A stretch of DNA of 64,000 bases, taken from Pseudomonadota bacterium (GTDB lineage Bacteria; Pseudomonadota; Gammaproteobacteria; Burkholderiales; Casimicrobiaceae). Below, piece by piece: positions 1 through 64,000 of this stretch (within the stretch, counting starts at the first letter, position 1; the number at the start of each line of letters is the position of its first letter). Both the position numbers and the translations under genes were made by a program. The stretch is from the NCBI GenBank assembly GCA_018241765.1, contig JAFEDD010000002.1, positions 260,876 to 324,875 on the forward strand, in the 5' to 3' direction. The notes under the pieces are model-generated. The model had not been told where the DNA came from. It did no database searches and worked only from the letters and a program-made list of their open reading frames with translations.

Positions 1-78
1 CGCCACACCCAACTGGGCGGCGAAAAAAGTTGAGCGAATGTTCGCGCAGCGAGGGCATGGAGTTGGTATAGTTACCAG

Positions 79-339
79 ATGCCTCCGGAACCGACGCCAA
101 CGTCACTCGAACTCTTGGAAAGCGCGCTCAAGGAAGCGCTGTCGCGCCTTCAGGCGCTCAGTGCCGAGAACGTGCGGCTGCGTGACGAGTTGGCCGAGCG
201 CGGCGAGCGCATGCGGCTCGCCGGAAGCAAGCTGCGCGTGGTGGCCGAGCGTCTTCCACGCCCGGCGGAGGCGTCATCCGAGCGCGGACACGACGCAGCC
301 AAGGCTGCCGTCCTGACGACACAGATCAAGGCGGCATGA
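79..339 (+). CDS. ZapB-like cell division coiled-coil protein (TIGR02449-like)
   Basis: A small 86-residue protein with a heptad-rich N-terminal half (residues about 8-45: LELLESALKEALSRLQALSA and on through an LRDELAERGERM stretch), as expected for a coiled coil, and a polar alanine-rich tail. Its stop overlaps the start of zapA by 4 bases (ATGA), so the two are co-translated. In betaproteobacteria a short coiled-coil protein of the TIGR02449/ZapB-like type commonly precedes zapA and is thought to act with ZapA at the Z-ring. The family call rests on size, coiled coil and context rather than on a catalytic motif. Confidence 0.75.
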   Translation: MPPEPTPTSLELLESALKEALSRLQALSAENVRLRDELAERGERMRLAGSKLRVVAERLPRPAEASSERGHDAAKAAVLTTQIKAA

Positions 340-620
340 CCGCCACACTGGCCGCGACGATCAAGGGGCGCACGTTTCGTCTGGCAGCGCCGGACGGTGA
401 AGCGCGCTCGCTGGCCGACGCCATTGCCGTGGTCGAAGCGCAATGTTCGTTGATCGTGCAGAAGCAGCCCGGCGCCGAGATCGAACGGGTATTGCTGCTG
501 GCCGCGCTCGAACTGGCCGCGCAGCGACCGACGGGTGCGCTCGATCCTGCCGTCGAAACGCGTCTCGCGGCGATGGCGGCGAGCGTCAAGGGCGTGCTCG
601 ACGAAACGTCGCCGCGCTGA
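336..620 (+). CDS. zapA: Cell division protein ZapA
   Basis: A 94-residue cytoplasmic protein with the ZapA layout: an N-terminal beta segment ending in a short hydrophilic turn (IKGRTFRLAAPDGEARSL), then a long C-terminal helix for dimer and tetramer coiled-coil packing (from about residue 25 to the end). ZapA cross-links FtsZ filaments and stabilises the Z-ring. It overlaps the upstream ZapB-like gene by 4 bases and is followed directly by 6S RNA, the arrangement found in many beta- and gammaproteobacteria. Length is normal for the family. Confidence 0.9.
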   Translation: MTATLAATIKGRTFRLAAPDGEARSLADAIAVVEAQCSLIVQKQPGAEIERVLLLAALELAAQRPTGALDPAVETRLAAMAASVKGVLDETSPR

Positions 621-632
621 ACGCTTCGCGGC

Positions 633-662
633 TTCGGCGCACCGTTGCGGAACGCGTAGAAT
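633..662 (+). promoter_or_regulatory. Putative sigma-70 promoter of 6S RNA
   Basis: A TAGAAT box at 657-662 lies 6-8 bases before the predicted 5' end of 6S RNA. A weak -35 candidate TTCGGC lies at 633-638 with an 18-base spacer. The -10 box is convincing; the -35 box is not. Confidence 0.6.
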
Positions 663-667
663 CAAGA

Positions 668-873
668 CGCTCCTGCGCTGTGCGATGCGGCCGAAGATGT
701 CTTTGAACCAATGCGCATGTCGCGAGGATGCCTCGACTATCCTGACCGTGTGCGCGGCTCGCCGCTGGTGCCTTGGCATCGATGGCGTCAGTTGTACCTG
801 GTAGTCAGGGTGGAGGTGTCCGACTCTTGAACCTCGGTTCAAGATGACGGCTGTGACGGCGTGCGCGGGAGCC
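668..873 (+). ncRNA. ssrS: 6S RNA (SsrS)
   Basis: No reading frame of note occupies this stretch, but it carries 6S RNA hallmarks. The ends pair (CTCCTGCGC at 670-678 with GCGCGGGAG at 863-871), and near the 3' side is the CTTGAACC..GGTTCAAG hairpin also seen in E. coli 6S RNA, followed by a GACGGCTGTGAC stretch resembling the E. coli sequence there. The length of about 200 nt, the position just after zapA and the upstream TAGAAT box all agree. 6S RNA mimics an open promoter and holds the sigma-70 RNA polymerase holoenzyme in stationary phase. Exact ends are estimated from the closing stem. Confidence 0.88.
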
Positions 874-885
874 TTCGAATTCACC

Positions 886-915
886 GACGGGGAGCGTGGC
901 TCCCCGTCTTCTTTT
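886..915 (+). terminator. Rho-independent terminator after 6S RNA
   Basis: A perfect 10-bp stem, GACGGGGAGC and GCTCCCCGTC around a GTG loop, is followed by TTCTTTT. It ends 11 bases before the EVE-domain gene and would separate 6S RNA transcription from that gene, although the EVE ribosome site (TTTGGAGCG) lies right behind it. Confidence 0.85.
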
Positions 916-925
916 GGAGCGAGCG

Positions 926-1396
926 ATGCGCCACTGGTTGATGAAGTCCGAACCCGATGAGTACAGCATCGAGGATCTCGAACGCGACGGCCGCAGCGCA
1001 TGGTTCGGTGTGCGCAACTATCAGGCGCGCAATTTCATGCGCGACGAAATGCGCATCGGTGACCTCGCGTTCTTCTATCACTCGAGTTGCCCGGCGCCGG
1101 GTATCGCGGGCATCTGCCAAATCGCAAGCGCCGCGATGCCGGACGCCACGCAGTTCGACCGTTCCAGTGACTACTTCGATGCCAAGGCCACGCCGGCGGC
1201 GCCCATCTGGTATTGCGTCGAGGTCGCCTTCGTGCGCCGGTTTCCGCTGATCGCGCTTGCGTCGTTGCGGGCGTCGCCTGCGTTGGCGTCGTTGCGCATC
1301 CTGCAGCGGGGCAATCGCCTGTCGATCACTCCCGTCACCGAACCGGAATGGCAAACCATCGAGCGGCAATGGATGTCGGGCGAGTCGCGGCGCTGA
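926..1396 (+). CDS. EVE domain-containing protein (thymocyte nuclear protein 1-like)
   Basis: A 156-residue single-domain protein that opens with the diagnostic MRHWLMKSEPDEYSIEDL segment and continues with WFGVRNYQARNFMRDEM and FFYHSS, all typical of bacterial EVE/YTH-PUA-like proteins. The EVE fold binds modified bases in nucleic acid, and homologues are often linked to modified-DNA defence or RNA metabolism. The start is set by the GGAGCG ribosome site 5 bases upstream. It lies next to 6S RNA, where many relatives carry 5-formyl-THF cyclo-ligase. The molecular substrate is unknown. Confidence 0.88.
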   Translation: MRHWLMKSEPDEYSIEDLERDGRSAWFGVRNYQARNFMRDEMRIGDLAFFYHSSCPAPGIAGICQIASAAMPDATQFDRSSDYFDAKATPAAPIWYCVEVAFVRRFPLIALASLRASPALASLRILQRGNRLSITPVTEPEWQTIERQWMSGESRR

Positions 1397-1529
1397 ACGG
1401 ACAGCGTCCATCGGGCGGCCAAGCGCAGCGGGAAAATCGAAGACAGGGCATTGGCGCTGCCGGTGGCGAGCGTAGACTTGCTGCATCGCGTCGATCATGG
1501 CGCCTTCGCGCGCTTGTGCCCGTCCACGC

Positions 1530-2342
1530 ATGGAATACCTGAACGTCTGGTTTCTGGCCTACATCGCCCTGGGCGTGCTGGTGGGTTTTCTGGCGGGGCT
1601 GCTCGGCATCGGCGGCGGCATGACGATGGTGCCGATCCTCGCCATTCTGTTTCCGGCGCAGGGCTTTCCCTTCGAGACGAAGATGCAGGTGATTCTCGCC
1701 ACGTCGATGGCGACCATCATCTTCACCTCCTTGTCCTCGGTGCGCGCACATCATGCACGGGGCGCCGTCGATTGGCGGGTGCTCTGGACGATGGCGCCGG
1801 GCATTCTGCTCGGCAGCATGGTCGGCACGCGCATCGTCGCAATGCTCTCCACGCTCTTCCTCGCGGTGTTCTTCACCTGTTTTCTGTTCTACACCGGCAC
1901 CCAGATGCTGCTGAACTTCAAGCCGAAGGCGCACCGCACGCTGCCCGGCACCGCCGGGCTCTTTGCCGCCGGCATACTGGTCGGCTTCCTGTCGGCGATG
2001 GTTGGCGCCGGCGGAGGTTTCTTCTCGGTGCCGTTTCTGCTCTGGTGCAACGTCTCCGCCCATACCGCCATCGGGACGTCGGCCGCACTCGGCTTTCCGA
2101 TTGCCGTCTTCACGACGATCGGCAACATCGTCAACGGCTGGAACGTGCCGAACGTGCCACAACCGGCACTCGGCTACATCTACCTGCCGGCGCTGGTCGG
2201 CATCTCCGCGGCCAGCGTCGTCGTCGCGCCTTACGGTGCGCGACTGTCGCACAAGCTTCCGGTGGCCACGCTGAAGCGCATTTTTGCCGTGCTGCTCTAC
2301 GTGCTCGGGTTGCGCATGCTGTGGGGCGTGCTGATGCAATGA
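1530..2342 (+). CDS. TauE/SafE family sulfite exporter-type permease
   Basis: A 270-residue integral membrane protein with about eight hydrophobic segments in two repeated halves. Each half has a glycine-rich motif typical of TauE/SafE proteins: [20 protein letters not shown] near residue 17, and [20 protein letters not shown] near residue 155. The family exports or imports small organosulfur or organic anions across the inner membrane. The ATG at 1530 is preferred over an in-frame start 33 bases upstream because the first helix begins directly after it. No substrate can be assigned and no sulfonate genes adjoin. Confidence 0.85.
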
Positions 2343-2403
2343 TCGCCACGCCGATCCCGTGGCGCGGCTACACTCTCGCGCGTCGTTGTTCCGGTGCGCC
2401 GAC

Positions 2404-3063
2404 GTGACACGTCCGAATCATCCCATCCGCCTCGTCGTCGGCCTTGGCAATCCCGGGCCCGACTATGAGCGCACGCGACACAATGCAGGCTTCTGGTTCG
2501 CCGAGGATGTTGCGCACGAGCTTGGGGCGACGTTCTCGCATGAACGCAAGTTCGGCGGGTTGCTCGCGCGGGGGGGTACCGGGGCGGGCGAAGTGCGGGT
2601 GCTGCTGCCGCAGACCTTCATGAATCTCTCCGGGCAGAGCGTGGCGCAGGTCGCGCGCTTCTTTGGCATCGAGACCGCCGAAATTCTCGTCGCCCACGAT
2701 GAGCTTGATCTGCCGGCGGGCGAGGTCAAGCTCAAGTTCGGTGGCGGGCATGCCGGACACAACGGTCTGCGCGACATTCAGGCGCGACTGGGCAGCGGCG
2801 ACTATTGGCGGCTGCGCATCGGCATCGGGCATCCGCGCGACAGCGCCAACGCACGGCAGCCGGTGGCGGACTGGGTGCTGCAACGACCGCGCCGCGACGA
2901 GCAGGACGCGATCGAAGCGGCCATCGAGCGTTCGCTCGCGCAGTGGCGGTTCATGGCGGCGGGCGATTTCGATCATGCCGTCAAGCAGCTGCATACGACG
3001 CCGAAGCGCGCGCCCGTGGCTCTCGCGGAAGCGTCGCCGCCGAAACCGGATCCTCGGGCATGA
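2404..3063 (+). CDS. pth: Peptidyl-tRNA hydrolase
   Basis: A 219-residue Pth1 enzyme that recycles peptidyl-tRNA released during translation. Visible motifs are [20 protein letters not shown] (catalytic His in TRHNAG), [29 protein letters not shown] (catalytic Asp) and GHNGLRDI. The tail of about 25 residues past the core is proline/alanine rich. The GTG at 2404 gives the normal Pth N-terminus; a longer in-frame start at 2359 would add a non-family leader. The stop overlaps the start of the next gene (ATGA). Confidence 0.95.
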
Positions 3064-4070
3064 GGGCGCTGGCGATGACGCGGTGGCCGAGGCTGCCGCG
3101 GATCGCCGTGACGCTGATGTTGACGCTGCTGGCGGCCGCGAGCGCGAGAGCCTTCGATCTGCAGGGGCATCGCGGAGCGCGGGGCTTGGCGCCGGAGAAC
3201 ACGCTGGCGGCATTCTCCGAGGCGCTCGCGCTGGGCGTGACGACGCTCGAGCTCGATGTCGGGATCACGCGCGATGGCGTGCTCGTCGTGTCGCACGATC
3301 GCTATCTGAACGCCGACATCACGCGCGACGCGCAGGGAGAATTCCTGGCGACGCGCGGGCCGGTGATCGCGTCGCTGCCGTTGGCCGAATTGCAGCGCTA
3401 CGACGTAGGCCGCATCAAGCCGGGCAGCGCCTATGCCCGTGTCTTTGCCGAGCAGCGCGGGCGCGATGGCGAACGCATCCCGACGCTCGCGGCTGTGTTC
3501 GATCTCGCGGCGAAGCGGGGCGCCAACGTGCGCTTCAACATCGAAACCAAGGTGTCGCCGCTGGCCGCTGACGAGACGCTGCCGCCCGAGCCTTTCGTGC
3601 GCGCGCTGATCGCGGCGATTCGCCGCGCGAAGCTCGCCGATCGTGTGACCATCCAGTCGTTTGATTGGCGCACGTTGCAGATCGCGCAACGGCAGGCGCC
3701 GGAGATCGCCACCGTGTATCTGAGCAACGAGCAGGGCGCGGGCGATACGGTGCGGCGCGCCGCGACGAACGGTTCGCCGTGGCTTGCCGGATTGTCGCTC
3801 GCGGAGCATGGCGGTTCGTTGCCGCGGCTGGTGCGCGCAGCGGGCGGACGCATCTGGTCGCCCAATTTCCGCGATCTGACGTTGCAGCAGGTCGAAGAGG
3901 CGCACACGCTTGGGCTCAGCGTGATCGCGTGGACGGTGAACGACATGAATGACGCCGCGCGGCTGCTCGACTGGGGCGTCGACGGCATCATCAGCGATTA
4001 CCCCGATCGCCTGCGCGCGTTGCTGAAGTCGCGCGGCATGGCGCTTCCGACGGCGTATCCGCCGCCGTAG
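3060..4070 (+). CDS. glpQ: Secreted glycerophosphodiester phosphodiesterase
   Basis: A 336-residue protein with a signal peptide (basic start, hydrophobic core around residues 15-28, cut near ASARA) followed by one GDPD TIM barrel. The barrel begins [19 protein letters not shown] (metal ligand and catalytic His) and continues with [18 protein letters not shown] and NIETK. The C-terminal part has AWTVND and [11 protein letters not shown]. It should hydrolyse glycerophosphodiesters to glycerol-3-phosphate and an alcohol in the periplasm. It is translationally coupled to pth by a 4-base overlap. No glycerol-3-phosphate transporter lies nearby. Confidence 0.9.
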
Positions 4071-4103
4071 TCAGACGGCGCGCGGGCTCGGCGGCGTGCG
4101 TGG

Positions 4104-4532
4104 CTACGGTTTCATGCGGGCACGGATGGCCGGCAGCAGCTTGTCGGCGATTTCTTCCTCGCCGAGCGCGTAGACCACCAGCTTCTGCCCATCGTAGAGG
4201 CTGAAGCTCGGGTAGCCCTTGATCTTGCCATCGCTTTCGTCGCGCACGCGCGGCCACAGCCATTTCTGATCGGGCTTGAAGTCCGCCTCACGGAACGGTA
4301 GCGCGAGGGTCGGCTTCTTCACGACGGTGTAGTGGACTGCGCGCCCTTCGGGGCTCGCGAGGAACTTGGCTTCGCCGCCAGAGCCGATCACGCTGCCTTC
4401 CCACCATGTGCACCAGCGGCAGTCGCGCGCCGACCAGTAGACCAGGGTGAGCCCGCCATCGGCACCGGCCGCCGTGGCGTTTCCTGCCGCCAGCGTCAGC
4501 GCGGCGGCGAGCGCGGCGAGCAGCGATTTCAT
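4104..4532 (-). CDS. Secreted thioredoxin-fold protein
   Basis: A 142-residue protein with a signal peptide (MKSLLAALAAALTLAAGNATA) and a thioredoxin-like core. The active-site type motif is WSARDCRWCTWW (C-R-W-C) and the cis-proline region is IKGYPSFSLYDG. It should act on disulfides in the periplasm. The start overlaps the stop of the acyl-CoA-binding protein gene by 4 bases, so they form an operon, although their functions do not obviously connect. Its 3' end converges on the glycerophosphodiesterase gene with 33 bases between. Confidence 0.75.
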   Translation of the reverse strand: MKSLLAALAAALTLAAGNATAAGADGGLTLVYWSARDCRWCTWWEGSVIGSGGEAKFLASPEGRAVHYTVVKKPTLALPFREADFKPDQKWLWPRVRDESDGKIKGYPSFSLYDGQKLVVYALGEEEIADKLLPAIRARMKP

Positions 4533-4783
4533 GCCAGCAGCTTTTTGACCAGCGCGACGTAGGCTTTCATCGCGTCGTCGTTGCTTGCGCCCTTCTTGGC
4601 GCTCCAGGCGTCGAACTTCGCGCGGCCGACCGGATCCATGATGCCGGGACGGCGACCCGTGGCGTCGCCTTCGGTGCCTTGTTTGTAGAGCGCGTAGAGC
4701 TCGAGCAGCGTCGCGTTGTCCGGCTTCTCGCTCAGCGTTTTCACGTCGGCCTGCGCCTTTTCGAAATCGTCCTTGATTGCCAT
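4529..4783 (-). CDS. Acyl-CoA-binding protein
   Basis: An 84-residue protein covering one complete ACBP domain. Family residues are visible: FEKAQADVKTL at the N-terminus, the LLELYALYKQGTEGD acyl-CoA contact helix, and KFDAWSAKKGASNDDAMKAY. ACBPs bind long-chain acyl-CoA and form a cytosolic pool. It is divergent from a wax ester synthase/DGAT gene with only about 120 bases between the starts, which suggests shared control of acyl-CoA use. The ribosome site GGAGAG lies 7 bases upstream. Confidence 0.93.
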   Translation of the reverse strand: MAIKDDFEKAQADVKTLSEKPDNATLLELYALYKQGTEGDATGRRPGIMDPVGRAKFDAWSAKKGASNDDAMKAYVALVKKLLA

Positions 4784-4906
4784 GGTGAGCTCTCCTGCCC
4801 GCCGCGCTGCGGCTATGATTGGAGCGGTAAGCATACCCGAGCGAGTGCCGTGCGCCGCGCGCGCAGCGGCGTCGCCATCGCGGGCGTGGCAGAGGAGAGG
4901 ACGATC

Positions 4907-6607
4907 GTGGCCAGAGAGAAGATGAGCAGCGTCGATACGGCATGGCTGCACATGGATTCGGCGAACAATCTGATGATGATCGTCGGTGTCATGACCTTCA
5001 CCGAGCGTGTCGACGCGAAGCGTCTGAAACACCTGATCGAAGGTCGACTGCTTGCCTACCCACGTTTTCGGCAATACGTCGTCGACGATGGCGTGAGCGC
5101 CCAGTGGGTCGATGATGACCGCTTCGATCTCGACGCCCATTTGCGTCGCGTTCGGCTGCCCGCCCCTGCCGACGAGCGGGCGCTGCAGGACCTGGTGGCT
5201 TCCCTCGCCAGCGAGCGGCTCGATCGGCGGCGACCGCTTTGGCAGATGCATCTGGTGGAGAACTACCGCGGCGGCTCGGCGCTGATCACGCGCATCCATC
5301 ACTGCATCGCCGATGGCATTGCGCTGATCGGCGTGTTGTTGAATCTGACCGACCGCGACCCGAACGCGCCCGACACGCCGCGCGCGCTGCCGGCGTCGAA
5401 ATCGAAGGTGCGCAAGTTCGCCAAGGGCGGCGGCGAGTCGGGTGGGCTGCTGGCCGCGCTCGGGCCGCTGGGTGAGCAGTTGCAGGGCGTGCTCGCGCCC
5501 GCACTGCATGCTCTGGCGCCCGTCGCCGGGGTCGCGCAGCAGGCGATCGGGCAGCTCGGCCCGCTGGCCGCTCCGATCGAACATGCCATCGAGAACGCCA
5601 TCGAGGAGGGCGGGCGCATCGGCAGCGCCGTCGTCGCCAAGTACAACCGCTGGGTCGACAACCCGGCCGAGGCGGTCGATGCGGCGAAGATGGTGGCCGG
5701 TTTCGCGCAGGAGCTCGCGTGGCTGGCGACGATGCCCAACGACACGCCTACCTCGCTCAAAGGCACGCCTGGCCGCCAGAAGTGCGTGGCGTGGAGCGAG
5801 CCGATCGATCTGGCGCGGGTGAAGGACGTCGGCTACGTGCTCGGCTGCTCGGTCAACGACGTGCTGCTCGCCTCCGTCGCCGGCGCCATCCGCGGGCATC
5901 TGCTCGAACGTGGCGAGGACGTCGGCGCCGACGCGCTGCTGCGCGCCTTCGTGCCCGTCAATCTGCGGCCGCCGGGCAAGGAGTACAAACTCGGCAATCA
6001 GTTTGGTCTGGTCGGTCTCGAATTGCCGATCGGGGAGGCGAACCCGGTGGCGCGCGTGTTCGACGTTCGCCGTCGCATGAACGCGCTGAAAAACGGCTAT
6101 CAAGCGGCCGTCAGCATGGCCCTGCTCGGCGTCGTCGGCTATTTGCCGAAGGCCGTGCAGGGGCCGGCGCTGCGACTGTTCTCGGACAAGGGCACGGCGG
6201 TGATGACCAACGTGCCGGGGCCGGCCGAACCGCTCTATCTGGCGGGCTGCCGCATCGCGCAGAACATGTTCTGGGTGCCGCAAAGCGGCAATGTCGGGCT
6301 CGGGGTGTCCATCCTCTCCTATGCCGGCGGCGTGCAGTTCGGGCTCATCACCGACCGCGCGCTGTGCCCCGACCCGCAGGACATCATCCGGCGCTTCGAG
6401 CCGGAGTTCGACAAGCTGCTGACGGCGCTGATGTGGTGCAAGAAGGGCCACGTCGGCGCCGACGCGCGCGCGTTCGACGCCCTGTGGGCGATGCACGGTG
6501 ACCATGCAGAGCGCGGTGCGGCGGCACCACGGCGCGCCCCGATCAAGGCGCGTGCCTCGACGCGGGCGCCGCGCCCGCAAGCACGGAAAACGTCAAAGTC
6601 CGCCTGA
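4907..6607 (+). CDS. Wax ester synthase/diacylglycerol acyltransferase (WS/DGAT)
   Basis: A 566-residue bifunctional-type acyltransferase that esterifies acyl-CoA to fatty alcohol or diacylglycerol at the membrane surface. The catalytic HHxxxDG is present (TRIHHCIADGIAL), as are the family N-terminus SVDTAWLHMDSANNLM, the PLW segment (RRRPLWQMHLVE) and the C-terminal NVPGP motif (TNVPGPAEPLYLAG). A long alanine/proline-rich insert lies around residues 165-245 and a basic low-complexity tail follows residue 530. The GTG at 4907 is chosen because an AGGAGAGG ribosome site lies 7 bases upstream; ATG 4922 is the alternative. It is divergent from the ACBP gene. Confidence 0.92.
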   Translation: MAREKMSSVDTAWLHMDSANNLMMIVGVMTFTERVDAKRLKHLIEGRLLAYPRFRQYVVDDGVSAQWVDDDRFDLDAHLRRVRLPAPADERALQDLVASLASERLDRRRPLWQMHLVENYRGGSALITRIHHCIADGIALIGVLLNLTDRDPNAPDTPRALPASKSKVRKFAKGGGESGGLLAALGPLGEQLQGVLAPALHALAPVAGVAQQAIGQLGPLAAPIEHAIENAIEEGGRIGSAVVAKYNRWVDNPAEAVDAAKMVAGFAQELAWLATMPNDTPTSLKGTPGRQKCVAWSEPIDLARVKDVGYVLGCSVNDVLLASVAGAIRGHLLERGEDVGADALLRAFVPVNLRPPGKEYKLGNQFGLVGLELPIGEANPVARVFDVRRRMNALKNGYQAAVSMALLGVVGYLPKAVQGPALRLFSDKGTAVMTNVPGPAEPLYLAGCRIAQNMFWVPQSGNVGLGVSILSYAGGVQFGLITDRALCPDPQDIIRRFEPEFDKLLTALMWCKKGHVGADARAFDALWAMHGDHAERGAAAPRRAPIKARASTRAPRPQARKTSKSA

Positions 6608-6723
6608 CAACTTTTCCGTCAAACCCGCATCCACAACGGGCTTCGGGCGAGATTGTGGCAAAGTCGAGTTCTGACGATTTCGCGCTCCAAGCCTGTTATG
6701 GGCGTCATTTGAGCCAAAAGTTG
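6608..6723. repeat. 116-bp nested inverted repeat, copy 1
   Basis: Begins on the base after the WS/DGAT stop codon. Termini are CAACTTTTC (6608-6616) and CAAAAGTTG (6715-6723). Inner arms are AACGGGCTT at 6635-6643 and CAAGCCTGTT near 6688-6697, and the centre is GCAAAGTCGAGTT. GTCATTT precedes the right terminus. It belongs with the copies at 14315, 28882 and 35798; it is the most diverged in the right inner arm. It could fold as a long imperfect hairpin in RNA or as a cruciform. No coding potential is claimed. Confidence 0.85.
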
Positions 6724-7004
6724 TTGATCGAATACGGCGTCGATCATGGCGCCTTCGATCGGGGTGGCACGATCGGCGGCCCTCCTGAATGGTCAATCGC
6801 GTCCCGCGGATCCATGATGTTCGTCGCGCTTGAGTTCGCAGCTCCGGGCATCGATGAGCTCGAGTGCAGCGCAGGGCTCGCTCCTTGGGTTGGGTGCGAA
6901 AGAAAACCGGGGCGCGGCATGAATGGTTTGCTCGCCACATCATTTGCCTGTCAAGTTAAGATCGCCCTATTGATCGTTTTTGCGAATTGATCGGGAGACG
7001 CACC
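6724..7004. other. Intergenic region upstream of oxyR
   Basis: About 280 bases between repeat copy 1 and oxyR. Open frames cross it on both strands, but none shows a ribosome site plus a recognisable protein. The last 60 bases become AT-rich, as expected for the oxyR promoter, but no clear pair of -35/-10 boxes or OxyR tetranucleotide repeats could be fixed. Confidence 0.5.
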
Positions 7005-7967
7005 ATGGCCGCATTGCCTTCGCTGCAACAGTTGCGCTACTTGATTGCGCTCCATGCCGAGCAGCACTTCGGGCGTGCCGCCGAAAAGAGCTTCGTCACG
7101 CAGAGCACGTTGTCGGCGAGCCTGCGCGACCTCGAAGCCACGCTCGAAGTGACGCTGGTCGAGCGCGATCGCCGCCACGTCGCATTCACCGCGATCGGCG
7201 AGGCAGTCGTCGCCCGCGCGCGCGATCTCGTCGCCCAGGCGAACGATCTGGTCGAGCTTTGCGCCGCCACGCAGCGGCCGCTCAGCGGCAGCTTTCGGCT
7301 CGGTGTCATTCCGACCATCGCGCCGTTCGCGTTGCCCGCCTCGCTCGCCACGCTGCGCGCGCGCTTTCCCGATCTGCGGCTCTTTCTGCGCGAGGATCTG
7401 ACGGCGGGCTGCGTCGAGCGGCTGCTCGCGAGCACGCTCGACGCCGCGCTGATCGCGTTGCCGGTGGATCTGCCCGCCGCGCTCACCACGTTGCCGCTGT
7501 TCGACGACGAATTCCTGTTCGTCACCGCAGACGCCAAACTCGGTTCCGCGCATTCGCCGCTCCCGATCAGCAAGATCGACCCCGAGCAACTGCTGCTGCT
7601 CGAGGACGGGCACTGCCTGCGCGAGCACGCGATCACCGCCTGCGGCTTCAAGGGGCAGCAGAGCAATCGCACGCTGTCGGCCACCAGTCTGATCACGCTG
7701 ACGCAGATGGTCGCCAGCGGCCTCGGGCACACGCTGCTGCCCGAACTGGCCATCGCCGGCGGCGTGCTCTCCGGCTCCAGTCTGTACGCGCGCCGCTTCA
7801 CGCCGCGCGGGCCTGCCCGCACCGTCGCCCTGGTCTATCGCAAGACGACGGCGCGGGCGGCCGAAATCGCCGAACTTGGTCGCGTGTTCGCGCAGAGCAA
7901 GGGCTTCACCGGCGCGCGTCGCGCGAGCACGGTACAGCGTGCGCGCAAGGTGGTTGCGGCGCGCTGA
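7005..7967 (+). CDS. oxyR: OxyR-type LysR family regulator of peroxide response
   Basis: A 320-residue LysR regulator. The N-terminal winged helix (residues 3-62: LPSLQQLRYLIALHAEQHFG, then SFVTQSTLSASLRDLE) is followed by a periplasmic-binding-like sensor domain. The redox segment LLLLEDGHCLREHAITACGF carries the two cysteines expected of OxyR, and TSLITLTQMVASGLGHTLLP is also OxyR-like. It should activate catalase/peroxiredoxin genes on H2O2, although none adjoins. The ATG at 7005 follows a GGGAGA ribosome site. Confidence 0.9.
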   Translation: MAALPSLQQLRYLIALHAEQHFGRAAEKSFVTQSTLSASLRDLEATLEVTLVERDRRHVAFTAIGEAVVARARDLVAQANDLVELCAATQRPLSGSFRLGVIPTIAPFALPASLATLRARFPDLRLFLREDLTAGCVERLLASTLDAALIALPVDLPAALTTLPLFDDEFLFVTADAKLGSAHSPLPISKIDPEQLLLLEDGHCLREHAITACGFKGQQSNRTLSATSLITLTQMVASGLGHTLLPELAIAGGVLSGSSLYARRFTPRGPARTVALVYRKTTARAAEIAELGRVFAQSKGFTGARRASTVQRARKVVAAR

Positions 7968-8015
7968 GAGGCGAGCGGCGCTTGCGCGCGCCGTGACGCA
8001 CGGGATAATCGCGTC

Positions 8016-10778
8016 ATGAGCACGCCCGCCGCAGCCCCACCCGTCAGCGCCAAGCCCACCGATCCTGACCGCGACAAGGACGCACCGCTGCGCGCCGACA
8101 CGCGGCTCCTCGGCCGGCTGCTCGGCGACGTCATTCGCGCCCAACGCGGCGCGGCAACCTTTGACAAGGTGGAGACGATTCGTCAGGAATCGGTCCGCTT
8201 CCATCGCGATGGGGCGTCGCACCGCCCGCTCGACGCCATGCTCGCCGACCTCTCGATCGAGGAGACGCTCGACGTCGTGCGCGCCTTCACCTACTTCTCG
8301 CACCTCGCCAACATCGCCGAGGACGTTCAGCAGAACCGTCGTCGCCGCCATCATCGGCGGCGTGGCTCGGCACCGCAACCGGGTTCGCTGGTGGCAGCGT
8401 TCGCCCACCTGAAGGCCGCGAACATCCGTGGCGCCGAAATCTGGCACTGCCTGTCGCAAGCGCTGGTCAGTCCGACGCTCACCGCGCATCCGACCGAAAT
8501 CAAGCGGCAAAGCACGCTCGATGCCGAGCGTGAAATCGCCCGCGCGCTCGACGGCGAAGCCGAAGATCGCGAACTGCACCTGCAGCGTCTGGTGCTGCAA
8601 CTGTGGCAAACCGCGATGCTGCGGTTGACCAAGCTGCGTGTGCGCGACGAAATCGACAACGCGCTGTCGTACTTCCGGACGAGCTTTCTCACCGAAGTGC
8701 CGCGCCTGGTCGGCAACACGCTGCACGCCCTGGCCGAACACGATGGCACCCACGCCGAGTTGCCCGCCTTCTTCAAGATCGGCATGTGGATCGGCGGTGA
8801 TCGTGACGGCAATCCCTTCGTCAACGCCGACACGCTCGGCTATGTCATCGACACCCAGAGCGAACTCGTGCTGTCGCATTACCTGCGCGAACTGCACGCG
8901 CTCGGCGCCGAGCTTGCGATGTCGAGCCGTCTGGTCGAGGTCACGCCAGCGCTGAATGCGCTTGCCGAACGCGCCGACGATGATTCACGCTTTCGGGTCG
9001 ATGAGCCGTACCGGCGTGCGCTGGTCGGCATGTACAACCGCCTGGCGGCGACGTATCACAGCCTGACGGGACGGGCGCCAACGCGCCTGCCGCACCGCGA
9101 GGGCGCGCTGCCCTACGCCACGCCGGACGAACTGGCGGAGGACCTCGACTGCATCGCCGAATCGCTCGCCGCGCACGGCTCGGGCGTCATCGCCGACGCT
9201 CGCGTGCTGCCGCTCGAGCGCGCGGTCACCACCTTCGGCTTTCATCTGGCGCCGGTCGACCTGCGCCAGAACTCCGTGATCCATGAAGCGGTCGTCGCCG
9301 AACTGCTCGCCGGCTGCGGCGTCTGCGCCGACTATCTCGCGCTGCCCGAGGCGCAGCGCGTCGCGCTGCTCACGCGCGAGTTGGACAGCCCCCGGCTTCT
9401 GGCCTCGCCCTACATGCGGCTGTCGGAGACGGCGCTGGGCGAACTCGCCGTGTTCCGTCGCGCCGCCGAGGTGCACGCGCGCTTTGGCGCGGCGGCCGTG
9501 CCGCGCATGATCATCTCGATGGGGCGCTCGCTCTCCGATCTGCTCGAAGTGGCCACGCTTTGCAAGGAGGCCGGGCTGGCGCGCGGCGGCGACGCGCCGC
9601 ACCTTGCGCTCGCCATCGTGCCCCTCTTCGAGACGATCGATGACCTGCACGCGGCGCCCGCGGTCATGCGCGAAGCGTTCGCGCATCCGCTCTACCGGCG
9701 CTGGCTGCGCGCGCAGGGCGATGCCCAGGAAATCATGCTCGGCTACAGCGACAGCAACAAGGATGGCGGCTACGTCACCGCCAACTGGGCGCTTTATCGG
9801 GCGCAGCAGGCGCTGGTTGCCTGCTTTGCCGAGCACGGCGTGCGCCTGTGCCTGTTTCATGGACGCGGCGGCAGCGTCGGCCGTGGTGGCGGCCCGAGCT
9901 ACGAAGCGGTGCGCGCGCAGCCGCCCGGCGCCGTCCAGGGCTTTCTGCGCCTCACCGAGCAGGGTGAGGTGATCTCCAGCAAATACAGTGACCCGGACCT
10001 CGCGCAGCGCAACATGGAGACCTTGCTCGCGGCGGTGCTGGAGAGCACGCTGCTGCCTGCGGCGGCGACCGATGCCGCGCGCGAGGCGCGCTGGGAGCAA
10101 TTGGCGGAGCGCCTGAGCGGGCACGCCTGCGACGCCTATCGCGCGCTCGTCTACGGCGACCCCGACTTCGTCACCTACTTTCGCGAAAGCACGCCGATCA
10201 AGGAAATTGCCGAGCTCAACATCGGCTCACGCCCGGCCTCACGCAAGGCCGGCAGCCGCATCGAGGATCTGCGCGCCATTCCCTGGGTGTTCAGCTGGGC
10301 GCAGGCGCGTGTCGCGCTGCCCGGCTGGTATGGCTTCGGCAGCGCGGTGGACAAACTGCTCGCCGAGGAGCCGCAGGCGATCGCGCAGTTGCGCGTCATG
10401 GCGCAGCACTGGCCGTTCTTCGAGACGATGTTGTCGAACCTCGGCATGGTGCTCGCCAAGACCGACATGCAAATCGGAGCGGCCTACAGCACGCTGGTGG
10501 CCGACCGCGTCGTGCGCGAACGCATCTGGACGGCCATTCATGCCGAGTGGGAGCGTACACGCCAAGCGTATGAGGCGATCGTCGGTCGTACGCCGCTGGC
10601 CGACAACCCGACGCTCGCGCGTTCGATTCGCAATCGCTTTCCCTACCTCGACCCGCTGAATCACGTGCAGATCGAACTCATTCGCCGCGTGCGCTCGGGC
10701 GACACCGAGGAGCGCACGCAACGCGCGCTGCACCTGACCATCAACGGCCTCGCGGCGGGCTTGCGCAACACCGGATGA
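8016..10778 (+). CDS. ppc: Phosphoenolpyruvate carboxylase
   Basis: A 920-residue cytosolic enzyme that carboxylates PEP to oxaloacetate to refill the TCA cycle. Signatures are intact: TLTAHPTEIKRQST with the catalytic His (near residue 160), GYSDSNKDGGYVTANW, FHGRGGSVGRGGGPSYEAV (glycine loop) and the terminal LTINGLAAGLRNTG. A basic insert, NRRRRHHRRRGS, near residue 108 precedes the catalytic domain. It stands alone, 48 bases after oxyR on the same strand. Confidence 0.98.
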   Translation: MSTPAAAPPVSAKPTDPDRDKDAPLRADTRLLGRLLGDVIRAQRGAATFDKVETIRQESVRFHRDGASHRPLDAMLADLSIEETLDVVRAFTYFSHLANIAEDVQQNRRRRHHRRRGSAPQPGSLVAAFAHLKAANIRGAEIWHCLSQALVSPTLTAHPTEIKRQSTLDAEREIARALDGEAEDRELHLQRLVLQLWQTAMLRLTKLRVRDEIDNALSYFRTSFLTEVPRLVGNTLHALAEHDGTHAELPAFFKIGMWIGGDRDGNPFVNADTLGYVIDTQSELVLSHYLRELHALGAELAMSSRLVEVTPALNALAERADDDSRFRVDEPYRRALVGMYNRLAATYHSLTGRAPTRLPHREGALPYATPDELAEDLDCIAESLAAHGSGVIADARVLPLERAVTTFGFHLAPVDLRQNSVIHEAVVAELLAGCGVCADYLALPEAQRVALLTRELDSPRLLASPYMRLSETALGELAVFRRAAEVHARFGAAAVPRMIISMGRSLSDLLEVATLCKEAGLARGGDAPHLALAIVPLFETIDDLHAAPAVMREAFAHPLYRRWLRAQGDAQEIMLGYSDSNKDGGYVTANWALYRAQQALVACFAEHGVRLCLFHGRGGSVGRGGGPSYEAVRAQPPGAVQGFLRLTEQGEVISSKYSDPDLAQRNMETLLAAVLESTLLPAAATDAAREARWEQLAERLSGHACDAYRALVYGDPDFVTYFRESTPIKEIAELNIGSRPASRKAGSRIEDLRAIPWVFSWAQARVALPGWYGFGSAVDKLLAEEPQAIAQLRVMAQHWPFFETMLSNLGMVLAKTDMQIGAAYSTLVADRVVRERIWTAIHAEWERTRQAYEAIVGRTPLADNPTLARSIRNRFPYLDPLNHVQIELIRRVRSGDTEERTQRALHLTINGLAAGLRNTG

Positions 10779-10841
10779 ACCGCTCAGGGCAGCGGCGCGA
10801 CGGCCCGCGGGCGTTGTCGTCGAAAGCAATTTCCCGATGCC

Positions 10842-10855
10842 TTGACCTGCATCAG
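10842..10855 (+). promoter_or_regulatory. Possible FNR/Anr-type site
   Basis: TTGAC-CTGC-ATCAG matches the FNR consensus TTGAT-N4-ATCAA at all but the innermost left and outermost right bases. It lies about 97 bases before the start of the GspE-like gene, in a 173-base gap with no other gene, so it could put that gene under low-oxygen control. A single near-match in GC-rich DNA is weak evidence. Confidence 0.4.
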
Positions 10856-10951
10856 TCGGTGCCTGCTTGCCAAGTCGCGCTTCGCCACGATACTTGAATG
10901 AAGGGAAGACGGCCGCGATGTCCGGCCGGCAAACTGCGAGGGGTGTGACGC

Positions 10952-12691
10952 ATGGCGCGGGAGAGAGCGGGCGAGCGGACGATCACGCACGCCGATGAAC
11001 TGGAGGCGCTGCTCGACGCGCACGCCGAATCGAGCTCGGCCTACGGCGAAATGCTCAATAGCGGCGAGCCGCCGAGTCGAGAGGATTTCGAGCGCGCGCG
11101 ATCACTGGTCGCCGGGGTGCTGGCCGGCAATACGTCGCCGCCGAATCTCGACGTCGCGCGGCAGACGTTGCACGCGATCCGCGATCTTCCGCGCGTCGAC
11201 CTCGAACGCTTCGAGGTTGCGCCGAACGTGGCAAGCCTCTTGTCGAGCGCGGTGGTCGAGCGCTATCGCATCCTGCCGCTGATGCTGTGGCGCGGCGTCG
11301 TCGTGTTCGCCGTGTCCGAACTCTTCGACGAGGAGACGCTCGCGGTGCTGCGCTTCGTGTTGCAGCGGCGATTTGCCGTGGTGCGCGCCAGCAGCGTGCA
11401 GATCGACGAGGCGATCAACCGCCGCTATCGCTCGGCGCAGGAGGCGGAGGATCAGCGCGCGTTGACCGAACTGGCGAACGAGCAGGAGCGGCACGCCGAG
11501 CAGGACGATGACCGTCTGTGGCGCGACGCCGAGCACGTCGCCAAGCGTGCGCCGATCGTCAAACTCGTCGATGGCCTGCTGCACGAAGCGGTCGCCATGC
11601 GTGCCTCCGATGTGCACATCCGGCCTGGCAAGGACGAATTCGAGGTGCTCTACCGCATCGACGGCTCGCTGGTGCCGATGCGCAGCCTGCGCGCGGCGCT
11701 GCTGCCAGCCGTCGTCAGCCGCATCAAGATCGTCGCCATGCTCGACATCACCGAGCGGCGGGTGCCGCAGGACGGCCGCATCCGTCTTGAGACCGGCGAG
11801 CAGCCGATCGATCTGCGGGTTTCGGTGATTCCGGTGCAGCACGGCGAGAGCGTCGTCATCCGCATCCTCGACAAGCGCGCCGGCCTGCGCTCGGTCGACG
11901 AGATCGGCTTCAAGGATGCCGACAAGGCGCGCTTCCTCGATCTCATCCGGCGCAGCTACGGCATCATCCTGGTCACCGGCCCCACCGGCTCCGGCAAGAC
12001 GACCACGCTTTACGCTGCGCTGCAGGCGGTGAAGAAGGAGAACGTCAACATCGTTACGGTGGAAGACCCGATCGAATACGAGCTCGGCCGGACGCGCCAG
12101 ATCCAGCTGCTGCCGCAGATCAATTTCGGGTTCCCGCAAGCGCTGCGCCACATCCTGCGCCACGACCCCGACGTCATCATGATCGGCGAAATGCGCGACC
12201 TCGAAACCTGCAAGATCGCCGTCGAGAGCGCGCTCACCGGCCACCTCGTGTTCAGCACGCTGCACACCAACGATGCCGCGAGCACGCTGGTGCGCCTGAT
12301 CGAGATCGGCATCGCCCCCTACATGATCCGCTCGGCCGTGATCGGTGTGCTGGCGCAGCGGCTGGTGCGACGCAACTGCCGTCACTGCCGCGTGCCCGAG
12401 GTCATCGACCCGCTGATCGCCGAAAACCTCGCGCTGCAACCGGGCGAGAAGTTCCTGCGCGGCGCCGGCTGCGAGCAATGTCATTTCACGGGGTTCTCGG
12501 GCCGCATGGCGATCTACGAGCTGATGGTCATGAATGACGCCATTCGCAGCCACGTGGCCGATGGCGTGGCGAGCGACGAATACCGCCAGCTCGCCATCAC
12601 CAGTGGCATGACGCCGCTGCCGGTCAACGGTGTCGAAGCGGCGCGCAGCGGCAACGTCTCGATCGCCGAAATCTATCGGGCCTGCATGTGA
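10952..12691 (+). CDS. GspE/PulE/PilB-family type II secretion or pilus assembly ATPase
   Basis: A 579-residue secretion ATPase. An N-terminal MshEN/GspE-N-like region (residues about 60-160) leads into the ATPase core: VKLVDGLLHEAVAMRASDVHI, Walker A GPTGSGKT (343-350), Asp box VEDPIEYEL, Walker B DPDVIMIGEMRD, His box GHLVFSTLHTND. The zinc-type cysteines CRHC (near 473) and CEQC (near 505) are kept. No gspF/pilC, pseudopilin or secretin gene adjoins, so the partner system is elsewhere or lost. It is less likely to be PilT, because the tetracysteine module and N-domain are present. Confidence 0.88.
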   Translation: MARERAGERTITHADELEALLDAHAESSSAYGEMLNSGEPPSREDFERARSLVAGVLAGNTSPPNLDVARQTLHAIRDLPRVDLERFEVAPNVASLLSSAVVERYRILPLMLWRGVVVFAVSELFDEETLAVLRFVLQRRFAVVRASSVQIDEAINRRYRSAQEAEDQRALTELANEQERHAEQDDDRLWRDAEHVAKRAPIVKLVDGLLHEAVAMRASDVHIRPGKDEFEVLYRIDGSLVPMRSLRAALLPAVVSRIKIVAMLDITERRVPQDGRIRLETGEQPIDLRVSVIPVQHGESVVIRILDKRAGLRSVDEIGFKDADKARFLDLIRRSYGIILVTGPTGSGKTTTLYAALQAVKKENVNIVTVEDPIEYELGRTRQIQLLPQINFGFPQALRHILRHDPDVIMIGEMRDLETCKIAVESALTGHLVFSTLHTNDAASTLVRLIEIGIAPYMIRSAVIGVLAQRLVRRNCRHCRVPEVIDPLIAENLALQPGEKFLRGAGCEQCHFTGFSGRMAIYELMVMNDAIRSHVADGVASDEYRQLAITSGMTPLPVNGVEAARSGNVSIAEIYRACM

Positions 12692-12785
12692 GGCTCGCGA
12701 CGCCGAGGCACGCAGCAAGTGCCGCGTCGTTTGCGACGACGGACCGAAACCCCGACAATAGCGCCTCTCCTCAGCGCCATTCGTG

Positions 12786-13820
12786 ATGACCTTGACTTCG
12801 TCTCCGGTCGAGCTTTCGCTCGAACCCATCGACAACGCCGTGCTTGCCGCCGTCTGCGGCCCACTCGACGAGCATCTTCGCCGCATCGAAACCGCCTTCG
12901 CGGTGAGCGTGCGCCGGCGCGCCGCGCAGTTTCGTCTCGCCGGCGGCGAACGCGCCGTGCTCGCTGCGCGCAAGGCGATCGAGCGCCTGCGCGCGCTCGC
13001 GGGCGACGGACGACGTGACATCGACGAGCGCGACATCGACCTCTTGCTGGCTGAACTGAAGCGTCCGCTGAATGAGGCGACGGATGAGGACGATGCGGCG
13101 GTCAAGACGCGACTGGACGCCGAGTTCGCGGCGCTGGAGGCCGCCGCCGGTGCCATTGCGCTGAAGGTTCGACGCGCCGATCTCACGGCGCGCACGCCGA
13201 CCCAGCTCGCCTATCTGCAAAACATCCGCGAGCACGACATCACCTTCGGTGTCGGCCCGGCCGGCACCGGCAAGACCTATCTGGCGGTGGCCTGCGCGGT
13301 CGATGCGTTCGAACGTGATCTCATCAAGCGCATCGTGCTGGTGCGCCCGGCCGTGGAGGCGGGCGAACGGCTGGGTTTTCTGCCGGGCGATTTGATCCAG
13401 AAGGTCGACCCCTATCTGCGCCCCCTGTATGACGCGCTCTTTGATCTGATGGGGTTCGAGAAGACGACCAAGCTCATGGAGCGCGGCACGATCGAGGTGG
13501 CGCCGCTCGCCTTCATGCGCGGACGCACGCTGAACGGCGCCTTCATCATCCTCGACGAGGCGCAGAACACCACGCCCGAGCAGATGAAGATGTTCCTCAC
13601 CCGCATCGGCTTCGGCACCAAGACCGTCGTCACCGGTGACCCGACGCAGATCGATCTGCAGAAGAACCAGAAGAGCGGCCTGATCGACGCCCAGCACGTG
13701 CTTGGCGACGTGCCGGGCATCGCCTTCACGCGCTTCACGGCGGCCGACGTCGTGCGCCATCCGCTGGTGCAGAAGATCGTCACCGCGTACGAACGGCAGG
13801 CCGGCCGCGACAACTCGTGA
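12786..13820 (+). CDS. phoH: PhoH family P-loop ATPase
   Basis: A 344-residue PhoH-like protein (YbeZ type): a KH-like N-terminal region, then an ATPase domain with [17 protein letters not shown] (Walker A), [38 protein letters not shown] (Walker B) and [11 protein letters not shown]. It is thought to work with YbeY in rRNA and RNA metabolism. It starts the phoH-ybeY-corC-lnt series. ATG 12786 is used; a GTG one codon upstream is possible. Confidence 0.95.
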
Positions 13821-13845
13821 CGGTGGCGATCGGCGGGAGGAGCGA

Positions 13846-14307
13846 GTGAGCTTGTCGGTGGCGGTGCAGTTTGCCAGTCGTGCGCCCGGGCTGCCCTCGC
13901 GCGCGCAGGTGCGGCGCTGGGCGCTCGCCACGCACGCCGTGCATGCGGGCGACGCCGACGGGGTCGTCACGCTGCGCTACGTCGACGCCGCCGAGGGGCG
14001 CGCGTTGAACCGCGATTTTCGCGGCCGCGACTACGCCACCAACGTGCTCACCTTCGTGCTCGCCACCGTCGCCGAGCACGGACGCTACGTCGCCGACATC
14101 GTCATCTGCGCCCCGGTCGTCGCCCGCGAAGCACGAGCGCAGAAGAAGGCGCTGCACGAGCATCACGCGCACATGGTCGTGCACGGCATGCTGCACGCGC
14201 AGGGGCTCGATCACGAAGACGCCGCCGAGGCCGCGGCCATGGAGGCCGTCGAGCGCGCCGTGCTCGCCCGATTTCGTATAAAAGACCCTTATGCGACACC
14301 GCACTGA
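13846..14307 (+). CDS. ybeY: Endoribonuclease YbeY
   Basis: A 153-residue metalloprotein with the zinc-binding signature HGMLHAQGLDHE near residue 112 and the family segments LNRDFRGRDYATNVLTF and GDIVIC-like ADIVICAPVV. YbeY takes part in 16S rRNA 3'-end maturation and 70S quality control. The GTG start at 13846 follows the ribosome site GGGAGG. It sits 25 bases after phoH and is followed, 8 bases past its stop, by repeat copy 2. Confidence 0.94.
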   Translation: MSLSVAVQFASRAPGLPSRAQVRRWALATHAVHAGDADGVVTLRYVDAAEGRALNRDFRGRDYATNVLTFVLATVAEHGRYVADIVICAPVVAREARAQKKALHEHHAHMVVHGMLHAQGLDHEDAAEAAAMEAVERAVLARFRIKDPYATPH

Positions 14308-14314
14308 AGGGCAT

Positions 14315-14430
14315 CAACTTTTCCTTGACATGGCGTCGGTAACGGGCTTGGAGCGCGATATGCGCGAAAGTCGACTTTATCGGAAATTGGCCGCGAAGCC
14401 CGTTGTGGACGTCATCGTGGCGAAAAGTTG
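14315..14430. repeat. 116-bp nested inverted repeat, copy 2
   Basis: Lies between ybeY and corC, inside what would otherwise be one same-strand operon. Perfect termini CAACTTTTC (14315-14323) and GAAAAGTTG (14422-14430); inner arms AACGGGCTT and AAGCCCGTT; centre GAAAGTCGACTTT; GTGGACGTCAT before the right terminus. corC starts 39 bases after it. Confidence 0.88.
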
Positions 14431-14469
14431 CTTGCCGAAAATTCGCTTCGCGCGCCCGTGGGGGCGATC

Positions 14470-15297
14470 ATGAGCGACGCCGAGGAGCGCCCGAAACCAG
14501 GCTTCTTCGAGCGGCTGTCGGCGCTGCTGTCGGGCGCGCCCGAGGATCGCGACGATCTGCTCGCGATGCTGCGCGACGCGCACGCCCGCAAACTGCTCGA
14601 TGCCGACGCGCTGTCGATCTTCGAGGGCGCGCTCGAAGTCGCCGAAATGACGGTCGACGATGTCATGGTGCCGCGCTCGCAGATGGACGTCATCGAACTC
14701 GACGCCGCGCCCGCTGCCATCATCGCCGAGATGGTCGAGACGCGCCACTCGCGCTATCCGGTCATCGGCGAGAACCGCGACGAGGTGGTCGGCATCCTGC
14801 TCGCGAAGGACCTGCTCGCGTACCTCGTCAACGCTGACGCGTTTTCGCTGAAAGCCGTGCTGCGGGCGCCGATGTTCGTGCCGGAAACGAAGCGCCTGAA
14901 CGTGCTGCTGCGCGAGTTTCGCTCGCAGCGCAACCACATGGCCATCGTCATCGACGAACACGGCTCCGTGGCCGGGTTGGTGACACTGGAGGACGTGCTC
15001 GAGCAGATCGTCGGCGAGATCATCGACGAATACGACTACGACGAAGAGGCCGACAACATCGTGGCCGAAGGCGCGACCAAGTGGCGCGTCAAGGCCTCCA
15101 CCGACATCTCCGCGTTCAACGAGCGCTTCGGCACGGCCTTCAGCGATGAAGACGCCGCCACCGTCGGCGGCTTGCTGATGGAGGCCTTCGCCCGCGTTCC
15201 CCAGCGCGGCGAGAGCATCGTGCTCGACGGGCTTCGTTTCACGGTGTTGCGCGCCGACGGTCGGCGCGTGTGGCTGGTGAGCGTGGAGCGCGCTTGA
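14470..15297 (+). CDS. corC: CorC/HlyC family CBS-domain transporter-associated protein
   Basis: A 275-residue cytosolic protein: acidic N-terminal segment, two CBS domains (about residues 65-185, including MTVDDVMVPRSQMDVIEL and MAIVIDEHGSVAGLVTLEDVLEQIVGEI), then a CorC/HlyC FAD-like C-terminal domain with VGGLLMEAFARVPQRGES. Homologues are linked to Mg/Co efflux, and the gene is conserved next to ybeY and lnt. Its stop overlaps the likely TTG start of lnt. Translation starts 39 bases after repeat copy 2. Confidence 0.93.
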   Translation: MSDAEERPKPGFFERLSALLSGAPEDRDDLLAMLRDAHARKLLDADALSIFEGALEVAEMTVDDVMVPRSQMDVIELDAAPAAIIAEMVETRHSRYPVIGENRDEVVGILLAKDLLAYLVNADAFSLKAVLRAPMFVPETKRLNVLLREFRSQRNHMAIVIDEHGSVAGLVTLEDVLEQIVGEIIDEYDYDEEADNIVAEGATKWRVKASTDISAFNERFGTAFSDEDAATVGGLLMEAFARVPQRGESIVLDGLRFTVLRADGRRVWLVSVERA

Positions 15298-16814
15298 TCG
15301 GCTTGGTCGCGGCAGCGCTCGCCGGCAGCCTTTGCGCGTGGCTCGGCTTCGCGCCGACGGGCTGGTGGTGGTTTCCGTACTTCGGACTTGCCGTGCTCGC
15401 CGCGCTCCTCGCGCGCTCGCGCGGCATCGTGCGCGGGGCGCTGCTCGGTTTCGCCTTCGGCCTTGGTTACTTCATGGCCGGTGTCTCCTGGGTGCGGGTC
15501 AGCATGAACGAGTTCGGCGGCATGCCGCTCGCGCTCGCGTGGCTCTCGGCGGCACTGTTCTGCGCGTTTCTCGCGCTCTATGTCGCACTCGCCTGTGCCG
15601 TCACGGCCTGGGCCATGGGTGGCCGCAGACGGCCGTGGCGTGCGCTGCCCTTCGCGCTCGTCTTCGCGGCGGCGTGGACCTTGAGTGAATCGCTGCGAGC
15701 GCATCTCTTCACCGGCTTCGAGTGGCTCGCGCTCGGCAGTTCGCAATTGGGGCCATTCGCGCCGTCGCCGCTGGCGGCCATCGTCGGGCAACTCGGTTTG
15801 TCGGCATGGGTCGCCGTGGTCGCAGGGTACCTCGGCGGTGCCGCCGCCGTGGCCGACACGGCCCGCGCGCGCTGGTGGGTTCTGGCGCGGGTGGTGCCGT
15901 GCCTCTTCGTCAGCGGCTGGCTCAGCCTGCTGCATCCGGCCGAGTGGTTCACCGAACCGGTCGGGCCGCCGCTATCGGTGTCGCTGGTGCAGGGCAACGT
16001 CGCGCAGTCGATGAAGTGGGAGCCGGCGAAGTTCATCGACACCGTCGAGCGCTACGGCCGACTCGTGCAGGCTTCCCGCGGCGCGCTGATCATCCTGCCG
16101 GAGACGGCGTATCCGGCGCCGCTGTCGCGACTGCCGCCGGAAGCCCTCGAAGCGCTGCGCCGCCACGCCGTCGATCGCGGCGGCAACGTGCTCTTCGGCG
16201 TGCCGCAGGTCGACGGCGGGCGCTTCCACAACGCCGCCGTCACGCTCGGCGTCGATCCCGCGCAGCAGTACCGCAAGGTGCATCTGGTGCCGTTCGGTGA
16301 ATACATGCCGCTGCGCGGCCCGCTCGCGTGGTTCTACGCCAACCTGAACATTCCGATGAGTGACTTCACGGCGGGCGAGCGCGTGCAATCGCCGCTCGCC
16401 GTCGGTGGCCAGCATCTGGGCATCTCCATCTGCTACGAAGACGCCTTCGCGCGCGACGTGCGGCGCACGCTGCCGGAGGCGACCCTCTTGGTGAACCTGA
16501 GCAACGATGCCTGGTTCGGGCACAGCGCGGCGGCCGAGCAGCATCTGCAACTCGCGCAGATGCGCGCGATCGAGTCGGCCCGCCCGATGCTGCGCGCGAA
16601 CAACACCGGCGTCACCGCCATCGTCGACGAACGTGGCCGCCTCAGCGCACGGCTGCCCGGGTTCGCTGAAGGCGTGCTCGAAGCGAGCGTGCAGGGCCGG
16701 CGCGGCGCCACGCCCTATGTTCGCTTCGGCGACTGGCCGATGTGGCTCGCCGCACTGGCCATCCTGGCGCATGCCGCGCTGCGGCGTCGGCGTGACGGCC
16801 GGCAAGGCTCATAA
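15294..16814 (+). CDS. lnt: Apolipoprotein N-acyltransferase
   Basis: An inner-membrane enzyme of about 506 residues that adds the third acyl chain to lipoproteins. Several N-terminal membrane helices (the first with LCAWLGFAPTGWWWFPY) are followed by a periplasmic nitrilase-like domain. The catalytic triad is visible: Glu in ILPETAYPAPL, Lys in RKVHLVPFGEYMPLRG and Cys in GISICYEDAFARDV. The start is uncertain: TTG 15294 overlaps the corC stop and has GGAG upstream; GTG 15270 is a longer alternative. Confidence 0.94.
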   Translation: MIGLVAAALAGSLCAWLGFAPTGWWWFPYFGLAVLAALLARSRGIVRGALLGFAFGLGYFMAGVSWVRVSMNEFGGMPLALAWLSAALFCAFLALYVALACAVTAWAMGGRRRPWRALPFALVFAAAWTLSESLRAHLFTGFEWLALGSSQLGPFAPSPLAAIVGQLGLSAWVAVVAGYLGGAAAVADTARARWWVLARVVPCLFVSGWLSLLHPAEWFTEPVGPPLSVSLVQGNVAQSMKWEPAKFIDTVERYGRLVQASRGALIILPETAYPAPLSRLPPEALEALRRHAVDRGGNVLFGVPQVDGGRFHNAAVTLGVDPAQQYRKVHLVPFGEYMPLRGPLAWFYANLNIPMSDFTAGERVQSPLAVGGQHLGISICYEDAFARDVRRTLPEATLLVNLSNDAWFGHSAAAEQHLQLAQMRAIESARPMLRANNTGVTAIVDERGRLSARLPGFAEGVLEASVQGRRGATPYVRFGDWPMWLAALAILAHAALRRRRDGRQGS

Positions 16815-16877
16815 AATCGACGCTGCGCATCGGCCACGGTCGCACAAGGCGCGTGGCACGACGCTGCGCGTCGCGTC

Positions 16878-16903
16878 GCCGCCCCCGCCCCCGCCCCCGC
16901 CCC
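16878..16903 (+). repeat. C-rich simple repeat in the glyQ leader
   Basis: Four G(C)2-5 steps, essentially (GCCCCC)n, end 13 bases before the glyQ start codon. The opposite strand carries four runs of three or more G, the minimum for a G-quadruplex. Nothing else is seen in the 102-base lnt-glyQ gap except a TAAAAT box at 16812-16817. Confidence 0.6.
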
Positions 16904-16916
16904 TTCGTCAGCATTC

Positions 16917-17840
16917 ATGATCACCTTTCAAGAAGCCATCCTCCGCCTGCAGAACTATTGGAGCCAGCAGGGCTGCGCGCTCTTGCAGCCGATCGACCTC
17001 GAAGTGGGCGCCGGCACCTCGCACACCGCCACCTTCCTGCGCGCACTCGGGCCCGAGCCATGGCGCGCGGCCTACGTGCAGCCCTCGCGTCGCCCGAAGG
17101 ATGGCCGCTACGGCGACAACCCCAACCGCCTGCACCAGCATCATCAATATCAGGTCGTGCTGAAGCCCTCGCCGCCGAACATCCTCGATCTCTATCTCGG
17201 TTCGCTCGAAGCGCTCGGCTTCGATCTTCAAGAGAACGACGTCCGCTTCGTCGAGGACGACTGGGAGAACCCGACGCTCGGCGCCTGGGGACTGGGTTGG
17301 GAGGTCTGGATGAACGGCATGGAGATCACGCAGTTCACCTATTTCCAGCAGGTCGGCGGGCTCGCCTGCAAGCCGATCACCGGCGAAATTACCTACGGGC
17401 TCGAGCGTCTGTGCATGTACCTGCAAAGCGTCGAGAATGTCTACGACCTCGTCTATTCGCGCACCGTCGTCGATGGTGTCGAGCGGAGCATCAGCTATGG
17501 CGACGTGTGGCACCAAAATGAAGTCGAACAATCGACCTACAGCTTCGAAGCGTCCGACCCCGGCGTGCTGCTCGCGCAGTTCAACACCTTCGAAGCCGAG
17601 GCCAAGCGACTCATGGAGCGGCAACTCGCGCTGCCGGCCTACGAGATGGTGCTGAAGGCAGGCAACTGCTTCAACCTGCTCGATGCGCGCGGCGCCATCA
17701 GCGTCACCGCGCGCGCCGCCTACATCGCCCGCATCCGCAACCTCGCCCGCATGGTCGCCCAGAGCTACTACGAAAGCCGCGAGCGGCTCGGTTTCCCGAT
17801 GCTGAAGAAGGGCGCGATCGGCGCCGGGGTGGCGGCATGA
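16917..17840 (+). CDS. glyQ: Glycine--tRNA ligase alpha subunit
   Basis: The 307-residue catalytic alpha subunit of the heterotetrameric bacterial glycyl-tRNA synthetase. It begins with [20 protein letters not shown] and carries the class II motifs [19 protein letters not shown] and [18 protein letters not shown], then [13 protein letters not shown]. Length matches the family. It overlaps glyS by 4 bases (ATGA). Confidence 0.98.
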
Positions 17841-19990
17841 GCACGACGATAGAACCCCTGCTGATCGAGCTATGCACCGAGGAGCTGCCGCCGAAGGCGC
17901 TCGCGCGTCTCGGTGAAGCCTTCGCCTCGGGCATCGCGGCGAGCCTGCGCGCCGATGGCATGGTGGCCGACGCCGCTGGTGCGGGCGGTGCCGTCGAGGC
18001 CATCGCCTTCGCCACGCCGCGACGCCTCGGCGTGCGCATCGAAGGCGTCCTTGCCCAGGGCGCCACGAAGGCCGTGCGCCACAAGCTGATGCCCTGCGCC
18101 ATCGCCCGCGACGCATCGGGCGGCGCCACCGTCGCGTTGCGCAAGAAGCTCGCCGCGCTCGGACGCGAAGCGCTCGCCGACGCGCCGATCGGCACGGTCC
18201 ACGATGGCGCGAGTCTCGTCATCGAGAGTGACGGCAAGGCCGACAGTCTCTTCCTGCTTGGCTCCGAGGCGGGGCTCGAGCTTGCGGTGGCGCTGCAACG
18301 CGCGCTCGACGCGACACTCGCCAAGCTGCCGATTCCGAAGGTCATGACCTACCAGCTCGCCGACGGCGAAACCGACGTCCACTTCGTGCGTCCGGCGCAT
18401 CGCCTCGTCGTGCTCCACGGCAGCGAGGTCGTTGCCGTGACCGCGCTCGGCCTTGCGGCAGGTCGCATCACGCTCGGCCACCGCGTTCAGGGCGCGAAAC
18501 ACATCGAACTCGACGCCGCCGCCCGCTACGAGGAGCTGCTGCGCCATTACGGCAAGGTCGAGCCGGTGTTCGCGCGCCGTCGCGATCAGGTCCGCACGCA
18601 GCTCGATGCGCAGGCGACGGCGCTTGGCGCTCAGCTCGGCGCACCCGAGAGTTACGCCGAACTGCTCGACGAAGTCACCGCGCTCGTCGAATGGCCCACG
18701 GTCTACGTCTGTCGCTTCGAGGCCGAATTCCTCGCCGTGCCGCAGGAATGCCTGATCCTGACGATGAAGACGAACCAGAAGTACTTTCCGCTGTTCGATG
18801 AAGGCGGCAAGCTGAAGCACCAGTTCCTCGTCGTGTCGAACATGGAACTGGCCGACCCGAAAAAAGTGATCGAGGGCAACGAGCGCGTGGTACGCCCGCG
18901 TTTGGCTGATGCGCGCTTTTTTTTCGATACCGACAAGAAGACCCGACTGGTCGACCGTGTGCCTGAACTCGCGAGCGTCGTCTATCACAACAAGCTCGGC
19001 AGTCAGGGCGAGCGCGTCGAGCGCGTGACGCAGCTCGCCGGCGAAGTGGCCACGCTGATCGGCGCCGACCGGGTCCGCGCCGAACGCGCCGCCACGCTCG
19101 CCAAGGCGGATCTGCCGACGCTGATGGTCGGTGAGTTCCCGGAGTTGCAGGGCACGATGGGTCGCTATTACGCGCAAAACGACGGCGAAGCGCCCGATGT
19201 CGCCGCCGCGTGCGCCGAGCACTACCGACCGCGCTTCGCCGGCGATGCCTTGCCCTCGGCCGGCGTGCCGACGGCGGTGGCGCTGGCCGACAAGCTGGAA
19301 ACGCTCGCCGGGCTGTTCGGCATCGGGCAGACCCCGACCGGCGACAAGGATCCGTTCGCGTTGCGGCGACATGCGCTTGGGGTCATCCGCATTCTCGTGG
19401 AAGGGCAGTTGTCGGCCCCGCTGCCGGCGCTGCTCGATGCGGCGTTCGAATGCTTCGGCGGCCGCGTCGCCGACGAGCGCGACGCGCTGGCCGCGTTCAT
19501 CTACGAGCGCCTGCGCGGGTTTTTGAAGGACACCGGCGCGAGCAGCCAGGAAATCGACGCGGTCGTCGCGCCACAGCCGACGCTTCTCGCGCAGGTGCCG
19601 GCGCAACTCGCGGCGATTCGCGCTTTCGCGGCGCTGCCCGAGGCGGCGAGCCTCAATGCCGCGAACAAGCGGGTGGCCAACATCCTGAAAAAAGCGGTCG
19701 ATGGTGGCGAGGCGATTGCCGCGAGCGACGCACCGACCGAAGCGGCGGAGCGGGCGCTGCGCGACGCGCTCGCCGCGATCCGCCCGGCGGCGGATGCCCA
19801 TTTCCGTCGCGGCGACTTCACGGCATACCTGAAGAGCTTCGCCGCGCTCAAGGCGCCGGTCGACGCCTTCTTCGAGCAGGTCATGGTGATGGCCGACGAC
19901 CCTGCCATTCGCGCCAACCGCCTCGCGCTCTTGCGCGACCTGCGCGACGCGATGAACAAGGTCGCCGACCTCTCGAAACTGGCGGCGTAG
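17837..19990 (+). CDS. glyS: Glycine--tRNA ligase beta subunit
   Basis: The 717-residue beta subunit, needed for tRNA recognition. Family signatures are the N-terminal [49 protein letters not shown] and [20 protein letters not shown], followed by a C-terminal DALR-like anticodon region with [16 protein letters not shown] and [11 protein letters not shown]. Length and order are normal. It is coupled to glyQ; gmhB follows after 79 bases. Confidence 0.98.
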
Positions 19991-20069
19991 TGACCTCGCG
20001 CGCATCGCTTCACCCTGAGCGCCGCAGCGGCACAGCGGCGCAGCGCTCGCGCGCTGTGGAGGCGAGACG

Positions 20070-20627
20070 ATGAAACTCGTCATTCTCGATCGTGACGGCA
20101 CCATCAACTTCGACAGCGAGCGCTTCATCAAGACGCCGGAGGAATGGCGCCCGATTCCCGGCGCGCTCGATGCCATCGCGCGGCTCAACGCGGCGGGCTA
20201 TCACGTCGCCGTGGCCACCAACCAGTCCGGCATCGAACGCGGGCTGCTCGACATGAGCGCGCTGAACGCAATCCACGCGAAGATGCTGCAGGCGGTGCAG
20301 GATGCCGGTGGACGCATCGACGCCATCTATTACTGCCCGCACTCGGGCGACGCCGATTGCCGCTGCCGCAAGCCCGGCCCCGGCATGTTCATCGACATCG
20401 GGCAGCGGCTGGGCGTGGCCCTCGACGCCGTGCCGTGCATCGGCGATGGCCTGCGCGATCTGCAGGCGGCCGCGGCGGCCGGTGCGCGGCCGATGCTGGT
20501 GTTGACCGGCAAAGGCGCCAGCACGCTCGCCGCCGGCGGCCTGCCGCCTGGCACCGAAGTGTTTGCCAATCTCGCCGTCGCGGTGGAAGCGATCTTGACG
20601 CGCGAGCCCACCACCGCCACGCGTTGA
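20070..20627 (+). CDS. gmhB: D-glycero-beta-D-manno-heptose-1,7-bisphosphate 7-phosphatase
   Basis: A 185-residue HAD phosphatase for ADP-heptose synthesis (LPS inner core). HAD motif I is LVILDRDGTIN, motif II VATNQSGIERG, and the GmhB zinc loop is present as CPHSGDADCRCRKPGPGM (Cys and His ligands). Motif IV is CIGDGLRDLQAA. It lies between glyS and plsC, the usual betaproteobacterial order. Confidence 0.94.
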   Translation: MKLVILDRDGTINFDSERFIKTPEEWRPIPGALDAIARLNAAGYHVAVATNQSGIERGLLDMSALNAIHAKMLQAVQDAGGRIDAIYYCPHSGDADCRCRKPGPGMFIDIGQRLGVALDAVPCIGDGLRDLQAAAAAGARPMLVLTGKGASTLAAGGLPPGTEVFANLAVAVEAILTREPTTATR

Positions 20628-20650
20628 CGCAGGTCAGAAGGAGCACAGCC

Positions 20651-21388
20651 ATGCAGGCACTTCGCAACACGCTGTTCGTGCTGCTGCAACTGCTGTTGAC
20701 TCCGCTTTATGCGATCGCGATCTGCGCCACCTTCTGGCTGCCGCCTCGCGCGCGCAACCGGATGTGCGCCTCCTACACCGGGTTGTTCGTGCATCTCGCC
20801 AAGCATTTGTGTCGCATCGACTACGAAGTGCTTGGCCGCGAGCACATCCCCGAGGGGCCGTTCATCGTGCTCGCCAAGCATTCCTCGACGTGGGAGACGT
20901 TGATGCTCGAGACGATGTTCGCGCCGGGCAGTTTCGTTGCCAAGAAGGAACTGCTCTGGGTGCCGTTCTTCGGCTGGGGGTTTGCCTTGTCCTCACCGAT
21001 CACGATCGACCGCAAGGCCGGCGCGCAGGCGATGGATCGCATGATTGCGCAGGGCCGCGAGCGGCTTGAGCGGCGAGGGTTCACCATCGTCGTGTTTCCC
21101 GAGGGCACGCGCATCGCGCCGGGCCGCAAGGGGAAATACAAGACGGGGGGTGTTCGCCTGGCGATCGGTTGCGGCGTGCCCGTGCTGCCGGTGGCGCACA
21201 ACGCGGGCTACTGCTGGCCGCGGCATCCATGGCGCAAGCATCCGGGCAAGATCACGCTGTCGATTCTGCCGCCGCTGGCCACCGACGGTCGTGCGGCCTC
21301 TGAACTCAATGACGAATTGGAGCGCGTGATCGAGGATGAGGTGGCGCGGCTTGGTGACTCTCGTCGTGCTTCCCCGCGGGGCGGTTGA
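20651..21388 (+). CDS. plsC: 1-acyl-sn-glycerol-3-phosphate acyltransferase
   Basis: A 245-residue membrane-anchored enzyme that converts lysophosphatidate to phosphatidate. One N-terminal membrane helix (residues about 8-32) precedes the acyltransferase domain. Motif I reads KHSSTWETLM, so the usual HX4D is HX4E; motif III is VVFPEGTR and motif IV is GVPVLPVAHNAG. The ribosome site AAGGAG lies 7 bases upstream, and GTG of the next gene begins 3 bases after the stop. Confidence 0.93.
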   Translation: MQALRNTLFVLLQLLLTPLYAIAICATFWLPPRARNRMCASYTGLFVHLAKHLCRIDYEVLGREHIPEGPFIVLAKHSSTWETLMLETMFAPGSFVAKKELLWVPFFGWGFALSSPITIDRKAGAQAMDRMIAQGRERLERRGFTIVVFPEGTRIAPGRKGKYKTGGVRLAIGCGVPVLPVAHNAGYCWPRHPWRKHPGKITLSILPPLATDGRAASELNDELERVIEDEVARLGDSRRASPRGG

Positions 21389-21391
21389 ACG

Positions 21392-22171
21392 GTGGCCTTC
21401 TGGCGCTCCTTGCTCGGCGGCACGCTTGCGCCGCCCGACGCTGCTGCGTTGCCGCGCCCGCTGCCGGCGCCTGCGGCGGACGAGGGTCATCGCGAACGCC
21501 AAAGCGTGTGCGGCATCGCCTACCGTCTCGAGCGCGGCCGCCGCAAGTCGATCGGGCTCATCGTCACCGTCGAGGGGTTGCTGATCCGGGCGCCGCACTG
21601 GACACCGCTGTACGAGATCGACGCCGCGATCGCCGAGCGCAGGGGCTGGATCGTGGAGGCGATGGCGAGGCAGGCGCGACGTCGCGCCGAGCTCGCCGAG
21701 CACCGCGATGGGGGTCATGTGCTCTATCGGGGTGAGCGGCTGCCGGTCGAATTGCGCGCCGGCCCCATCGATCGCATCGAACTGTCGGATGCGCACTGCG
21801 TGCTGACCACGGCGGCGGGGCGCTTCGACGGCGACGCCTTTGCCGCCGAACTGAAACGACAGGCCGCACGCGAACTGCCGCCGCTCGCGCGCGAGATGGC
21901 CGCACAGGCCGCCTTGCCACTTGCGACCGTCAGCATCAGCAGCGCGCGCACGATGTGGGGCAGTTGTACGGCGCAGGGCCGCGTTCGCCTCAACTATCGT
22001 CTGCTGCAACTTCCGCCCGAGCTCATGCGGCATGTCGTGGCACATGAACTGGCCCATCTGGTGGAGTTCAACCACTCGCGCCGCTTCTGGGCCATCGTCG
22101 AGCGCCTCGACCCGGCCAGCAGGCTGCATCGTCGCGCCATCCAGGCGTATTCCGTGCTGCTCGAACTCTGA
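21392..22171 (+). CDS. YgjP-like M48-family metallopeptidase (DUF45)
   Basis: A 259-residue SprT/YgjP-type protein. The C-terminal zinc site is RHVVAHELAHLVEFNHSRRFW (HELAH plus a downstream His), preceded by the family signature TMWGSCTAQGRVRLNYRL. The N-terminal half has RRKSIGLIVTVEGLLIRAP. Starts with GTG 3 bases after plsC, hence probably co-translated. Substrate and physiological role of this family are not established. Confidence 0.9.
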   Translation: MAFWRSLLGGTLAPPDAAALPRPLPAPAADEGHRERQSVCGIAYRLERGRRKSIGLIVTVEGLLIRAPHWTPLYEIDAAIAERRGWIVEAMARQARRRAELAEHRDGGHVLYRGERLPVELRAGPIDRIELSDAHCVLTTAAGRFDGDAFAAELKRQAARELPPLAREMAAQAALPLATVSISSARTMWGSCTAQGRVRLNYRLLQLPPELMRHVVAHELAHLVEFNHSRRFWAIVERLDPASRLHRRAIQAYSVLLEL

Positions 22172-22232
22172 AGCGGGTTTCCGATGCCTTGCTTTGTTAG
22201 CATCGACCGCACGTTGTCTCACGCCAAATATC

Positions 22233-22370
22233 ATGCCTTCTCCTGACTGTCGCCGTGCCCTGTTGCTGGCAGCTGCGCTGACCCTGGGCCTTTCGGGTTG
22301 CGGGCAAAAAGGGCCGCTCACGCCGCCCAAGGCGGCGCAGCCGGTCGGCGTTCACGCCGCGTTGCGCTGA
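22233..22370 (+). CDS. lptM: LptM (YifL) small outer-membrane lipoprotein
   Basis: A 45-residue lipoprotein immediately upstream of lysA, the classical lptM-lysA order. A basic start (MPSPDCRRA) and a hydrophobic core are followed by the lipobox LSGCGQKGPL; Cys23 would be lipidated. The GQKGPL after the cysteine is the hallmark of the family. LptM assists maturation of the LptD/LptE LPS translocon in enterobacteria. It is easily missed because of its size. Confidence 0.88.
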   Translation: MPSPDCRRALLLAAALTLGLSGCGQKGPLTPPKAAQPVGVHAALR

Positions 22371-22447
22371 AAGGCTGAGCGCCACGACGCCGCTTCTCGC
22401 GCCCTCGGCCGGGCGGCGGCGATCTTCACGTCAAGCGATACCCCCCC

Positions 22448-23701
22448 ATGCTCACTCCCCATCTCCAGCGCGACGCCGACGGTTCGCTGCGCTATGAACG
22501 ACTGCCGCTCGCCACGATCGCCGAGCGCTTCGGCACGCCGAGCTACGTCTATTCGCGCGCCGCGATTTCCGAGAACTACCGCGCCTATCGCGATGCGTTC
22601 GCGCGCGCCGCACCGCTCATCTGTTATGCCGTCAAGGCCAACTCGACGCTCGGTGTGCTCGCGCTGCTGGCCGCCGAGGGGGCGGGTTTCGACATCGTCT
22701 CGGGTGGTGAATTGCAGCGGGTCATCGCGGCGGGGGGCGACCCCGCACGCACCATCTTCTCCGGCGTCGGCAAACGCCGTGACGAGATCGAGCTCGCGCT
22801 CGCGCACGGCATTCGCTGCTTCAACGTCGAGTCGGAGGCCGAACTGCATCGCATCAACGAGGTCGCGCTCGCCCACGCGATCCGCGCACGGATCAGCTTT
22901 CGCATCAATCCCGACGTCGATGCGAAAACGCACCCCTACATCTCGACGGGGCTCAAGTCGAACAAGTTCGGCGTCGCCCACGCCGATGCGGTTCGCCTCT
23001 ACACCGTGGCCGCCGCGATGCGCGGCATCGAGGTGCATGGCATCGAGTGCCACATCGGCTCGCAGATCACGGAACTCTCGCCCTACGTCGATGCCTTGCG
23101 ACGGCTGCTCGCGCTGGTCGATCAGTTGAGCGCGCGTGGCATTGCCGTGAAGCATCTCGATCTCGGTGGCGGCCGCGGCATCCGCTATCAGGACGAAACC
23201 CTGGTGCCGATGCATCAATTTGCGCAGGCCGTCGAGCGCGAAATGGCGGGGCGCGCGCTCGAACTCGTGCTGGAGCCTGGCCGATCGATCGTCGGTGACG
23301 CCGGCTTGCTCTTGACGCGCGTGGAGTACCTGAAGCCGGGCGAGACGAAGAACTTCGCGATCGTCGATGCGGCGATGAATGATCTGATCCGACCGACGCT
23401 CTACGATGCCTTTCACGCCGTCGTTCCTGTCGTCCAGCGCGCCGAGCAGGCTGTCTGCTACGACGTCGTCGGCCCCGTGTGCGAGAGCGGCGATTGGCTC
23501 GCGAAGGCGCGTCCGCTTGCGATCGCTCAGGGCGATCTGCTCGCCGTGTTGTGCGCTGGCGCGTACGGCATGACCATGGCGTCGAACTACAACACGCGCG
23601 TTCGTCCGTGCGAAGTGTTGATCGACGGCGAGCACGCACACGTCATTCGAGAGCGTGAGCGATTCGCCGATCTCATCGCGCACGAACGCATCGTGCGTTG
23701 A
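22448..23701 (+). CDS. lysA: Diaminopimelate decarboxylase
   Basis: A 417-residue PLP enzyme for the last step of lysine synthesis. The PLP lysine lies in ICYAVKANSTLGVL, and ALR-type fold markers follow: GFDIVSGGEL, FNVESEAEL, KTHPYISTGLKSNKFGV, the glycine-rich LDLGGGRGIRY, LEPGRSIVGDAG and the C-terminal GPVCESGDWLA. Length is normal. The start codon follows a run of seven C with no clear Shine-Dalgarno sequence. Confidence 0.97.
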   Translation: MLTPHLQRDADGSLRYERLPLATIAERFGTPSYVYSRAAISENYRAYRDAFARAAPLICYAVKANSTLGVLALLAAEGAGFDIVSGGELQRVIAAGGDPARTIFSGVGKRRDEIELALAHGIRCFNVESEAELHRINEVALAHAIRARISFRINPDVDAKTHPYISTGLKSNKFGVAHADAVRLYTVAAAMRGIEVHGIECHIGSQITELSPYVDALRRLLALVDQLSARGIAVKHLDLGGGRGIRYQDETLVPMHQFAQAVEREMAGRALELVLEPGRSIVGDAGLLLTRVEYLKPGETKNFAIVDAAMNDLIRPTLYDAFHAVVPVVQRAEQAVCYDVVGPVCESGDWLAKARPLAIAQGDLLAVLCAGAYGMTMASNYNTRVRPCEVLIDGEHAHVIRERERFADLIAHERIVR

Positions 23702-23782
23702 TGTCGTGATGGTGATGAGTGCGAGCATCGTGTGCAACAAAACAACACGATGCAATGACGCGCGGAACGCGCGCGCGATTAG

Positions 23783-23812
23783 TCGCAATCGCAAAAAAAA
23801 TCAAGCTAGAAT
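23783..23812 (+). promoter_or_regulatory. Candidate promoter for the histone H1-like gene
   Basis: TAGAAT at 23807-23812, with TCGCAA at 23783-23788 (18-base spacer), sits in an AT-richer part of the 310-base gap between lysA and the H1-like gene. That would leave a leader of about 190 bases. Nothing else recognisable was seen in the gap apart from an AGGAG-type ribosome site before the H1 start. Confidence 0.4.
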
Positions 23813-24011
23813 TCGCCACATCAGGAGTGCGTGTTGTAAACAAGTTCGTGTGCCTTGAACAGTTTGCAGCGGCGCCTGACACTGAGGTGGGTTGTGTTGT
23901 GACTACGGCGGCCCGTTGCGCAATTGCGCGATGAACTCCGCGTGTGATGGCTCAAAGGATCACCTCCAGTGATGTTCGAAACCGTGAGAGTCAACCTTAG
24001 GAGACCACACC

Positions 24012-24398
24012 ATGAGCGACATGATGACGATGGCGGCCCCGGCCGCTGCTGCTCCGGCCCCGGCGAAGAAAAAGCCGGCCGCCAAGAAGCCCGCAGCGAA
24101 GAAGCCGGCCGCGAAAAAACCCGCAGCCAAGAAGGCCGCCACCAAGAAGCCCGCGAAAAAGGCAGCCGCTAAAAAGCCGGCCAAGAAAGTAGCGGCGAAG
24201 AAGCCCGCGAAGAAAGCGGCAGCCAAGAAGCCCGCCAAGAAAGCGGCAACCAAGAAGCCCGCGAAGAAAGCGGCAACCAAGAAGCCTGCGAAGAAGGCAG
24301 CGGCCAAGAAGCCCGCCAAGAAAGCGGCAACCAAGAAGCCTGCGAAGAAGGCCGCAACCAAGAAGCCCGCGAAAAAAGCTGCTACCAAGAAAAAGTAA
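24012..24398 (+). CDS. Histone H1-like DNA-binding protein (KPAKKA repeats)
   Basis: A 128-residue, extremely basic low-complexity protein. After a short alanine/proline leader (about 20 residues), nearly the whole chain is built from KKPAAKK and KKPAKKA steps. Such proteins resemble the C-terminal tail of eukaryotic H1 and the Bordetella/Burkholderia H1-like and AlgP/PhaF-type proteins; they bind DNA without a folded domain. The repeat number is likely to vary between strains because the DNA is a near-tandem repeat. A strong terminator follows 22 bases after the stop. Confidence 0.88.
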
Positions 24399-24420
24399 CA
24401 ACTTCCCGGAAGGGGCAGAA

Positions 24421-24447
24421 ACGGCGCGGCAACGCGCCGTTTTTTTT
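24421..24447 (+). terminator. Rho-independent terminator of the H1-like gene
   Basis: A perfect 8-bp stem ACGGCGCG/CGCGCCGT around GCAA is followed by T7-8. It is very strong and clearly oriented on the plus strand. Confidence 0.92.
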
Positions 24448-24473
24448 GGTGCGCAATCCCGAGGAGATCGACG

Positions 24474-24707
24474 ATGAAACGCACCGCTGCAACGAAGTCA
24501 CGCACGAACCCTGTGCCGACGACGGTGCACGTCACCTCGCCCAAGCCGCGCAACCGTTTGGCGATCGATCCGTTGCTGCGCAAATCGGGCGCGCATCAGG
24601 GCGACGCCGTCTCGGCGCGCACGCGACGTCAAACGTTGCGCGTGCGTGAAGCGCTCATGTCGCCGTTGACTTCGAAAAGAGGCGCGGAGGATGACGCGAC
24701 CGACTGA
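24474..24707 (+). CDS. Small basic hypothetical protein
   Basis: A 77-residue open frame with a good ribosome site (GAGGAG, 6 bases before ATG). It is rich in Arg, Lys, Thr and Ser, opening [17 protein letters not shown]. It begins 27 bases after the H1-like terminator and ends 25 bases before the convergent transglycosylase gene. No family is recognised. It may be another small nucleic-acid-binding protein, but only charge and location suggest this. Confidence 0.5.
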
Positions 24708-24731
24708 GGTTCGCGTCGCGGACTCGGCGCT

Positions 24732-26564
24732 TCAGCGGCGGCGCTTGTTGACGCGCTTGCCGCTCGTCGCGGCGACGCGCTTGCCCTTGACGGGGGTCGC
24801 GCGCACGCCGGCCCTGCCGCCTTGCTTCACCTGCACCACGCGGCCGCCCTTGCGCACGCTCTGTCGCGTCGGTGCCGGGCCGCTCACGTAGAGCACCTGC
24901 CCGGCGCGCACGGTGTGCTTGCTCATGCGGTTCCAGGAAGCGAGCGTTGCCGGCGCGACGCCGTAGCGCTTGGCGATTCCGGCGAAGGTGTCGCCACGGC
25001 GCACCTTGTGACTGCGCGGCGCCACGTACTCGGGAAACTTGGTGAACACGGCGTTCTGGATGCTGCCGAGCGCCTCGTCGGACGGCCCGTCGGAGGGCAC
25101 CAGCAGGTTGTAGCCCGCGGGCAGCGTCGGGGCGACGGCACGAATGCCGTTCACCGATTTCAATGCTCCTGCGGTGGTGCCGAAGCGCTGCGCCAGCGTT
25201 TCGATGCGGTCGCCCACGCGCGTGCGATAGGCCATCCATGACACGCGCGGCGTGTCGTTCACTTCGAGCCGCGCGAGGAAGGTGTCGGCGCGGTCGGCCG
25301 GCAGCAGCACCTGATACTCGTTGCGGCCACCGATGACCGGCCGGTTGTGCGCGGGATTGAGCGCGACGAATTCGCTCTCGTTCATGTCGGCCAACTGTGC
25401 GGCGCGCTTGAGATCGATCGGGTGCGCGAGCGTGATCGTCTTGAAGTACGGTTCGTTCGGAACGCCCGCGATGGTCAGCCCATAGGCGGCGGGGTTGCGG
25501 ATGATGTTCTTGACCGCCTGGAGCTTGGGCAGGTAGTTGCGGGTTTCGGCCGGCATGTCGAGCGCGAGGTAGCTGCCGTCCTTGCCGCGCGTCTTCGATT
25601 TCGTCACGGCGCGCGCCACCGAACCTTCGCCCCAGTTGTAGGAGGCGAGCGCGAGCTGCCAGTCGCCGAACATGCCGTGGAGCTTGCCGAGGTAATCGAG
25701 CGCGCCGTTGGTCGCGGTGACGATGTCGCGGCGCGAGTCGGCCCACCAGTCCTGCTTCATGCCGTAGTTGACGCCGGTCGACGGGATGAATTGCCAGATG
25801 CCGGCCGCCTTGGCCGAGGAGTAGGCAACGGGGTTGAATGCGCTCTCGATCATCGGCAGCAGTGCGATCTCGAGCGGCATGCCGCGACGTTCGAGTTCGG
25901 TGACGATGTAGAAGAGGTACTTGCTCGATCGGTCGACGATGCGCGCCATGTACTCGGGGCGCTCGCTGTAGAACTTCTCCCACTTGGCAACGAGCGGGTC
26001 GTCGAGCTCCGGCATGCCGTAGCCGGCGCGGATGCGATCCCAAAGGTCGGTCGGTGGCAGCTCTTGCGGGATTTCAGCGACGACGCCCAGCAACGGCGAA
26101 TCCTTGCGCGCGGCACCGGCACTCGCCAGCGCTTCGGTCGGCGGGCTCGCTGTCGTTGTGGTGCCGGCGCTGGTGACGGCCGCCTTGTTCGCGGAGGCGG
26201 CGATGGCGGGCGTTGTGGTGGGCGCGCTGACCGATGCAGGTGCCGTGGCGGTTTTCGGTGCTGCGCCGTCGGTGGCCGCGGGAAGGCCCGTGGCGTAGGC
26301 GCTGAACGCGGGCACCGGGGTGGCCGTTGCGCCGGTGACGCTGGCCAGTTGCGTTTCGCTGGCGATGCTGGCTGCGGTGATCGTTGCCGTGCCGAGGTCG
26401 AGCGTCTGCGCGCTGCAAACGGTTGCGCCAAGGAGTAGTGCCGAGGCGGAAAGCGGGAGGATTGCGGATCGCTGGCTACGCGCTGCGCTGCTGCGCGTGC
26501 CCGCGCTGCTGATGAGCGCCGCGCGGAGGAATCGGATGAGGGGTCGGGTCTTGAAGCGCTGCAC
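24732..26564 (-). CDS. mltD: Membrane-bound lytic murein transglycosylase D-like protein with LysM domains
   Basis: About 610 residues. A signal peptide (hydrophobic SAILPLSASALLLGATVCSA) is followed by an alanine/threonine/proline-rich linker, then an SLT (family 1D) domain: LPMIESAFNPVAYSSAKAAG with the catalytic Glu in IESAFNP, and GIWQFIPSTGVNYGMK. The C-terminal half has a LysM-like region and a clear LysM (KVRRGDTFAGIAKRYGVAPA), then a basic tail ending GKRVNKRRR. It cleaves peptidoglycan in the periplasm. The GTG at 26564 has an AGGAGAAGG site directly upstream and supersedes a longer frame reaching 26726. Confidence 0.9.
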   Translation of the reverse strand: MQRFKTRPLIRFLRAALISSAGTRSSAARSQRSAILPLSASALLLGATVCSAQTLDLGTATITAASIASETQLASVTGATATPVPAFSAYATGLPAATDGAAPKTATAPASVSAPTTTPAIAASANKAAVTSAGTTTTASPPTEALASAGAARKDSPLLGVVAEIPQELPPTDLWDRIRAGYGMPELDDPLVAKWEKFYSERPEYMARIVDRSSKYLFYIVTELERRGMPLEIALLPMIESAFNPVAYSSAKAAGIWQFIPSTGVNYGMKQDWWADSRRDIVTATNGALDYLGKLHGMFGDWQLALASYNWGEGSVARAVTKSKTRGKDGSYLALDMPAETRNYLPKLQAVKNIIRNPAAYGLTIAGVPNEPYFKTITLAHPIDLKRAAQLADMNESEFVALNPAHNRPVIGGRNEYQVLLPADRADTFLARLEVNDTPRVSWMAYRTRVGDRIETLAQRFGTTAGALKSVNGIRAVAPTLPAGYNLLVPSDGPSDEALGSIQNAVFTKFPEYVAPRSHKVRRGDTFAGIAKRYGVAPATLASWNRMSKHTVRAGQVLYVSGPAPTRQSVRKGGRVVQVKQGGRAGVRATPVKGKRVAATSGKRVNKRRR

Positions 26565-26704
26565 GCCTTCTCCTGAAATGGGGCACGGGTCGGGCGCGCA
26601 ATGAGATGACTGTGCTGTGTGTGGCCCGACGAAATCTCGCGCGATGCTACGCAGTCGAAGCGCTGCGGTCAACCCATTCGCGCAAATGCGGTGCCGAAAA
26701 TCGC

Positions 26705-27544
26705 TCAGCGGAAACGGTTTTTCCATTCACGCAACAGCGCAAAGACGGCTTCGTCGTTTGACGGCGCCGAGGGCGCGAAGTTCTCGCCGCGCTGCGTTTC
26801 GCGTGCGTGCTCGACGGCGCTGGCGATGACGGCGCCTTCGCGAACACGCAGAAACGGGTTGCTTGCTCGTTCGAGGCCGATCGTCGAGGGCAATGTCGGC
26901 TGACCTCGTGCGCGTCGTGCTTCGGCGTCGGCGATGCGCTCGCGGATGACGGCGTTGCCGGGCTCGACGGCGAGCGCGAAGCGCAGGTTCGCCAGCGTGT
27001 ATTCGTGCGCGCAGAACACGCGGGTGGCGGCCGGCAGCGCGGAGAGTCGTTGCAACGACGCATGCATCTGTGCTGCGGTGCCTTCGAAGAGCCGTCCGCA
27101 GCCGGCCGCAAACAGCGTGTCGCCGCAAAAGATCGCGTCCTCGATCCGATAGGCCAGATGGCCGCGCGTGTGGCCGGGCACCGCGAGCACCCGCACCGGC
27201 GTGTCGGGTGCGACCGAGAGCGTGAAGCGCTCGCCGTCGTGCAGCGCGTGGTTGACGCCGGGGATCGCCTCGATGCCCGGCCCGTACACCGGCAGGCCCG
27301 GCCGTGTCGCGGCGAGGGCAGCGACGCCGCCGACGTGATCGCCGTGGTGATGGGTGAGCACGATCGCGTCGAGCACCAGGTCACGGGCCGCGAGAAAGGC
27401 TTCGACCGGGGCGGCGTCACCGGGGTCGACGACCACGGCGTGTCCGCCGCGATGGAGTGCCCAGATATAGTTGTCGGTGAACGCCGGGATCGGGTCGATC
27501 GCGAGATCGGCCGTGTCCCGATTCCCTGTGATGGTGTCAGCCAT
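26705..27544 (-). CDS. gloB: Hydroxyacylglutathione hydrolase (glyoxalase II)
   Basis: A 279-residue metallo-beta-lactamase-fold enzyme that hydrolyses S-lactoylglutathione. The zinc motif THHHGDHVGG follows VLDAIVL, and further ligands lie in VPGHTRGHLAYRI and FCGDTLFAAGCGRLFEG. The HAGH C-terminal region has FCAHEYTLANLRFAL and REWKNRF. It starts back to back with the methyltransferase gene on the other strand. Confidence 0.95.
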   Translation of the reverse strand: MADTITGNRDTADLAIDPIPAFTDNYIWALHRGGHAVVVDPGDAAPVEAFLAARDLVLDAIVLTHHHGDHVGGVAALAATRPGLPVYGPGIEAIPGVNHALHDGERFTLSVAPDTPVRVLAVPGHTRGHLAYRIEDAIFCGDTLFAAGCGRLFEGTAAQMHASLQRLSALPAATRVFCAHEYTLANLRFALAVEPGNAVIRERIADAEARRARGQPTLPSTIGLERASNPFLRVREGAVIASAVEHARETQRGENFAPSAPSNDEAVFALLREWKNRFR

Positions 27545-28381
27545 TTGAACGCATCCGATTCCAACCCCTTGCCGCCCGACGACGACCGTGTGCCGGCCGC
27601 CACCGCCAGTGCGGCGCGTCCGCCCGACGGTGCAGGGGGCGAGGGACACGACACCGAAGCCGCGAGTTTCGACGACTGGTTGCGCACGCCGCTCGGCGCC
27701 CGTGTGATGGCATGCGAACAGACGCGCTTCGAGGCCGCACTGGCTGACCTCTTCGGATTCTATGCGCTGCAGATGGGCTGCGCGGCGTGGCCGCTGCTTG
27801 CGGCGAGCCGCATCACGCATCGCTTCACGATGGGCTGGGAGACGCGGGCGTCGCTGATCGCCGAGCCCGATCAGCTGCCGTTCACCGAAAATCAGTTCGA
27901 CCTCGTCGTGATGCCGCACGTGCTCGAGTTCCAGCCGCTGCCGCACGAAGTGTTGCGCGAGACGTTTCGCGTGCTGCGGCCGGAGGGGCATCTGCTCTTG
28001 AGCGCCTTCAACCCGTATTCGCCGTTCGGGCTGAAGCGTGCGCTCGGGCGCGACCGTTCGCCGCCGTGGGGGGGCGAGTTCATGTCGCTCGCGCAGGTGA
28101 AGGATTGGCTCACGCTGCTCGGCTTCGATGTGCGGGCGGGATACATCGACGCCTACGCGCTGCCGGCCGCCAACGAACGCACGCTGCGCCGCTTCGCGTG
28201 GGTCGAGCGGATGGGGGAGCGCTGGTGGCCCTTCGCCGGCGGCGTCTACGTGCTGCACGCGGTCAAGCGCGTGGCGGGGGTGCGCCTGTTGCGGCCCGAC
28301 TGGGCGCGCGCGCCGCGTCGTCGCCGCGCCGCCTCGACGGTGCCGACGCGCGGCATCGGGCGCATCGGGCCGCGATCATGA
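27545..28381 (+). CDS. Class I SAM-dependent methyltransferase
   Basis: A protein of up to 278 residues with a Methyltransf_11-like core: [41 protein letters not shown] and [22 protein letters not shown]. The glycine-rich SAM motif I is not obvious, which is common for this gloB-linked family. The start is uncertain: TTG 27545 is the longest option and GTG 27590 is another; conservation begins near 27660. It overlaps rnhA by 4 bases. A lipid, quinone or small-molecule substrate is possible but cannot be chosen. Confidence 0.8.
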
Positions 28382-28884
28382 GCCCGCGCCGCGCCGCGCA
28401 ACCGCTCGCCGACGTCGATGCCGACGCCGCGCCGAGGCCAGCCCCGGACGTCGTCATCTACACCGACGGCGCGTGCAAGGGCAACCCCGGCCCCGGCGGC
28501 TGGGGCGCGTTGTTGATCTTCGGCGAGCATCGGCGCGAGATCCATGGTGGCGAAGCGCTGACCACCAACAACCGCATGGAACTGACGGCGGCGATCGAGG
28601 CGCTGCGCGCGTTGAAGCGACCGTGCCGCGTGCGCCTGATCACCGACTCGACCTACGTCAAGCAGGGCATCGAGACGTGGATTCACGGCTGGAAGCGCAA
28701 CGGCTGGCGCACCGCCGACAAAAAACCGGTGAAGAACGCCGATCTGTGGCAGGCGCTCGACCAGCTGGCCGCGACGCACCGCGTGCAGTGGCACTGGGTG
28801 AAGGGGCACGCCGGTGACGCCGGCAATGAGCGTGCCGACGCCCTGTCGAATCTCGGCATTCCGGGCGGCACGCAGGGCCTATAA
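28378..28884 (+). CDS. rnhA: Ribonuclease HI
   Basis: A 168-residue enzyme that cuts the RNA of RNA-DNA hybrids. An N-terminal extension of about 25 residues, [18 protein letters not shown] and following, precedes the fold. Catalytic residues are in [16 protein letters not shown] (Asp), [13 protein letters not shown] (Glu), [10 protein letters not shown] (Asp) and [13 protein letters not shown] (His/Asp). It is coupled to the methyltransferase by an ATGA overlap. Its TAA stop is the first three bases of repeat copy 3. Confidence 0.96.
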
Positions 28885-28998
28885 CTTTTTCTCGAAAAGC
28901 GCATTCACAACGGGCTTAGCGCGAGGAAATCGGCAAAGTCGACTTTTCGTGTTTTGGCGCCGGAAGCCCGTTACAGACGTCATTTGCACGAAAAGTTG
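28882..28998. repeat. 117-bp nested inverted repeat, copy 3
   Basis: Sits between the convergent genes rnhA and radC: it begins with the rnhA stop codon and ends 10 bases before the radC stop codon. Left terminus TAACTTTTT, right terminus GAAAAGTTG (28990-28998). Inner arms AACGGGCTT and AAGCCCGTT; centre GCAAAGTCGACTTT; GACGTCATTTG before the right terminus. The position suits a bidirectional 3'-end structure. Confidence 0.88.
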
Positions 28999-29008
28999 AA
29001 GAGCCTTT

Positions 29009-29707
29009 TTACAGCTCTCCCATCATCGCCATCGAACGCACGGCCATCGCGCCGTCGGTGGTGGCGTCGGTCGCGCCGACGATGCAGTGATCGAGCACGG
29101 CGACATCGATCAGCGCAAGCGCGTCCTTCAAGGTTCGGGTGAGCGTGCGGTCGGCCTGGCTCGGCTGCGTGGAGCCCGACGGATGGTTGTGGGCGAGGAT
29201 CACGGCCGCTGCGTTCTTGGCGAGCGCCGCGCGCACCACCTCACGCGGGTAGACGCTGGTCTGTGCGAGCGTGCCGCGAAAGAGTGTTTGCATCTCGATC
29301 AGCCGATGCTGCGCGTCGAGCCACAGCGCGACGAAGACCTCGATCCGCTCGTGCCCGAGCGACAGCCGCAGGTAGTCGCGCACGATGTCGGGCGAACCGA
29401 GCAGCGGCCGCTCGGCCATCGCGCTCGCCAGCGCCCGGCGCGCAATCTCCACGGTGGCTTGCAACTGCACGAACTTCGCTTCACCCATGCCGTGCACCGC
29501 GCAGAACGCGTCGCGCGGCGCAGCCACCACCGCGGCCACCGAGCCGAAGCGTTGCAACAGTTCACGCGCCAGTTCCACGGCGCTTTGGCCGGCGACGCCG
29601 ACGCGCAGAAAGATCGCCAGCAGTTCGGCGTCGGTCAGGGCCTGCGCCCCGCGCTCCAGCAGTTTCTCGCGCGGCCGATCATCGGCCGGCCAGTCTCGGA
29701 TGCTCAT
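29009..29707 (-). CDS. radC: RadC family JAB-domain protein
   Basis: A 232-residue protein with an N-terminal helix-hairpin-helix part ([25 protein letters not shown], and [15 protein letters not shown]) and a C-terminal JAB/MPN metal site ([22 protein letters not shown]). RadC was once linked to DNA repair, but its real function is unresolved. Start taken at the [14 protein letters not shown] methionine; an in-frame start 36 bases earlier adds a non-family leader. Confidence 0.93.
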
Positions 29708-29825
29708 GCATGCTCTCCGCCGCGATGGTCGCGGCCCGAGCATGAATTATGGATGGATTTACAGTCTTTGCAAACCGTGCCGCGCGATGCCTGCGACCGC
29801 AGGTTCGTTGCCGCCCGATCGAGCG

Positions 29826-31046
29826 TTACCGCGATACGTACTTGCCCAGTTCCATCTTGGCAATCGCGTTGCGGTGCACCTCGTCGGGCCCGTCGGCGAA
29901 GCGCAGCGTGCGCAGATTCGCCCACGCGCCGGCGAGTGGGAAATCGTCGCTGACGCCGCCGCCACCATGCGCCTGAATGGCCCAGTCGACCACTTGCAGC
30001 GCCATGCTTGGCGCGACCACCTTGATCATGGCGATTTGCTGCTTGGCGACCTTGTTGCCGGCGACGTCCATCATCCACGCCGCGTTCAACGTGAGAAAGC
30101 GTGCCTGATCGATCATGCAGCGTGCCTCGGCGATGCGTTCGTGCCAGACCGATTGCGCGGCGACCGGCTTGCCGAACGCGACGCGGCTCGCCAGGCGCTT
30201 GCACATCAGTTCCAGCGCCCGTTCGGCGACACCGATCGAGCGCATGCAGTGGTGGATGCGCCCCGGCCCCAGGCGGCCCTGCGCGATCTCGAAGCCGCGC
30301 CCTTCCCCGAGCAGGATGTTGGCGACCGGCACCCGCACGTTCTCGAAGAGAATTTCGCAATGGCCGTGCGGCGCGTGGTCGTAGCCGAACACATTGAGCG
30401 GCCGCACCACCGTCACGCCGGGCGTGTCGGCGGGCACCAGGATCATCGATTGCTGCACGTGCTTGGGCGCGTCCGGGTCGTTCTTGCCCATCACGATGTA
30501 GACCGCGCAGCGCGGGTCGCCCGCGCCCGAGATCCACCACTTGCGGCCATTGATGACGTAGTGCTCGCCCTCGCGAACGATGCGTGTTTCGATGTTCGTC
30601 GCATCCGACGAGGCGACCGCCGGCTCGGTCATCGCGAAGGCCGAGCGTGTGTTGCCGGCGAGCAGATCGGGCAGCCACCGCGCCTTTTGTTCGGCCGTGC
30701 CGTACTGGATGATCGTCTCGATGTTGCCGGTGTCCGGGGCCGAGCAGTTGAACACTTCCGAGGCCCACATCACGCGCCCCATGATCTCCGCGAGCGGCGC
30801 GTACTCCATGTTGTTCAGCCCGGCGCCGTATTCGTGGTGCGGACAGAAGAGGTTCCACAGCCCCTGCGCGCGGGCGAGCGGCTTCAGCTCCTCGACGATG
30901 CGGGTCGGCGCCCAGCGGTTGCCGGCCTTCGTGTTGTCGGCGACGTCCTGCTCGTAGCGCTGCTCATTCGGGTAGATGTGCTCATCGAAGAAGCGCAGCA
31001 GCCGTGCCTGATAGTCCTTGACCTTGTCGGAGTGCTGAAAATCCAT
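29826..31046 (-). CDS. Acyl-CoA dehydrogenase (ACAD10/11-like)
   Basis: A 406-residue flavoenzyme: all-alpha N-domain from [20 protein letters not shown], middle beta domain with [16 protein letters not shown] and [16 protein letters not shown], and C-terminal helical domain with [15 protein letters not shown] and [20 protein letters not shown]. It follows an APH-type kinase gene with 52 bases between, on the same strand. In ACAD10/11 and in the bacterial levulinate (lva) pathway, the same two activities act on 4-hydroxyacyl-CoA: phosphorylation, then dehydrogenase-fold elimination. That role is an inference here. Confidence 0.88.
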
Positions 31047-31098
31047 GTCGAAACCCCTGCTGACGGTGATGATGGATGATGGTGTGTCCGGCGAGCGC

Positions 31099-32181
31099 TC
31101 ACACCGCGATACGCTGCGCCATGTGCCAGCCCTGTTCGGCGATCGGTCGCGCCGATTTGCCCATCGCCACGGCCTGCGCGCTGGCGGCGGTGCCGTCCAC
31201 CACGCGCTTCATGATGCCCTGCAGGATGCCGGCGAGCCGAAACATGTTGTAGGCGAGGTAGAACTCGAAATCGGGGATGCCCTGCGGACGCCCCGTGCGT
31301 TCGCAGTAGCGCGCGATGTAGGGTGCGAGCGCGGGGATGCCGGTGCCGCTCAGGTCGACCCCGGCCATGCCGCGCCCGCTGCCCGGTGGCAGCACCCACG
31401 TCATGCAGTGATAGGCGAAGTCCGCCAGCGGATGCCCGAGCGTCGAGAGTTCCCAGTCGAGCACGGCCAGAATGCGCGGTTCCGTCGGGTGGAAGATCAC
31501 GTTGTCGAGACGATAGTCGCCGTGCACGATGCGCGTCTCGTCGCCTGCGGGAATGTGCGCCGGCAGCCACTCGATCAGCGCATCCATCGCTGCGATCGAC
31601 TCGGTCTCCGAGGCGCGGTACTGCTTCGTCCAGCGCGCGATCTGACGCTCCAGATAGCCGCCGTGGCGACCGTAGTCGTCGAGACCGGCGGCGACGAAAT
31701 CGACCTGATGCAGCGCGGCGATGACGCGGTTCAGTTCATCGAAGATCGCGGCGCGCTCCGGCGGTGTCATGCCCGGCAGCTGCGGGTCCCAGAGCACGCG
31801 CCCGTCGACGAAATCCATCACGTAGAACGCGCGTCCGATGACTGCTTCGTCCTCGCACAAGGCGTGCATCGCGGCGACCGGCACCTCGCTGCCGGCCAGC
31901 GCCCGCATCACGCGGAACTCGCGTTCGATCGCGTGAGCCGAGGGCAGCAGTTTCGCCGCGGGCGCGGGCTTCGTGCGCATCGCATACGTCCGACCCGGCG
32001 TGATCAGCTTGAAGGTCGGGTTGGATTGCCCGCCCTTGAACTGCTCCACGGTGAGCGGCCCGTTGAAGCCCGCGACATGCGTGCCGAGCCACGCCGCGAG
32101 GGCACCGACATCGAAGCGGTGGCGCTCGGTGACAGGCCGTGTTCCGGTAAATGATTCGCTGCGACTGACCGCGTCCGTCAT
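31099..32181 (-). CDS. Phosphotransferase of the aminoglycoside-kinase (APH) fold, ACAD10/11- or LvaA-like
   Basis: A 360-residue kinase-fold protein: the nucleotide region has [25 protein letters not shown], the catalytic loop is [14 protein letters not shown], and the metal DFG-equivalent is [19 protein letters not shown]. This is the ACAD10/11 kinase-domain type rather than an antibiotic-resistance kinase. It is first in a two-gene unit with the acyl-CoA dehydrogenase and is divergent from dtd. Substrate inferred, not seen: a 4-hydroxyacyl-CoA. Confidence 0.85.
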
Positions 32182-32325
32182 CGATGGAGTTCCTTCGTGA
32201 GGTGCCGGAATCGCCGCGCTTGCGCGGCACGCGGTCGATGCTACGGCACCGCGCTGGAGCGTTCGCTCGAACGAGCGTCATTTTCGGCATCGGCGGCGTC
32301 CACCGTCGCTCCCTACAATGTCCGC

Positions 32326-32775
32326 ATGCGAGTGCTGGTGCAACGGGTGGCCACGGCCGAGGTGACGGTGGCGGGACGCGCGAGCGGGGCGATCGGACCC
32401 GGCTTGCTGCTTCTGGTCGGCATCACCCACAGTGACGACGAGGCGACGCTCAAGCGCATGGCCGACAAAGTCGTCAAACTGCGCATCTTCGCCGATGAGG
32501 CGGGTCTGATGAACCGCAGCGTGCTCGACGTCGGCGGCGACGTGCTCGCCGTCAGCCAGTTCACGCTCTACGCCGACGCGCGCAAGGGCAATCGACCGAG
32601 CTACACCGAGGCCGCGCGACCCGAAGTCGCCTCGCCGCTGTTCGATCGCTTCGTCGCCGCGCTCGCGCAGCGCCTCGGCAAACCCGTGGCGACAGGCGTT
32701 TTCGGTGCCGACATGAAGGTGGAATTGCTCAACGACGGCCCGGTGACGATCTGGCTCGATTCGGCCACGCTCTGA
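32326..32775 (+). CDS. dtd: D-aminoacyl-tRNA deacylase
   Basis: A 149-residue enzyme that removes D-amino acids (and mischarged Gly) from tRNA. Motifs are intact: [36 protein letters not shown] (the SQFTL site) and [11 protein letters not shown] (the G-cisP loop reads NDGPVT). Full length, starting at the ATG that gives the standard MRVLVQRV N-terminus. Confidence 0.96.
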
Positions 32776-32862
32776 CGGCAGCCCTCGGCAAGCGGCAGGC
32801 GAGGGCTCGTGCACGTCGCCACCACGCAGCGCTCGAGGGCGTGCGGGTTCGCCCGCAAACCG

Positions 32863-33303
32863 TCATTGGCAGATCAACTTGCCCACGGAAAGTCTCGCGC
32901 CGGTGCGCAGCAGGCGCTCGGACAACTCGCACTGGCGAGTGCCCGCAGGCAACGCCCGGGTGAGCAAGAGTGTGCTGTTGATGTAGCTGCATGCCACCCA
33001 GTACGAGGTGTCGGCGGGCCCGCGCAGTCGCCAAAGCGACTTGCGTTCGAGGGACTTGCTGCTCGTCCTGTCCGGGACGAGGTTTGCCATCTCGTTCGGC
33101 GGGCCTGAAAAGACGGAAATCGAGTCCAGAAATTTGCCTCGCTTGCCTTGGTCGACTTCCACCTGCCATCCATCGGCTGCGCCATGGGGCGATTCGGTGG
33201 CATCGAGCGTCGGCGGGCACACGATGACCGTCGGTTCTGCGTGGGCGGCGAGGGTCAACAGCGTGGCGAAGGCAACGCCGATGAGTTTCGATGGGTTGTG
33301 CAT
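32863..33303 (-). CDS. Secreted STY0301-like protein
   Basis: A 146-residue exported protein. A signal peptide (LIGVAFATLLTLAAHA) is followed by a mature part with CPPTLDATESP, WQVEVD, SVFSGPPNEMANLVP, LWRLRGPADTSYWVACSY and RALPAGTRQCELSE. The four cysteines and spaced Trp residues match the STY0301 family as I remember it, a group of small periplasmic proteins of unknown function. Nothing in the neighbourhood indicates its role. Confidence 0.65.
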   Translation of the reverse strand: MHNPSKLIGVAFATLLTLAAHAEPTVIVCPPTLDATESPHGAADGWQVEVDQGKRGKFLDSISVFSGPPNEMANLVPDRTSSKSLERKSLWRLRGPADTSYWVACSYINSTLLLTRALPAGTRQCELSERLLRTGARLSVGKLICQ

Positions 33304-33537
33304 GGTCAATCGATGACGTGATGTTGCCTTGCCGGATGGACGAAGTTGGCATTTCCGAACACGGTTCTCTCTGCGATGCGTGGCTTGCATGGCATGATCC
33401 CCGCCTTGCGCTGACAAGACGGAATGGCCGCCCTCATCGTGACATCGGTCGCCTTCGGTGCTTGCCTGAACGACATGGTCATCGTGGCGTCACCGACGCG
33501 CGTTATGCTTCGCGCCAATTTTTCGTCGAGGCCATCC

Positions 33538-34620
33538 ATGAAACCGTTCTGGGTCGGGTTGTCGTCGCTCGCCGTGGCGAGTGCATTGCCGCTCATGCCG
33601 TCATCCGTTGCCGCGCAAACGCCGTCGCTACAACCACCGTCGGTGCCTGCTGCCGTGCAGACGCTCAATATCCTGTGCTCCACCGACGCCGACTGGTGCG
33701 AGAGCAAGGCGCGCGAGTTCTCCGTCGCCAGCGGCATTCGCGTGAACATCGTGCGCAAGGCGACCGGCGAAGTCTTCGCGCAGTTGCGTGCCGAAGCGGC
33801 CAACCCCAAGGCCGACCTCTGGTACGGCGGCACGCATGACCCGCATCTGCAGGCGGCCAACGAGGGGTTGCTGCAACCCTACGTCAGCGCCAACATGAAG
33901 GACCAATATCCGTGGTCGGCCGATCTGCTCGCCAAGAGCGGCAATCAGGTGGTCGGCATCTACCGCATCACGCTGGGGCTCGGCTACAACCGCGATCTGA
34001 TGGCGAAGAAGGGGCTGAAACCCCCGGCGTGCTGGAGTGATCTGATCAAACCCGAGTTCGCGGGCGAGATCGAGACCTCGAACCCGACCACGAGCGGCAC
34101 CGGCTACACGTTGCTCGCGACGATCGTGCAACTGATGGGCGAGGATCGGGCGTTCGACTACCTGCGCGCGCTCAATCGCAACGTCAATCGCTACACGACG
34201 AGCGGCACGGCGCAGCGCCAGAGTGTGGCGCGAGGCGAATCGCTGATCGGCATCACGTTCCTCGACGAATTCATTCCCGAGATGTTCGTCGGCGCGCCGA
34301 TCGAGGTGGTGCTGCCGTGCGAGGGCACGGGCTACAGCGTCGGCGCCATGAGCATCGTGCGTGGCGCGCGCAACCTCGACGCCGCGAAGAAGTTCTATGA
34401 CTGGGCGCTCACCGCCGACGCGCAGACGATCCGCGACCAGACCCGCGTGATCGCCATCCCGTCCAACCGCGCGGCCTGGGCGCCGGAGCCGGTGAAGGCG
34501 CTGGAACGGGCGCGGCTGATCAACTACGACTTCGCGAAATTCGGCGCCAGCGCCGAACGCAAGCGTCTGCTCGAGCGCTGGGAGCGCGAAATCAAGAACG
34601 CACCGCGCGCCAAACCCTGA
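33538..34620 (+). CDS. ABC transporter substrate-binding protein, Fe(III)/FbpA-like (paralogue 1)
   Basis: A 360-residue periplasmic binding protein. A signal peptide is cut near SVAAQ, then a family-1 extracellular binding fold: LNILCSTDADWCESKAREFS, RAEAANPKADLWYGGTHDP, ITLGLGYNRDLM, NPTTSGTGYTLLATIVQLMGEDRAFDY and VLPCEGTGYSVGAMSIV. A shorter start is chosen because the frame extends upstream without a signal-like sequence. It is closely similar along its length to the next gene. No permease or ATPase lies beside it, so it must use components encoded elsewhere. Confidence 0.85.
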   Translation: MKPFWVGLSSLAVASALPLMPSSVAAQTPSLQPPSVPAAVQTLNILCSTDADWCESKAREFSVASGIRVNIVRKATGEVFAQLRAEAANPKADLWYGGTHDPHLQAANEGLLQPYVSANMKDQYPWSADLLAKSGNQVVGIYRITLGLGYNRDLMAKKGLKPPACWSDLIKPEFAGEIETSNPTTSGTGYTLLATIVQLMGEDRAFDYLRALNRNVNRYTTSGTAQRQSVARGESLIGITFLDEFIPEMFVGAPIEVVLPCEGTGYSVGAMSIVRGARNLDAAKKFYDWALTADAQTIRDQTRVIAIPSNRAAWAPEPVKALERARLINYDFAKFGASAERKRLLERWEREIKNAPRAKP

Positions 34621-34718
34621 GCGGGCGCCGCCATGGCAATGAAACGCCGCGCCGACGCGGCGACGGTTTTGGTTATTCTCGACGCTTGTTTCGTCGCCTC
34701 TCAGACTGGAGTTGTTTC

Positions 34719-35732
34719 ATGAAAACGCGCATCGCGATGATCGTTGCGGCCATGTTCGCCGCGCCCTCGTTTGGCCAGCAGGTCACGGCGTATTGCTCGA
34801 CCAACCAGTCTTGGTGCGAGATGGCGGCCACCGAGTTCGCCAAGGCGACCGGCATCAAGGTCGTGCAGACGCACCTGGGCACGGGCGAGGCGCTCGCCCG
34901 CCTGCGGGCCGAGGCGAGCAACCCGAAGACCGACATCTGGTGGGGCGGTACCGGCGACCCCTACCTCGCGGCATCCGAACAGGGGCTGCTCGAAGCGTAC
35001 CGACCCGCGTACCTGAAGGACCTCTACGACTGGAGCGTTCGCCAGTACGACATGAGCGGCAACACGGTCGGCGGCTTCTACACCAGCTTCATCGGTCTCG
35101 GCTACAACGAGGACACGCTCGCCCGCGCCAAGCTGCCGGCTCCGAAATGCTGGGCTGACCTGATCGACCCGAAATACAAGGCGCAGATCGAGATGGCGCA
35201 CCCGGCGTCCTCGGGTGGCGCCTACACCATCGTCGCTGGCCTCATTCAGCAGATGGGCGAGGATCGCGCGTTCGACTACATGAAGAAGCTGCACAAGAAC
35301 ATCACGCAGTACACCAAGAGCTCGCAGGCGCAGGCGAAGAACGTCGCCCGCGGCGAGGTGGCGATCGGCATTTCGTTCAGCTTCGGCTTCGACGAAGAGC
35401 GGCACGCGGGCTTCAAGTCGGTGCAGGCGGTGGCGCCGTGCGAGGGCACCTCCTATGAGGTCGGCGGCATCGCGCTGATCAAGGGTGCCCGCAACGCCGA
35501 GAATGCGCGCAAGTATTACGACTGGCTGATGAGCCCGGTCGGACAGGCAATCGGTGCCAAGGCCAACTCGCTGCAGAACCCGGCCAACAAGACGTTCAAG
35601 CAGGACCCGAAGATCCCGACGCTCGACGGCGTCAAGCTGATGAACTACGACTTCAAGAAGTACGGCGCGTCGGCCGAGCGCAAGCGCATCCTCGAAAAAT
35701 GGGAAAAAGAGGTCAACTCGCTGCCGCGCTGA
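34719..35732 (+). CDS. ABC transporter substrate-binding protein, Fe(III)/FbpA-like (paralogue 2)
   Basis: A 337-residue periplasmic binding protein with a short signal peptide (MKTRIAMIVAAMFAAPSFG). Shared landmarks with the preceding gene: AYCSTNQSWCEMAATEFAKA, RAEASNPKTDIWWGGTGDP, FIGLGYNEDTL, HPASSGGAYTIVAGLIQQMG, APCEGTSYEVGGIALIKGA and the terminal YGASAERKRILEKWEKE. Ribosome site TGGAG. A tandem duplication is the simplest origin. The conserved CST.xxWCE pair of cysteines near the N-terminus could form a disulfide. Confidence 0.87.
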   Translation: MKTRIAMIVAAMFAAPSFGQQVTAYCSTNQSWCEMAATEFAKATGIKVVQTHLGTGEALARLRAEASNPKTDIWWGGTGDPYLAASEQGLLEAYRPAYLKDLYDWSVRQYDMSGNTVGGFYTSFIGLGYNEDTLARAKLPAPKCWADLIDPKYKAQIEMAHPASSGGAYTIVAGLIQQMGEDRAFDYMKKLHKNITQYTKSSQAQAKNVARGEVAIGISFSFGFDEERHAGFKSVQAVAPCEGTSYEVGGIALIKGARNAENARKYYDWLMSPVGQAIGAKANSLQNPANKTFKQDPKIPTLDGVKLMNYDFKKYGASAERKRILEKWEKEVNSLPR

Positions 35733-35797
35733 TCGCAGCGCACGAGGTGCCCCGCTGCGCGCGCTCGCGCCGCAGCGTCGGGCGCCGTTCGGGCTGA

Positions 35798-35914
35798 CAA
35801 CTTTTCGCGCAAATGACCTCCATGACGGGCTTGGCGCCCGATTAGGCGAATAGTCGAGTTTGCGTGTTTTCGGCCGCCAAGCCCGTTATGGATGCGGCTT
35901 GCGACGAAAAGCTG
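35798..35914. repeat. 117-bp nested inverted repeat, copy 4
   Basis: Lies between the convergent binding-protein and msrB genes, 65 bases after one stop and 37 before the other. Termini CAACTTTTC (35798-35806) and GAAAAGCTG (35906-35914). In the left arm GCAAATGAC is the complement of the GTCATTTGC seen in copy 3. Inner arms ACGGGCTTGGCG and CCAAGCCCGTTATGG; centre ATAGTCGAGTTT. Confidence 0.88.
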
Positions 35915-35951
35915 TTCCGTCTTTTCGTCTTGGTTGACGCCTTGATGGGGC

Positions 35952-36371
35952 TCAGGACGTGCCGTCGCCGTCGCCGTCGAGAAAGCGCAGCGCCGCCGAA
36001 TTGATGCAGTAGCGCAGCCCGGCGGGCGGCGGGCCGTCCGCAAACACGTGACCGAGGTGCGCGTCGCAGCGCGCGCAGCGCACTTCGGTGCGCCGCATGC
36101 CGAAGCTCGTGTCGCTGTGCTCCTCGATGTTGGCGGCAGCGACCGGCTTGGCGTAGCTGGGCCAGCCGGTGCCGGAATCGAACTTGCTTTCGCTCGCGAA
36201 GAGCGGCAGCTCGCAGCACACGCAGTGATAGACGCCGTCGCGGTGATGGTCCCAAAGACCGCCGCAGAACGCCGGTTCGGTGTCGTGGCAGCGCGTGATG
36301 CGGTACTGCTCGGGCGTGAGCTGCGCGCGCCATTCGGCGTCGGTTTTGGTGATCTTGTCCATGACCGGCAT
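35952..36371 (-). CDS. msrB: Peptide-methionine (R)-S-oxide reductase
   Basis: A 139-residue enzyme that repairs Met-R-sulfoxide. Zinc cysteines are in [12 protein letters not shown] and [14 protein letters not shown]; the substrate motif is SGTGWPSY and the catalytic Cys is in [10 protein letters not shown]. No signal peptide, so cytosolic. A methionine three residues in (36362, [12 protein letters not shown]) is the more typical start. Confidence 0.95.
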
Positions 36372-36409
36372 TGTCCCACCGTCGCCGTGTGCTTGGCGAC
36401 GCCGCGACG

Positions 36410-37372
36410 TCAGTCGCTCGCGGTGCTCGGCAACGGGCCGGGCGCGCCGCGCAGTTCGCGCGCCATCGCCGCTTCGATCGCGTGATCGGCGTCGAAGGCG
36501 ATGTCACCGCCGCCGAAGTGGCTCGGCAAGGGTTTGGACTGCGCATTGCCGTGCGCCGCGAGCCCCTGAAAATCGAACAGCTTGCCATCGGCCAGATGCG
36601 AGGGCACGACGTTTTGCAGGCTGCGGAACATCGTCTCCACGCGCCCCGGATGCTCTTTGTCCCACGCCTCGATCATGCGGCCGACGACGGCGCGTTGCAG
36701 ATTGGGCTGCGAGCCGCAGAGGTTGCACGGGATGATCGGAAACTGCCGCTCGCTGGCGTACTTCACGATGTCTTTCTCGCGTACATAGGCGAGCGGTCGG
36801 ATGACGACGTGCTCGCCGTTGTCGGAGACGAGCTTCGGTGGCATCGCCTTCAGCTTGCCGCCATAGAAGAGGTTCAGGAAGAACGTCTCGAGGATGTCCT
36901 CGCGGTGATGTCCGAGCGCGATCTTCGTGCAGCCGAGTTCCCTGGCCGTGCGGTAGAGGATGCCGCGGCGCAGGCGCGAGCACAACGAGCACATCGTCTT
37001 GTCTTCATCGAGCACGCGGCGCACGATGCTGTAGGTATCGGCCTCGACGATGCGGTGTGCGACCCCAAGTTCGCCGAGGTAGCGCGGCAGCACGTCGGCC
37101 GGAAAGCCCGGCTGCTTCTGGTCGAGATTCACCGCGACCAGCTCGAAATCGATCGGCGCCACCACCTGCAGCGCCAGCAACAGGTCGAGCAGCGTGTAGC
37201 TGTCCTTGCCGCCGGAGAGGCAGACCATGATGCGATCCCCCGCCGAGATCATGCCGAAATCGGTCACCGCCGCGCCCACCACGTTGCGCAGGCGCTTGCC
37301 GTGGCGTGACAGCGAAAACGGCAGGTGGCGGGGCTCGCGGCGTGTCGCCAGCGGTGGGGCGGAATCGGTCAT
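36410..37372 (-). CDS. ttcA: tRNA 2-thiocytidine(32) biosynthesis protein TtcA
   Basis: A 320-residue ATP-dependent thiolase for C32 of tRNA. The PP-loop is [14 protein letters not shown], the Fe-S cysteines are in [11 protein letters not shown], and [20 protein letters not shown] and [14 protein letters not shown] are standard TtcA segments. Full length. It follows the BI-1 gene on the same strand, but a terminator separates them. Confidence 0.96.
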
Positions 37373-37445
37373 CGTGGCGTGGTGTGGGACGGGTGCGGTT
37401 CAGCGGGAGCCGGGTTGCTCGGCTCCGATCGGCGGCGGACGATCG

Positions 37446-37466
37446 AAAAAGGCCCCGGGCGGGGCC
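37446..37466 (-). terminator. Rho-independent terminator of the BI-1 gene
   Basis: Read on the minus strand: GGCCCC-GCCC-GGGGCC followed by TTTTT, starting 26 bases after the BI-1 stop codon and ending before ttcA. It should make ttcA depend on its own promoter. Confidence 0.9.
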
Positions 37467-37491
37467 TTCCTCGGGAGAGCGCGCGGGTCGC

Positions 37492-38178
37492 TCAGTCGCT
37501 GCTGCCGATGCCGAGCAGGCTCAGCAACTGGCTGAAGATGTTGAACAGGTTGATGTAGATCGACAGCGTGGCGCTGATGTAGTTGGTCTCGCCGCCGGTG
37601 ATGATCTGGTTGATGTCGTAGACCAGCCACACCGAGAAAAGCCCGATGAAGAGCACCGAGCAGGCAACCATCAGCGCCGGCATTTGCAGCACGATGCCCC
37701 CGATGGCCGCGAGCAGGATCACGCAGAAGCCGACCCACAGAAACTTGCTCATGCCCGCGAGCGAGCGCTTGATGCTCGACGCAATGGCCGCCATGCCGGC
37801 GAAGATCAGTGCGGTGCCGCCGAAGGCATAGCCGATCAGCGTGGCGCCGTCGCGCAGCGCCAGCACGCGGCCGAGCAGCACCGACAGCCAAAAGCCCATG
37901 AAGAACGTGAAGCCGAGCAGCACGGCCACGCCAGCGCCGCTGTTCTTGGTCTTCTCGATGGCGAAGCCGAAGCCCATGACGACGCCCATCAGGATGGCAA
38001 GGTTGAGCCACCACGCGCCAAAGCCACGGAACCCGAGCGAGACGCCCAGCGCGGCGCCGGCGATGGTCGGCACCAACGAGATGGCGAGCAGCAGGTAGGT
38101 GTTGCGCAGAACGCGATTTTGCTGCGCGGCGAGGGCGACGTTGGCCGAGGCGGCCGGGGAAAGACGATCGGTACTCAC
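37492..38178 (-). CDS. Bax inhibitor-1/YccA family membrane protein
   Basis: A protein of about 228 residues with seven hydrophobic helices, typical of bacterial BI-1 proteins (FtsH-associated YccA/YbhL type). Markers: LRNTYLLLAISLVPTIAGA, LLGFTFFMGFWLSVLLGRVL and the C-terminal VYDINQIITGGETNYISATL with the conserved Asp pair region. GTG 38178 is preferred: GGAGG 8 bases upstream is a good ribosome site, and an ATG at 38193 overlaps that site itself. Function in bacteria may be ion/pH-coupled or protease modulation. Confidence 0.92.
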   Translation of the reverse strand: MSTDRLSPAASANVALAAQQNRVLRNTYLLLAISLVPTIAGAALGVSLGFRGFGAWWLNLAILMGVVMGFGFAIEKTKNSGAGVAVLLGFTFFMGFWLSVLLGRVLALRDGATLIGYAFGGTALIFAGMAAIASSIKRSLAGMSKFLWVGFCVILLAAIGGIVLQMPALMVACSVLFIGLFSVWLVYDINQIITGGETNYISATLSIYINLFNIFSQLLSLLGIGSSD

Positions 38179-38193
38179 GGGAGGAGCCTCCAT

Positions 38194-38540
38194 ACGGAAC
38201 GGGACGGAACACAGGGAACGGTGTCGGGCAGACGTCGCAAAACGTTACCAACAGCCGTAAATGTAGGGCAAACCCGTCCGAATTCCATCAGGAAAACCCC
38301 TCGCGCACCGAAAAAATGCACAAAAAGGCGAGCAAAACACCGAAATTTGTGGCATGCTCGCATGATGTGGATTGGCGTCGCTCGCTGTATCGCTGTTCTT
38401 CAACGGTTTTCGGCGACGTTTTTTCTCATACTGGCGAGTTTCCTGGTTCCCGCGTGTGCCGGTCGCGTTGCGACCCCGATGCTGACGAGTCCTTGAAATG
38501 AGCGTTAATGTCAGACCAATCAAGGATAGATACAAAGATC
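38194..38540. other. Divergent regulatory region between the BI-1 and RRM genes
   Basis: About 350 bases, clearly more AT-rich than the rest, between two divergent genes. It should hold both promoters and a leader for the RRM gene. A 5-2-5 palindrome, CATGCTCGCATG, lies near 38353-38364. No convincing -35/-10 pair or known riboswitch could be fixed. Confidence 0.5.
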
Positions 38541-38882
38541 ATGGGTAATCGTTTGTTTGTGGGCAACATCAGCTTTCGCGCCACGCCGGAACTGATCCGC
38601 TCCGAGTTCGCCGAGTTCGGTGAAGTCTCCGATGTTCATCTGCCGATGGATCGCGAAACCGGTCGCATGCGCGGCTTCGCCTTCGTCACCATGGCGACCG
38701 ATGCCGCGGCGCAGGCCGCCATCGCCGGCATGAACGGCAAGTCGATCGAAGGTCGACCGCTGGTGGTCAACGAGGCGCGTCCGGCGCCCGCGGGCGATCG
38801 TCCGCCGCGCGGCCCCGGCGGCGGTGGTGGCTTCCGCGGCCCGCGCACGGGTGGCGGCGGCGGTCGCGGCGGCGCCTACTGA
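38541..38882 (+). CDS. RRM-domain RNA-binding protein (glycine-rich)
   Basis: A 113-residue protein: one RNA recognition motif (residues 1-80) and a Gly/Arg/Pro-rich tail (GPGGGGGFRGP and on). RNP2 is LFVGNISF and RNP1 is RMRGFAFVTM. Resembles cyanobacterial and proteobacterial Rbp proteins induced by cold or stress. It sits behind an AT-rich leader and is followed by a strong terminator, so it is a one-gene unit. Confidence 0.93.
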   Translation: MGNRLFVGNISFRATPELIRSEFAEFGEVSDVHLPMDRETGRMRGFAFVTMATDAAAQAAIAGMNGKSIEGRPLVVNEARPAPAGDRPPRGPGGGGGFRGPRTGGGGGRGGAY

Positions 38883-38913
38883 TCGCACGGCCGACATTGG
38901 CACGTGAGCAAGA

Positions 38914-38936
38914 GGCCGGGCATGTCCCGGCCTTTT
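38914..38936 (+). terminator. Rho-independent terminator of the RRM gene
   Basis: A perfect 7-bp stem GGCCGGG/CCCGGCC around CATGT is followed by TTTT, 31 bases after the RRM stop. Confidence 0.88.
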
Positions 38937-39094
38937 GTCGTCTGCGTTCCGGCCCCGCCCTCTTGAGTCGCGCCGTTCGCCCCTGATATGTCGCGGAACG
39001 TGGGCGCTTGCGGGCTGTCCAAGGCGTGTCGCCGCCGGCCTCGCAGCATCGGTGTCAAGCCCGCAGCTCCCTTCGATTGCAACCCCCATCGCCC

Positions 39095-39871
39095 ATGACT
39101 ACCGCACTGCCGAAGCCCGACCCGATCCCCTCGTTGACGGTAGCCACGTACAACATCCACAAGGGCTTCTCGCACTTCAACCGTCGCCTCGTCGTGCATG
39201 ACATGCGCGACGGGCTGCGGCGCATGGGCGCCGACATCGTGTTCCTGCAGGAAGTCGTGGGGCACAACGCCCGCCATCGCGACAACCGCGAGGCCTGGCC
39301 GGCCGCCCCGCAGCATGAATTCCTCGCCGATGCGCAGTGGCCCGCCGCCGCCTACGTCGGCAACGCCGTCTACGAACACGGCCATCATGGCAACGCCATC
39401 CTTTCGCGTTTTCCGATGGTGCGCTGTGAGCACGAAGACATCTCGACCAATCGGCTCGAACAGCGCGGCCTGCTGCACGTCGAGATCGCGGTTCCGGGCT
39501 GGCAGCACCATCTGCACTGCGTCTGCGTCCATCTCGGGCTGTTCGGTCGCTCGCGACGCAAACAGATCGACGCGGTCTGCGAACGCATCCACCACCTGGT
39601 GCCCGACGCGGCGCCGCTCGTGCTCGCGGGCGACTTCAACGACTGGCGGCAGCATGCCACCGAACCGCTGGCCGATATCGGTGCCCATGACGTGTTCGCG
39701 GCGACTCACGGCCGCGCGGCGCGCAGCTTCCCGGCTCGCCTCCCCATTCTGCGCCTCGATCGCATCTATACCCGCGGTTTTCGGGTGCACGGCGCCAACG
39801 TCCACCGCGGCCGCGAGTGGGCGCGGTTGTCCGACCATGCACCGCTCGCGGCACAACTGATTCGGGAATGA
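39095..39871 (+). CDS. Endonuclease/exonuclease/phosphatase (EEP) family protein
   Basis: A 258-residue EEP-fold hydrolase: VATYNIHKGFSHFNRR (Asn), IVFLQEVVG (Glu), GNAILSRFPM, VHLGLFGRSRRKQ, VLAGDFNDWR (Asp/Asn) and LSDHAPLAAQL (Asp-His). No signal peptide. It overlaps clsB by 4 bases; this pair is frequent in proteobacteria (YbhP beside ClsB in E. coli), suggesting a role in phospholipid metabolism rather than nucleic acid cleavage. Confidence 0.9.
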   Translation: MTTALPKPDPIPSLTVATYNIHKGFSHFNRRLVVHDMRDGLRRMGADIVFLQEVVGHNARHRDNREAWPAAPQHEFLADAQWPAAAYVGNAVYEHGHHGNAILSRFPMVRCEHEDISTNRLEQRGLLHVEIAVPGWQHHLHCVCVHLGLFGRSRRKQIDAVCERIHHLVPDAAPLVLAGDFNDWRQHATEPLADIGAHDVFAATHGRAARSFPARLPILRLDRIYTRGFRVHGANVHRGREWARLSDHAPLAAQLIRE

Positions 39872-41022
39872 CGTCGCCGCGCGACGGCAATCGCGTCCGG
39901 CTCCTGCAATGCGGGGTTGAATTTTTCCCTGCGCTCGAGCAGGCCATCGATGCCGCCGTTCGCGACGTATGGCTCGAAACCTACATCTTTGCCGATGACG
40001 ATACCGGCCGCCGCATCGCCGCAGCGCTGGCGCGAGCCGCGCAACGCGGCGTTGCCGTGCACGTCGTCTACGACGGCTTTGGTTCGGCGGCGCACATCGG
40101 CGCGCTCGGCGTTTGGCTGCGCGCGCAGGGCGTCGAGGTGGCCGTGTTCCGCGCCGAGACGACCTGGAACAAACTGCGCCGCTCGCGCCTGCGTCGACTG
40201 CATCGCAAGCTCGCGATGATCGATGCCCGTGTCGCCTTCGTCGGCGGCATCAACATCATCGACGACCTCAACATGCCCGAACCGCGCCATCCGCGCTACG
40301 ACTTCGCGGTTGCCGTCGAAGGGCCGATCATGATGCCGATCCACGCCGCGATGGCGGCGTTGTGGCTACGCCTGCACCAGCAACGCATCGAGCAGTGGCG
40401 CGACGCGCTGGCTGCGTTCCCGCCGGAGGCGACGGCCGTCGGCGACCAGCACGCCTGGTTCGCGTTTCGCGACAACGTGCACCGTCGGCGCGACATCGAA
40501 CGCGAATACCTCGCCGCGATTCTCGGAGCGCGCAGTGAAATCCTGATCGCGAACGCCTATTTCTTCCCCGGACGCCGCTTTCGCCGCGCCCTGCTGCGCG
40601 CCCGTCGCCGTGGCGTTCGCGTGCGACTCTTGTTGCAGGGGCGGCAGGAATACGTGCTGCAGCACTACGCGACGCGCGCGCTCTACGGCGTGCTGCTCGA
40701 AGCCGGCGTCGAGATCCACGAATACGCGCCCAGCTTTCTGCACGCGAAGGTCGCCGTCATCGATGGTCGCTGGGCGACGGTCGGTTCATCGAACATCGAC
40801 CCCTTCAGTCTGCTGCTCGCGCGTGAGGCCAACGTCTTCGTGCGCGACGACGCCTTCGCCGCGCGTCTGCACGCCAGTCTGGTGCATGCCATTCGCTTCG
40901 AATCGGTCAGCATCCAGCACGCGCGTTGGAGTCAGCGGCCGTGGCCTGACCGCTTGCTGACCTGGCTGCTGTACGGCATGGCGCGCGGGCTCATGAGCGT
41001 GCTCGGTTACGGTCGCCACTGA
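39868..41022 (+). CDS. clsB: Cardiolipin synthase B
   Basis: A 384-residue phospholipase D-superfamily enzyme with two HKD motifs: LHRKLAMIDARVAFVGG (near residue 112) and FLHAKVAVIDGRWATVGSSN (near 290). It lacks the two N-terminal membrane helices of ClsA, as ClsB does. It should join phospholipid molecules to form cardiolipin at the inner membrane. It is co-translated with the EEP protein (ATGA). Confidence 0.93.
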   Translation: MTSPRDGNRVRLLQCGVEFFPALEQAIDAAVRDVWLETYIFADDDTGRRIAAALARAAQRGVAVHVVYDGFGSAAHIGALGVWLRAQGVEVAVFRAETTWNKLRRSRLRRLHRKLAMIDARVAFVGGINIIDDLNMPEPRHPRYDFAVAVEGPIMMPIHAAMAALWLRLHQQRIEQWRDALAAFPPEATAVGDQHAWFAFRDNVHRRRDIEREYLAAILGARSEILIANAYFFPGRRFRRALLRARRRGVRVRLLLQGRQEYVLQHYATRALYGVLLEAGVEIHEYAPSFLHAKVAVIDGRWATVGSSNIDPFSLLLAREANVFVRDDAFAARLHASLVHAIRFESVSIQHARWSQRPWPDRLLTWLLYGMARGLMSVLGYGRH

Positions 41023-41082
41023 CCTCTCGAAGGTCGTCATGGGGGTCATCGACTCCGCGCGAACCGTTTCTATAATCAACCG

Positions 41083-41991
41083 ATGGCCGATCATGACGCA
41101 CCCGCGACAACCGAAGCGCCGCTGGCACCGCGCCGAGTCGGCTCGGTGCGCCTCGTCGGGTTCAGCGGACGCGACCGTGAGCTGCTGCGACTCTTCCTGC
41201 GCCGTCCGCCCGGCGCCAGCGTCAGCCTCGCCGTGGTCGACGAGGGCGGCGACACGTTGATCGCCAATGCGCTGCACGCGGACGGTGCTCAGGCGCTCGA
41301 AGCCTGGCGCGGCGCGTGTCCCGCGATCGGCATCGTCGAGCGCTGCGAGCGCGACGCGCCGTTCTATCAGGTCGCGCAGAACAGCCAGATGCTGTTTTCG
41401 CTCGCGCAGGCGATCACTCGCATCGTCGGCGGCTGGCAGCCGCCCCTGCCGCCGGCCGAGGACGTTGCGCGCGCGGTCGATCCGCCCTTGCCTTCGCCGA
41501 CGACGCTCGCGCCGGCCGCCAGCGCGGCGGCTTCCTCGTCGCAACCGCGCAGCGACGGCGCTGCGGTGGCCGCCGCCTCTGCCGCTGCGGGCTTGCCGTG
41601 GCAGCGTGCGCTGAACGTGCTGGTCATCGATGATTCGCACTTTTCGCGCGAAGCGGTCTCGGCGGCGCTGGTGAAGGTCGGCTTCGCCGTCGACACGGCC
41701 GATGGGGGCGAGAACGGCCTTCGGCGCGCGGCGGAAAAGGCCTACGATGTCGCCTTGGTCGACTTCGAGATGCCCGGCATGCAGGGGCCGGAAGTGTTGC
41801 GCCGTCTGCGCGCGCTCGGCGCACAGTCGCCGTCGGTGCTGATCATGCTTACCGCGCGCACGGGCGCCGTCGACCGCCTGCGTGCGAAGTTTGCCGGCTG
41901 TGACGCCTATCTCACCAAGCCGACGCGGATGCAGGAGTTCCTCTCCGTGCTGCGTGACTGTGCCGATGCCGGCAAGCTCGCCCGCTCGTGA
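41083..41991 (+). CDS. Response regulator with C-terminal receiver domain
   Basis: A 302-residue protein with an unusual order. The N-terminal part (about 125 residues, VRLVGFSGRDRELLRLFL and following) matches no family I recognise; an Ala/Pro/Ser-rich linker spans about 125-175. A CheY-like receiver forms the C-terminus: VLVIDDSHFSREAV, phospho-acceptor Asp in ALVDFEMPGMQGPEVL, Thr in IMLTARTG, Lys in YLTKPTR. No output domain follows. It overlaps the ABC exporter gene (GTGAGG). Confidence 0.85.
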   Translation: MADHDAPATTEAPLAPRRVGSVRLVGFSGRDRELLRLFLRRPPGASVSLAVVDEGGDTLIANALHADGAQALEAWRGACPAIGIVERCERDAPFYQVAQNSQMLFSLAQAITRIVGGWQPPLPPAEDVARAVDPPLPSPTTLAPAASAAASSSQPRSDGAAVAAASAAAGLPWQRALNVLVIDDSHFSREAVSAALVKVGFAVDTADGGENGLRRAAEKAYDVALVDFEMPGMQGPEVLRRLRALGAQSPSVLIMLTARTGAVDRLRAKFAGCDAYLTKPTRMQEFLSVLRDCADAGKLARS

Positions 41992-43802
41992 GGCGCCGAG
42001 CAGCATACGACGCCAGCGACGAGGCAACGCAACCCGTCGGCGAAAGACCCCACCCGCTGCGCCTGCTGCTGCCCTACCTGGCGCGCTACCCTTGGCGCAT
42101 CGCCCTCGCACTTGGGTGCTTGCTGGTGGCCAAGGTGGCCCAGGTCAGCGTGCCGGTCACCCTGAAATGGATCGTCGACGCCATGAGTCCGGCGTCGAGC
42201 GTACGCGTCATCGCCGCCGTGCCGTTCCTGCTGCTTCTCGCCTATGGCGCCGCGCGACTCGCCGTGACGCTGTTCACGGAACTGCGCGAATTCTTCTTCG
42301 CCAAGGTGTCGCAACGCGCCGTTCGTCGGGTCGCGCTCGAGACCTTCGAGCACTTGCATCGGTTGTCGCTGCGCTTTCATCTCGCGCGGCAGACTGGCGG
42401 CCTCAGCCGTGACATCGAACGTGGCACACGGGGCATCAGCACGCTGCTCAACTTCGCGCTGTTCTCGATCGTGCCGACGCTGGTCGAGTTCGCGCTGGTC
42501 TGCGCGCTGCTCGCGTGGAATTACGACTGGACCTTCGTCGCCATCACCGTCGTCACGCTGATGGGCTACATCGGCTACACCATCGTCGTCACCGAATGGC
42601 GCACGACCTTCCGCAAGGAGATGAACGAGCTCGACTCGAAAGCCAACTCGAAGGCCATCGACAGTCTGCTCAACTACGAAACGGTCAAGTATTTCGGCAA
42701 CGAACGCTTCGAAGCCGAGCGCTACGACCAAAGCCTTGCCCGTTGGGAGCGAGCCGCGGTGCGATCGCAGACCTCGCTCGCGCTGCTCAACCTTGGGCAG
42801 AGCTTCTTCATTGCGATTGGCGCCACACTCGTCATGTGGCGGGCGATTGTCGGCGTCATCGAGGGACACATGACGGTCGGCGACCTCGTTCTCGTCAACG
42901 GGTTGCTGATCCAGCTCTATGTGCCGCTCAACTTCCTCGGCGTCATCTATCGTGAAATCCGGCAGGCCATGACCGACATGGCGCGCATGTTCGACCTGCT
43001 GCAGGAACATACCGAGGTCGCCGATCGTCCCGGCGCCATCGATCTCGGCGCCGGCTCGCCGCTCTCTGGCGACGTCGTGTTCGATGACGTGCGTTTCGCC
43101 TACGAGCCCGAGCGCACCATTCTGCATGGCGTGAGTTTCGCCATTCCCGCAGGGCAGACCTACGCCGTGGTGGGGCCCAGTGGCGGGGGCAAGAGCACGC
43201 TTGCGCGGCTGTTGTTTCGCTTCTACGACGTCGGGCACGGCAGCATCCGCATCGATGGCCATGACCTGCGCGACTGCACGCAACAGAGCGTGCGCGCCGC
43301 GATCGGCATCGTGCCGCAGGATACGGTGCTCTTCAACGATACGCTGGGCTACAACCTGCGCTACGGTCGACCGGAGGCGGACGACGCCGAACTGCAAGCC
43401 GCCATTCGCGCCGCGCGGCTCGATACCTTCATTGCGCGCCTTCCGAAGGGGCTCGACAGCACCGTCGGCGAGCGGGGGCTCAAGCTCTCGGGTGGCGAGA
43501 AGCAGCGTGTCGCCATTGCCCGCGCGCTCTTGAAGAATCCGAGCATCCTGATCTTCGACGAGGCGACCTCGGCGCTCGATTCCGAGAGCGAAAAGGCGAT
43601 CCAGGCCGAAATCCGGGCGGTGAGCCGCGAGCGCACCACACTGATCATCGCGCATCGGCTATCGACCATCGTCGATGCCGACTGCATTCTCGTCATCGAT
43701 GGCGGCCGCGTCGTCGAGCGTGGCCGTCACGCTGAACTTCTCGCCTCCGGCGGGCTCTACGCCAAACTCTGGGCATTGCAGGCCGAGCATCCGGAGGCAT
43801 GA
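41988..43802 (+). CDS. Atm1/HMT1-type ABC exporter (fused permease and ATPase)
   Basis: A 604-residue half-transporter. Six membrane helices come first (residues about 30-320), with FHLARQTGGLSRDIERGTRG and YETVKYFGNERFEAERYD, both diagnostic of the mitochondrial Atm1/bacterial NaAtm1 group. The nucleotide-binding domain has Walker A VGPSGGGKSTLARLL, the Q-loop IVPQDTVLF, signature LSGGEKQRVAIARALLKNP and Walker B ILIFDEATSALD. It may export glutathione-linked sulfur or metal species. The GTG start overlaps the response regulator stop, and its own stop overlaps the peptidase start. Confidence 0.92.
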   Translation: MRRRAAYDASDEATQPVGERPHPLRLLLPYLARYPWRIALALGCLLVAKVAQVSVPVTLKWIVDAMSPASSVRVIAAVPFLLLLAYGAARLAVTLFTELREFFFAKVSQRAVRRVALETFEHLHRLSLRFHLARQTGGLSRDIERGTRGISTLLNFALFSIVPTLVEFALVCALLAWNYDWTFVAITVVTLMGYIGYTIVVTEWRTTFRKEMNELDSKANSKAIDSLLNYETVKYFGNERFEAERYDQSLARWERAAVRSQTSLALLNLGQSFFIAIGATLVMWRAIVGVIEGHMTVGDLVLVNGLLIQLYVPLNFLGVIYREIRQAMTDMARMFDLLQEHTEVADRPGAIDLGAGSPLSGDVVFDDVRFAYEPERTILHGVSFAIPAGQTYAVVGPSGGGKSTLARLLFRFYDVGHGSIRIDGHDLRDCTQQSVRAAIGIVPQDTVLFNDTLGYNLRYGRPEADDAELQAAIRAARLDTFIARLPKGLDSTVGERGLKLSGGEKQRVAIARALLKNPSILIFDEATSALDSESEKAIQAEIRAVSRERTTLIIAHRLSTIVDADCILVIDGGRVVERGRHAELLASGGLYAKLWALQAEHPEA

Positions 43803-46624
43803 TGTCACGCTTGCCGCCCCGCGCGCATCCGCGCAACCTCTCCGTTCAAACCCTCCTGCACCTCATGATCGCTACCCTCACCTCACTTCGCCGAGTACTC
43901 ACCGTCGGCGCCACGGCGTTCCTCGCGTCGGCCATCGCGCAGCCCGTCACCACGACTGCCGTCCCTCAGGCGGCAGCGGTGTCCGCGACGTGGGAGGCCG
44001 GCCCCGTCGTCGACGGCATCAGCCAGTACACCTTGAAGGCCAATGGCCTGCGCGTGTTGCTTTTCCCGGACGCATCGAACCCGAAGATCACCGTCAACGT
44101 GACGTACCTGGTCGGTTCGCGGCACGAACGCTACGGCGAGACGGGCATGGCGCATCTGCTCGAGCACATGCTGTTCAAGTCGACACCGAAGTACCCGCGA
44201 CTGTGGCAGGACATGGCGAACCGTGGCTTCATCAACACCGGCTCGACCTGGCTCGACCGTACCAATTACTTCGAGAGCTTCACGGCGACCCCGGACAACC
44301 TGCGTTGGGCCATCGAAATGGAGGCCGAACGCATGGTGCATTCCAACATTCTGCGCGAGGAACTCGACACCGAAATGCCGGTGGTGCGCAACGAGTTCGA
44401 AATGGGTGAAAACCAACCGCAGCGTACGCTCTATCAGGAAGTGTTCGCCACCGCGTATCTGTGGCACAACTATGGGCACTCGACGATCGGCAATCGCAGC
44501 GACATCGAGAACGTCGGCATCGAGAACCTGCGCGCGTTCTACCGCACCTACTATCAACCCGACAACGCCGTGCTCATGGTGGCGGGCAAATTCGACCGTG
44601 ACAGCGTGCTCGATCTGGTCGCAGCGAATTTCGGCAAGATTGCACGCCCGAATCGGAGTCTGCCGCCGCTGTGGACGGTCGAACCGACGCAGGACGGCGA
44701 GCGCGAGGTCAGCGTGCGCCGCGTCGGCGACAGCCAACTGCTGTTTGCGGCGTACCACGTGCCGGCTGCCGCTCATCCGGACACTGCCGCACTGCAGGTG
44801 CTCAATGCGCTGCTGACGAATGAACCATCCGGCCGCCTCTACCGCGCGCTGGTGCACTCTCGCCTTGCCGTATCGGTCGACAACGAAAGCGACGCCTCGT
44901 TCGACCCGTCGTTGATGGGGTTCTGGGTGACGCTGAACAAGGCGCAGTCGATCGAGCGGGCACGCGAGGTGTTGCTGAAGACCGTCGAGAGCGCCGGCGA
45001 CACGGCGTTCACGGAAGTCGAGCTCGAACGCGTGAAGCTCAAGATGGCGAAGGGCTACGAGCAGATTCAGGCCGACAGTGCGCGCTTCGCGGTGGCGCTG
45101 TCCGAGGCGATTGCGGTCGGCGACTGGCGTTTCTACTTCTTCCAGCGTGATCGCGTCGCCAAGGTCACGCTGGCCGACGTTGCTCGCGTCGCCAAGGCCT
45201 ACTACAAGCGTGACAACCGAACGCTGGGCCGCTTCCTGCCCACCGACAAGCCCGACCGCGCGATCATGCCCCCGTCCCCTGCGCTGGCGAACCTGCTGGC
45301 CGACTATCGGGGCGAGACCACGATGGCGGAGGGCGAAGTGTTCGATCCGACGCCGGCGCATATCGATGCCCGAAGCGAGCGCTATCGACTCGCCAATGGC
45401 ATGAAGGTGGTGCTCTTGCCCAAGCGCACGCGCGGCAACACGGTGAATCTCTCGCTCGGAATCGGCTATGGCGACGCCGCCTCGCGCGCCGGCAAGGACG
45501 CCGTCGATGACGTGGCCAGCGCGCTCTTGATGCGCGGCGCGCGAGGGCTGTCGCGCCAGCAGATCGCGGACCGTCTCGACGCCTTGCGCGCCAGCGGATC
45601 GCTGGGGCTTGGTGGTGGTGTCTTCCAGACCAAACGGGCCTACGCGGCCGAGTTGATCACGTTCGTTGGCCAGGTCTATGCGTCGGCCACGTTCAGCGCC
45701 GACGAACTCGAGATCGTGCGCAAGGAAATGATCACTGGCCTCGAGGAGGCGGCGAAAGACCCGCAGAGCGTGGCCGCCAACGCGCTCGCGCGGCACTTCG
45801 CGCCCTATCCGAAGAACGATGCCCGCTATGTGCCGACCTTCGCCGAGCAGATTGCCGCGCTGCGCGCCGTGACGCGTGCCGAGGTGCTGCGCTACGCGAC
45901 GCGCATGCGAGGATTGTCGTCTGCCGAGATCGCCATCGTCGGCGATTTCGACCCGGCGGCCGTGAAAGCGGCGCTGGCCAGCGCGTTCGGCACGTCGCGG
46001 CTCGGCACGCCGTTCGCGCGCATCATCCGCGAGTACCGCCCGATCGCGGTGCGGCACGAGCGACTGCAGACGCCCGACAAGGAAAACACGGTCTACCTTG
46101 CCCAGCTCAATTTCCCGCTGCAAGACAAGGCAGGGGATTACCCCGCGCTGCTGCTGGCCAATTTCATCGTCGGCGGCTCGGCCGGCGCGCGCATCTTCCA
46201 GCGGGTTCGCGAAAAGGAGGGACTGAGCTACGACGTGTTCAGCACGCTTTCGGTGCCGACCTATTCGACCGATGCGGCGTGGACGTTCGGCTTCATCGCC
46301 AATCCGCAAAATGCCGCGAAAGCCGAAGCGGCATTGCAGGACGAATTGCGCAAGATCCTGCGCGACGGCCTGACCGACGACGAGTTCATCGCGCAGCGCA
46401 AATCGATGCTCGATCAGCGTTTGGTGCGGCGCTCGCAGGACGCGACCCTGGCCGCGCAACTGGCGACACTCGCGGACGCCGACCGCAGCTTCGCGTTCGT
46501 CGATTCGCTGGAAGCACGCATCGCGCAATTGACGCGAGCCGACGTCGAACGGGTATTGCGCCAATACCTGAAGCTCGATGCGCTTTCGAGCTTCGCCGCC
46601 GGCGATTTCGCCAAGGCGAAGTAG
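43799..46624 (+). CDS. Exported M16 family zinc peptidase (two-domain)
   Basis: A 941-residue pitrilysin-type peptidase. A signal peptide lies around residues 23-48, so the true start may be ATG 43865. The first M16 domain holds the inverted zinc motif HLLEH (119-123) and the downstream Glu region VVRNEFEMGENQPQ. The second half (from about residue 520) repeats the fold without HxxEH and has GGSAGARIFQRVREKEGLSY. It probably degrades periplasmic peptides. It is translationally coupled to the ABC exporter. Confidence 0.9.
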   Translation: MMSRLPPRAHPRNLSVQTLLHLMIATLTSLRRVLTVGATAFLASAIAQPVTTTAVPQAAAVSATWEAGPVVDGISQYTLKANGLRVLLFPDASNPKITVNVTYLVGSRHERYGETGMAHLLEHMLFKSTPKYPRLWQDMANRGFINTGSTWLDRTNYFESFTATPDNLRWAIEMEAERMVHSNILREELDTEMPVVRNEFEMGENQPQRTLYQEVFATAYLWHNYGHSTIGNRSDIENVGIENLRAFYRTYYQPDNAVLMVAGKFDRDSVLDLVAANFGKIARPNRSLPPLWTVEPTQDGEREVSVRRVGDSQLLFAAYHVPAAAHPDTAALQVLNALLTNEPSGRLYRALVHSRLAVSVDNESDASFDPSLMGFWVTLNKAQSIERAREVLLKTVESAGDTAFTEVELERVKLKMAKGYEQIQADSARFAVALSEAIAVGDWRFYFFQRDRVAKVTLADVARVAKAYYKRDNRTLGRFLPTDKPDRAIMPPSPALANLLADYRGETTMAEGEVFDPTPAHIDARSERYRLANGMKVVLLPKRTRGNTVNLSLGIGYGDAASRAGKDAVDDVASALLMRGARGLSRQQIADRLDALRASGSLGLGGGVFQTKRAYAAELITFVGQVYASATFSADELEIVRKEMITGLEEAAKDPQSVAANALARHFAPYPKNDARYVPTFAEQIAALRAVTRAEVLRYATRMRGLSSAEIAIVGDFDPAAVKAALASAFGTSRLGTPFARIIREYRPIAVRHERLQTPDKENTVYLAQLNFPLQDKAGDYPALLLANFIVGGSAGARIFQRVREKEGLSYDVFSTLSVPTYSTDAAWTFGFIANPQNAAKAEAALQDELRKILRDGLTDDEFIAQRKSMLDQRLVRRSQDATLAAQLATLADADRSFAFVDSLEARIAQLTRADVERVLRQYLKLDALSSFAAGDFAKAK

Positions 46625-46755
46625 GCGCAGGTGCCGCGTAAAATCGGCACCGACCCGATTCTTCTTCGCGCCGCCGTGCTCACATTCGCCATCACCAGCG
46701 CGCCGACCCTGTCGGCGCTCCGCGCATTCGCGTTGCACGCCGCACACGCGCCGCG

Positions 46756-47376
46756 GTGAGCGTGCGGCTCACCGTCGACGCGCTCGCGGCCGAACGCGGC
46801 ATGCGAGCGGTGTTCTCCGACGTTTCGTTTGCGGCGGTTGGGGGGACGCTGATGCGGGTGACTGGCGCCAACGGCGCCGGCAAGACGACGTTGCTGCGCA
46901 TTCTTGCCGGACTGGGCGCGGCGGCCGCCGGGTGCGTCGAGTGGTCGCTCGATGGGTCGCCACTGCCGTCGACCAGCGCATCGATCTTCGTCGGACACAG
47001 CAACGCCTGTCATGAAGCGTTGACGGTCAGCGAAAACCTCGCTTACGCGGCGGCTCTCGGCGGCGCCGACGCCACGCCGGGGCGCATCGAACACGCGCTC
47101 GCCGCGTTCGGCGTGCGCCCGCTTGCGCGGCGGCGGTTCGGTACGCTCTCGCAGGGGCAGCGCAAACGCGCGTCGCTTGCACGGCTGCTCGTCGCCGGCC
47201 CCGAGGACGCTCGGGCGTGGCTGCTCGATGAGCCCTTCGTCGCACTCGATATCGACACCCAAAGCCAGCTTGCGGCGCTGATCGAGGCGCGGCTCGGTGC
47301 GGGCGGGCTCGTCGTCTACACCTCGCACCAGACGGTGCCGATTCGCTGCGCGCACGCGGTCGAGGTGGCGCTATGA
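46756..47376 (+). CDS. ccmA: Heme exporter ATP-binding protein CcmA
   Basis: A 206-residue ABC ATPase of cytochrome c maturation System I. Walker A is VTGANGAGKTTLLRILAGL, the signature is LSQGQRKRASLARLL, Walker B is WLLDEPFVALD and the switch is YTSHQ. It powers release of holo-CcmE from CcmCD with CcmB. GTG start; 4-base overlap with ccmB. A TAAAAT box at 46639-46644 is a possible -10. Confidence 0.93.
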   Translation: MSVRLTVDALAAERGMRAVFSDVSFAAVGGTLMRVTGANGAGKTTLLRILAGLGAAAAGCVEWSLDGSPLPSTSASIFVGHSNACHEALTVSENLAYAAALGGADATPGRIEHALAAFGVRPLARRRFGTLSQGQRKRASLARLLVAGPEDARAWLLDEPFVALDIDTQSQLAALIEARLGAGGLVVYTSHQTVPIRCAHAVEVAL

Positions 47377-48047
47377 GCCTTCGTCGCGCCACCGCCGCCG
47401 TGTTTCGGCGCGAATTGCAGTTGTTTGCGCGAAGGAAGAGCGATTGGGCCAACCCCCTGATGTTCGCGCTGATCGTCTGTGCACTGTTCCCGTTCGCGGT
47501 CGGCAGCGAATCCGAACGCCTGCGCTTGATCGGCATCGGTGTCATTTTCGTCGCGGCGTTGCTCGCGGCCATGCTCTCGCTGCCGCGGCTCTTCGATGAG
47601 GACGCGCGCGACGGCACGCTCGAACTGCTCTTGATGTCGCCCGAGCCGCTGGCGGCCTTGCTGCTTGCTCGCGTGGCCGCGATTTCGCTCGTGCTCGGGG
47701 TTGCCCTCGCGTTGCTCGCTCCGCTTTTCGCGCTGTTCTACGCGCTGCCGATGACGGTGGCGGGCGTGCTGGCGCTGACGGTCGCCATGGCCGTGCCGAC
47801 GCTGCTCTTGATCGGCTCGATCGCCGCGGCGCTGTTGGTGTCGGCACGCGGTGGAGCCATCCTCACTGCGGTGCTCGTGCTGCCGCTGACGATCCCGACG
47901 CTCATCTTTGGCGCCGGCGCAGCGTTGCGCGTGCTGCAGGGCGAGTCGGCGGCATCCGAACTGGCGCTCGAAGGGGCAATTCTTTTGCTTGCTCTAGCAT
48001 TGTGTCCTCCGGCGGCCGCGGCTGCCCTGAGAATCAGCACGGACTAG
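47373..48047 (+). CDS. ccmB: Heme exporter protein CcmB
   Basis: A 224-residue integral membrane protein with six hydrophobic helices. Family segments are FRRELQLFARRKSDWANPLMF, FDEDARDGTLELLLMSPEPL and TLLLIGSIAAAL...GGAILTAVLVLPLTIPTLIF. Permease partner of CcmA. Ends 2 bases before ccmC. Confidence 0.94.
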   Translation: MSLRRATAAVFRRELQLFARRKSDWANPLMFALIVCALFPFAVGSESERLRLIGIGVIFVAALLAAMLSLPRLFDEDARDGTLELLLMSPEPLAALLLARVAAISLVLGVALALLAPLFALFYALPMTVAGVLALTVAMAVPTLLLIGSIAAALLVSARGGAILTAVLVLPLTIPTLIFGAGAALRVLQGESAASELALEGAILLLALALCPPAAAAALRISTD

Positions 48048-48049
48048 GC

Positions 48050-48826
48050 GTGGCACGCAGCGAACAACAATCGAACGAACGATACGGCGGGCGCTGGTTC
48101 TGGCGCTATGCCTCGCCGTCGGCGTTCTTTGCGCCCGCCGGCCGCATCGAAACCCTGTGCTGGGTGCTCGCGGCCGTGCTCGCGGCAATCGGGCTCTACC
48201 TTGGGTTCTTCGTGGCGCCGACCGACGCGCAGCAGGGTGAAGCCTATCGCGTCATCTTCATTCATGTGCCGGCCGCCTGGATGGCCATGGTCATCTACCT
48301 TGCGATGGCATTCTGGTCGCTGCTCGGGCTTTGGCTCGGCACGCGGCTTTCGTTCATGATGAGTCACGCGCTGGCGCCCACCGGCGCCTTGATGGCCGTG
48401 CTCTCGCTGTGGACGGGCGCGCTCTGGGGACGCCCGACGTGGGGCACCTATTGGGTGTGGGATGCTCGCCTCACGTCGACGTTGATCCTCTTCTTCCTCT
48501 ACGTCGGCTACATGGCGCTCGCCGCCGCCTTCGATGATCGCAGGAAAGGCGATCGGGCCGCCGCGTTGATCGCGCTGGTCGGCGCGATCAACGTGCCGAT
48601 CATCTACTTCAGCGTCAAGTGGTGGAACACGCTGCATCAGGGCTCCAGCGTGCGGCCGGGCAGCTCATCGATGGCAACAATCATGCTCGCGGCGATGCTC
48701 ATCATGACCTTCGCCTTCTGGGCCTACAGCATCGCCGCCGCCATGCACCGGCTGCGCACGATCATCATCGAACGCGAAGGCAACGCAGCGTGGCTTCGCG
48801 CCAGCGTGTTGGGAGGCAAGCGGTGA
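48050..48826 (+). CDS. ccmC: Heme exporter protein CcmC
   Basis: A 258-residue, six-helix heme-handling protein. The periplasmic WWD motif is visible (WGRPTWGTYWVWDARLTS), with flanking histidines in FIHVPAAWMAM and WWNTLHQGSSV. It loads heme on CcmE. GTG 48050 gives the normal N-terminus; an upstream in-frame ATG lies inside ccmB. Its stop overlaps ccmD. Confidence 0.95.
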   Translation: MARSEQQSNERYGGRWFWRYASPSAFFAPAGRIETLCWVLAAVLAAIGLYLGFFVAPTDAQQGEAYRVIFIHVPAAWMAMVIYLAMAFWSLLGLWLGTRLSFMMSHALAPTGALMAVLSLWTGALWGRPTWGTYWVWDARLTSTLILFFLYVGYMALAAAFDDRRKGDRAAALIALVGAINVPIIYFSVKWWNTLHQGSSVRPGSSSMATIMLAAMLIMTFAFWAYSIAAAMHRLRTIIIEREGNAAWLRASVLGGKR

Positions 48827-48987
48827 ACTGGGGTTCCTGGAGCGCGTTTTGGGACATGGGCGGGCGCGGCCTCTTCGTCTGGGGCAGTTATGGCGCCCTG
48901 TTGATCATGGTCATCACGGAACTCGCAGCGCTGCGGCATACTCGAAAGGCTGCCCTTCGCGCCTTGCAGGAAGACCATGACTCTTAA
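48823..48987 (+). CDS. ccmD: Heme exporter protein CcmD
   Basis: A 54-residue one-helix protein: [20 protein letters not shown], then a hydrophobic helix [12 protein letters not shown] and a basic tail [11 protein letters not shown], the CcmD plan. GTG start overlapping the ccmC stop. It overlaps ccmE by 11 bases. It is easily lost in annotation. Confidence 0.9.
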
Positions 48988-49429
48988 GCAAAAACGGCTT
49001 GCCCTGATTCTGGGCGGGCTCGCCGTCATCGCCGTCGCCGTCGCGCTCGTGCTCTCGGCATTCAATCAAAACCTCGTCTTTTTCTTCTCGCCGTCGCAGA
49101 TCGTCGCCAAGGAGGCTCCGGTCGGGCGCGCGTTTCGCCTCGGGGGCATGGTCGAAGAGGGCAGCGTGAAGCGTGACGGCATCGACGTGCAGTTCCGCGT
49201 GACCGACACGGCGCAGGTCGTTCCCGTCCGCTACAGCGGCATCCTCCCCGACCTCTTCCGCGAAGGCAAGGGCGTCGTCGCGCAGGGCACGCTCGGCCCC
49301 GACGGCGTGTTCCAGGCGAAGGAAGTGCTCGCCAAGCACGACGAGAACTACATGCCGCCGGAAGCCGCCACCGCCGTCGAAAAGGCGCATCAGGCGCGCG
49401 ACATGGCCGCGCACACGCTGAAGCCATAG
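48977..49429 (+). CDS. ccmE: Cytochrome c-type biogenesis heme chaperone CcmE
   Basis: A 150-residue protein with one N-terminal membrane anchor ([20 protein letters not shown]), a beta-barrel periplasmic domain ([37 protein letters not shown]) and the heme-binding [12 protein letters not shown] motif, whose His attaches heme covalently. Normal length. Confidence 0.95.
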
Positions 49430-49455
49430 GCGCCCGTGCCCATCGCCGCACGCTC

Positions 49456-49968
49456 ATGAACAAGAAATTCCTGCTGCCTGTTGCCTTTTTCGCGCTCGCC
49501 GCGTTGCTCTATTTCGGCTTGTTTCGCGATCCGCGCGAAGTGCCGTCGCCGTTGATCGGCAAGCCCGCTCCGGCCTTCACGCTCGACACGCTCGCCAGTC
49601 CTGCGGCGCGGTTCTCACCGAACGACATGAAGGGCAAGGTGTGGCTCCTCAACGTCTGGGCGAGTTGGTGCGCGAACTGCAAGGATGAACACCCGGACCT
49701 GATGGATCTCAAGCGTCGCGGCGTGGTGCCCGTCATCGGCCTCAATTACAAGGACAAGCGCGAGCTTGCCCTCGACGTACTCACGAAAACCGGCGACCCG
49801 TATCTGGCCAATGCGTTTGACCCGGAAGGGCGTGCGGCGCTCGATTGGGGCGTCTACGGCGCACCCGAGACGTTCCTGATCGACGGCGACGGCATCATCC
49901 GCGCCAAGCACGTCGGCCCCATTTCGCAGGAAATCTTCGCCACCAAGTTCGCGCCCTTCCTGAAGTAG
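49456..49968 (+). CDS. ccmG: Thiol:disulfide interchange protein CcmG (DsbE)
   Basis: A 170-residue membrane-anchored thioredoxin (anchor LLPVAFFALAALLYFGLF). The active site is WLLNVWASWCANCKDEHP, and GVYGAPETFLIDGDG is the cis-Pro/acid region specific to CcmG. It reduces apocytochrome c or CcmH. It follows ccmE directly: ccmF, which should lie between them, is absent, and no ccmH follows. Confidence 0.93.
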   Translation: MNKKFLLPVAFFALAALLYFGLFRDPREVPSPLIGKPAPAFTLDTLASPAARFSPNDMKGKVWLLNVWASWCANCKDEHPDLMDLKRRGVVPVIGLNYKDKRELALDVLTKTGDPYLANAFDPEGRAALDWGVYGAPETFLIDGDGIIRAKHVGPISQEIFATKFAPFLK

Positions 49969-50006
49969 TCCGGCGCGCCCGGTGTGTTGCTCCGCAACAT
50001 GACAAA

Positions 50007-50024
50007 TACTTTAGGCTTAAAGTA
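50007..50024 (+). promoter_or_regulatory. Palindromic operator candidate upstream of kynA
   Basis: TACTTTA-GGCT-TAAAGTA, a perfect 7-bp dyad, lies 75 bases before the kynA start in an AT-rich patch of an otherwise GC-rich gap. The size fits a dimeric repressor or Lrp/AsnC-type site (KynR-like regulation is known for kyn genes), but the binding protein is unknown. Confidence 0.5.
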
Positions 50025-50099
50025 ATATCGCCGTGGTGGCGTCGCCGCGCCGATCGCGTGGCGGTGCGACCTCCGTCTCGCTTCAGAAAGGCAGCCGAC

Positions 50100-50933
50100 A
50101 TGACGCAAGCAACCCCGACCGGCGCCGAATCGGCGCACCAGTCCTTCAAGGACAGTTTCAGCTATTCGAGCTATCTGCACATCGATCAACTGCTCGGCGC
50201 GCAGAAACCGCTGACCACGGCGCACGACGAGACACTGTTCATCACCATCCACCACGTGCAGGAGGTGTGGATGAGTCTCATCGTCAAGGAACTCACGGTG
50301 GCCATGGCGAAACTCGCGTCGGGCGAGTTCGAACCGGCCATGAAGATGCTCGAGCGGGTCGCCCGCGCGCAGGACCAGATGACCGCATCGTGGGAAGTCC
50401 TCAAGACGATGACGCCGACCGACTATCTCGAATTCCGAAGCGCCTTCGGCAAGGCGAGCGGCTTTCAGAGCTGGCAATACCGCAGCATCGAATTTCTGCT
50501 CGGCAATCGCCAGCGTTACATGCTGAAGCCCTTCGCCGAGCAACCGGAACAACACGCCAGGCTGGCCGCGATTCTCGAACAGCCCTCGATCTACGACATT
50601 GCGCTGGCCGCGCTCGTCAAACGCGGTCTGCTGGCGGCCACCGCACCGCGCACCGCTTATGATGCCGCCCCCGAGAGCCATCCGGCCGTGCTGGCCGCAT
50701 GGCTCGCCGTCTACCGCAACACGCAGGCGCACTGGGATCTCTACTATCTGGCCGAGAAGCTCGTCGACGTCGAAGACAACTTTCGTCGCTGGCGCTTCAA
50801 CCACGTCACCACGGTCGAGCGGCTGATCGGCTACAAGACCGGCTCGGGCGGCACCACCGGCGTCGGCTACCTGCGCAAGGCGCTCGACATCGTGCTCTTC
50901 CCGGAACTGTGGCAGGTGCGCACCGAGCTTTGA
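50100..50933 (+). CDS. kynA: Tryptophan 2,3-dioxygenase
   Basis: A 277-residue heme enzyme that opens the indole ring to N-formylkynurenine. Family motifs: SYSSYLHIDQLLGAQ, HDETLFITIHHVQEVWMSLI (distal His region), SGFQSWQYRSIEFLLGN and RWRFNHVTTVERLIGYKTGSGGT (the proximal His is in FNHVTTV). kynB and kynU are not adjacent. Confidence 0.96.
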   Translation: MTQATPTGAESAHQSFKDSFSYSSYLHIDQLLGAQKPLTTAHDETLFITIHHVQEVWMSLIVKELTVAMAKLASGEFEPAMKMLERVARAQDQMTASWEVLKTMTPTDYLEFRSAFGKASGFQSWQYRSIEFLLGNRQRYMLKPFAEQPEQHARLAAILEQPSIYDIALAALVKRGLLAATAPRTAYDAAPESHPAVLAAWLAVYRNTQAHWDLYYLAEKLVDVEDNFRRWRFNHVTTVERLIGYKTGSGGTTGVGYLRKALDIVLFPELWQVRTEL

Positions 50934-51012
50934 GCGTCGCGGCCATGCGCCGTCGCGCACGCGGTTTTGGATAGCATTCGCTCCCCACACTTCCCCGAGC
51001 GAGAGCCCTCCC

Positions 51013-51594
51013 ATGTCCGGCGGCAATTTTCACGTTCACGGTCCGCACGACCACGAAATCGAACACGCCACCCAGCACGCGGCGGGAGGTGGCAGTCACG
51101 CGGGCGGCATCGCCATGGTCACCGCCATCATCGCGACCGTCGGCGCGATCTTCTCCTACATGGGCGGAGCCACGCAGGCGAACGCTGGGCTCTACAAAAA
51201 CAACGCCGCGATCAAAAAGACCGAGGCGTCCAATCAGTGGAACTACTACCAGGCCAAGAGCAGCAAGCAGAACCTGAGCGAGTTGGCGGTTGAGCTTGCG
51301 CCCGAGAGCCGCAAGGCGTTCTACGCCGACGAAATCGCCCGCTACAAAAAGGAAAAGGCGGACATCAAGAAGGATGCCGACCGGCTCGAAGCCGAATCGA
51401 AGGACTGGGACCGCAAGAGCGATGAGCAAATGCACCAGCACCACCGCTGGGCCCAGGCAACCACGGCGCTGCAAATCGCCATCGCGTTGGCGGCCATTGC
51501 GCTGCTGACCAAGCGCCGGTGGCTCGAATACGCGATGTACGGCGTGGCCGGTCTCGGGGTCGTCATCGGCTCGCTGGCCGCGATGCACATCTGA
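51013..51594 (+). CDS. DUF4337 family membrane protein
   Basis: A 193-residue protein: His-rich N-terminus, one membrane helix (IAMVTAIIATVGAIFSYMGG), a charged coiled-coil stretch (about residues 70-140, with YKKEKADIKKDADRLEAESKDWDRK) and two C-terminal helices. NNAAIKKTEASNQWNYYQAKS is the DUF4337 signature. Function unknown. Confidence 0.85.
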   Translation: MSGGNFHVHGPHDHEIEHATQHAAGGGSHAGGIAMVTAIIATVGAIFSYMGGATQANAGLYKNNAAIKKTEASNQWNYYQAKSSKQNLSELAVELAPESRKAFYADEIARYKKEKADIKKDADRLEAESKDWDRKSDEQMHQHHRWAQATTALQIAIALAAIALLTKRRWLEYAMYGVAGLGVVIGSLAAMHI

Positions 51595-51675
51595 ATTCTC
51601 TTGACCGCAGGTCCAAACACCCCATCGCCAGCGACCCGTGGCGAGATGGCCCATCTCGCTTCGAACGGTGATCGT

Positions 51676-51697
51676 GGACACAGGGTGCCCACCCGAC
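51676..51697. repeat. Half-site of the GGGTACCCACC-type repeat
   Basis: GTGGACACAGGGTGCCCACC is a diverged copy of the right arm of the dyad at 54957-55038 (GTGGGCACGGGGTACCCACC). It lies in the gap between two convergent genes. No left arm was found. Confidence 0.5.
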
Positions 51698-51734
51698 GAT
51701 GACTGCGACGACCGCTGCGACGGACTTGGCTCTG

Positions 51735-52484
51735 CTATCGCGCGGGTCGCACGATTTCGAAATCACGCTCGCCCTGCCAGACTTTGGCGCGGCCGTTGGT
51801 GAAGTCCTCGCCGTTGCTGTAGATGGGCGCGATGACCCAGCGGCCACGGCGATCGATGAAACCGAGCTTGCCCGGTGGGTCGAGGTTCGTTCGCGGCCAC
51901 AGATCGTTCAAACCGACTGCCGCCAACCCCTCCGAGAAGCGAGGCGGCGAGCGAAAGCGAGTGCCGAATTTGGCTGCGATGACGATGCTTCCCCGGCGAT
52001 CGATGAAGCCGACCGGCCCATCCTTGCGCAACCGAACCGCCGCGAGGCCCTCGTGAAACTCGAAGGCATCGACGAAGCGCGGCCGGATCGCCCAGCGCCC
52101 CTGGGCATCGACGAAGCCGACCTTGCCGCTTGCCTGGTCGCGAAGGGCAAGCAGACCTTCGCTGAACTTCGCTTCGGTCATCGTGGGCAAAGACACCCAC
52201 AGCGCGGCCTCGACGCCCTCACGCAGCGTGTTGCCGTGCTCATCGATCAATAGCGACGCTCCATCCGCTCGCTCGACGAGCGCGAGCCCGTGATCGAAGT
52301 CACCAGCAGATCGAAATTGCGGCGCAATCGCCCATGCACCACTCGCATCCTGATAGCCGCTGAGCCCGGTCGTCTTGTCTGTCGCCGCAGTGCGTATTGC
52401 GAAGGCAGAGGGTTGCGCCCACGCGAGAGCTACCAACGCATACGCGAGGAGGAACCCAAACCAGCCTCGTGGGGCGAAACGCAT
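51735..52484 (-). CDS. Exported WG-repeat protein
   Basis: About 249 residues with a signal peptide (FGFLLAYALVALAWA). At least five WG (KWG leptospira-type) repeats follow, each of the pattern GxxDxxGxWxIxPxF: GYQDASGAWAIAPQF, GFVDAQGRWAIRPRF, GFIDRRGSIVIAAKF and GFIDRRGRWVIAPIY. The repeats probably form a beta-propeller-like binding surface; ligand unknown. Start at the second methionine, the better signal-peptide start. Confidence 0.83.
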   Translation of the reverse strand: MRFAPRGWFGFLLAYALVALAWAQPSAFAIRTAATDKTTGLSGYQDASGAWAIAPQFRSAGDFDHGLALVERADGASLLIDEHGNTLREGVEAALWVSLPTMTEAKFSEGLLALRDQASGKVGFVDAQGRWAIRPRFVDAFEFHEGLAAVRLRKDGPVGFIDRRGSIVIAAKFGTRFRSPPRFSEGLAAVGLNDLWPRTNLDPPGKLGFIDRRGRWVIAPIYSNGEDFTNGRAKVWQGERDFEIVRPAR

Positions 52485-52507
52485 ACCGCAGCGAGCGACG
52501 GGTGGAT

Positions 52508-52813
52508 TCACCGCTTCGCCTCGATCAGCATTTCTTCGAAGAGAACCGCGATGTCAGCGATCGGCTGACAGGAGGCCGAGTCGGCGCTGTTGACCATCTT
52601 GCGCGCGTTGAAATAGTCGGCCTTGTTGCCGATGATGTAGTCGGAGAGTTTGTGCTTGTTCGCGAAACCTTCGCCAGTCAGCATGCCATGTGCCACGATG
52701 TCGTAGGCAGTTTGGGTTTCCTTGACCAACGAAGTGTCGAACGGAAGATCGAGTCCGCGACCGATCGCTGCGCCGGCAGATACGTGGTTGTTCCACCACC
52801 TCAGCTGTACCTC
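52508..52813 (-). pseudogene. 5'-truncated remnant of a lysozyme/chitinase-like hydrolase
   Basis: An open frame of 102 codons from a TAG (52814-52816) to its own stop. The translation VQLRWWNNHVSAGAAIGRGL, VKETQTAYDIVAHGMLTGEG and NKHKLSDYIIGNKADYFNAR reads like the C-terminal half of a glycan hydrolase of the class with the NARKMVN motif. There is no sensible start codon with a ribosome site (a TTG lies in the middle), and the N-terminal catalytic part is absent. It abuts hicB. The family assignment is from memory of the motif. Confidence 0.55.
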
Positions 52814-52841
52814 CTACCTGCGCCCAAAGCAGACATGCTCG

Positions 52842-53180
52842 TCACCGGCTCCGCGCCGCAGCCCGCAGCGCGTCGGCAGCCCATTGATTCAGGCTGACAC
52901 CGGCCAGCTCCGCCGCCTGTATTGCGCTTGCGTGCACGTCCTTCGGAACGCGCAGCATCAGATTGCCACTGACAGGCTTGCTGGGTGATTGGCCGAGCGC
53001 CGCGCAGGCTGCCATGTAGTCGTTGACGGCCTCATGAAACGCCGTTTCCAGCCCCGCGACCGTTTTGGCATGAAACCCGACGACATCGCGAATACCGGCA
53101 ACGCGACCTACAAAAATGCGATCCTCGGCATCGAACTCGATACGGGCGCTGAAACCTTTGTAGGTGAGGGCGTTGCTCAT
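52842..53180 (-). CDS. hicB: HicB-type antitoxin
   Basis: A 112-residue antitoxin. The degenerate RNase H-like N-domain reads ALTYKGFSARIEFDAEDRIF, VGRVAGIRDVVGFHAKTVAG and FHEAVNDYMAAC. The C-terminal ribbon-helix-helix DNA-binding part reads GNLMLRVPKDVHASAIQAAE and SLNQWAADAL. It overlaps the hicA stop by 4 bases. It should neutralise HicA and repress the operon through the dyad at 53449-53467. Confidence 0.92.
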   Translation of the reverse strand: MSNALTYKGFSARIEFDAEDRIFVGRVAGIRDVVGFHAKTVAGLETAFHEAVNDYMAACAALGQSPSKPVSGNLMLRVPKDVHASAIQAAELAGVSLNQWAADALRAAARSR

Positions 53181-53431
53181 GGGGTCACTCCGATCCATCT
53201 CAAAAATTCGCGCGCGTCGCGCACGCGATAGCGCAATGCTTCGCGCTCAGGGTGCGGGCGATGAAAGTACGCACGTTTGCCATCCTTCTCGAACGTCACC
53301 GACGAACCGGAACCTTCGATCACGCGGCAGCCAACTGCCTTCAACAGCGATTCGATCAGACCCCATTCAAGCGTGCCGTTGACGGGGTCCGCAAAGATGG
53401 CTTCCAGCGTTTTGCGCTGTTTGCTGTTCAT
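53177..53431 (-). CDS. hicA: HicA-type toxin (mRNA interferase)
   Basis: An 84-residue dsRBD-fold toxin. WGLIESLLKAVGCRVIEGSG replaces the usual N-terminal helix; the core is SSVTFEKDGKRAYFHRPHPE with the catalytic His in FHRPHPE. The C-terminus is longer than in minimal HicA proteins. First gene of the hicAB operon. Its ATG lies 6 bases after the TATAAT box, so its mRNA is probably leaderless. Confidence 0.9.
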   Translation of the reverse strand: MNSKQRKTLEAIFADPVNGTLEWGLIESLLKAVGCRVIEGSGSSVTFEKDGKRAYFHRPHPEREALRYRVRDAREFLRWIGVTP

Positions 53432-53437
53432 GTCGGG

Positions 53438-53467
53438 ATTATAGGATTGATTGCACTATTTGCAATC
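53438..53467 (-). promoter_or_regulatory. hicAB promoter and autoregulatory operator
   Basis: On the minus strand, TTGCAA (53465-53460), a 16-base spacer and TATAAT (53443-53438). A perfect dyad GATTGCA-CTATT-TGCAATC spans 53449-53467, overlapping the -35 box and spacer, where bound HicB would block RNA polymerase. +1 is predicted at or within a base of the hicA ATG (53431). Confidence 0.75.
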
Positions 53468-53754
53468 GACAATGCGTCGCGGATGCTGGCACGCGTGTCG
53501 TCAAACGCATTCCGCGAAACGCGAGCGCTGGAGGAATCGGGCGCATTGATCGGGTCACGTTTTGCCGCGTCAAGAAGGTGGCCCGCTGCGACCATAGGCG
53601 CGTTGGGGGCAGATCGCGCAGCGCGGAACAGCAGAAACCCTGCCGGGTATCGAGGTGTGGAGGGTTGAATCCCAACCTGCGATCTGGCGCGGGTCGATGG
53701 TTCGACAAGCTCACCACGAACGGAGCCGGGGACGCGCTGCGCTCGACAGGTGCC
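53468..53754. other. Gene-free stretch between hicA and the VWA gene
   Basis: About 290 bases without a credible gene. Around 53700-53722 it has TTCGACAAGCTCACCACGAA, a widespread intergenic repeat motif that yields the spurious SLSNH peptide in many bacterial genomes. Nothing else is recognised. Confidence 0.55.
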
Positions 53755-54927
53755 CTACTTCGCCAGCGCCTTCATCGCATCGGTCAACCCCTGCACCGTC
53801 GTCGGATACATGCGGCCGCCCATGATGGTCTTGATGATCTCGGTGGAGTAGGTGTAGTCCCAGGTGCGCTCGGGCATCGGGTTCAGCCACGCGACGCGCC
53901 GAAAGTGGCTCGTCATGCGCGTGAGCCATACCTTGCCGGTCTCCGAGTTGCTGTATTCGACGCTGCCGCCTTCCATTTCGATTTCGTAGGGGCTCATCGC
54001 GGCGTCTCCGACGAAGATCAGGCGGTAGTCGGGGCCGTACTTGTGCAAGAGGTCCATCGTCAGCGTGCGCTCGGTGGAGCGGCGGCGGTTGGTCTTCCAC
54101 ACGAAGTCGTACAGGCAGTTGTGGAAGTAGAAATGTTCGAGCCGCTTGAACTCCATCTTGGCCGCGCTGAAGAGGGCTTCCACCTGTTCGACGTGATCGT
54201 CCATCGAGCCGCCGATGTCGAGCAGCAGCAACACCTTCACGGCGTTGCGCCGCTCGGGGCGCATCTGGATCGAGAGCATGCCCGCGTTCTTGCCCGTTTC
54301 CTCCAGTGTGTGCGGCAGATCGAGTTCGTCGACCGCGCCTTCACGGGCGAATCGGCGCAGACGACGCAGCGCCACCTTGATGTTTCGCGTGTTGAAGTCG
54401 ACGTTGTCGTCGTAGTCGCGAAACTGCCGCTCATCCCAAACCTTCACGGCGCTGCGCATGCGGCTTCTGTCCTGTCCGATGCGGATGCCCTGCCGATTGT
54501 CGCCATAGGCGCCAAACGGCGAGGTGCCGCCGGTGCCGACCCACTTGCTGCCGCCCTGATGCCGGCCCTGCTGTTCTTCGAGCCGCTTTTTCAGCGTCTC
54601 CATCAGTTCGTTCCAGTCGAGCGTCTTCAACTTCTCGCGCTCTTCGGGCGTCAGCATTTTCTCGACGACCTTGCGCAGCCATGCCTCGGGAATCGCGGTT
54701 TTCAGGTCGACCAGCTCGCTGACACCGCGGAAGTATTCGGCGAATGCGAAATCGAAGCGATCGAACTTCGTCTCATCCTTCACCAGCGTCGCCTTCGACA
54801 GATGGTAGAAATCGTCGATGGAGGGCGAAATCACGTCCGCCTTCAGCGCTTCGAGCAGCGTCAGGAATTCGCGCGTCGAGGGCTTCACGCCGCGCCCGCG
54901 CAGGTGATAGAAGAAGTCAAGCAGCAC
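53755..54927 (-). CDS. CoxE-like VWA domain-containing protein
   Basis: A 390-residue cytosolic protein. N-terminal LLDFFYHLRGRGVKPSTREF and a helical region (MLTPEEREKLKTLDWNELMETL) precede a C-terminal VWA domain whose MIDAS motif is LLLLDIGGSMDDHVEQVEAL (DxGxS), with FIFVGDAAMSP-like RLIFVGDAAMSP later. Such proteins normally pair with a MoxR AAA+ ATPase encoded beside them; none is here. MoxR-VWA pairs insert cofactors or metals, so a partner elsewhere is expected. Confidence 0.88.
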   Translation of the reverse strand: MLLDFFYHLRGRGVKPSTREFLTLLEALKADVISPSIDDFYHLSKATLVKDETKFDRFDFAFAEYFRGVSELVDLKTAIPEAWLRKVVEKMLTPEEREKLKTLDWNELMETLKKRLEEQQGRHQGGSKWVGTGGTSPFGAYGDNRQGIRIGQDRSRMRSAVKVWDERQFRDYDDNVDFNTRNIKVALRRLRRFAREGAVDELDLPHTLEETGKNAGMLSIQMRPERRNAVKVLLLLDIGGSMDDHVEQVEALFSAAKMEFKRLEHFYFHNCLYDFVWKTNRRRSTERTLTMDLLHKYGPDYRLIFVGDAAMSPYEIEMEGGSVEYSNSETGKVWLTRMTSHFRRVAWLNPMPERTWDYTYSTEIIKTIMGGRMYPTTVQGLTDAMKALAK

Positions 54928-54956
54928 ACCGCGAATTCTCGCAGAGCCGCAGCAAA

Positions 54957-55038
54957 GGTGGGTACCCCGCGCTCAGCGAACCGTGGCAAAACAACCCATT
55001 GCGTTACATGCGGTGATGGTGGGCACGGGGTACCCACC
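54957..55038. repeat. 82-bp dyad with GGTGGGTACCCCG arms
   Basis: Exact 13-bp arms GGTGGGTACCCCG (54957-54969) and CGGGGTACCCACC (55026-55038) enclose a 56-base middle. The right arm extends to a palindrome-like GTGGGCACGGGGTACCCACC. It lies between the VWA and subtilisin genes, at the left edge of the lower-GC cargo. A related half-site is at 51676. Confidence 0.8.
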
Positions 55039-55182
55039 TTGCTCGGTTGTACGCCGACACGGACCGGTCTACACTGAGCTCGAAAATTCTGCGACGTCCT
55101 GCGACGTCATTCATCCAATGCTCAAACGGGAATACGACCGGTTGATATCCACGCTTTCATTGGAATCCAAACGAGGTTTGTC

Positions 55183-56799
55183 GTGAAGTTGTCGGTCTAT
55201 GCATCTACCGCGTGCCAGCGAGCTTCATCGGAATTTTCTCGCGTGAAGCGGATGGCGAGATGCGCGGTTGTCGGGGCAGTCGCGTTTGCCATCAACTCAA
55301 CTTGCCTCGCGAGCGCTACTTTCTTGCCGTCCCGTAAGCAGATAATCGATCCCCTCGGTAACGTGCGAGTGATCGTTGACTTTCACGACAAGGCACATCT
55401 TGGTTTCCCTGGACGGGATCGCGAGATGCCGAACTCCGAACCCAAGCGTCCGCCTGAGCCCGAGTTCTTCCACAAGGAACAGACTGTGGCGCTCGTTGCC
55501 GATTTCGAAGCGCGCCACGGCGTCAAGCGAATGGGCATGACGAGTTGGGCGGGCAGCAGCGTCACCGTGTATGTCTCAAATGAAAAGTTGGCGCGCATCC
55601 TGCAGGACCCTTTGGTTCGACAGGTATCCGAGGACGAAGAATTTAGTTTCAGCGCGTTTGCGCCGCCTTGGTACGACTACAACTACTCGCCGGAGTGGAT
55701 GTCGTGGGGCGGTGATGCCACCAACGCAAAGGTTTCCTCGGGTAGTTCCGGCCGAAAGATCTACATCATCGACTCAGGAACGGCGCTCCACGATGACCTG
55801 CCGACCTTTGCCGCGCGACTGAACGTCGCCTGTGGTTCGTCTGGCAATTGCAACACGTCCGACCCGACGACTTACCCACTTGTTGGCTGTTGGGCACACG
55901 CGACGCATGTTGCCGGCATCATTGGCGCGAAGGCTGCCGGCGCCAACAAGACAACTCGTGGCGTATACGCGGGTTTCCCCAATTTGATCTCGTTGAACAT
56001 CACCTCTCGCTCCGGTGGTTCGTACGACTGTTCCAACACGTCCCCTTCCTCCTCCACCGTCGGTTACGCGCTTGACTACATTTCTTGGGACAACTCGAAC
56101 AATAATCCCACGAAGATCATTCACGTGGCCAACATTTCGCTGAATCCGGGTGGCATGGAATACATCAACCTCGGTGTTCCCGGTACCAACTGGACGAAAG
56201 CGCGGTCCGTAGCGGGCGGCATTTGGTGGGGCGGGATACAACTCGTTGCGGGCACGCTGCTCGTGCAGTCCTCCGGCAATTGGCCAAGTGTAGGAGGGAC
56301 GTCGAAGGACGCTTGCAACTATGCATACCGGCCTGGCTATCTCACGCCGCCAACCGCGAGCGATGGCATTCTTGTCGTCGGCGCAGTCAACGACAATGGT
56401 GCTGCGGTTTCTGCGGCGTCACCGTTTCAGGCGGCAGATCCTTCGTCATTGAACACGCTCGCCGCGTACGAGCAGTCGACCTATGGTGAGTGCGTCGAGA
56501 TATGGGCACCGGGCGACAGAATCGTTTCGACGTGGGGTTCCCACAGCTCGCCTTACTCGGTGAATGGCACCACATACACCGGCAATGTGTACGCCTCAGG
56601 TGTCACGCAAGGTTGGGCATTCCTGTCGGGCACGTCCATGGCTGCCCCTCACGTCGCGGCCATCGCCGCGTGGCTGGCCGACAACAATGCGGTAACGACT
56701 TCGGCGGAATTGGAAGCGCTCGTCCGCGCGTCCGCGACCCAGCATGGGGGCGCAGTCGACCCGGCCGGGTATCCGGTCAAAGTTCCACGTCTGCCGTAA
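55183..56799 (+). CDS. Secreted subtilisin-like (S8) serine protease
   Basis: A 538-residue exported protease. Signal peptide around residues 24-44; an I9-like pro-region (about 60-150, HGVKRMGMTSWAGSSVTVYV). The catalytic triad is Asp197 (IYIIDSGT), His239 (CWAHATHVAG, with A for the usual G) and Ser485 (LSGTSMAAPHVAA); oxyanion Asn366 is in VQSSGN. Starts with GTG after ACGAGG; ATG 55252 is possible. Codon use is visibly less GC-rich than in neighbouring genes, suggesting transfer. The partner gene follows after 59 bases. Confidence 0.92.
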   Translation: MKLSVYASTACQRASSEFSRVKRMARCAVVGAVAFAINSTCLASATFLPSRKQIIDPLGNVRVIVDFHDKAHLGFPGRDREMPNSEPKRPPEPEFFHKEQTVALVADFEARHGVKRMGMTSWAGSSVTVYVSNEKLARILQDPLVRQVSEDEEFSFSAFAPPWYDYNYSPEWMSWGGDATNAKVSSGSSGRKIYIIDSGTALHDDLPTFAARLNVACGSSGNCNTSDPTTYPLVGCWAHATHVAGIIGAKAAGANKTTRGVYAGFPNLISLNITSRSGGSYDCSNTSPSSSTVGYALDYISWDNSNNNPTKIIHVANISLNPGGMEYINLGVPGTNWTKARSVAGGIWWGGIQLVAGTLLVQSSGNWPSVGGTSKDACNYAYRPGYLTPPTASDGILVVGAVNDNGAAVSAASPFQAADPSSLNTLAAYEQSTYGECVEIWAPGDRIVSTWGSHSSPYSVNGTTYTGNVYASGVTQGWAFLSGTSMAAPHVAAIAAWLADNNAVTTSAELEALVRASATQHGGAVDPAGYPVKVPRLP

Positions 56800-56858
56800 A
56801 ACTGATTCGGCGGCACGATGAGGGCGAATGCAAAGGAGCACATCAAAGGAGTACCTCA

Positions 56859-58118
56859 ATGTTTCTGAATCGTCTCTTGGGCGCCCGCCGTCGTCCGCTC
56901 GCGGCTGCGGCGGCTCTCGGTCTGTCCGTCACGCCGGCGCTGGCTTCAGCGAACAACTTCCCGCTGACTGACCTTGGCCCGTACTATTTTCAGGTTATGC
57001 TGGGCACGCCCGAACTGATTGCGCAGTTCGGTGCCACGCGTCCCTACCTGCAGCTATACAAATTTCAGCCAAACTCCCACGTTGTCGGCGGAGCTCCAGA
57101 TCCACCCGGTGGAATCTCCGGTCTCTTTCCGGTCATGTCGAGGCTCGTCAACTTCTACTACGTCGATGTGAACAATCTGTCAGTCGGCTATTGGATGCAG
57201 GGCTACCGAGACGGCGCTTGCACGCCTGGCGACCGCACGCTGCTGATTCCTCGCGCGCCAGCGATCGGGTCGACGGTTTCACAGTCACGCGATTGGTTAA
57301 AGTATTCCTGTGGATGGGGCTATACGCTGCCGAATGACGACCGCCTCACTACGATCGACACGGTGACGTTCGGCGCGCCGGTTCGCCGTCAGGCCATCGA
57401 TGGCGGTCAATACGACGCGAGCCCCATGCCGATCAAGCGTGACGGCGTTGCTTGGGAAACGTTTTTCTGGGCCTATCGCCTCGGGATGGTCGCCAGCCGC
57501 AGCGATTGGGTTGACTCGAACTCCGCCGCATCGGCGACGCTGAAGACGTACTTCACGGTGCCATCCAGCGCGAATAATTTCGAATTGGCGGCACTTCCTT
57601 CACCTCATGTCGAGGACGTCGTTGTCGAATATGTCAACCGCGTTGAATTTCCGGCGCAGCCGGGGGGGCAGTACTTCTACGCGGTACGCGACGAAGACAA
57701 GCGGCTCCTCGATTCCTTGCCGAATTGGTCTCGCACTGGCAATTCGTTTCCGAGCGGTGGGTACGTGAGCGTCTGCCGATTCTACGGCGGACTCATCGGC
57801 GGTCCGAACACGCACTTCTACAGCGCAGACGCCCAAGAGTGCCAAAGGCTGAAAGGGGTGGCACAGTTGTCGTACGAAGGGCAGACCTTCGCAGTCAATA
57901 TGCCGCTGCCTCCCAAAAATGCGGCACAGCAGGCGCCAGGCGCGTTGCGCGATTGCCCGGCCGACTCCCGGCCGCTCTATCGGGTCTACAACAACGCCAG
58001 TGCCTCAGGCGGACGGTTCGTTTCGAACCATCGATACCTGACTGATCGCGCCGACGTTATTGTCGCGGTGGAACAGGGCTGGGTTGACGAGGGGCACGTC
58101 ATGTGCGTTCCTTTCTAG
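56859..58118 (+). CDS. Secreted protein with C-terminal DUF5648-like domain
   Basis: A 419-residue exported protein: signal peptide (RRRPLAAAAALGLSVTPALA), a middle region of no known family (residues about 35-290) and a DUF5648-like C-terminus. The latter shows YVSVCRFYGGLIGGPNTHFY, SADAQECQRLKG, LYRVYNNASASGGRF and QGWVDEGHVMCVPF, a pattern often attached to secreted enzymes. Ribosome site AAAGGAG. It follows the subtilisin on the same strand and shares its lower GC. It may be a target-binding or inhibitory partner of the protease. A 154-bp inverted repeat starts 2 bases after its stop. Confidence 0.75.
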   Translation: MFLNRLLGARRRPLAAAAALGLSVTPALASANNFPLTDLGPYYFQVMLGTPELIAQFGATRPYLQLYKFQPNSHVVGGAPDPPGGISGLFPVMSRLVNFYYVDVNNLSVGYWMQGYRDGACTPGDRTLLIPRAPAIGSTVSQSRDWLKYSCGWGYTLPNDDRLTTIDTVTFGAPVRRQAIDGGQYDASPMPIKRDGVAWETFFWAYRLGMVASRSDWVDSNSAASATLKTYFTVPSSANNFELAALPSPHVEDVVVEYVNRVEFPAQPGGQYFYAVRDEDKRLLDSLPNWSRTGNSFPSGGYVSVCRFYGGLIGGPNTHFYSADAQECQRLKGVAQLSYEGQTFAVNMPLPPKNAAQQAPGALRDCPADSRPLYRVYNNASASGGRFVSNHRYLTDRADVIVAVEQGWVDEGHVMCVPF

Positions 58119-58119
58119 T

Positions 58120-58273
58120 GCCGTGTTTCGCGAAGATTGGTACAAAAAAATGCGATGGATTTTGGTTCGAATCGAGGCGCAAAGCGCTGCCATGGCAAGC
58201 TATGGCGAGCATGGGCAACGAAGCGTCGAGCCAAACAACGCGCATGTTGGTACCAAGAAAAGCGAAACACGGC
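58120..58273. repeat. 154-bp imperfect inverted repeat behind the DUF5648 gene
   Basis: The left arm reads GCCGTGTTTCGC, TTGGTAC, ATGCG, TTTTGG and TCGA from 58120. The right arm carries the complements TCGAGCCAAAC, CGCAT, GTACCAA and GCGAAACACGGC ending at 58273. The centre is near GCCATGGCAAGC. It differs in sequence from the 116-bp family but shares the position just after a stop codon. Open frames within it on both strands follow from the symmetry and are not called. Confidence 0.78.
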
Positions 58274-58416
58274 GCGAGGTCCTTCGAGGGTCGATTTCTC
58301 ATCGCCCCAAGGGCGTGCCACAGAGGGAAAACCCTGTGCCGATTCGCTGCCGCAACGCCCGTGCCTTGGGCTACACTGCCCCTACGCCCACTTCAGGAGG
58401 GAGGGCGGTCACAGTT

Positions 58417-58448
58417 GCCACCCGTCTCTGCGACGGGTGGCTTTTTTT
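58417..58448 (+). terminator. Strong rho-independent terminator
   Basis: A perfect 10-bp stem GCCACCCGTC/GACGGGTGGC around TCTGC is followed by seven T. It is oriented plus and lies 300 bases after the nearest plus-strand gene. It ends either a long DUF5648 3' UTR or a small RNA; a TACACT box at 58372-58377 would give a transcript of about 65 nt. Confidence 0.85.
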
Positions 58449-58474
58449 CCTCCCCGCCGCCGCCCCGAAGGCGA

Positions 58475-59743
58475 TCAGCGCGGCAGCGCCCAGAAGCACA
58501 CGATGGCCGTCAGCGTCGGGCCGAACGCGGCGACGAACAGGCCGAGCGCGCTGATGTGTCCGTCCTCGAACCACGGCTTGAGGATCGCGTAGCCAGCCGG
58601 GTTCGGCGCGTTGGCGATGACGGTGAGCCCGCCGCCGGTCACCGCCCCGGCCACCAGCATGTACTTGAACTCGGGCGTCAGCCCCGACACCAGCGAGCCG
58701 AGATAGGTCAGCGCCGCGTTGTCGGTGATCGCGGTGAGCGCCGTGGCGCCGAAGTAGACCTCGTTCGGACTCATGCGCAACAGCAGCTCCTGCAGCCACC
58801 ATTGCTGCATGCCGCCGAGCACGACGAGCCCGGCGAGAAAGAACCCCACCATCAGCGCTTCGCGCAGGATCAGCCGGTCCTGATGCTGCGGGTAGGCGTG
58901 AGCGAGCCCGAGAAACGCGAGCAGGCAGCCGAGAAACAGTGGCGGATGATGCGCAAAGACGACGACGCCGGCGAGCAGCAGCAGATGCGCGGCGCACACA
59001 CCGGGCGGAACCCGCCCTTCCGACGCGCCGTCGCTGGTCGTGCGCACGGCGCGCAGCTCATGAAAGAACAGCGCGCTCACGACCGTCGCGTTGATCAGCA
59101 CCGCCAGCGCGGCGCGCCAGCCGAAATGCGTCAGCATGAACGCGATGTTCCAGTCCCACTTGGCGGCCACCATCAGCACCGGCGGCGCGGCAAATGGCGT
59201 CAGCACGCCGCCGATCGACACGTTGACGAAGAGCACGCCGAGCATGCCGTAGCGCAGCCGCGACGACAGGCCGCCGGCGCGATAGAAGCGGTCGCGCAAC
59301 ATGAAGGCGCCCAGCGTCATCGCGGCGGGCTCGGTGATGAACGAACCGAGCAGCGGCACCACGGTCAGGATGATCGCGCAGAAGGCGACCGGCCGCGGCA
59401 GCGGCAAGAGCCGCGCGAGCGCCGTGACGATCAGCTTGGCGACGTGCAGCACCGGCTTGCTCGCCGCAACGACCATGATGGCGATGACGAACAGCGGTTC
59501 GGTGAAGTTGCGGCCGTCGATGTAGCGGGTGACGGCTTCGAACCCGCCGGTCGCGCCGAGGACGACGAGCAGCACGGCCGACCACAGCCCGAACACGGCC
59601 TCCACTTCGCCGAAGAGATGAAAGAGCCCTTCGTGCCGCGGCCAGCGGTGGCCGAGCGCCGCGATCTTCGGCGCGAGGAAGGTGTGCGCGATCGCCAGGG
59701 CAAAGAGCGCGGCGGCGATCAGTTCGGTGTTGCTCGGGGTCAT
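58475..59743 (-). CDS. Putative Na+/H+ antiporter (YhgE/NhaD-like, PF07399 type)
   Basis: A 422-residue, about 11-helix membrane protein. Landmarks: HRWPRHEGLFHLFGEVEAVFG, LLGSFITEPAAMTLGAFMLRD, SIGGVLTPFAAPPVLMVAAKW, ALTAITDNAALTYLGSLVSG and VIANAPNPAGYAILK, typical of the putative Na+/H+ antiporter family in the ion transporter superfamily. ATG 59743 preferred to a TTG five codons upstream. Direct evidence for the ion is lacking. Confidence 0.85.
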   Translation of the reverse strand: MTPSNTELIAAALFALAIAHTFLAPKIAALGHRWPRHEGLFHLFGEVEAVFGLWSAVLLVVLGATGGFEAVTRYIDGRNFTEPLFVIAIMVVAASKPVLHVAKLIVTALARLLPLPRPVAFCAIILTVVPLLGSFITEPAAMTLGAFMLRDRFYRAGGLSSRLRYGMLGVLFVNVSIGGVLTPFAAPPVLMVAAKWDWNIAFMLTHFGWRAALAVLINATVVSALFFHELRAVRTTSDGASEGRVPPGVCAAHLLLLAGVVVFAHHPPLFLGCLLAFLGLAHAYPQHQDRLILREALMVGFFLAGLVVLGGMQQWWLQELLLRMSPNEVYFGATALTAITDNAALTYLGSLVSGLTPEFKYMLVAGAVTGGGLTVIANAPNPAGYAILKPWFEDGHISALGLFVAAFGPTLTAIVCFWALPR

Positions 59744-59909
59744 GTCGATACTCGGCAAGAAAGGGCGCGGCCGGGCACGAAGCGGCCGCCATCGTTTTCG
59801 ATTCTAGGGAAGCTCGGCATGACCTCTCGCAGCAAGCAGGCGCCGCGTAACGCGAGGATGGGCCACGCCGCAAGCGATCACGCGGAGCCCCACCGCACGA
59901 ACGCGACGC

Positions 59910-60653
59910 TCAGAAACGCTCGCCCGGTGCCAGGTAGCGCCATTGCCCGACCGGCAACGCACCGAGCTGCACGCCGCCAATGCGGATGCGGCGAAGCGCG
60001 AGCACCTGCAACCCAACCAGTTCGCACATGCGGCGGATCTGGCGCTTCTTGCCCTCATGCAGCACGAAGCGCAATTGATCCTCGTTCTGCCACCACACGC
60101 GCGCGGGCTTCAACGCAACACCATCGAGCGCGAGGCCGTGGTTCAGGCGGCGCAATTCCGCCTCGGGCAACGCGCCGCCGCGCACCGAGCGCACGCGCAC
60201 GAGATATTCCTTGTCGACGCTCGAATCCTCACCGATCAATTGCCGCGCGATGCGCCCATCCTGCGTCAGCACGAGCAGCCCCGTGGAATCGATATCGAGC
60301 CGACCGGCGGGCGCAAGACCACGCCCGTGTTCTCGCCGCCACGCGATGCCGCTCGCGTCCTCGGCCCAGTGCCGCTCGCCGCGCACGAGCACCGAGGCCG
60401 GCTCGTAGCCGTCTTCGGCCTGCCCGCTGACATAGCCGATCGGCTTGTTCATGATGATGGTGACCCGTTGCGCCTGCTCGGCGCTGGCGGCGCGGGCGAC
60501 GGTGATGCGCTGCCCGGGCAGCACCTTTTGCCCGAGCACGGCCGGCACGCCGTCGACCAGCACCCAGCCCTGCTCGATCCAGGCATCGGCCTCGCGCCGC
60601 GAAGCGAGACCAAGCTCGCTCATGCGCTTGGAGAGCCGGACGGGTTCGCTCAT
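59910..60653 (-). CDS. RluF/RsuA-type pseudouridine synthase
   Basis: A 247-residue rRNA pseudouridine synthase: an N-terminal S4 domain (VRLSKRMSELGLASRREADA), then the catalytic domain with the Asp in APAGRLDIDSTGLLVLTQDG and KKRQIRRMCELVGLQV. The closest named type is RluF (23S rRNA U2604), inferred from overall layout. Confidence 0.9.
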   Translation of the reverse strand: MSEPVRLSKRMSELGLASRREADAWIEQGWVLVDGVPAVLGQKVLPGQRITVARAASAEQAQRVTIIMNKPIGYVSGQAEDGYEPASVLVRGERHWAEDASGIAWRREHGRGLAPAGRLDIDSTGLLVLTQDGRIARQLIGEDSSVDKEYLVRVRSVRGGALPEAELRRLNHGLALDGVALKPARVWWQNEDQLRFVLHEGKKRQIRRMCELVGLQVLALRRIRIGGVQLGALPVGQWRYLAPGERF

Positions 60654-60672
60654 CGCGGGGGCGATCTCGAGC

Positions 60673-62007
60673 TCAGGCGCCCGCGATCTGCATCGATTCG
60701 ATCAACAGCGAGCCGACGTGCTTCGAGCCGCGGCGATCGACGTCGTCGCCAATGGCGACGATGCGCTGGTAGAGCTCGCGCAGATTACCGGCGATCGTCA
60801 CCTCGGACACCGGATGCGCGATGGCGCCGCCCTCCACCCAGAACCCGGCGGCACCGCGCGAGTAATCGCCCGTGACCGGATTGACGCCCTGCCCCATCAG
60901 CTCAGTGACGATCAACCCACGCCCCATCTGCCGCGCGAGCGCATCGAGTCCGCCGGCGACGGTGGGCGCGACGACCAGGTTGTGATTGCCGCCGGCGTTG
61001 CCGGTCGAGCGCATGCCGAGCTTGCGCGCGGAATAGGCGGACAAGAAGTAGCCACGCACGACGCCGCGCTCGACGATCGCGCGGCGCTCGCAGGCCACAC
61101 CCTCGGTATCGAACGGCGAACTGGCGTAGGCGCGATGGATGAACGGATCATCGATGATGTCCACCAGCGGCGCGAAGATCGGCTGCCCGAGGCTGTCGAG
61201 CAGAAACGAGGTCTTTCGGTAGAGCGCGCCGCCATAGAGTGCGTTGATGCCGTGACCGAGAAATCCGGCCGCCATGGTCGGGTTGAACAGCACGGGTGCA
61301 GTCTGGGTGGCGATCTTGCGCGAGCCGAGCCGCGCGACGGCGCGCTCGCCAGCGCGGCGGCCCACGGCGGCGGCGTCCTCCATCGCCTCGGCCACGCGCG
61401 CCGCGGTGTACCAATCGTCGCGCTCCATCGCCTCGCCTTCGCTCGCCACCATCGCGCAACCGATGTAGTGCGAACTGCCGCGATAGCCGCCGCAAAAGCC
61501 GTGCGTGTTGGCGTAGACGAATTCGTTGTCGTTGCTGCTGGCCGAGGCGCCCTCGCTGTTGTCGATGCGCGCGTCGACCGCGAAGCCGGCCGCCTCGCAG
61601 CGCTGCGCGATGGCGATGGCGCGGTCGGCGTCGAGCGACCACGGATGATAGAGGTCGAGATCGGGCACCTCGCGCGCCATCTGCGCCGCGTCCGCGAGGC
61701 CGGCAAACGGATCCGCGCTGGTGTGGCGGGCGATGGTGATGGCCTTGTCGACGGCCGTCGCAATGGCTTGCGGCGAGAAGTCCCCGCTCGTCGCGTTCCC
61801 CTTGCGGCCGCCGACGTAGACCGTAACGCCGAGCGACTTTTCGACGTTGTGTTCGAGCGTCTCCAGCTCGCCCTGACGCACCGTCACATTGAGCCCCTTG
61901 CCCTGCGTCGCTTCGGCCTCGGCCTGATCGGCGCCACCGCGCCGCGCGCGCTCGATCGCGGCCAGGGCAACATCACGGAGGGCGTCGGTGGTGAGGGCGA
62001 AGGACAT
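60673..62007 (-). CDS. pmbA: Metalloprotease PmbA (TldE)
   Basis: A 444-residue TldD/TldE-family protein. N-terminal VTVRQGELETLEHNVEKSLG; C-terminal domain with GHGINALYGGALYRKTSFLL, SAYSARKLGMRSTGNAGGNH, VTELMGQGVNPVTGDYSRGA and GFWVEGG. PmbA/TldE partners TldD in degrading unfolded peptides and maturing peptide natural products; it lacks the HExxxH of TldD. Divergent from yjgA, as in many proteobacteria. Confidence 0.95.
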   Translation of the reverse strand: MSFALTTDALRDVALAAIERARRGGADQAEAEATQGKGLNVTVRQGELETLEHNVEKSLGVTVYVGGRKGNATSGDFSPQAIATAVDKAITIARHTSADPFAGLADAAQMAREVPDLDLYHPWSLDADRAIAIAQRCEAAGFAVDARIDNSEGASASSNDNEFVYANTHGFCGGYRGSSHYIGCAMVASEGEAMERDDWYTAARVAEAMEDAAAVGRRAGERAVARLGSRKIATQTAPVLFNPTMAAGFLGHGINALYGGALYRKTSFLLDSLGQPIFAPLVDIIDDPFIHRAYASSPFDTEGVACERRAIVERGVVRGYFLSAYSARKLGMRSTGNAGGNHNLVVAPTVAGGLDALARQMGRGLIVTELMGQGVNPVTGDYSRGAAGFWVEGGAIAHPVSEVTIAGNLRELYQRIVAIGDDVDRRGSKHVGSLLIESMQIAGA

Positions 62008-62070
62008 GTCGGAGCCGGTACGGAGACGGGCCGCAAGCATAGCCGAGCGAGCTTGCGGCAGAATGCGCTC

Positions 62071-62583
62071 ATGCCTCGCCCCGTGAAGTCCGCGCCACCG
62101 TCCGTCGAAGCGCCCTCGAAGACGCAACGCAAGAAAGACATGCATTCGCTGCAAGCGCTTGGCGAGACGCTGTGCGCGTTGCCCGACGATCAGCTCGGTC
62201 AGCTCGATCTGCCCGAGGCGCTGCGCGACGCGCTGGCGGAGTGCAGCCGCATCACGCGCCACGAAGCGCGGCGGCGGCACATGCAATACATCGGCAAACT
62301 GATGCGTGAGGTCGATCCGGAGCCGATCCGCGCGCAACTCGATCGCTGGGAGACGGGTACCCGCGCCAACAAGGCCGCATTCAAGGCGAGCGAACGCTGG
62401 CGCGAACGGCTGATCACCGAGCCCGACGCGCTGGCCGAGTTTGCCGCCGCCGAGCCCGAGGTCGATCGCGAAGCGCTCGCACGACTGATTGCCGAGGCGC
62501 GCACGCAGGCGGCACGCGGCGCGGCTCCGGCTGCCGCGCGACAGGTTTTTCGCGTCGTCTACCGCGCACTGTGCAAACTCTGA
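62071..62583 (+). CDS. darP: Dual-action ribosomal maturation protein DarP (YjgA, DUF615)
   Basis: A 170-residue helical protein: SKTQRKKDMHSLQALGETLC, LPDDQLGQLDLPEALRDAL, RHEARRRHMQYIGKLMREVD and WRERLITEPDALAEFAA match YjgA along its length. It binds late 50S precursors. It is conserved opposite pmbA. ATG 62071 gives the family N-terminus. Its stop lies 14 bases before mogA. Confidence 0.95.
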   Translation: MPRPVKSAPPSVEAPSKTQRKKDMHSLQALGETLCALPDDQLGQLDLPEALRDALAECSRITRHEARRRHMQYIGKLMREVDPEPIRAQLDRWETGTRANKAAFKASERWRERLITEPDALAEFAAAEPEVDREALARLIAEARTQAARGAAPAAARQVFRVVYRALCKL

Positions 62584-62597
62584 ACACCCGAACTGCG

Positions 62598-63206
62598 ATG
62601 GCGACTGTGCTCGATACCGTTTCGATTGGCGTGGTGTCGGTGTCCGACCGCGCGTCCCGTGGCGTCTACGAAGACAAGGGCATCCCGGCCTTGCAGGAAT
62701 GGCTCACCGCGGCGCTGAAAAACCCGGTGCGCTGGAGCACGAGACTCATCGCCGACGAGGCGCCGCTCATCGAGGCGACGCTCATCGAACTGTGCGACGT
62801 CGAGCGCTGCGACCTGGTGCTCACCACCGGTGGCACCGGCCCCGCGCCGCGTGACGTGACGCCCGAGGCCACGCTCGCCGTCGCGCACAAGCTCATGCCC
62901 GGATTCGGCGAGCAGATGCGCCAGATCAGCCTCAACTTCGTGCCCACCGCGATCCTGTCACGGCAGATCGCCGTGATCCGCAACCGCACGCTGATCATCA
63001 ATCTGCCGGGCCAACCGAAGAGCATTCGCGAAACGCTCGAAGGGCTCGCCGCCAGCGAGGGCCGTGCCGCCGTGCCCGGCATCTTCGCCGCCGTGCCCTA
63101 CGGCATCGATCTCATCGGCGGCCCGTACCTCGAAACCGACCCCGAACGCTGCCGCGCGTTCCGACCCAAAAGCGCGGTCAAGCCCGCGCCTACCGACCCG
63201 ACGTAG
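62598..63206 (+). CDS. mogA: Molybdopterin adenylyltransferase MogA
   Basis: A 202-residue MoCF/MogA enzyme that adenylates molybdopterin before molybdate insertion. Motifs: IGVVSVSDRASRGVYEDKGI, LVLTTGGTGPAPRDVTPEAT, MPGFGEQMR and LPGQPKSIRETLE. GTG 62571 is a possible longer start. The last residues, about SAVKPAPTDPT, and the TAG stop are encoded by the first unit of the REP array, so the C-terminus was altered by repeat insertion; the conserved core ends before it. Confidence 0.93.
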   Translation: MATVLDTVSIGVVSVSDRASRGVYEDKGIPALQEWLTAALKNPVRWSTRLIADEAPLIEATLIELCDVERCDLVLTTGGTGPAPRDVTPEATLAVAHKLMPGFGEQMRQISLNFVPTAILSRQIAVIRNRTLIINLPGQPKSIRETLEGLAASEGRAAVPGIFAAVPYGIDLIGGPYLETDPERCRAFRPKSAVKPAPTDPT

Positions 63207-64000
63207 GCGACGGCTCGACGTCGCTCGCGCACGCTCGATCATCGCAACATCGAAGGCTACGAAGCGCGGTCAAGCCCGCGCCTACCGGACCGATGTAGGC
63301 GACGGCTTGACGTCGCTCGCGCACGCTCGATCCTCGCAACACCGAAGGCCACGAAGCGCGGTCGAGCCCGCGCCTACAACCCGATGTAGGCGACGGCTCG
63401 ACGTCGCTCGCGCACGCCCGATCATCGCAACACCGAAGGCAACGAAGCGCGGTCAAGCCCGCGCCTACAACCCGATGTAGGCGACGGCTTGACGTCGCTC
63501 GCGCACGCTCGATCCTCGCAACATCGAAGGCCACGAAGCGCGGTCGAGCCCGCGCCTACAACCCGACGTAGGCGACGGCTCGACGTCGCTCGCGCACGCT
63601 CGATCCTCGCAACATCGAAGGCCACGAAGCGCGGTCGAGCCCGCGCCTACCGGGTGTAGGCGACGGCTTGACGTCGCTCGCGCACGCCCGATCATCGCAA
63701 CATCGAAGGCTACGAAGCGCGGTCGAGCCCGCGCCTACAACCCGATGTAGGCGACGGCGTGACGTCGCTCGCGCACGCCCGATCATCGCAACATCGAAGG
63801 CTACGAAGCGCGGTCAAGCCCGCGCCTACCGGGTGTAGGCGACGGCTTGACGTCGCTCGCGCACACCCGATCATCGCAACATCGAAGGCCATGAAGCGCG
63901 GTCAAGCCCGCGCCTACAACCCGATGTAGGCGGCGGCTTGACGTCGCTCGCGCACGCTCGATCCTCGCGACATCGAACGCCACGAAGCGCGGTCGAGCCC
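63173..64000. repeat. Tandem array of facing GTAG-type REP doublets (about 91-bp units)
   Basis: Ten units, the last cut by the window end; GAAGCGCG recurs at 63261, 63353, 63444, 63535, 63626, 63714, 63805, 63893 and 63984 (periods 92, 91, 91, 91, 88, 91, 88, 91). Each unit has two REP hairpins facing each other: on plus, GTAG then stem GCGACG/CGTCGC with loop GCTTGA or GCTCGA; on minus, GTAG then stem GCGCGG/CCGCGC with the same loop. Heads are 5-8 bases apart. The layout resembles REP/SMAG-type elements mobilised by RAYT transposases. No such gene is in the window. Confidence 0.92.

Follow-up and report, generated by a model that had tools for sequence, protein, structure and literature searches.

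A family of approximately 124-bp dyad-symmetric intergenic elements with a genome-specific consensus in a Casimicrobiaceae bacterium and its relatives: candidate recognition sites for a multi-protomer protein

Intergenic palindromes of bacteria have mostly been treated as mobile elements or as RNA, and the shape of ERIC, one of the best comparisons for the element described here, is palindromic. ERIC is a 127-bp enterobacterial intergenic repeat, and CIR are repeats of approximately 110 bp with GANTC from Caulobacter and Brucella (PMC2229807). In REP superfamilies, one end of a short hairpin is marked by a GTAG or CGTC tag (PMC3733652), and REPINs, which are linked to RAYTs, consist of two REPs in inverted orientation (PMC3116915). 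A further dyad-symmetric pattern is the DNA gyrase motif of approximately 130 bp, with alternating A/T runs and flanks with a 10.75-bp GC period (PMC6379681).

The window analyzed here, a stretch of 64,000 nucleotides of contig JAFEDD010000002.1 (assembly GCA_018241765.1), contained four copies of a long inverted repeat; all were re-located with the positions and sequence blocks that the first-pass annotation had assigned to them (Table 1). CAACTTTTC occurred six times in the window, where 0.28 occurrences were expected, and this count was not attained in any of 100 shuffles; the match at 55582-55590 was outside any copy. The left inner linker of copy 1 was one base short (arm-center distance of 25 bp versus 26 bp in the other three), and both halves of copy 2 were of the A-type (see below).

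Table 1. Copies of the element in the window, with the blocks of copy 2
Feature	Positions	Strand	Context
Copy 1	6608-6723	.	Directly behind the stop of the WS/DGAT gene (4679-6607, +); LysR-type gene next (7005-7967, +)
Copy 2	14315-14430	.	Gap between ybeY (stop 14305-14307) and corC (called 14470-15297), 7 bp past the ybeY stop
Copy 2, left arm AACGGGCTT	14341-14349	+	
Copy 2, central palindrome AAAGTCGACTTT	14367-14378	.	
Copy 2, right arm (AACGGGCTT on the minus strand)	14396-14404	-	Spacing to the left arm exactly 46 bp
Copy 3	28882-28998	.	Convergent gap rnhA/radC (29009-29707, -); rnhA stop (28882-28884) inside the end of the copy (overlap)
Copy 4	35798-35914	.	Convergent gap; solute-binding-protein stop (35730-35732) 65 bp upstream; msrB (35952-36371, -)

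These four copies belonged to a family of approximately 175 copies genome-wide: in the genome of the window (G000; other G numbers are same-genus relatives, 17 genus genomes in all), the arms at a spacing of 46 with up to three mismatches were found 175 times, versus once for the reversed pattern. A position weight matrix detected 111 copies in 935 kb of G000, comprising the window and 74 stretches picked around copies. The element was a dyad of approximately 124 bp, with a density of one per approximately 16-19 kb. Arm spacing was almost invariant: 80 copies with N46, one with N47, and none at N15-45 and N48-77. Copies were spaced slightly more evenly than random across 514 kb of G000 (P 0.046); in the complete genome of G005, with 76 copies among the matches listed, neither regularity (P 0.18) nor unevenness over nine bins (P 0.34) was significant.

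When d is the distance from the dyad, each half-site contained, in this order, a central block (d1-6), an A/T-only block (d13-14), an arm (d24-42), an A-rich stretch (d44-46), and an outer CTTTT (d52-56). The arm was base-specific and itself a weak dyad centered near d34, and d13-14 was 98-99% A/T, with A and T similarly frequent and no base preference. The dyad axis fell between TC and GA (TCGA in 104 of the 111 copies), and GGGCT started at d29 in 195 of 197 places (those found within d19-34). There were two half types, A and B, on which the first-pass annotation was silent; where CTTT was found, its position differed between the types, with d55 for A halves (61 of 63) and d56 for B halves (120 of 123). 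The information content was approximately 118 bits, versus 14 bits sufficient to place 175 sites.

No copy was located within a gene (0 of 111) by a second gene caller, which trims starts, misses genes, and covers 0.69 of the sequence. By the same caller, 40, 19, and 15 copies were in tandem, convergent, and divergent gaps, respectively, and 37 had a neighbor that was not called; the median distance behind gene ends was 36 bp (101 flanking 3' ends). A first, less reliable caller placed 18 of the 111 copies within reading frames and swapped the strand of some genes; its context counts were left out, and the orthologous pairs described below still derive from it. The first-pass annotation had described copies that follow plus-strand stop codons, two of them between convergent genes. 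This was correct for the four window copies, but a restriction to 3' ends failed genome-wide, with copies in all three kinds of gap. The A and B types had no orientation to genes.

The two halves of the element varied almost independently. Among 108 G000 copies, 48 were BB, 48 AB, and 11 AA (one without a class); the Hardy-Weinberg expectation for BB, AB, and AA was 48.4, 47.1, and 11.4, respectively. Left-right identity per copy (d1-62, the same 108 copies) was 0.610, versus 0.606 when shuffled. Small excesses were detected at d23-35 in G000 (0.870 versus 0.851, z 3.2), at d36-50 in G012 (z 2.5), and overall in G001 (z 2.4; 12 copies). In copies with one half of each type, the halves do not pair. 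This independence argues against an RNA hairpin or a cruciform. A structured RNA at mRNA 3' ends (a terminator or stability hairpin), as proposed in the first-pass annotation, is consistent with the folding of most window copies into a long stem and with the stop codons that precede many copies, but is extremely improbable in view of the near-independent halves with freely mixed types, the 15 copies in divergent gaps, the half types without orientation to genes, and an outer 3' end that reads AAAA with no U-run. Furthermore, no Rfam family matched: covariance models gave no match in the window at the gathering score, and none at E 0.1 in four loci carrying copies. Thus neither outcome that the first-pass annotation had named as refuting its reading, a lack of additional copies or a match in Rfam, was observed.

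ERIC is similar to the element in length, intergenic location, and palindromic shape, but differs (compared by description) because the present family has little copy ancestry, a genome-specific consensus, and hardly any hairpin covariation, and is found in another bacterial order. CIR share the form of long intergenic inverted repeats absent from genes; however, GANTC was scarce here, in 18 of 111 copies versus a shuffled mean of 0.38, rarer than in shuffles, and the approximately 175 copies have a single symmetric dyad instead of two hairpin arms. The gyrase motif, BIME-2, and Mu SGS resemble the element in dyad symmetry over approximately 130 bp and in alternating A/T content. Strong gyrase binding sites that act like BIME-2 or Mu SGS would fit the symmetry, the length, and the A/T runs (PMC6379681), as well as a weak periodicity (9.5-11.6 bp), which over d1-70 had a best period of 9.55 and a permutation P of 0.0005. 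Nevertheless, the 10.75-bp period was missing (R2 0.14 over d18-65, where the best fit was 7.3 bp with R2 0.44), and arms that are strongly base-specific, lineage-specific, and different among close relatives are ill-suited to a conserved enzyme, making this explanation very unlikely.

Matches were found in 10 of 16 same-genus relatives; in the relatives whose copies were read, the register was unchanged and the arms followed a genome-specific consensus. The 16S sequence of relative G005 had its best match (91.4% identity) in a Cupriavidus record. When gene ends were compared between G000 and five relatives, the element was present in both, in the relative only, in G000 only, and in neither at 22, 8, 4, and 197 ends, respectively (nominal Fisher p 2e-20; in both genomes the stretches had been picked for their known copies, and the gene ends are not independent, as one element may touch two ends). 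G006 (0/1/0/12) and G001 (1/1/1/17) were without this position effect. In all 16 orthologous pairs, the G000 matrix gave the G000 copy a higher score than the other matrix did; the copies scored are themselves part of the matrices, which are also not equally sharp. The identity of orthologous copies was 0.38-0.60, versus 0.49-0.50 for random pairs. Places of the element often persist between species at approximately 70-80% protein identity, while their sequence is replaced by one following the consensus of each genome; neither property had been addressed in the first-pass annotation. Persisting places with genome-specific sequence are what a co-evolving reader would leave.

Ancestry between copies was almost absent. 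All 111 cores were distinct, and mean pairwise identity was 0.626, versus 0.627 in an independent-sites null (6105 pairs). The upper tail was slightly heavier than the null: 51 versus 38 pairs at an identity of at least 0.75, and 4 versus 0.15 at an identity of at least 0.8, two of these four being neighbors within one locus. This near absence of copy-to-copy ancestry makes an active MITE or REPIN less likely, as do the positions shared across species, and the MITE-like origin considered in the first-pass annotation is disfavored in its active form. On the other hand, the ybeY-corC junction had no element in G009 and G016 (judged by eye; the flanks, inspected for target-site duplications, were too diverged to define the ends), suggesting that the element was gained or lost at this site in one piece. 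Y1_Tnp, the domain of RAYTs, was present in 15 of the 17 genus genomes. No element was found within approximately 1.3 kb of the Y1_Tnp genes checked, both in G000 and two of the four in G005, and the best half-site scores near them were at most -29 and at most 1.1, respectively, versus a median of 67 for halves of true copies. G009 carried elements with no Y1_Tnp match.

The main rival to a selected recognition site is the relict of a non-autonomous (REPIN- or MITE-like) mobile element: an old burst, now silent and with no present function in the cell, whose copies were possibly rewritten in place via conversion by a genome-specific master copy. Like REPINs, the elements are symmetric, extragenic, and numerous, with two conserved, inverted ends that flank a variable spacer and are an exact distance apart (PMC3116915), and the empty junction, the distribution of Y1_Tnp, and the few copy pairs more alike than the null allows are in line with such an origin; a star-like old burst would likewise yield independent variation around a consensus. 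However, compensation, called common in REPIN spacers (PMC3116915), was near zero between the halves, and neither a near-identical population (just 4 of 6105 pairs at 0.8 or above, among distinct cores) nor an element beside the four Y1_Tnp genes was found. G009, with elements but without a Y1_Tnp match, also does not fit, nor do places common to several species without common sequence and a structured pattern of approximately 124 bp, in which decay would not be expected to produce A/T-only positions or two coupled half types. We consider this relict rather unlikely.

Searches beyond the genus gave no match in plasmids (queried with copy 3), in phages (queried with copy 2), or in viral contigs (one arm pattern). 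Two Burkholderia matches in a scan of named genomes were long inverted repeats with total lengths of 72 and 67 bp, versus 70 bp for the window family, with other flanks, and were judged to be unrelated. No description of the present family was found in the literature searched, an absence limited to that search.

These results suggest, with some reservation, that a putative multi-protomer protein recognizes the element as double-stranded DNA and that the site is kept by selection, presumably co-evolves with that protein, and perhaps serves chromosome organization. Among the functions proposed in the first-pass annotation, a protein-binding nucleoid site was the best fit, with binding as a presumption from the pattern. 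The two inverted half-sites around the TCGA center would form the recognition site; a sequence-specific protein may bind it through several protomers, with probably one set for each half, in a fixed nucleoprotein complex. The copies presumably spread through an old copying event within the genus, because a pattern of approximately 100 bits hardly arises de novo at many places, and would since have been maintained at their positions while base-by-base changes rewrote their sequence.

Since the sites are intergenic and stand in no fixed relation to transcription, we favor a structural role, in which they would bridge, loop, or insulate DNA; a very large regulon is the alternative. An ordinary transcription regulator with a very large family of operators, exerting local control of neighboring genes, would also have intergenic sites, and earlier work has studied how regulators and their motifs co-evolve (PMC4494728 and PMC8222616). 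This is nonetheless unlikely: many copies follow gene ends at a short distance (median 36 bp), 19 of the 74 with both neighbors called are in convergent gaps, and one is in the ybeY-corC gap of a co-directional gene run; length and information are also far above the needs of site placement.

Returning to the structural role, we tentatively propose that approximately 175 giant two-fold symmetric sites may punctuate the chromosome for a candidate dedicated architectural complex, the specificity of which drifts by species while the sites follow in place. If true, such sites would be a bacterial counterpart of chromatin boundary sites in logic, not in homology. We know of no bacterial case with the signature of a co-evolving reader at such a scale. 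The discovery of the reader would open up a new chromosome-organizing or regulatory protein and, together with well over a hundred sites, would provide a natural record of joint specificity change.

The first-pass annotation had placed a long imperfect palindrome at four positions in the window (66% GC), and all four copies were confirmed there. The blocks of this element follow one another, with gaps between them, in the order CAACTTTTC ... AACGGGCTT ... AAAGTCGACTTT ... AAGCCCGTT ... GAAAAGTTG. When the assembly of the window's own genome (G000; 3.24 Mb, 76 contigs) was searched for two arms 46 bp apart with ≤3 mismatches, 175 copies were found, compared with 1 match for the reversed control pattern. 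A symmetric matrix detected 111 copies (lowest score, 56) in a 935-kb set of 75 sequences: 74 stretches picked around copies, and the window. A slightly shorter matrix, used in an earlier run, likewise gave 111 copies, and reversed sequence topped out at 5. Two gap-free G000 tracts of 322 kb (C22) and 192 kb (C44) contained 17 and 15 copies, respectively; one C44 copy scored very low (16). Copy-to-copy gaps in these tracts were slightly evener than random (CV, 0.73 vs 0.96; P 0.046); spacing regularity was not significant in the same-genus relative G005 (P 0.18; 76 places among the matches listed). Other repeats are included in the table; the reading frame at 24012-24398 looks like a histone-H1-like nucleoid protein.

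Copies of the element in the window (with the genes assigned by Pfam on either side) and other repeats observed
Feature	Sequence	Position	Description
Copy 1	window	6608-6723	gap between WS/DGAT and LysR
Copy 2	window	14315-14430	gap between YbeY and CorC
Copy 3	window	28882-28998	gap between RNase H and RadC
Copy 4	window	35798-35914	gap between solute-binding protein and SelR (MsrB)
Repeat-containing reading frame	window	24012-24398	27-bp repeats with many lysine, alanine and proline codons
Direct repeats	window	63107-64000	~88-92 bp, extending to the window end; 80-nt part in nine copies, 90-100% identity to reference copy
Lone half-sites	L047	84 and 2498	
Lone half-site	L073	17031	
Lone half-site	L079	15579	
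Lone half-sites	L083	6614 and 7361	
Long inverted repeat	L034	4810-4881	Burkholderia contig
Long inverted repeat	L035	4133-4199	Burkholderia contig

The geometry of the element was nearly invariant. When the arms were cut down to ACGGGCTT and AAGCCCGT with zero mismatches, the spacing was 46 in 80 copies and 47 in one, and no copies were found at spacings of 15-45 and 48-77. GGGCT was found at 197 places within d19-34, and 195 of these started 29 bp from the dyad centre (d29). The G000 matrix had strong blocks at d1-6, d24-41 and d52-57, AA at d44-45, and an A/T block at d12-15, whose inner two positions were A or T in 98-99%, the two bases being almost equally frequent. A/T peaks lay near d = 5, 14, 24, 31, 37, 44, 53, 60 and 68. 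Over d1-70, some period of 9.5-11.6 bp was supported by a permutation test (P 0.0005). Taken singly, the best-fitting period was 9.6 bp, which accounted for just 29% over d1-65, and the best period was near 7.8 bp in three of six genomes. In five of six genomes, each half contained a weak internal dyad with its centre near d34; the four genomes tested at d34.5 and d35 showed no covariation in it. Whole-site information was ~118 bits in G000, compared with the 14 bits needed for placing 175 sites, and 78-88 bits in three relatives (18-25 copies each). The size, this excess of information and the repeated blocks together suggest several protomers of a putative protein in a fixed complex on the element.

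The paired sides of a hairpin are expected to change together. Among 108 G000 copies, left-right identity was 0.610, compared with 0.606 when the halves were dealt anew. Small excesses were found at d23-35 in G000 (0.870 vs 0.851, z 3.2), at d36-50 in G012 (z 2.5; 24 copies) and over the whole site in G001 (z 2.4; 12 copies), and were absent in G005, G006 and G015. Two half-site types, A (GACGTCC-like) and B (GCATCC-like), placed the outer block in registers one base apart: CTTT, where found, lay at d55 in A halves (61 of 63) and at d56 in B halves (120 of 123). These types mixed freely in the same copies (BB 48, AB 48, AA 11 and one unassigned; expected under free combination, 48.4, 47.1 and 11.4), and showed no orientation relative to neighbouring genes. 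Left-right identity near the re-dealt value and the free combination of half types both argue against hairpin behaviour; this is what separate, putative protein-binding half-sites would show. The six lone half-sites found in 1.23 Mb all belonged to one other repeat family, which carries one B-type half and the centre, followed by divergent sequence; five of the six were similar over ~220-260 bp.

The main rival explanation is an old burst of a mobile element. Mean pairwise identity of the 111 copies was 0.626, compared with 0.627 for column-by-column draws given half type, and all 111 cores were distinct. The upper tail was slightly heavy: 51 pairs at ≥0.75 identity (38 in the null), and 4 of 6105 at ≥0.8 (0.15 in the null), two of which were neighbours in one locus. 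The set does not look like recent copies. Since a star-like old burst also gives such independence, this property alone is compatible with an old mobile origin. Among known families, Rfam gave no match in the window or in four loci with copies. The Y1_Tnp domain of RAYT genes was present in 15 of 17 genus genomes, with no match in G009 and G016. The element resembles REPINs (PMC3116915) in its fixed inverted ends and fixed spacer length. Tests for other REPIN traits came out negative: the two sides hardly compensated for each other's changes, there was no population of near-identical copies, and no element lay beside the Y1_Tnp genes tested (two of two in G000 and two of four in G005). ERIC and CIR (PMC2229807) have a similar length and intergenic place; GANTC, a CIR feature, was depleted in the element in three genomes (18/111, 6/23 and 2/25 copies vs shuffled means of 0.38-0.40). 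The gyrase motif (PMC6379681) shares length and symmetry, but its 10.75-bp period was not found in the element.

We prefer a double-stranded recognition site for a putative multi-protomer protein. With a second gene caller (coverage, 0.69), none of the 111 copies lay inside a gene by >40 bp. By gap type, 40 copies were tandem, 19 convergent and 15 divergent; for the other 37, a neighbour was not called. The median distance from element edge to flanking gene 3' ends was 36 bp (101 ends). The first caller put 18 of 111 copies inside reading frames; Pfam revealed strand errors of this caller in the window.

To obtain comparable gene ends, proteins from stretches of G000 and of five relatives were paired as reciprocal best matches. 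Among 231 ends, the element was found in both genomes at 22, in the relative only at 8, in G000 only at 4 and in neither at 197 (nominal Fisher p 2e-20; the ends are not independent, because one element can touch two). Since stretches were picked around copies in both genomes, locus overlap is inflated; the choice of gap within a locus is unaffected. The signal came mainly from G005 (10/3/1/90) and G012 (9/3/2/67), with 2/0/0/11 in G015, and was not seen in G006 (0/1/0/12) or G001 (1/1/1/17). The first gene calls gave 16 orthologous pairs, which involve 15 different G000 copies; their aligned identity was 0.38-0.60, no higher than that of random pairs (0.50 for G005 and 0.49 for G012). The G000 copy scored higher in the G000 matrix in 16/16 pairs, and the copy from the relative did so in the matrix of the relative's genome in 15/15 (the G005 matrix stood in for the 16th, from G013). 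The copies scored were themselves part of these matrices, which also vary in sharpness.

The gap of window copy 2 (ybeY-corC) was readable in 16 of 17 genomes (the G014 contig ends there), and was scored with a six-genome average matrix. Scores were 38-95 in nine (G000, G001, G003, G004, G005, G006, G008, G012 and G015), 18-19 in G013, G007 and G011, and -4 to -5 in G010 and G002; in all these 14 genomes, this gap was the best place in the locus. By eye, the centre and outer blocks were still visible in G013. In G002, G007, G010 and G011, the spacer extended for roughly 150 bp after the ybeY stop and looked unlike the element. Such spacers, which occupy the element's place in four genus members (L232, L233, L234 and L238), may represent an element that has decayed or is specified differently. 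G009 and G016 had no spacer there, and their best scores were elsewhere, below -28. The G005 element (L226) had a further imperfect inverted repeat of ~15 bp on both sides, seen by eye.

The exact 8+8 arms matched none of 59 relatives. A sequence-only model (R1) matched 12 of 119 genomes at E 0.01: G000, 10 of the 16 relatives in the genus (lowest E, 1e-15) and, marginally (E 0.0076), one genome from a different family. A pattern independent of the arms (CTTT at the outer end, AGTCGACT at the centre, then AAAG) was run on 399 genomes of the order, a draw that left out the other ten genus members; it gave 53 places in G000, 85 in G005, 6 in G009, none in G002, G007, G011 and G016, and two single matches elsewhere, as did the reversed control. 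The relatives' stretches had the same register and different arms: compared with GCATCCATAACGGGCTTG in G000, a TGGGCTT type was seen in G005 and G006, an ATTGGGCT type in G012, and GGGGCTA in G015. The Burkholderia repeats share a 12-base arm, CATAACGGGCTT, with the element; spacing and flanks differ. The best 16S identity of G005 was 91.4%, to Cupriavidus records in a plasmid collection; a 16S search of G000 and G002 found none. The organism is probably a betaproteobacterium of Burkholderiales-like affinity, with no near named relative in this collection.

At many sites, the place was kept and the sequence gave way to a consensus specific to the genome. Most simply, this would reflect a trans-acting reader, the preference of which changes with lineage. 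A pattern of such length is hardly likely to have formed independently at 175 places, and we assume that the copies stem from an old copying phase. The copies are spread across the chromosome without regard to gene orientation, which favours, with modest confidence, a role in chromosome organisation over local gene control.
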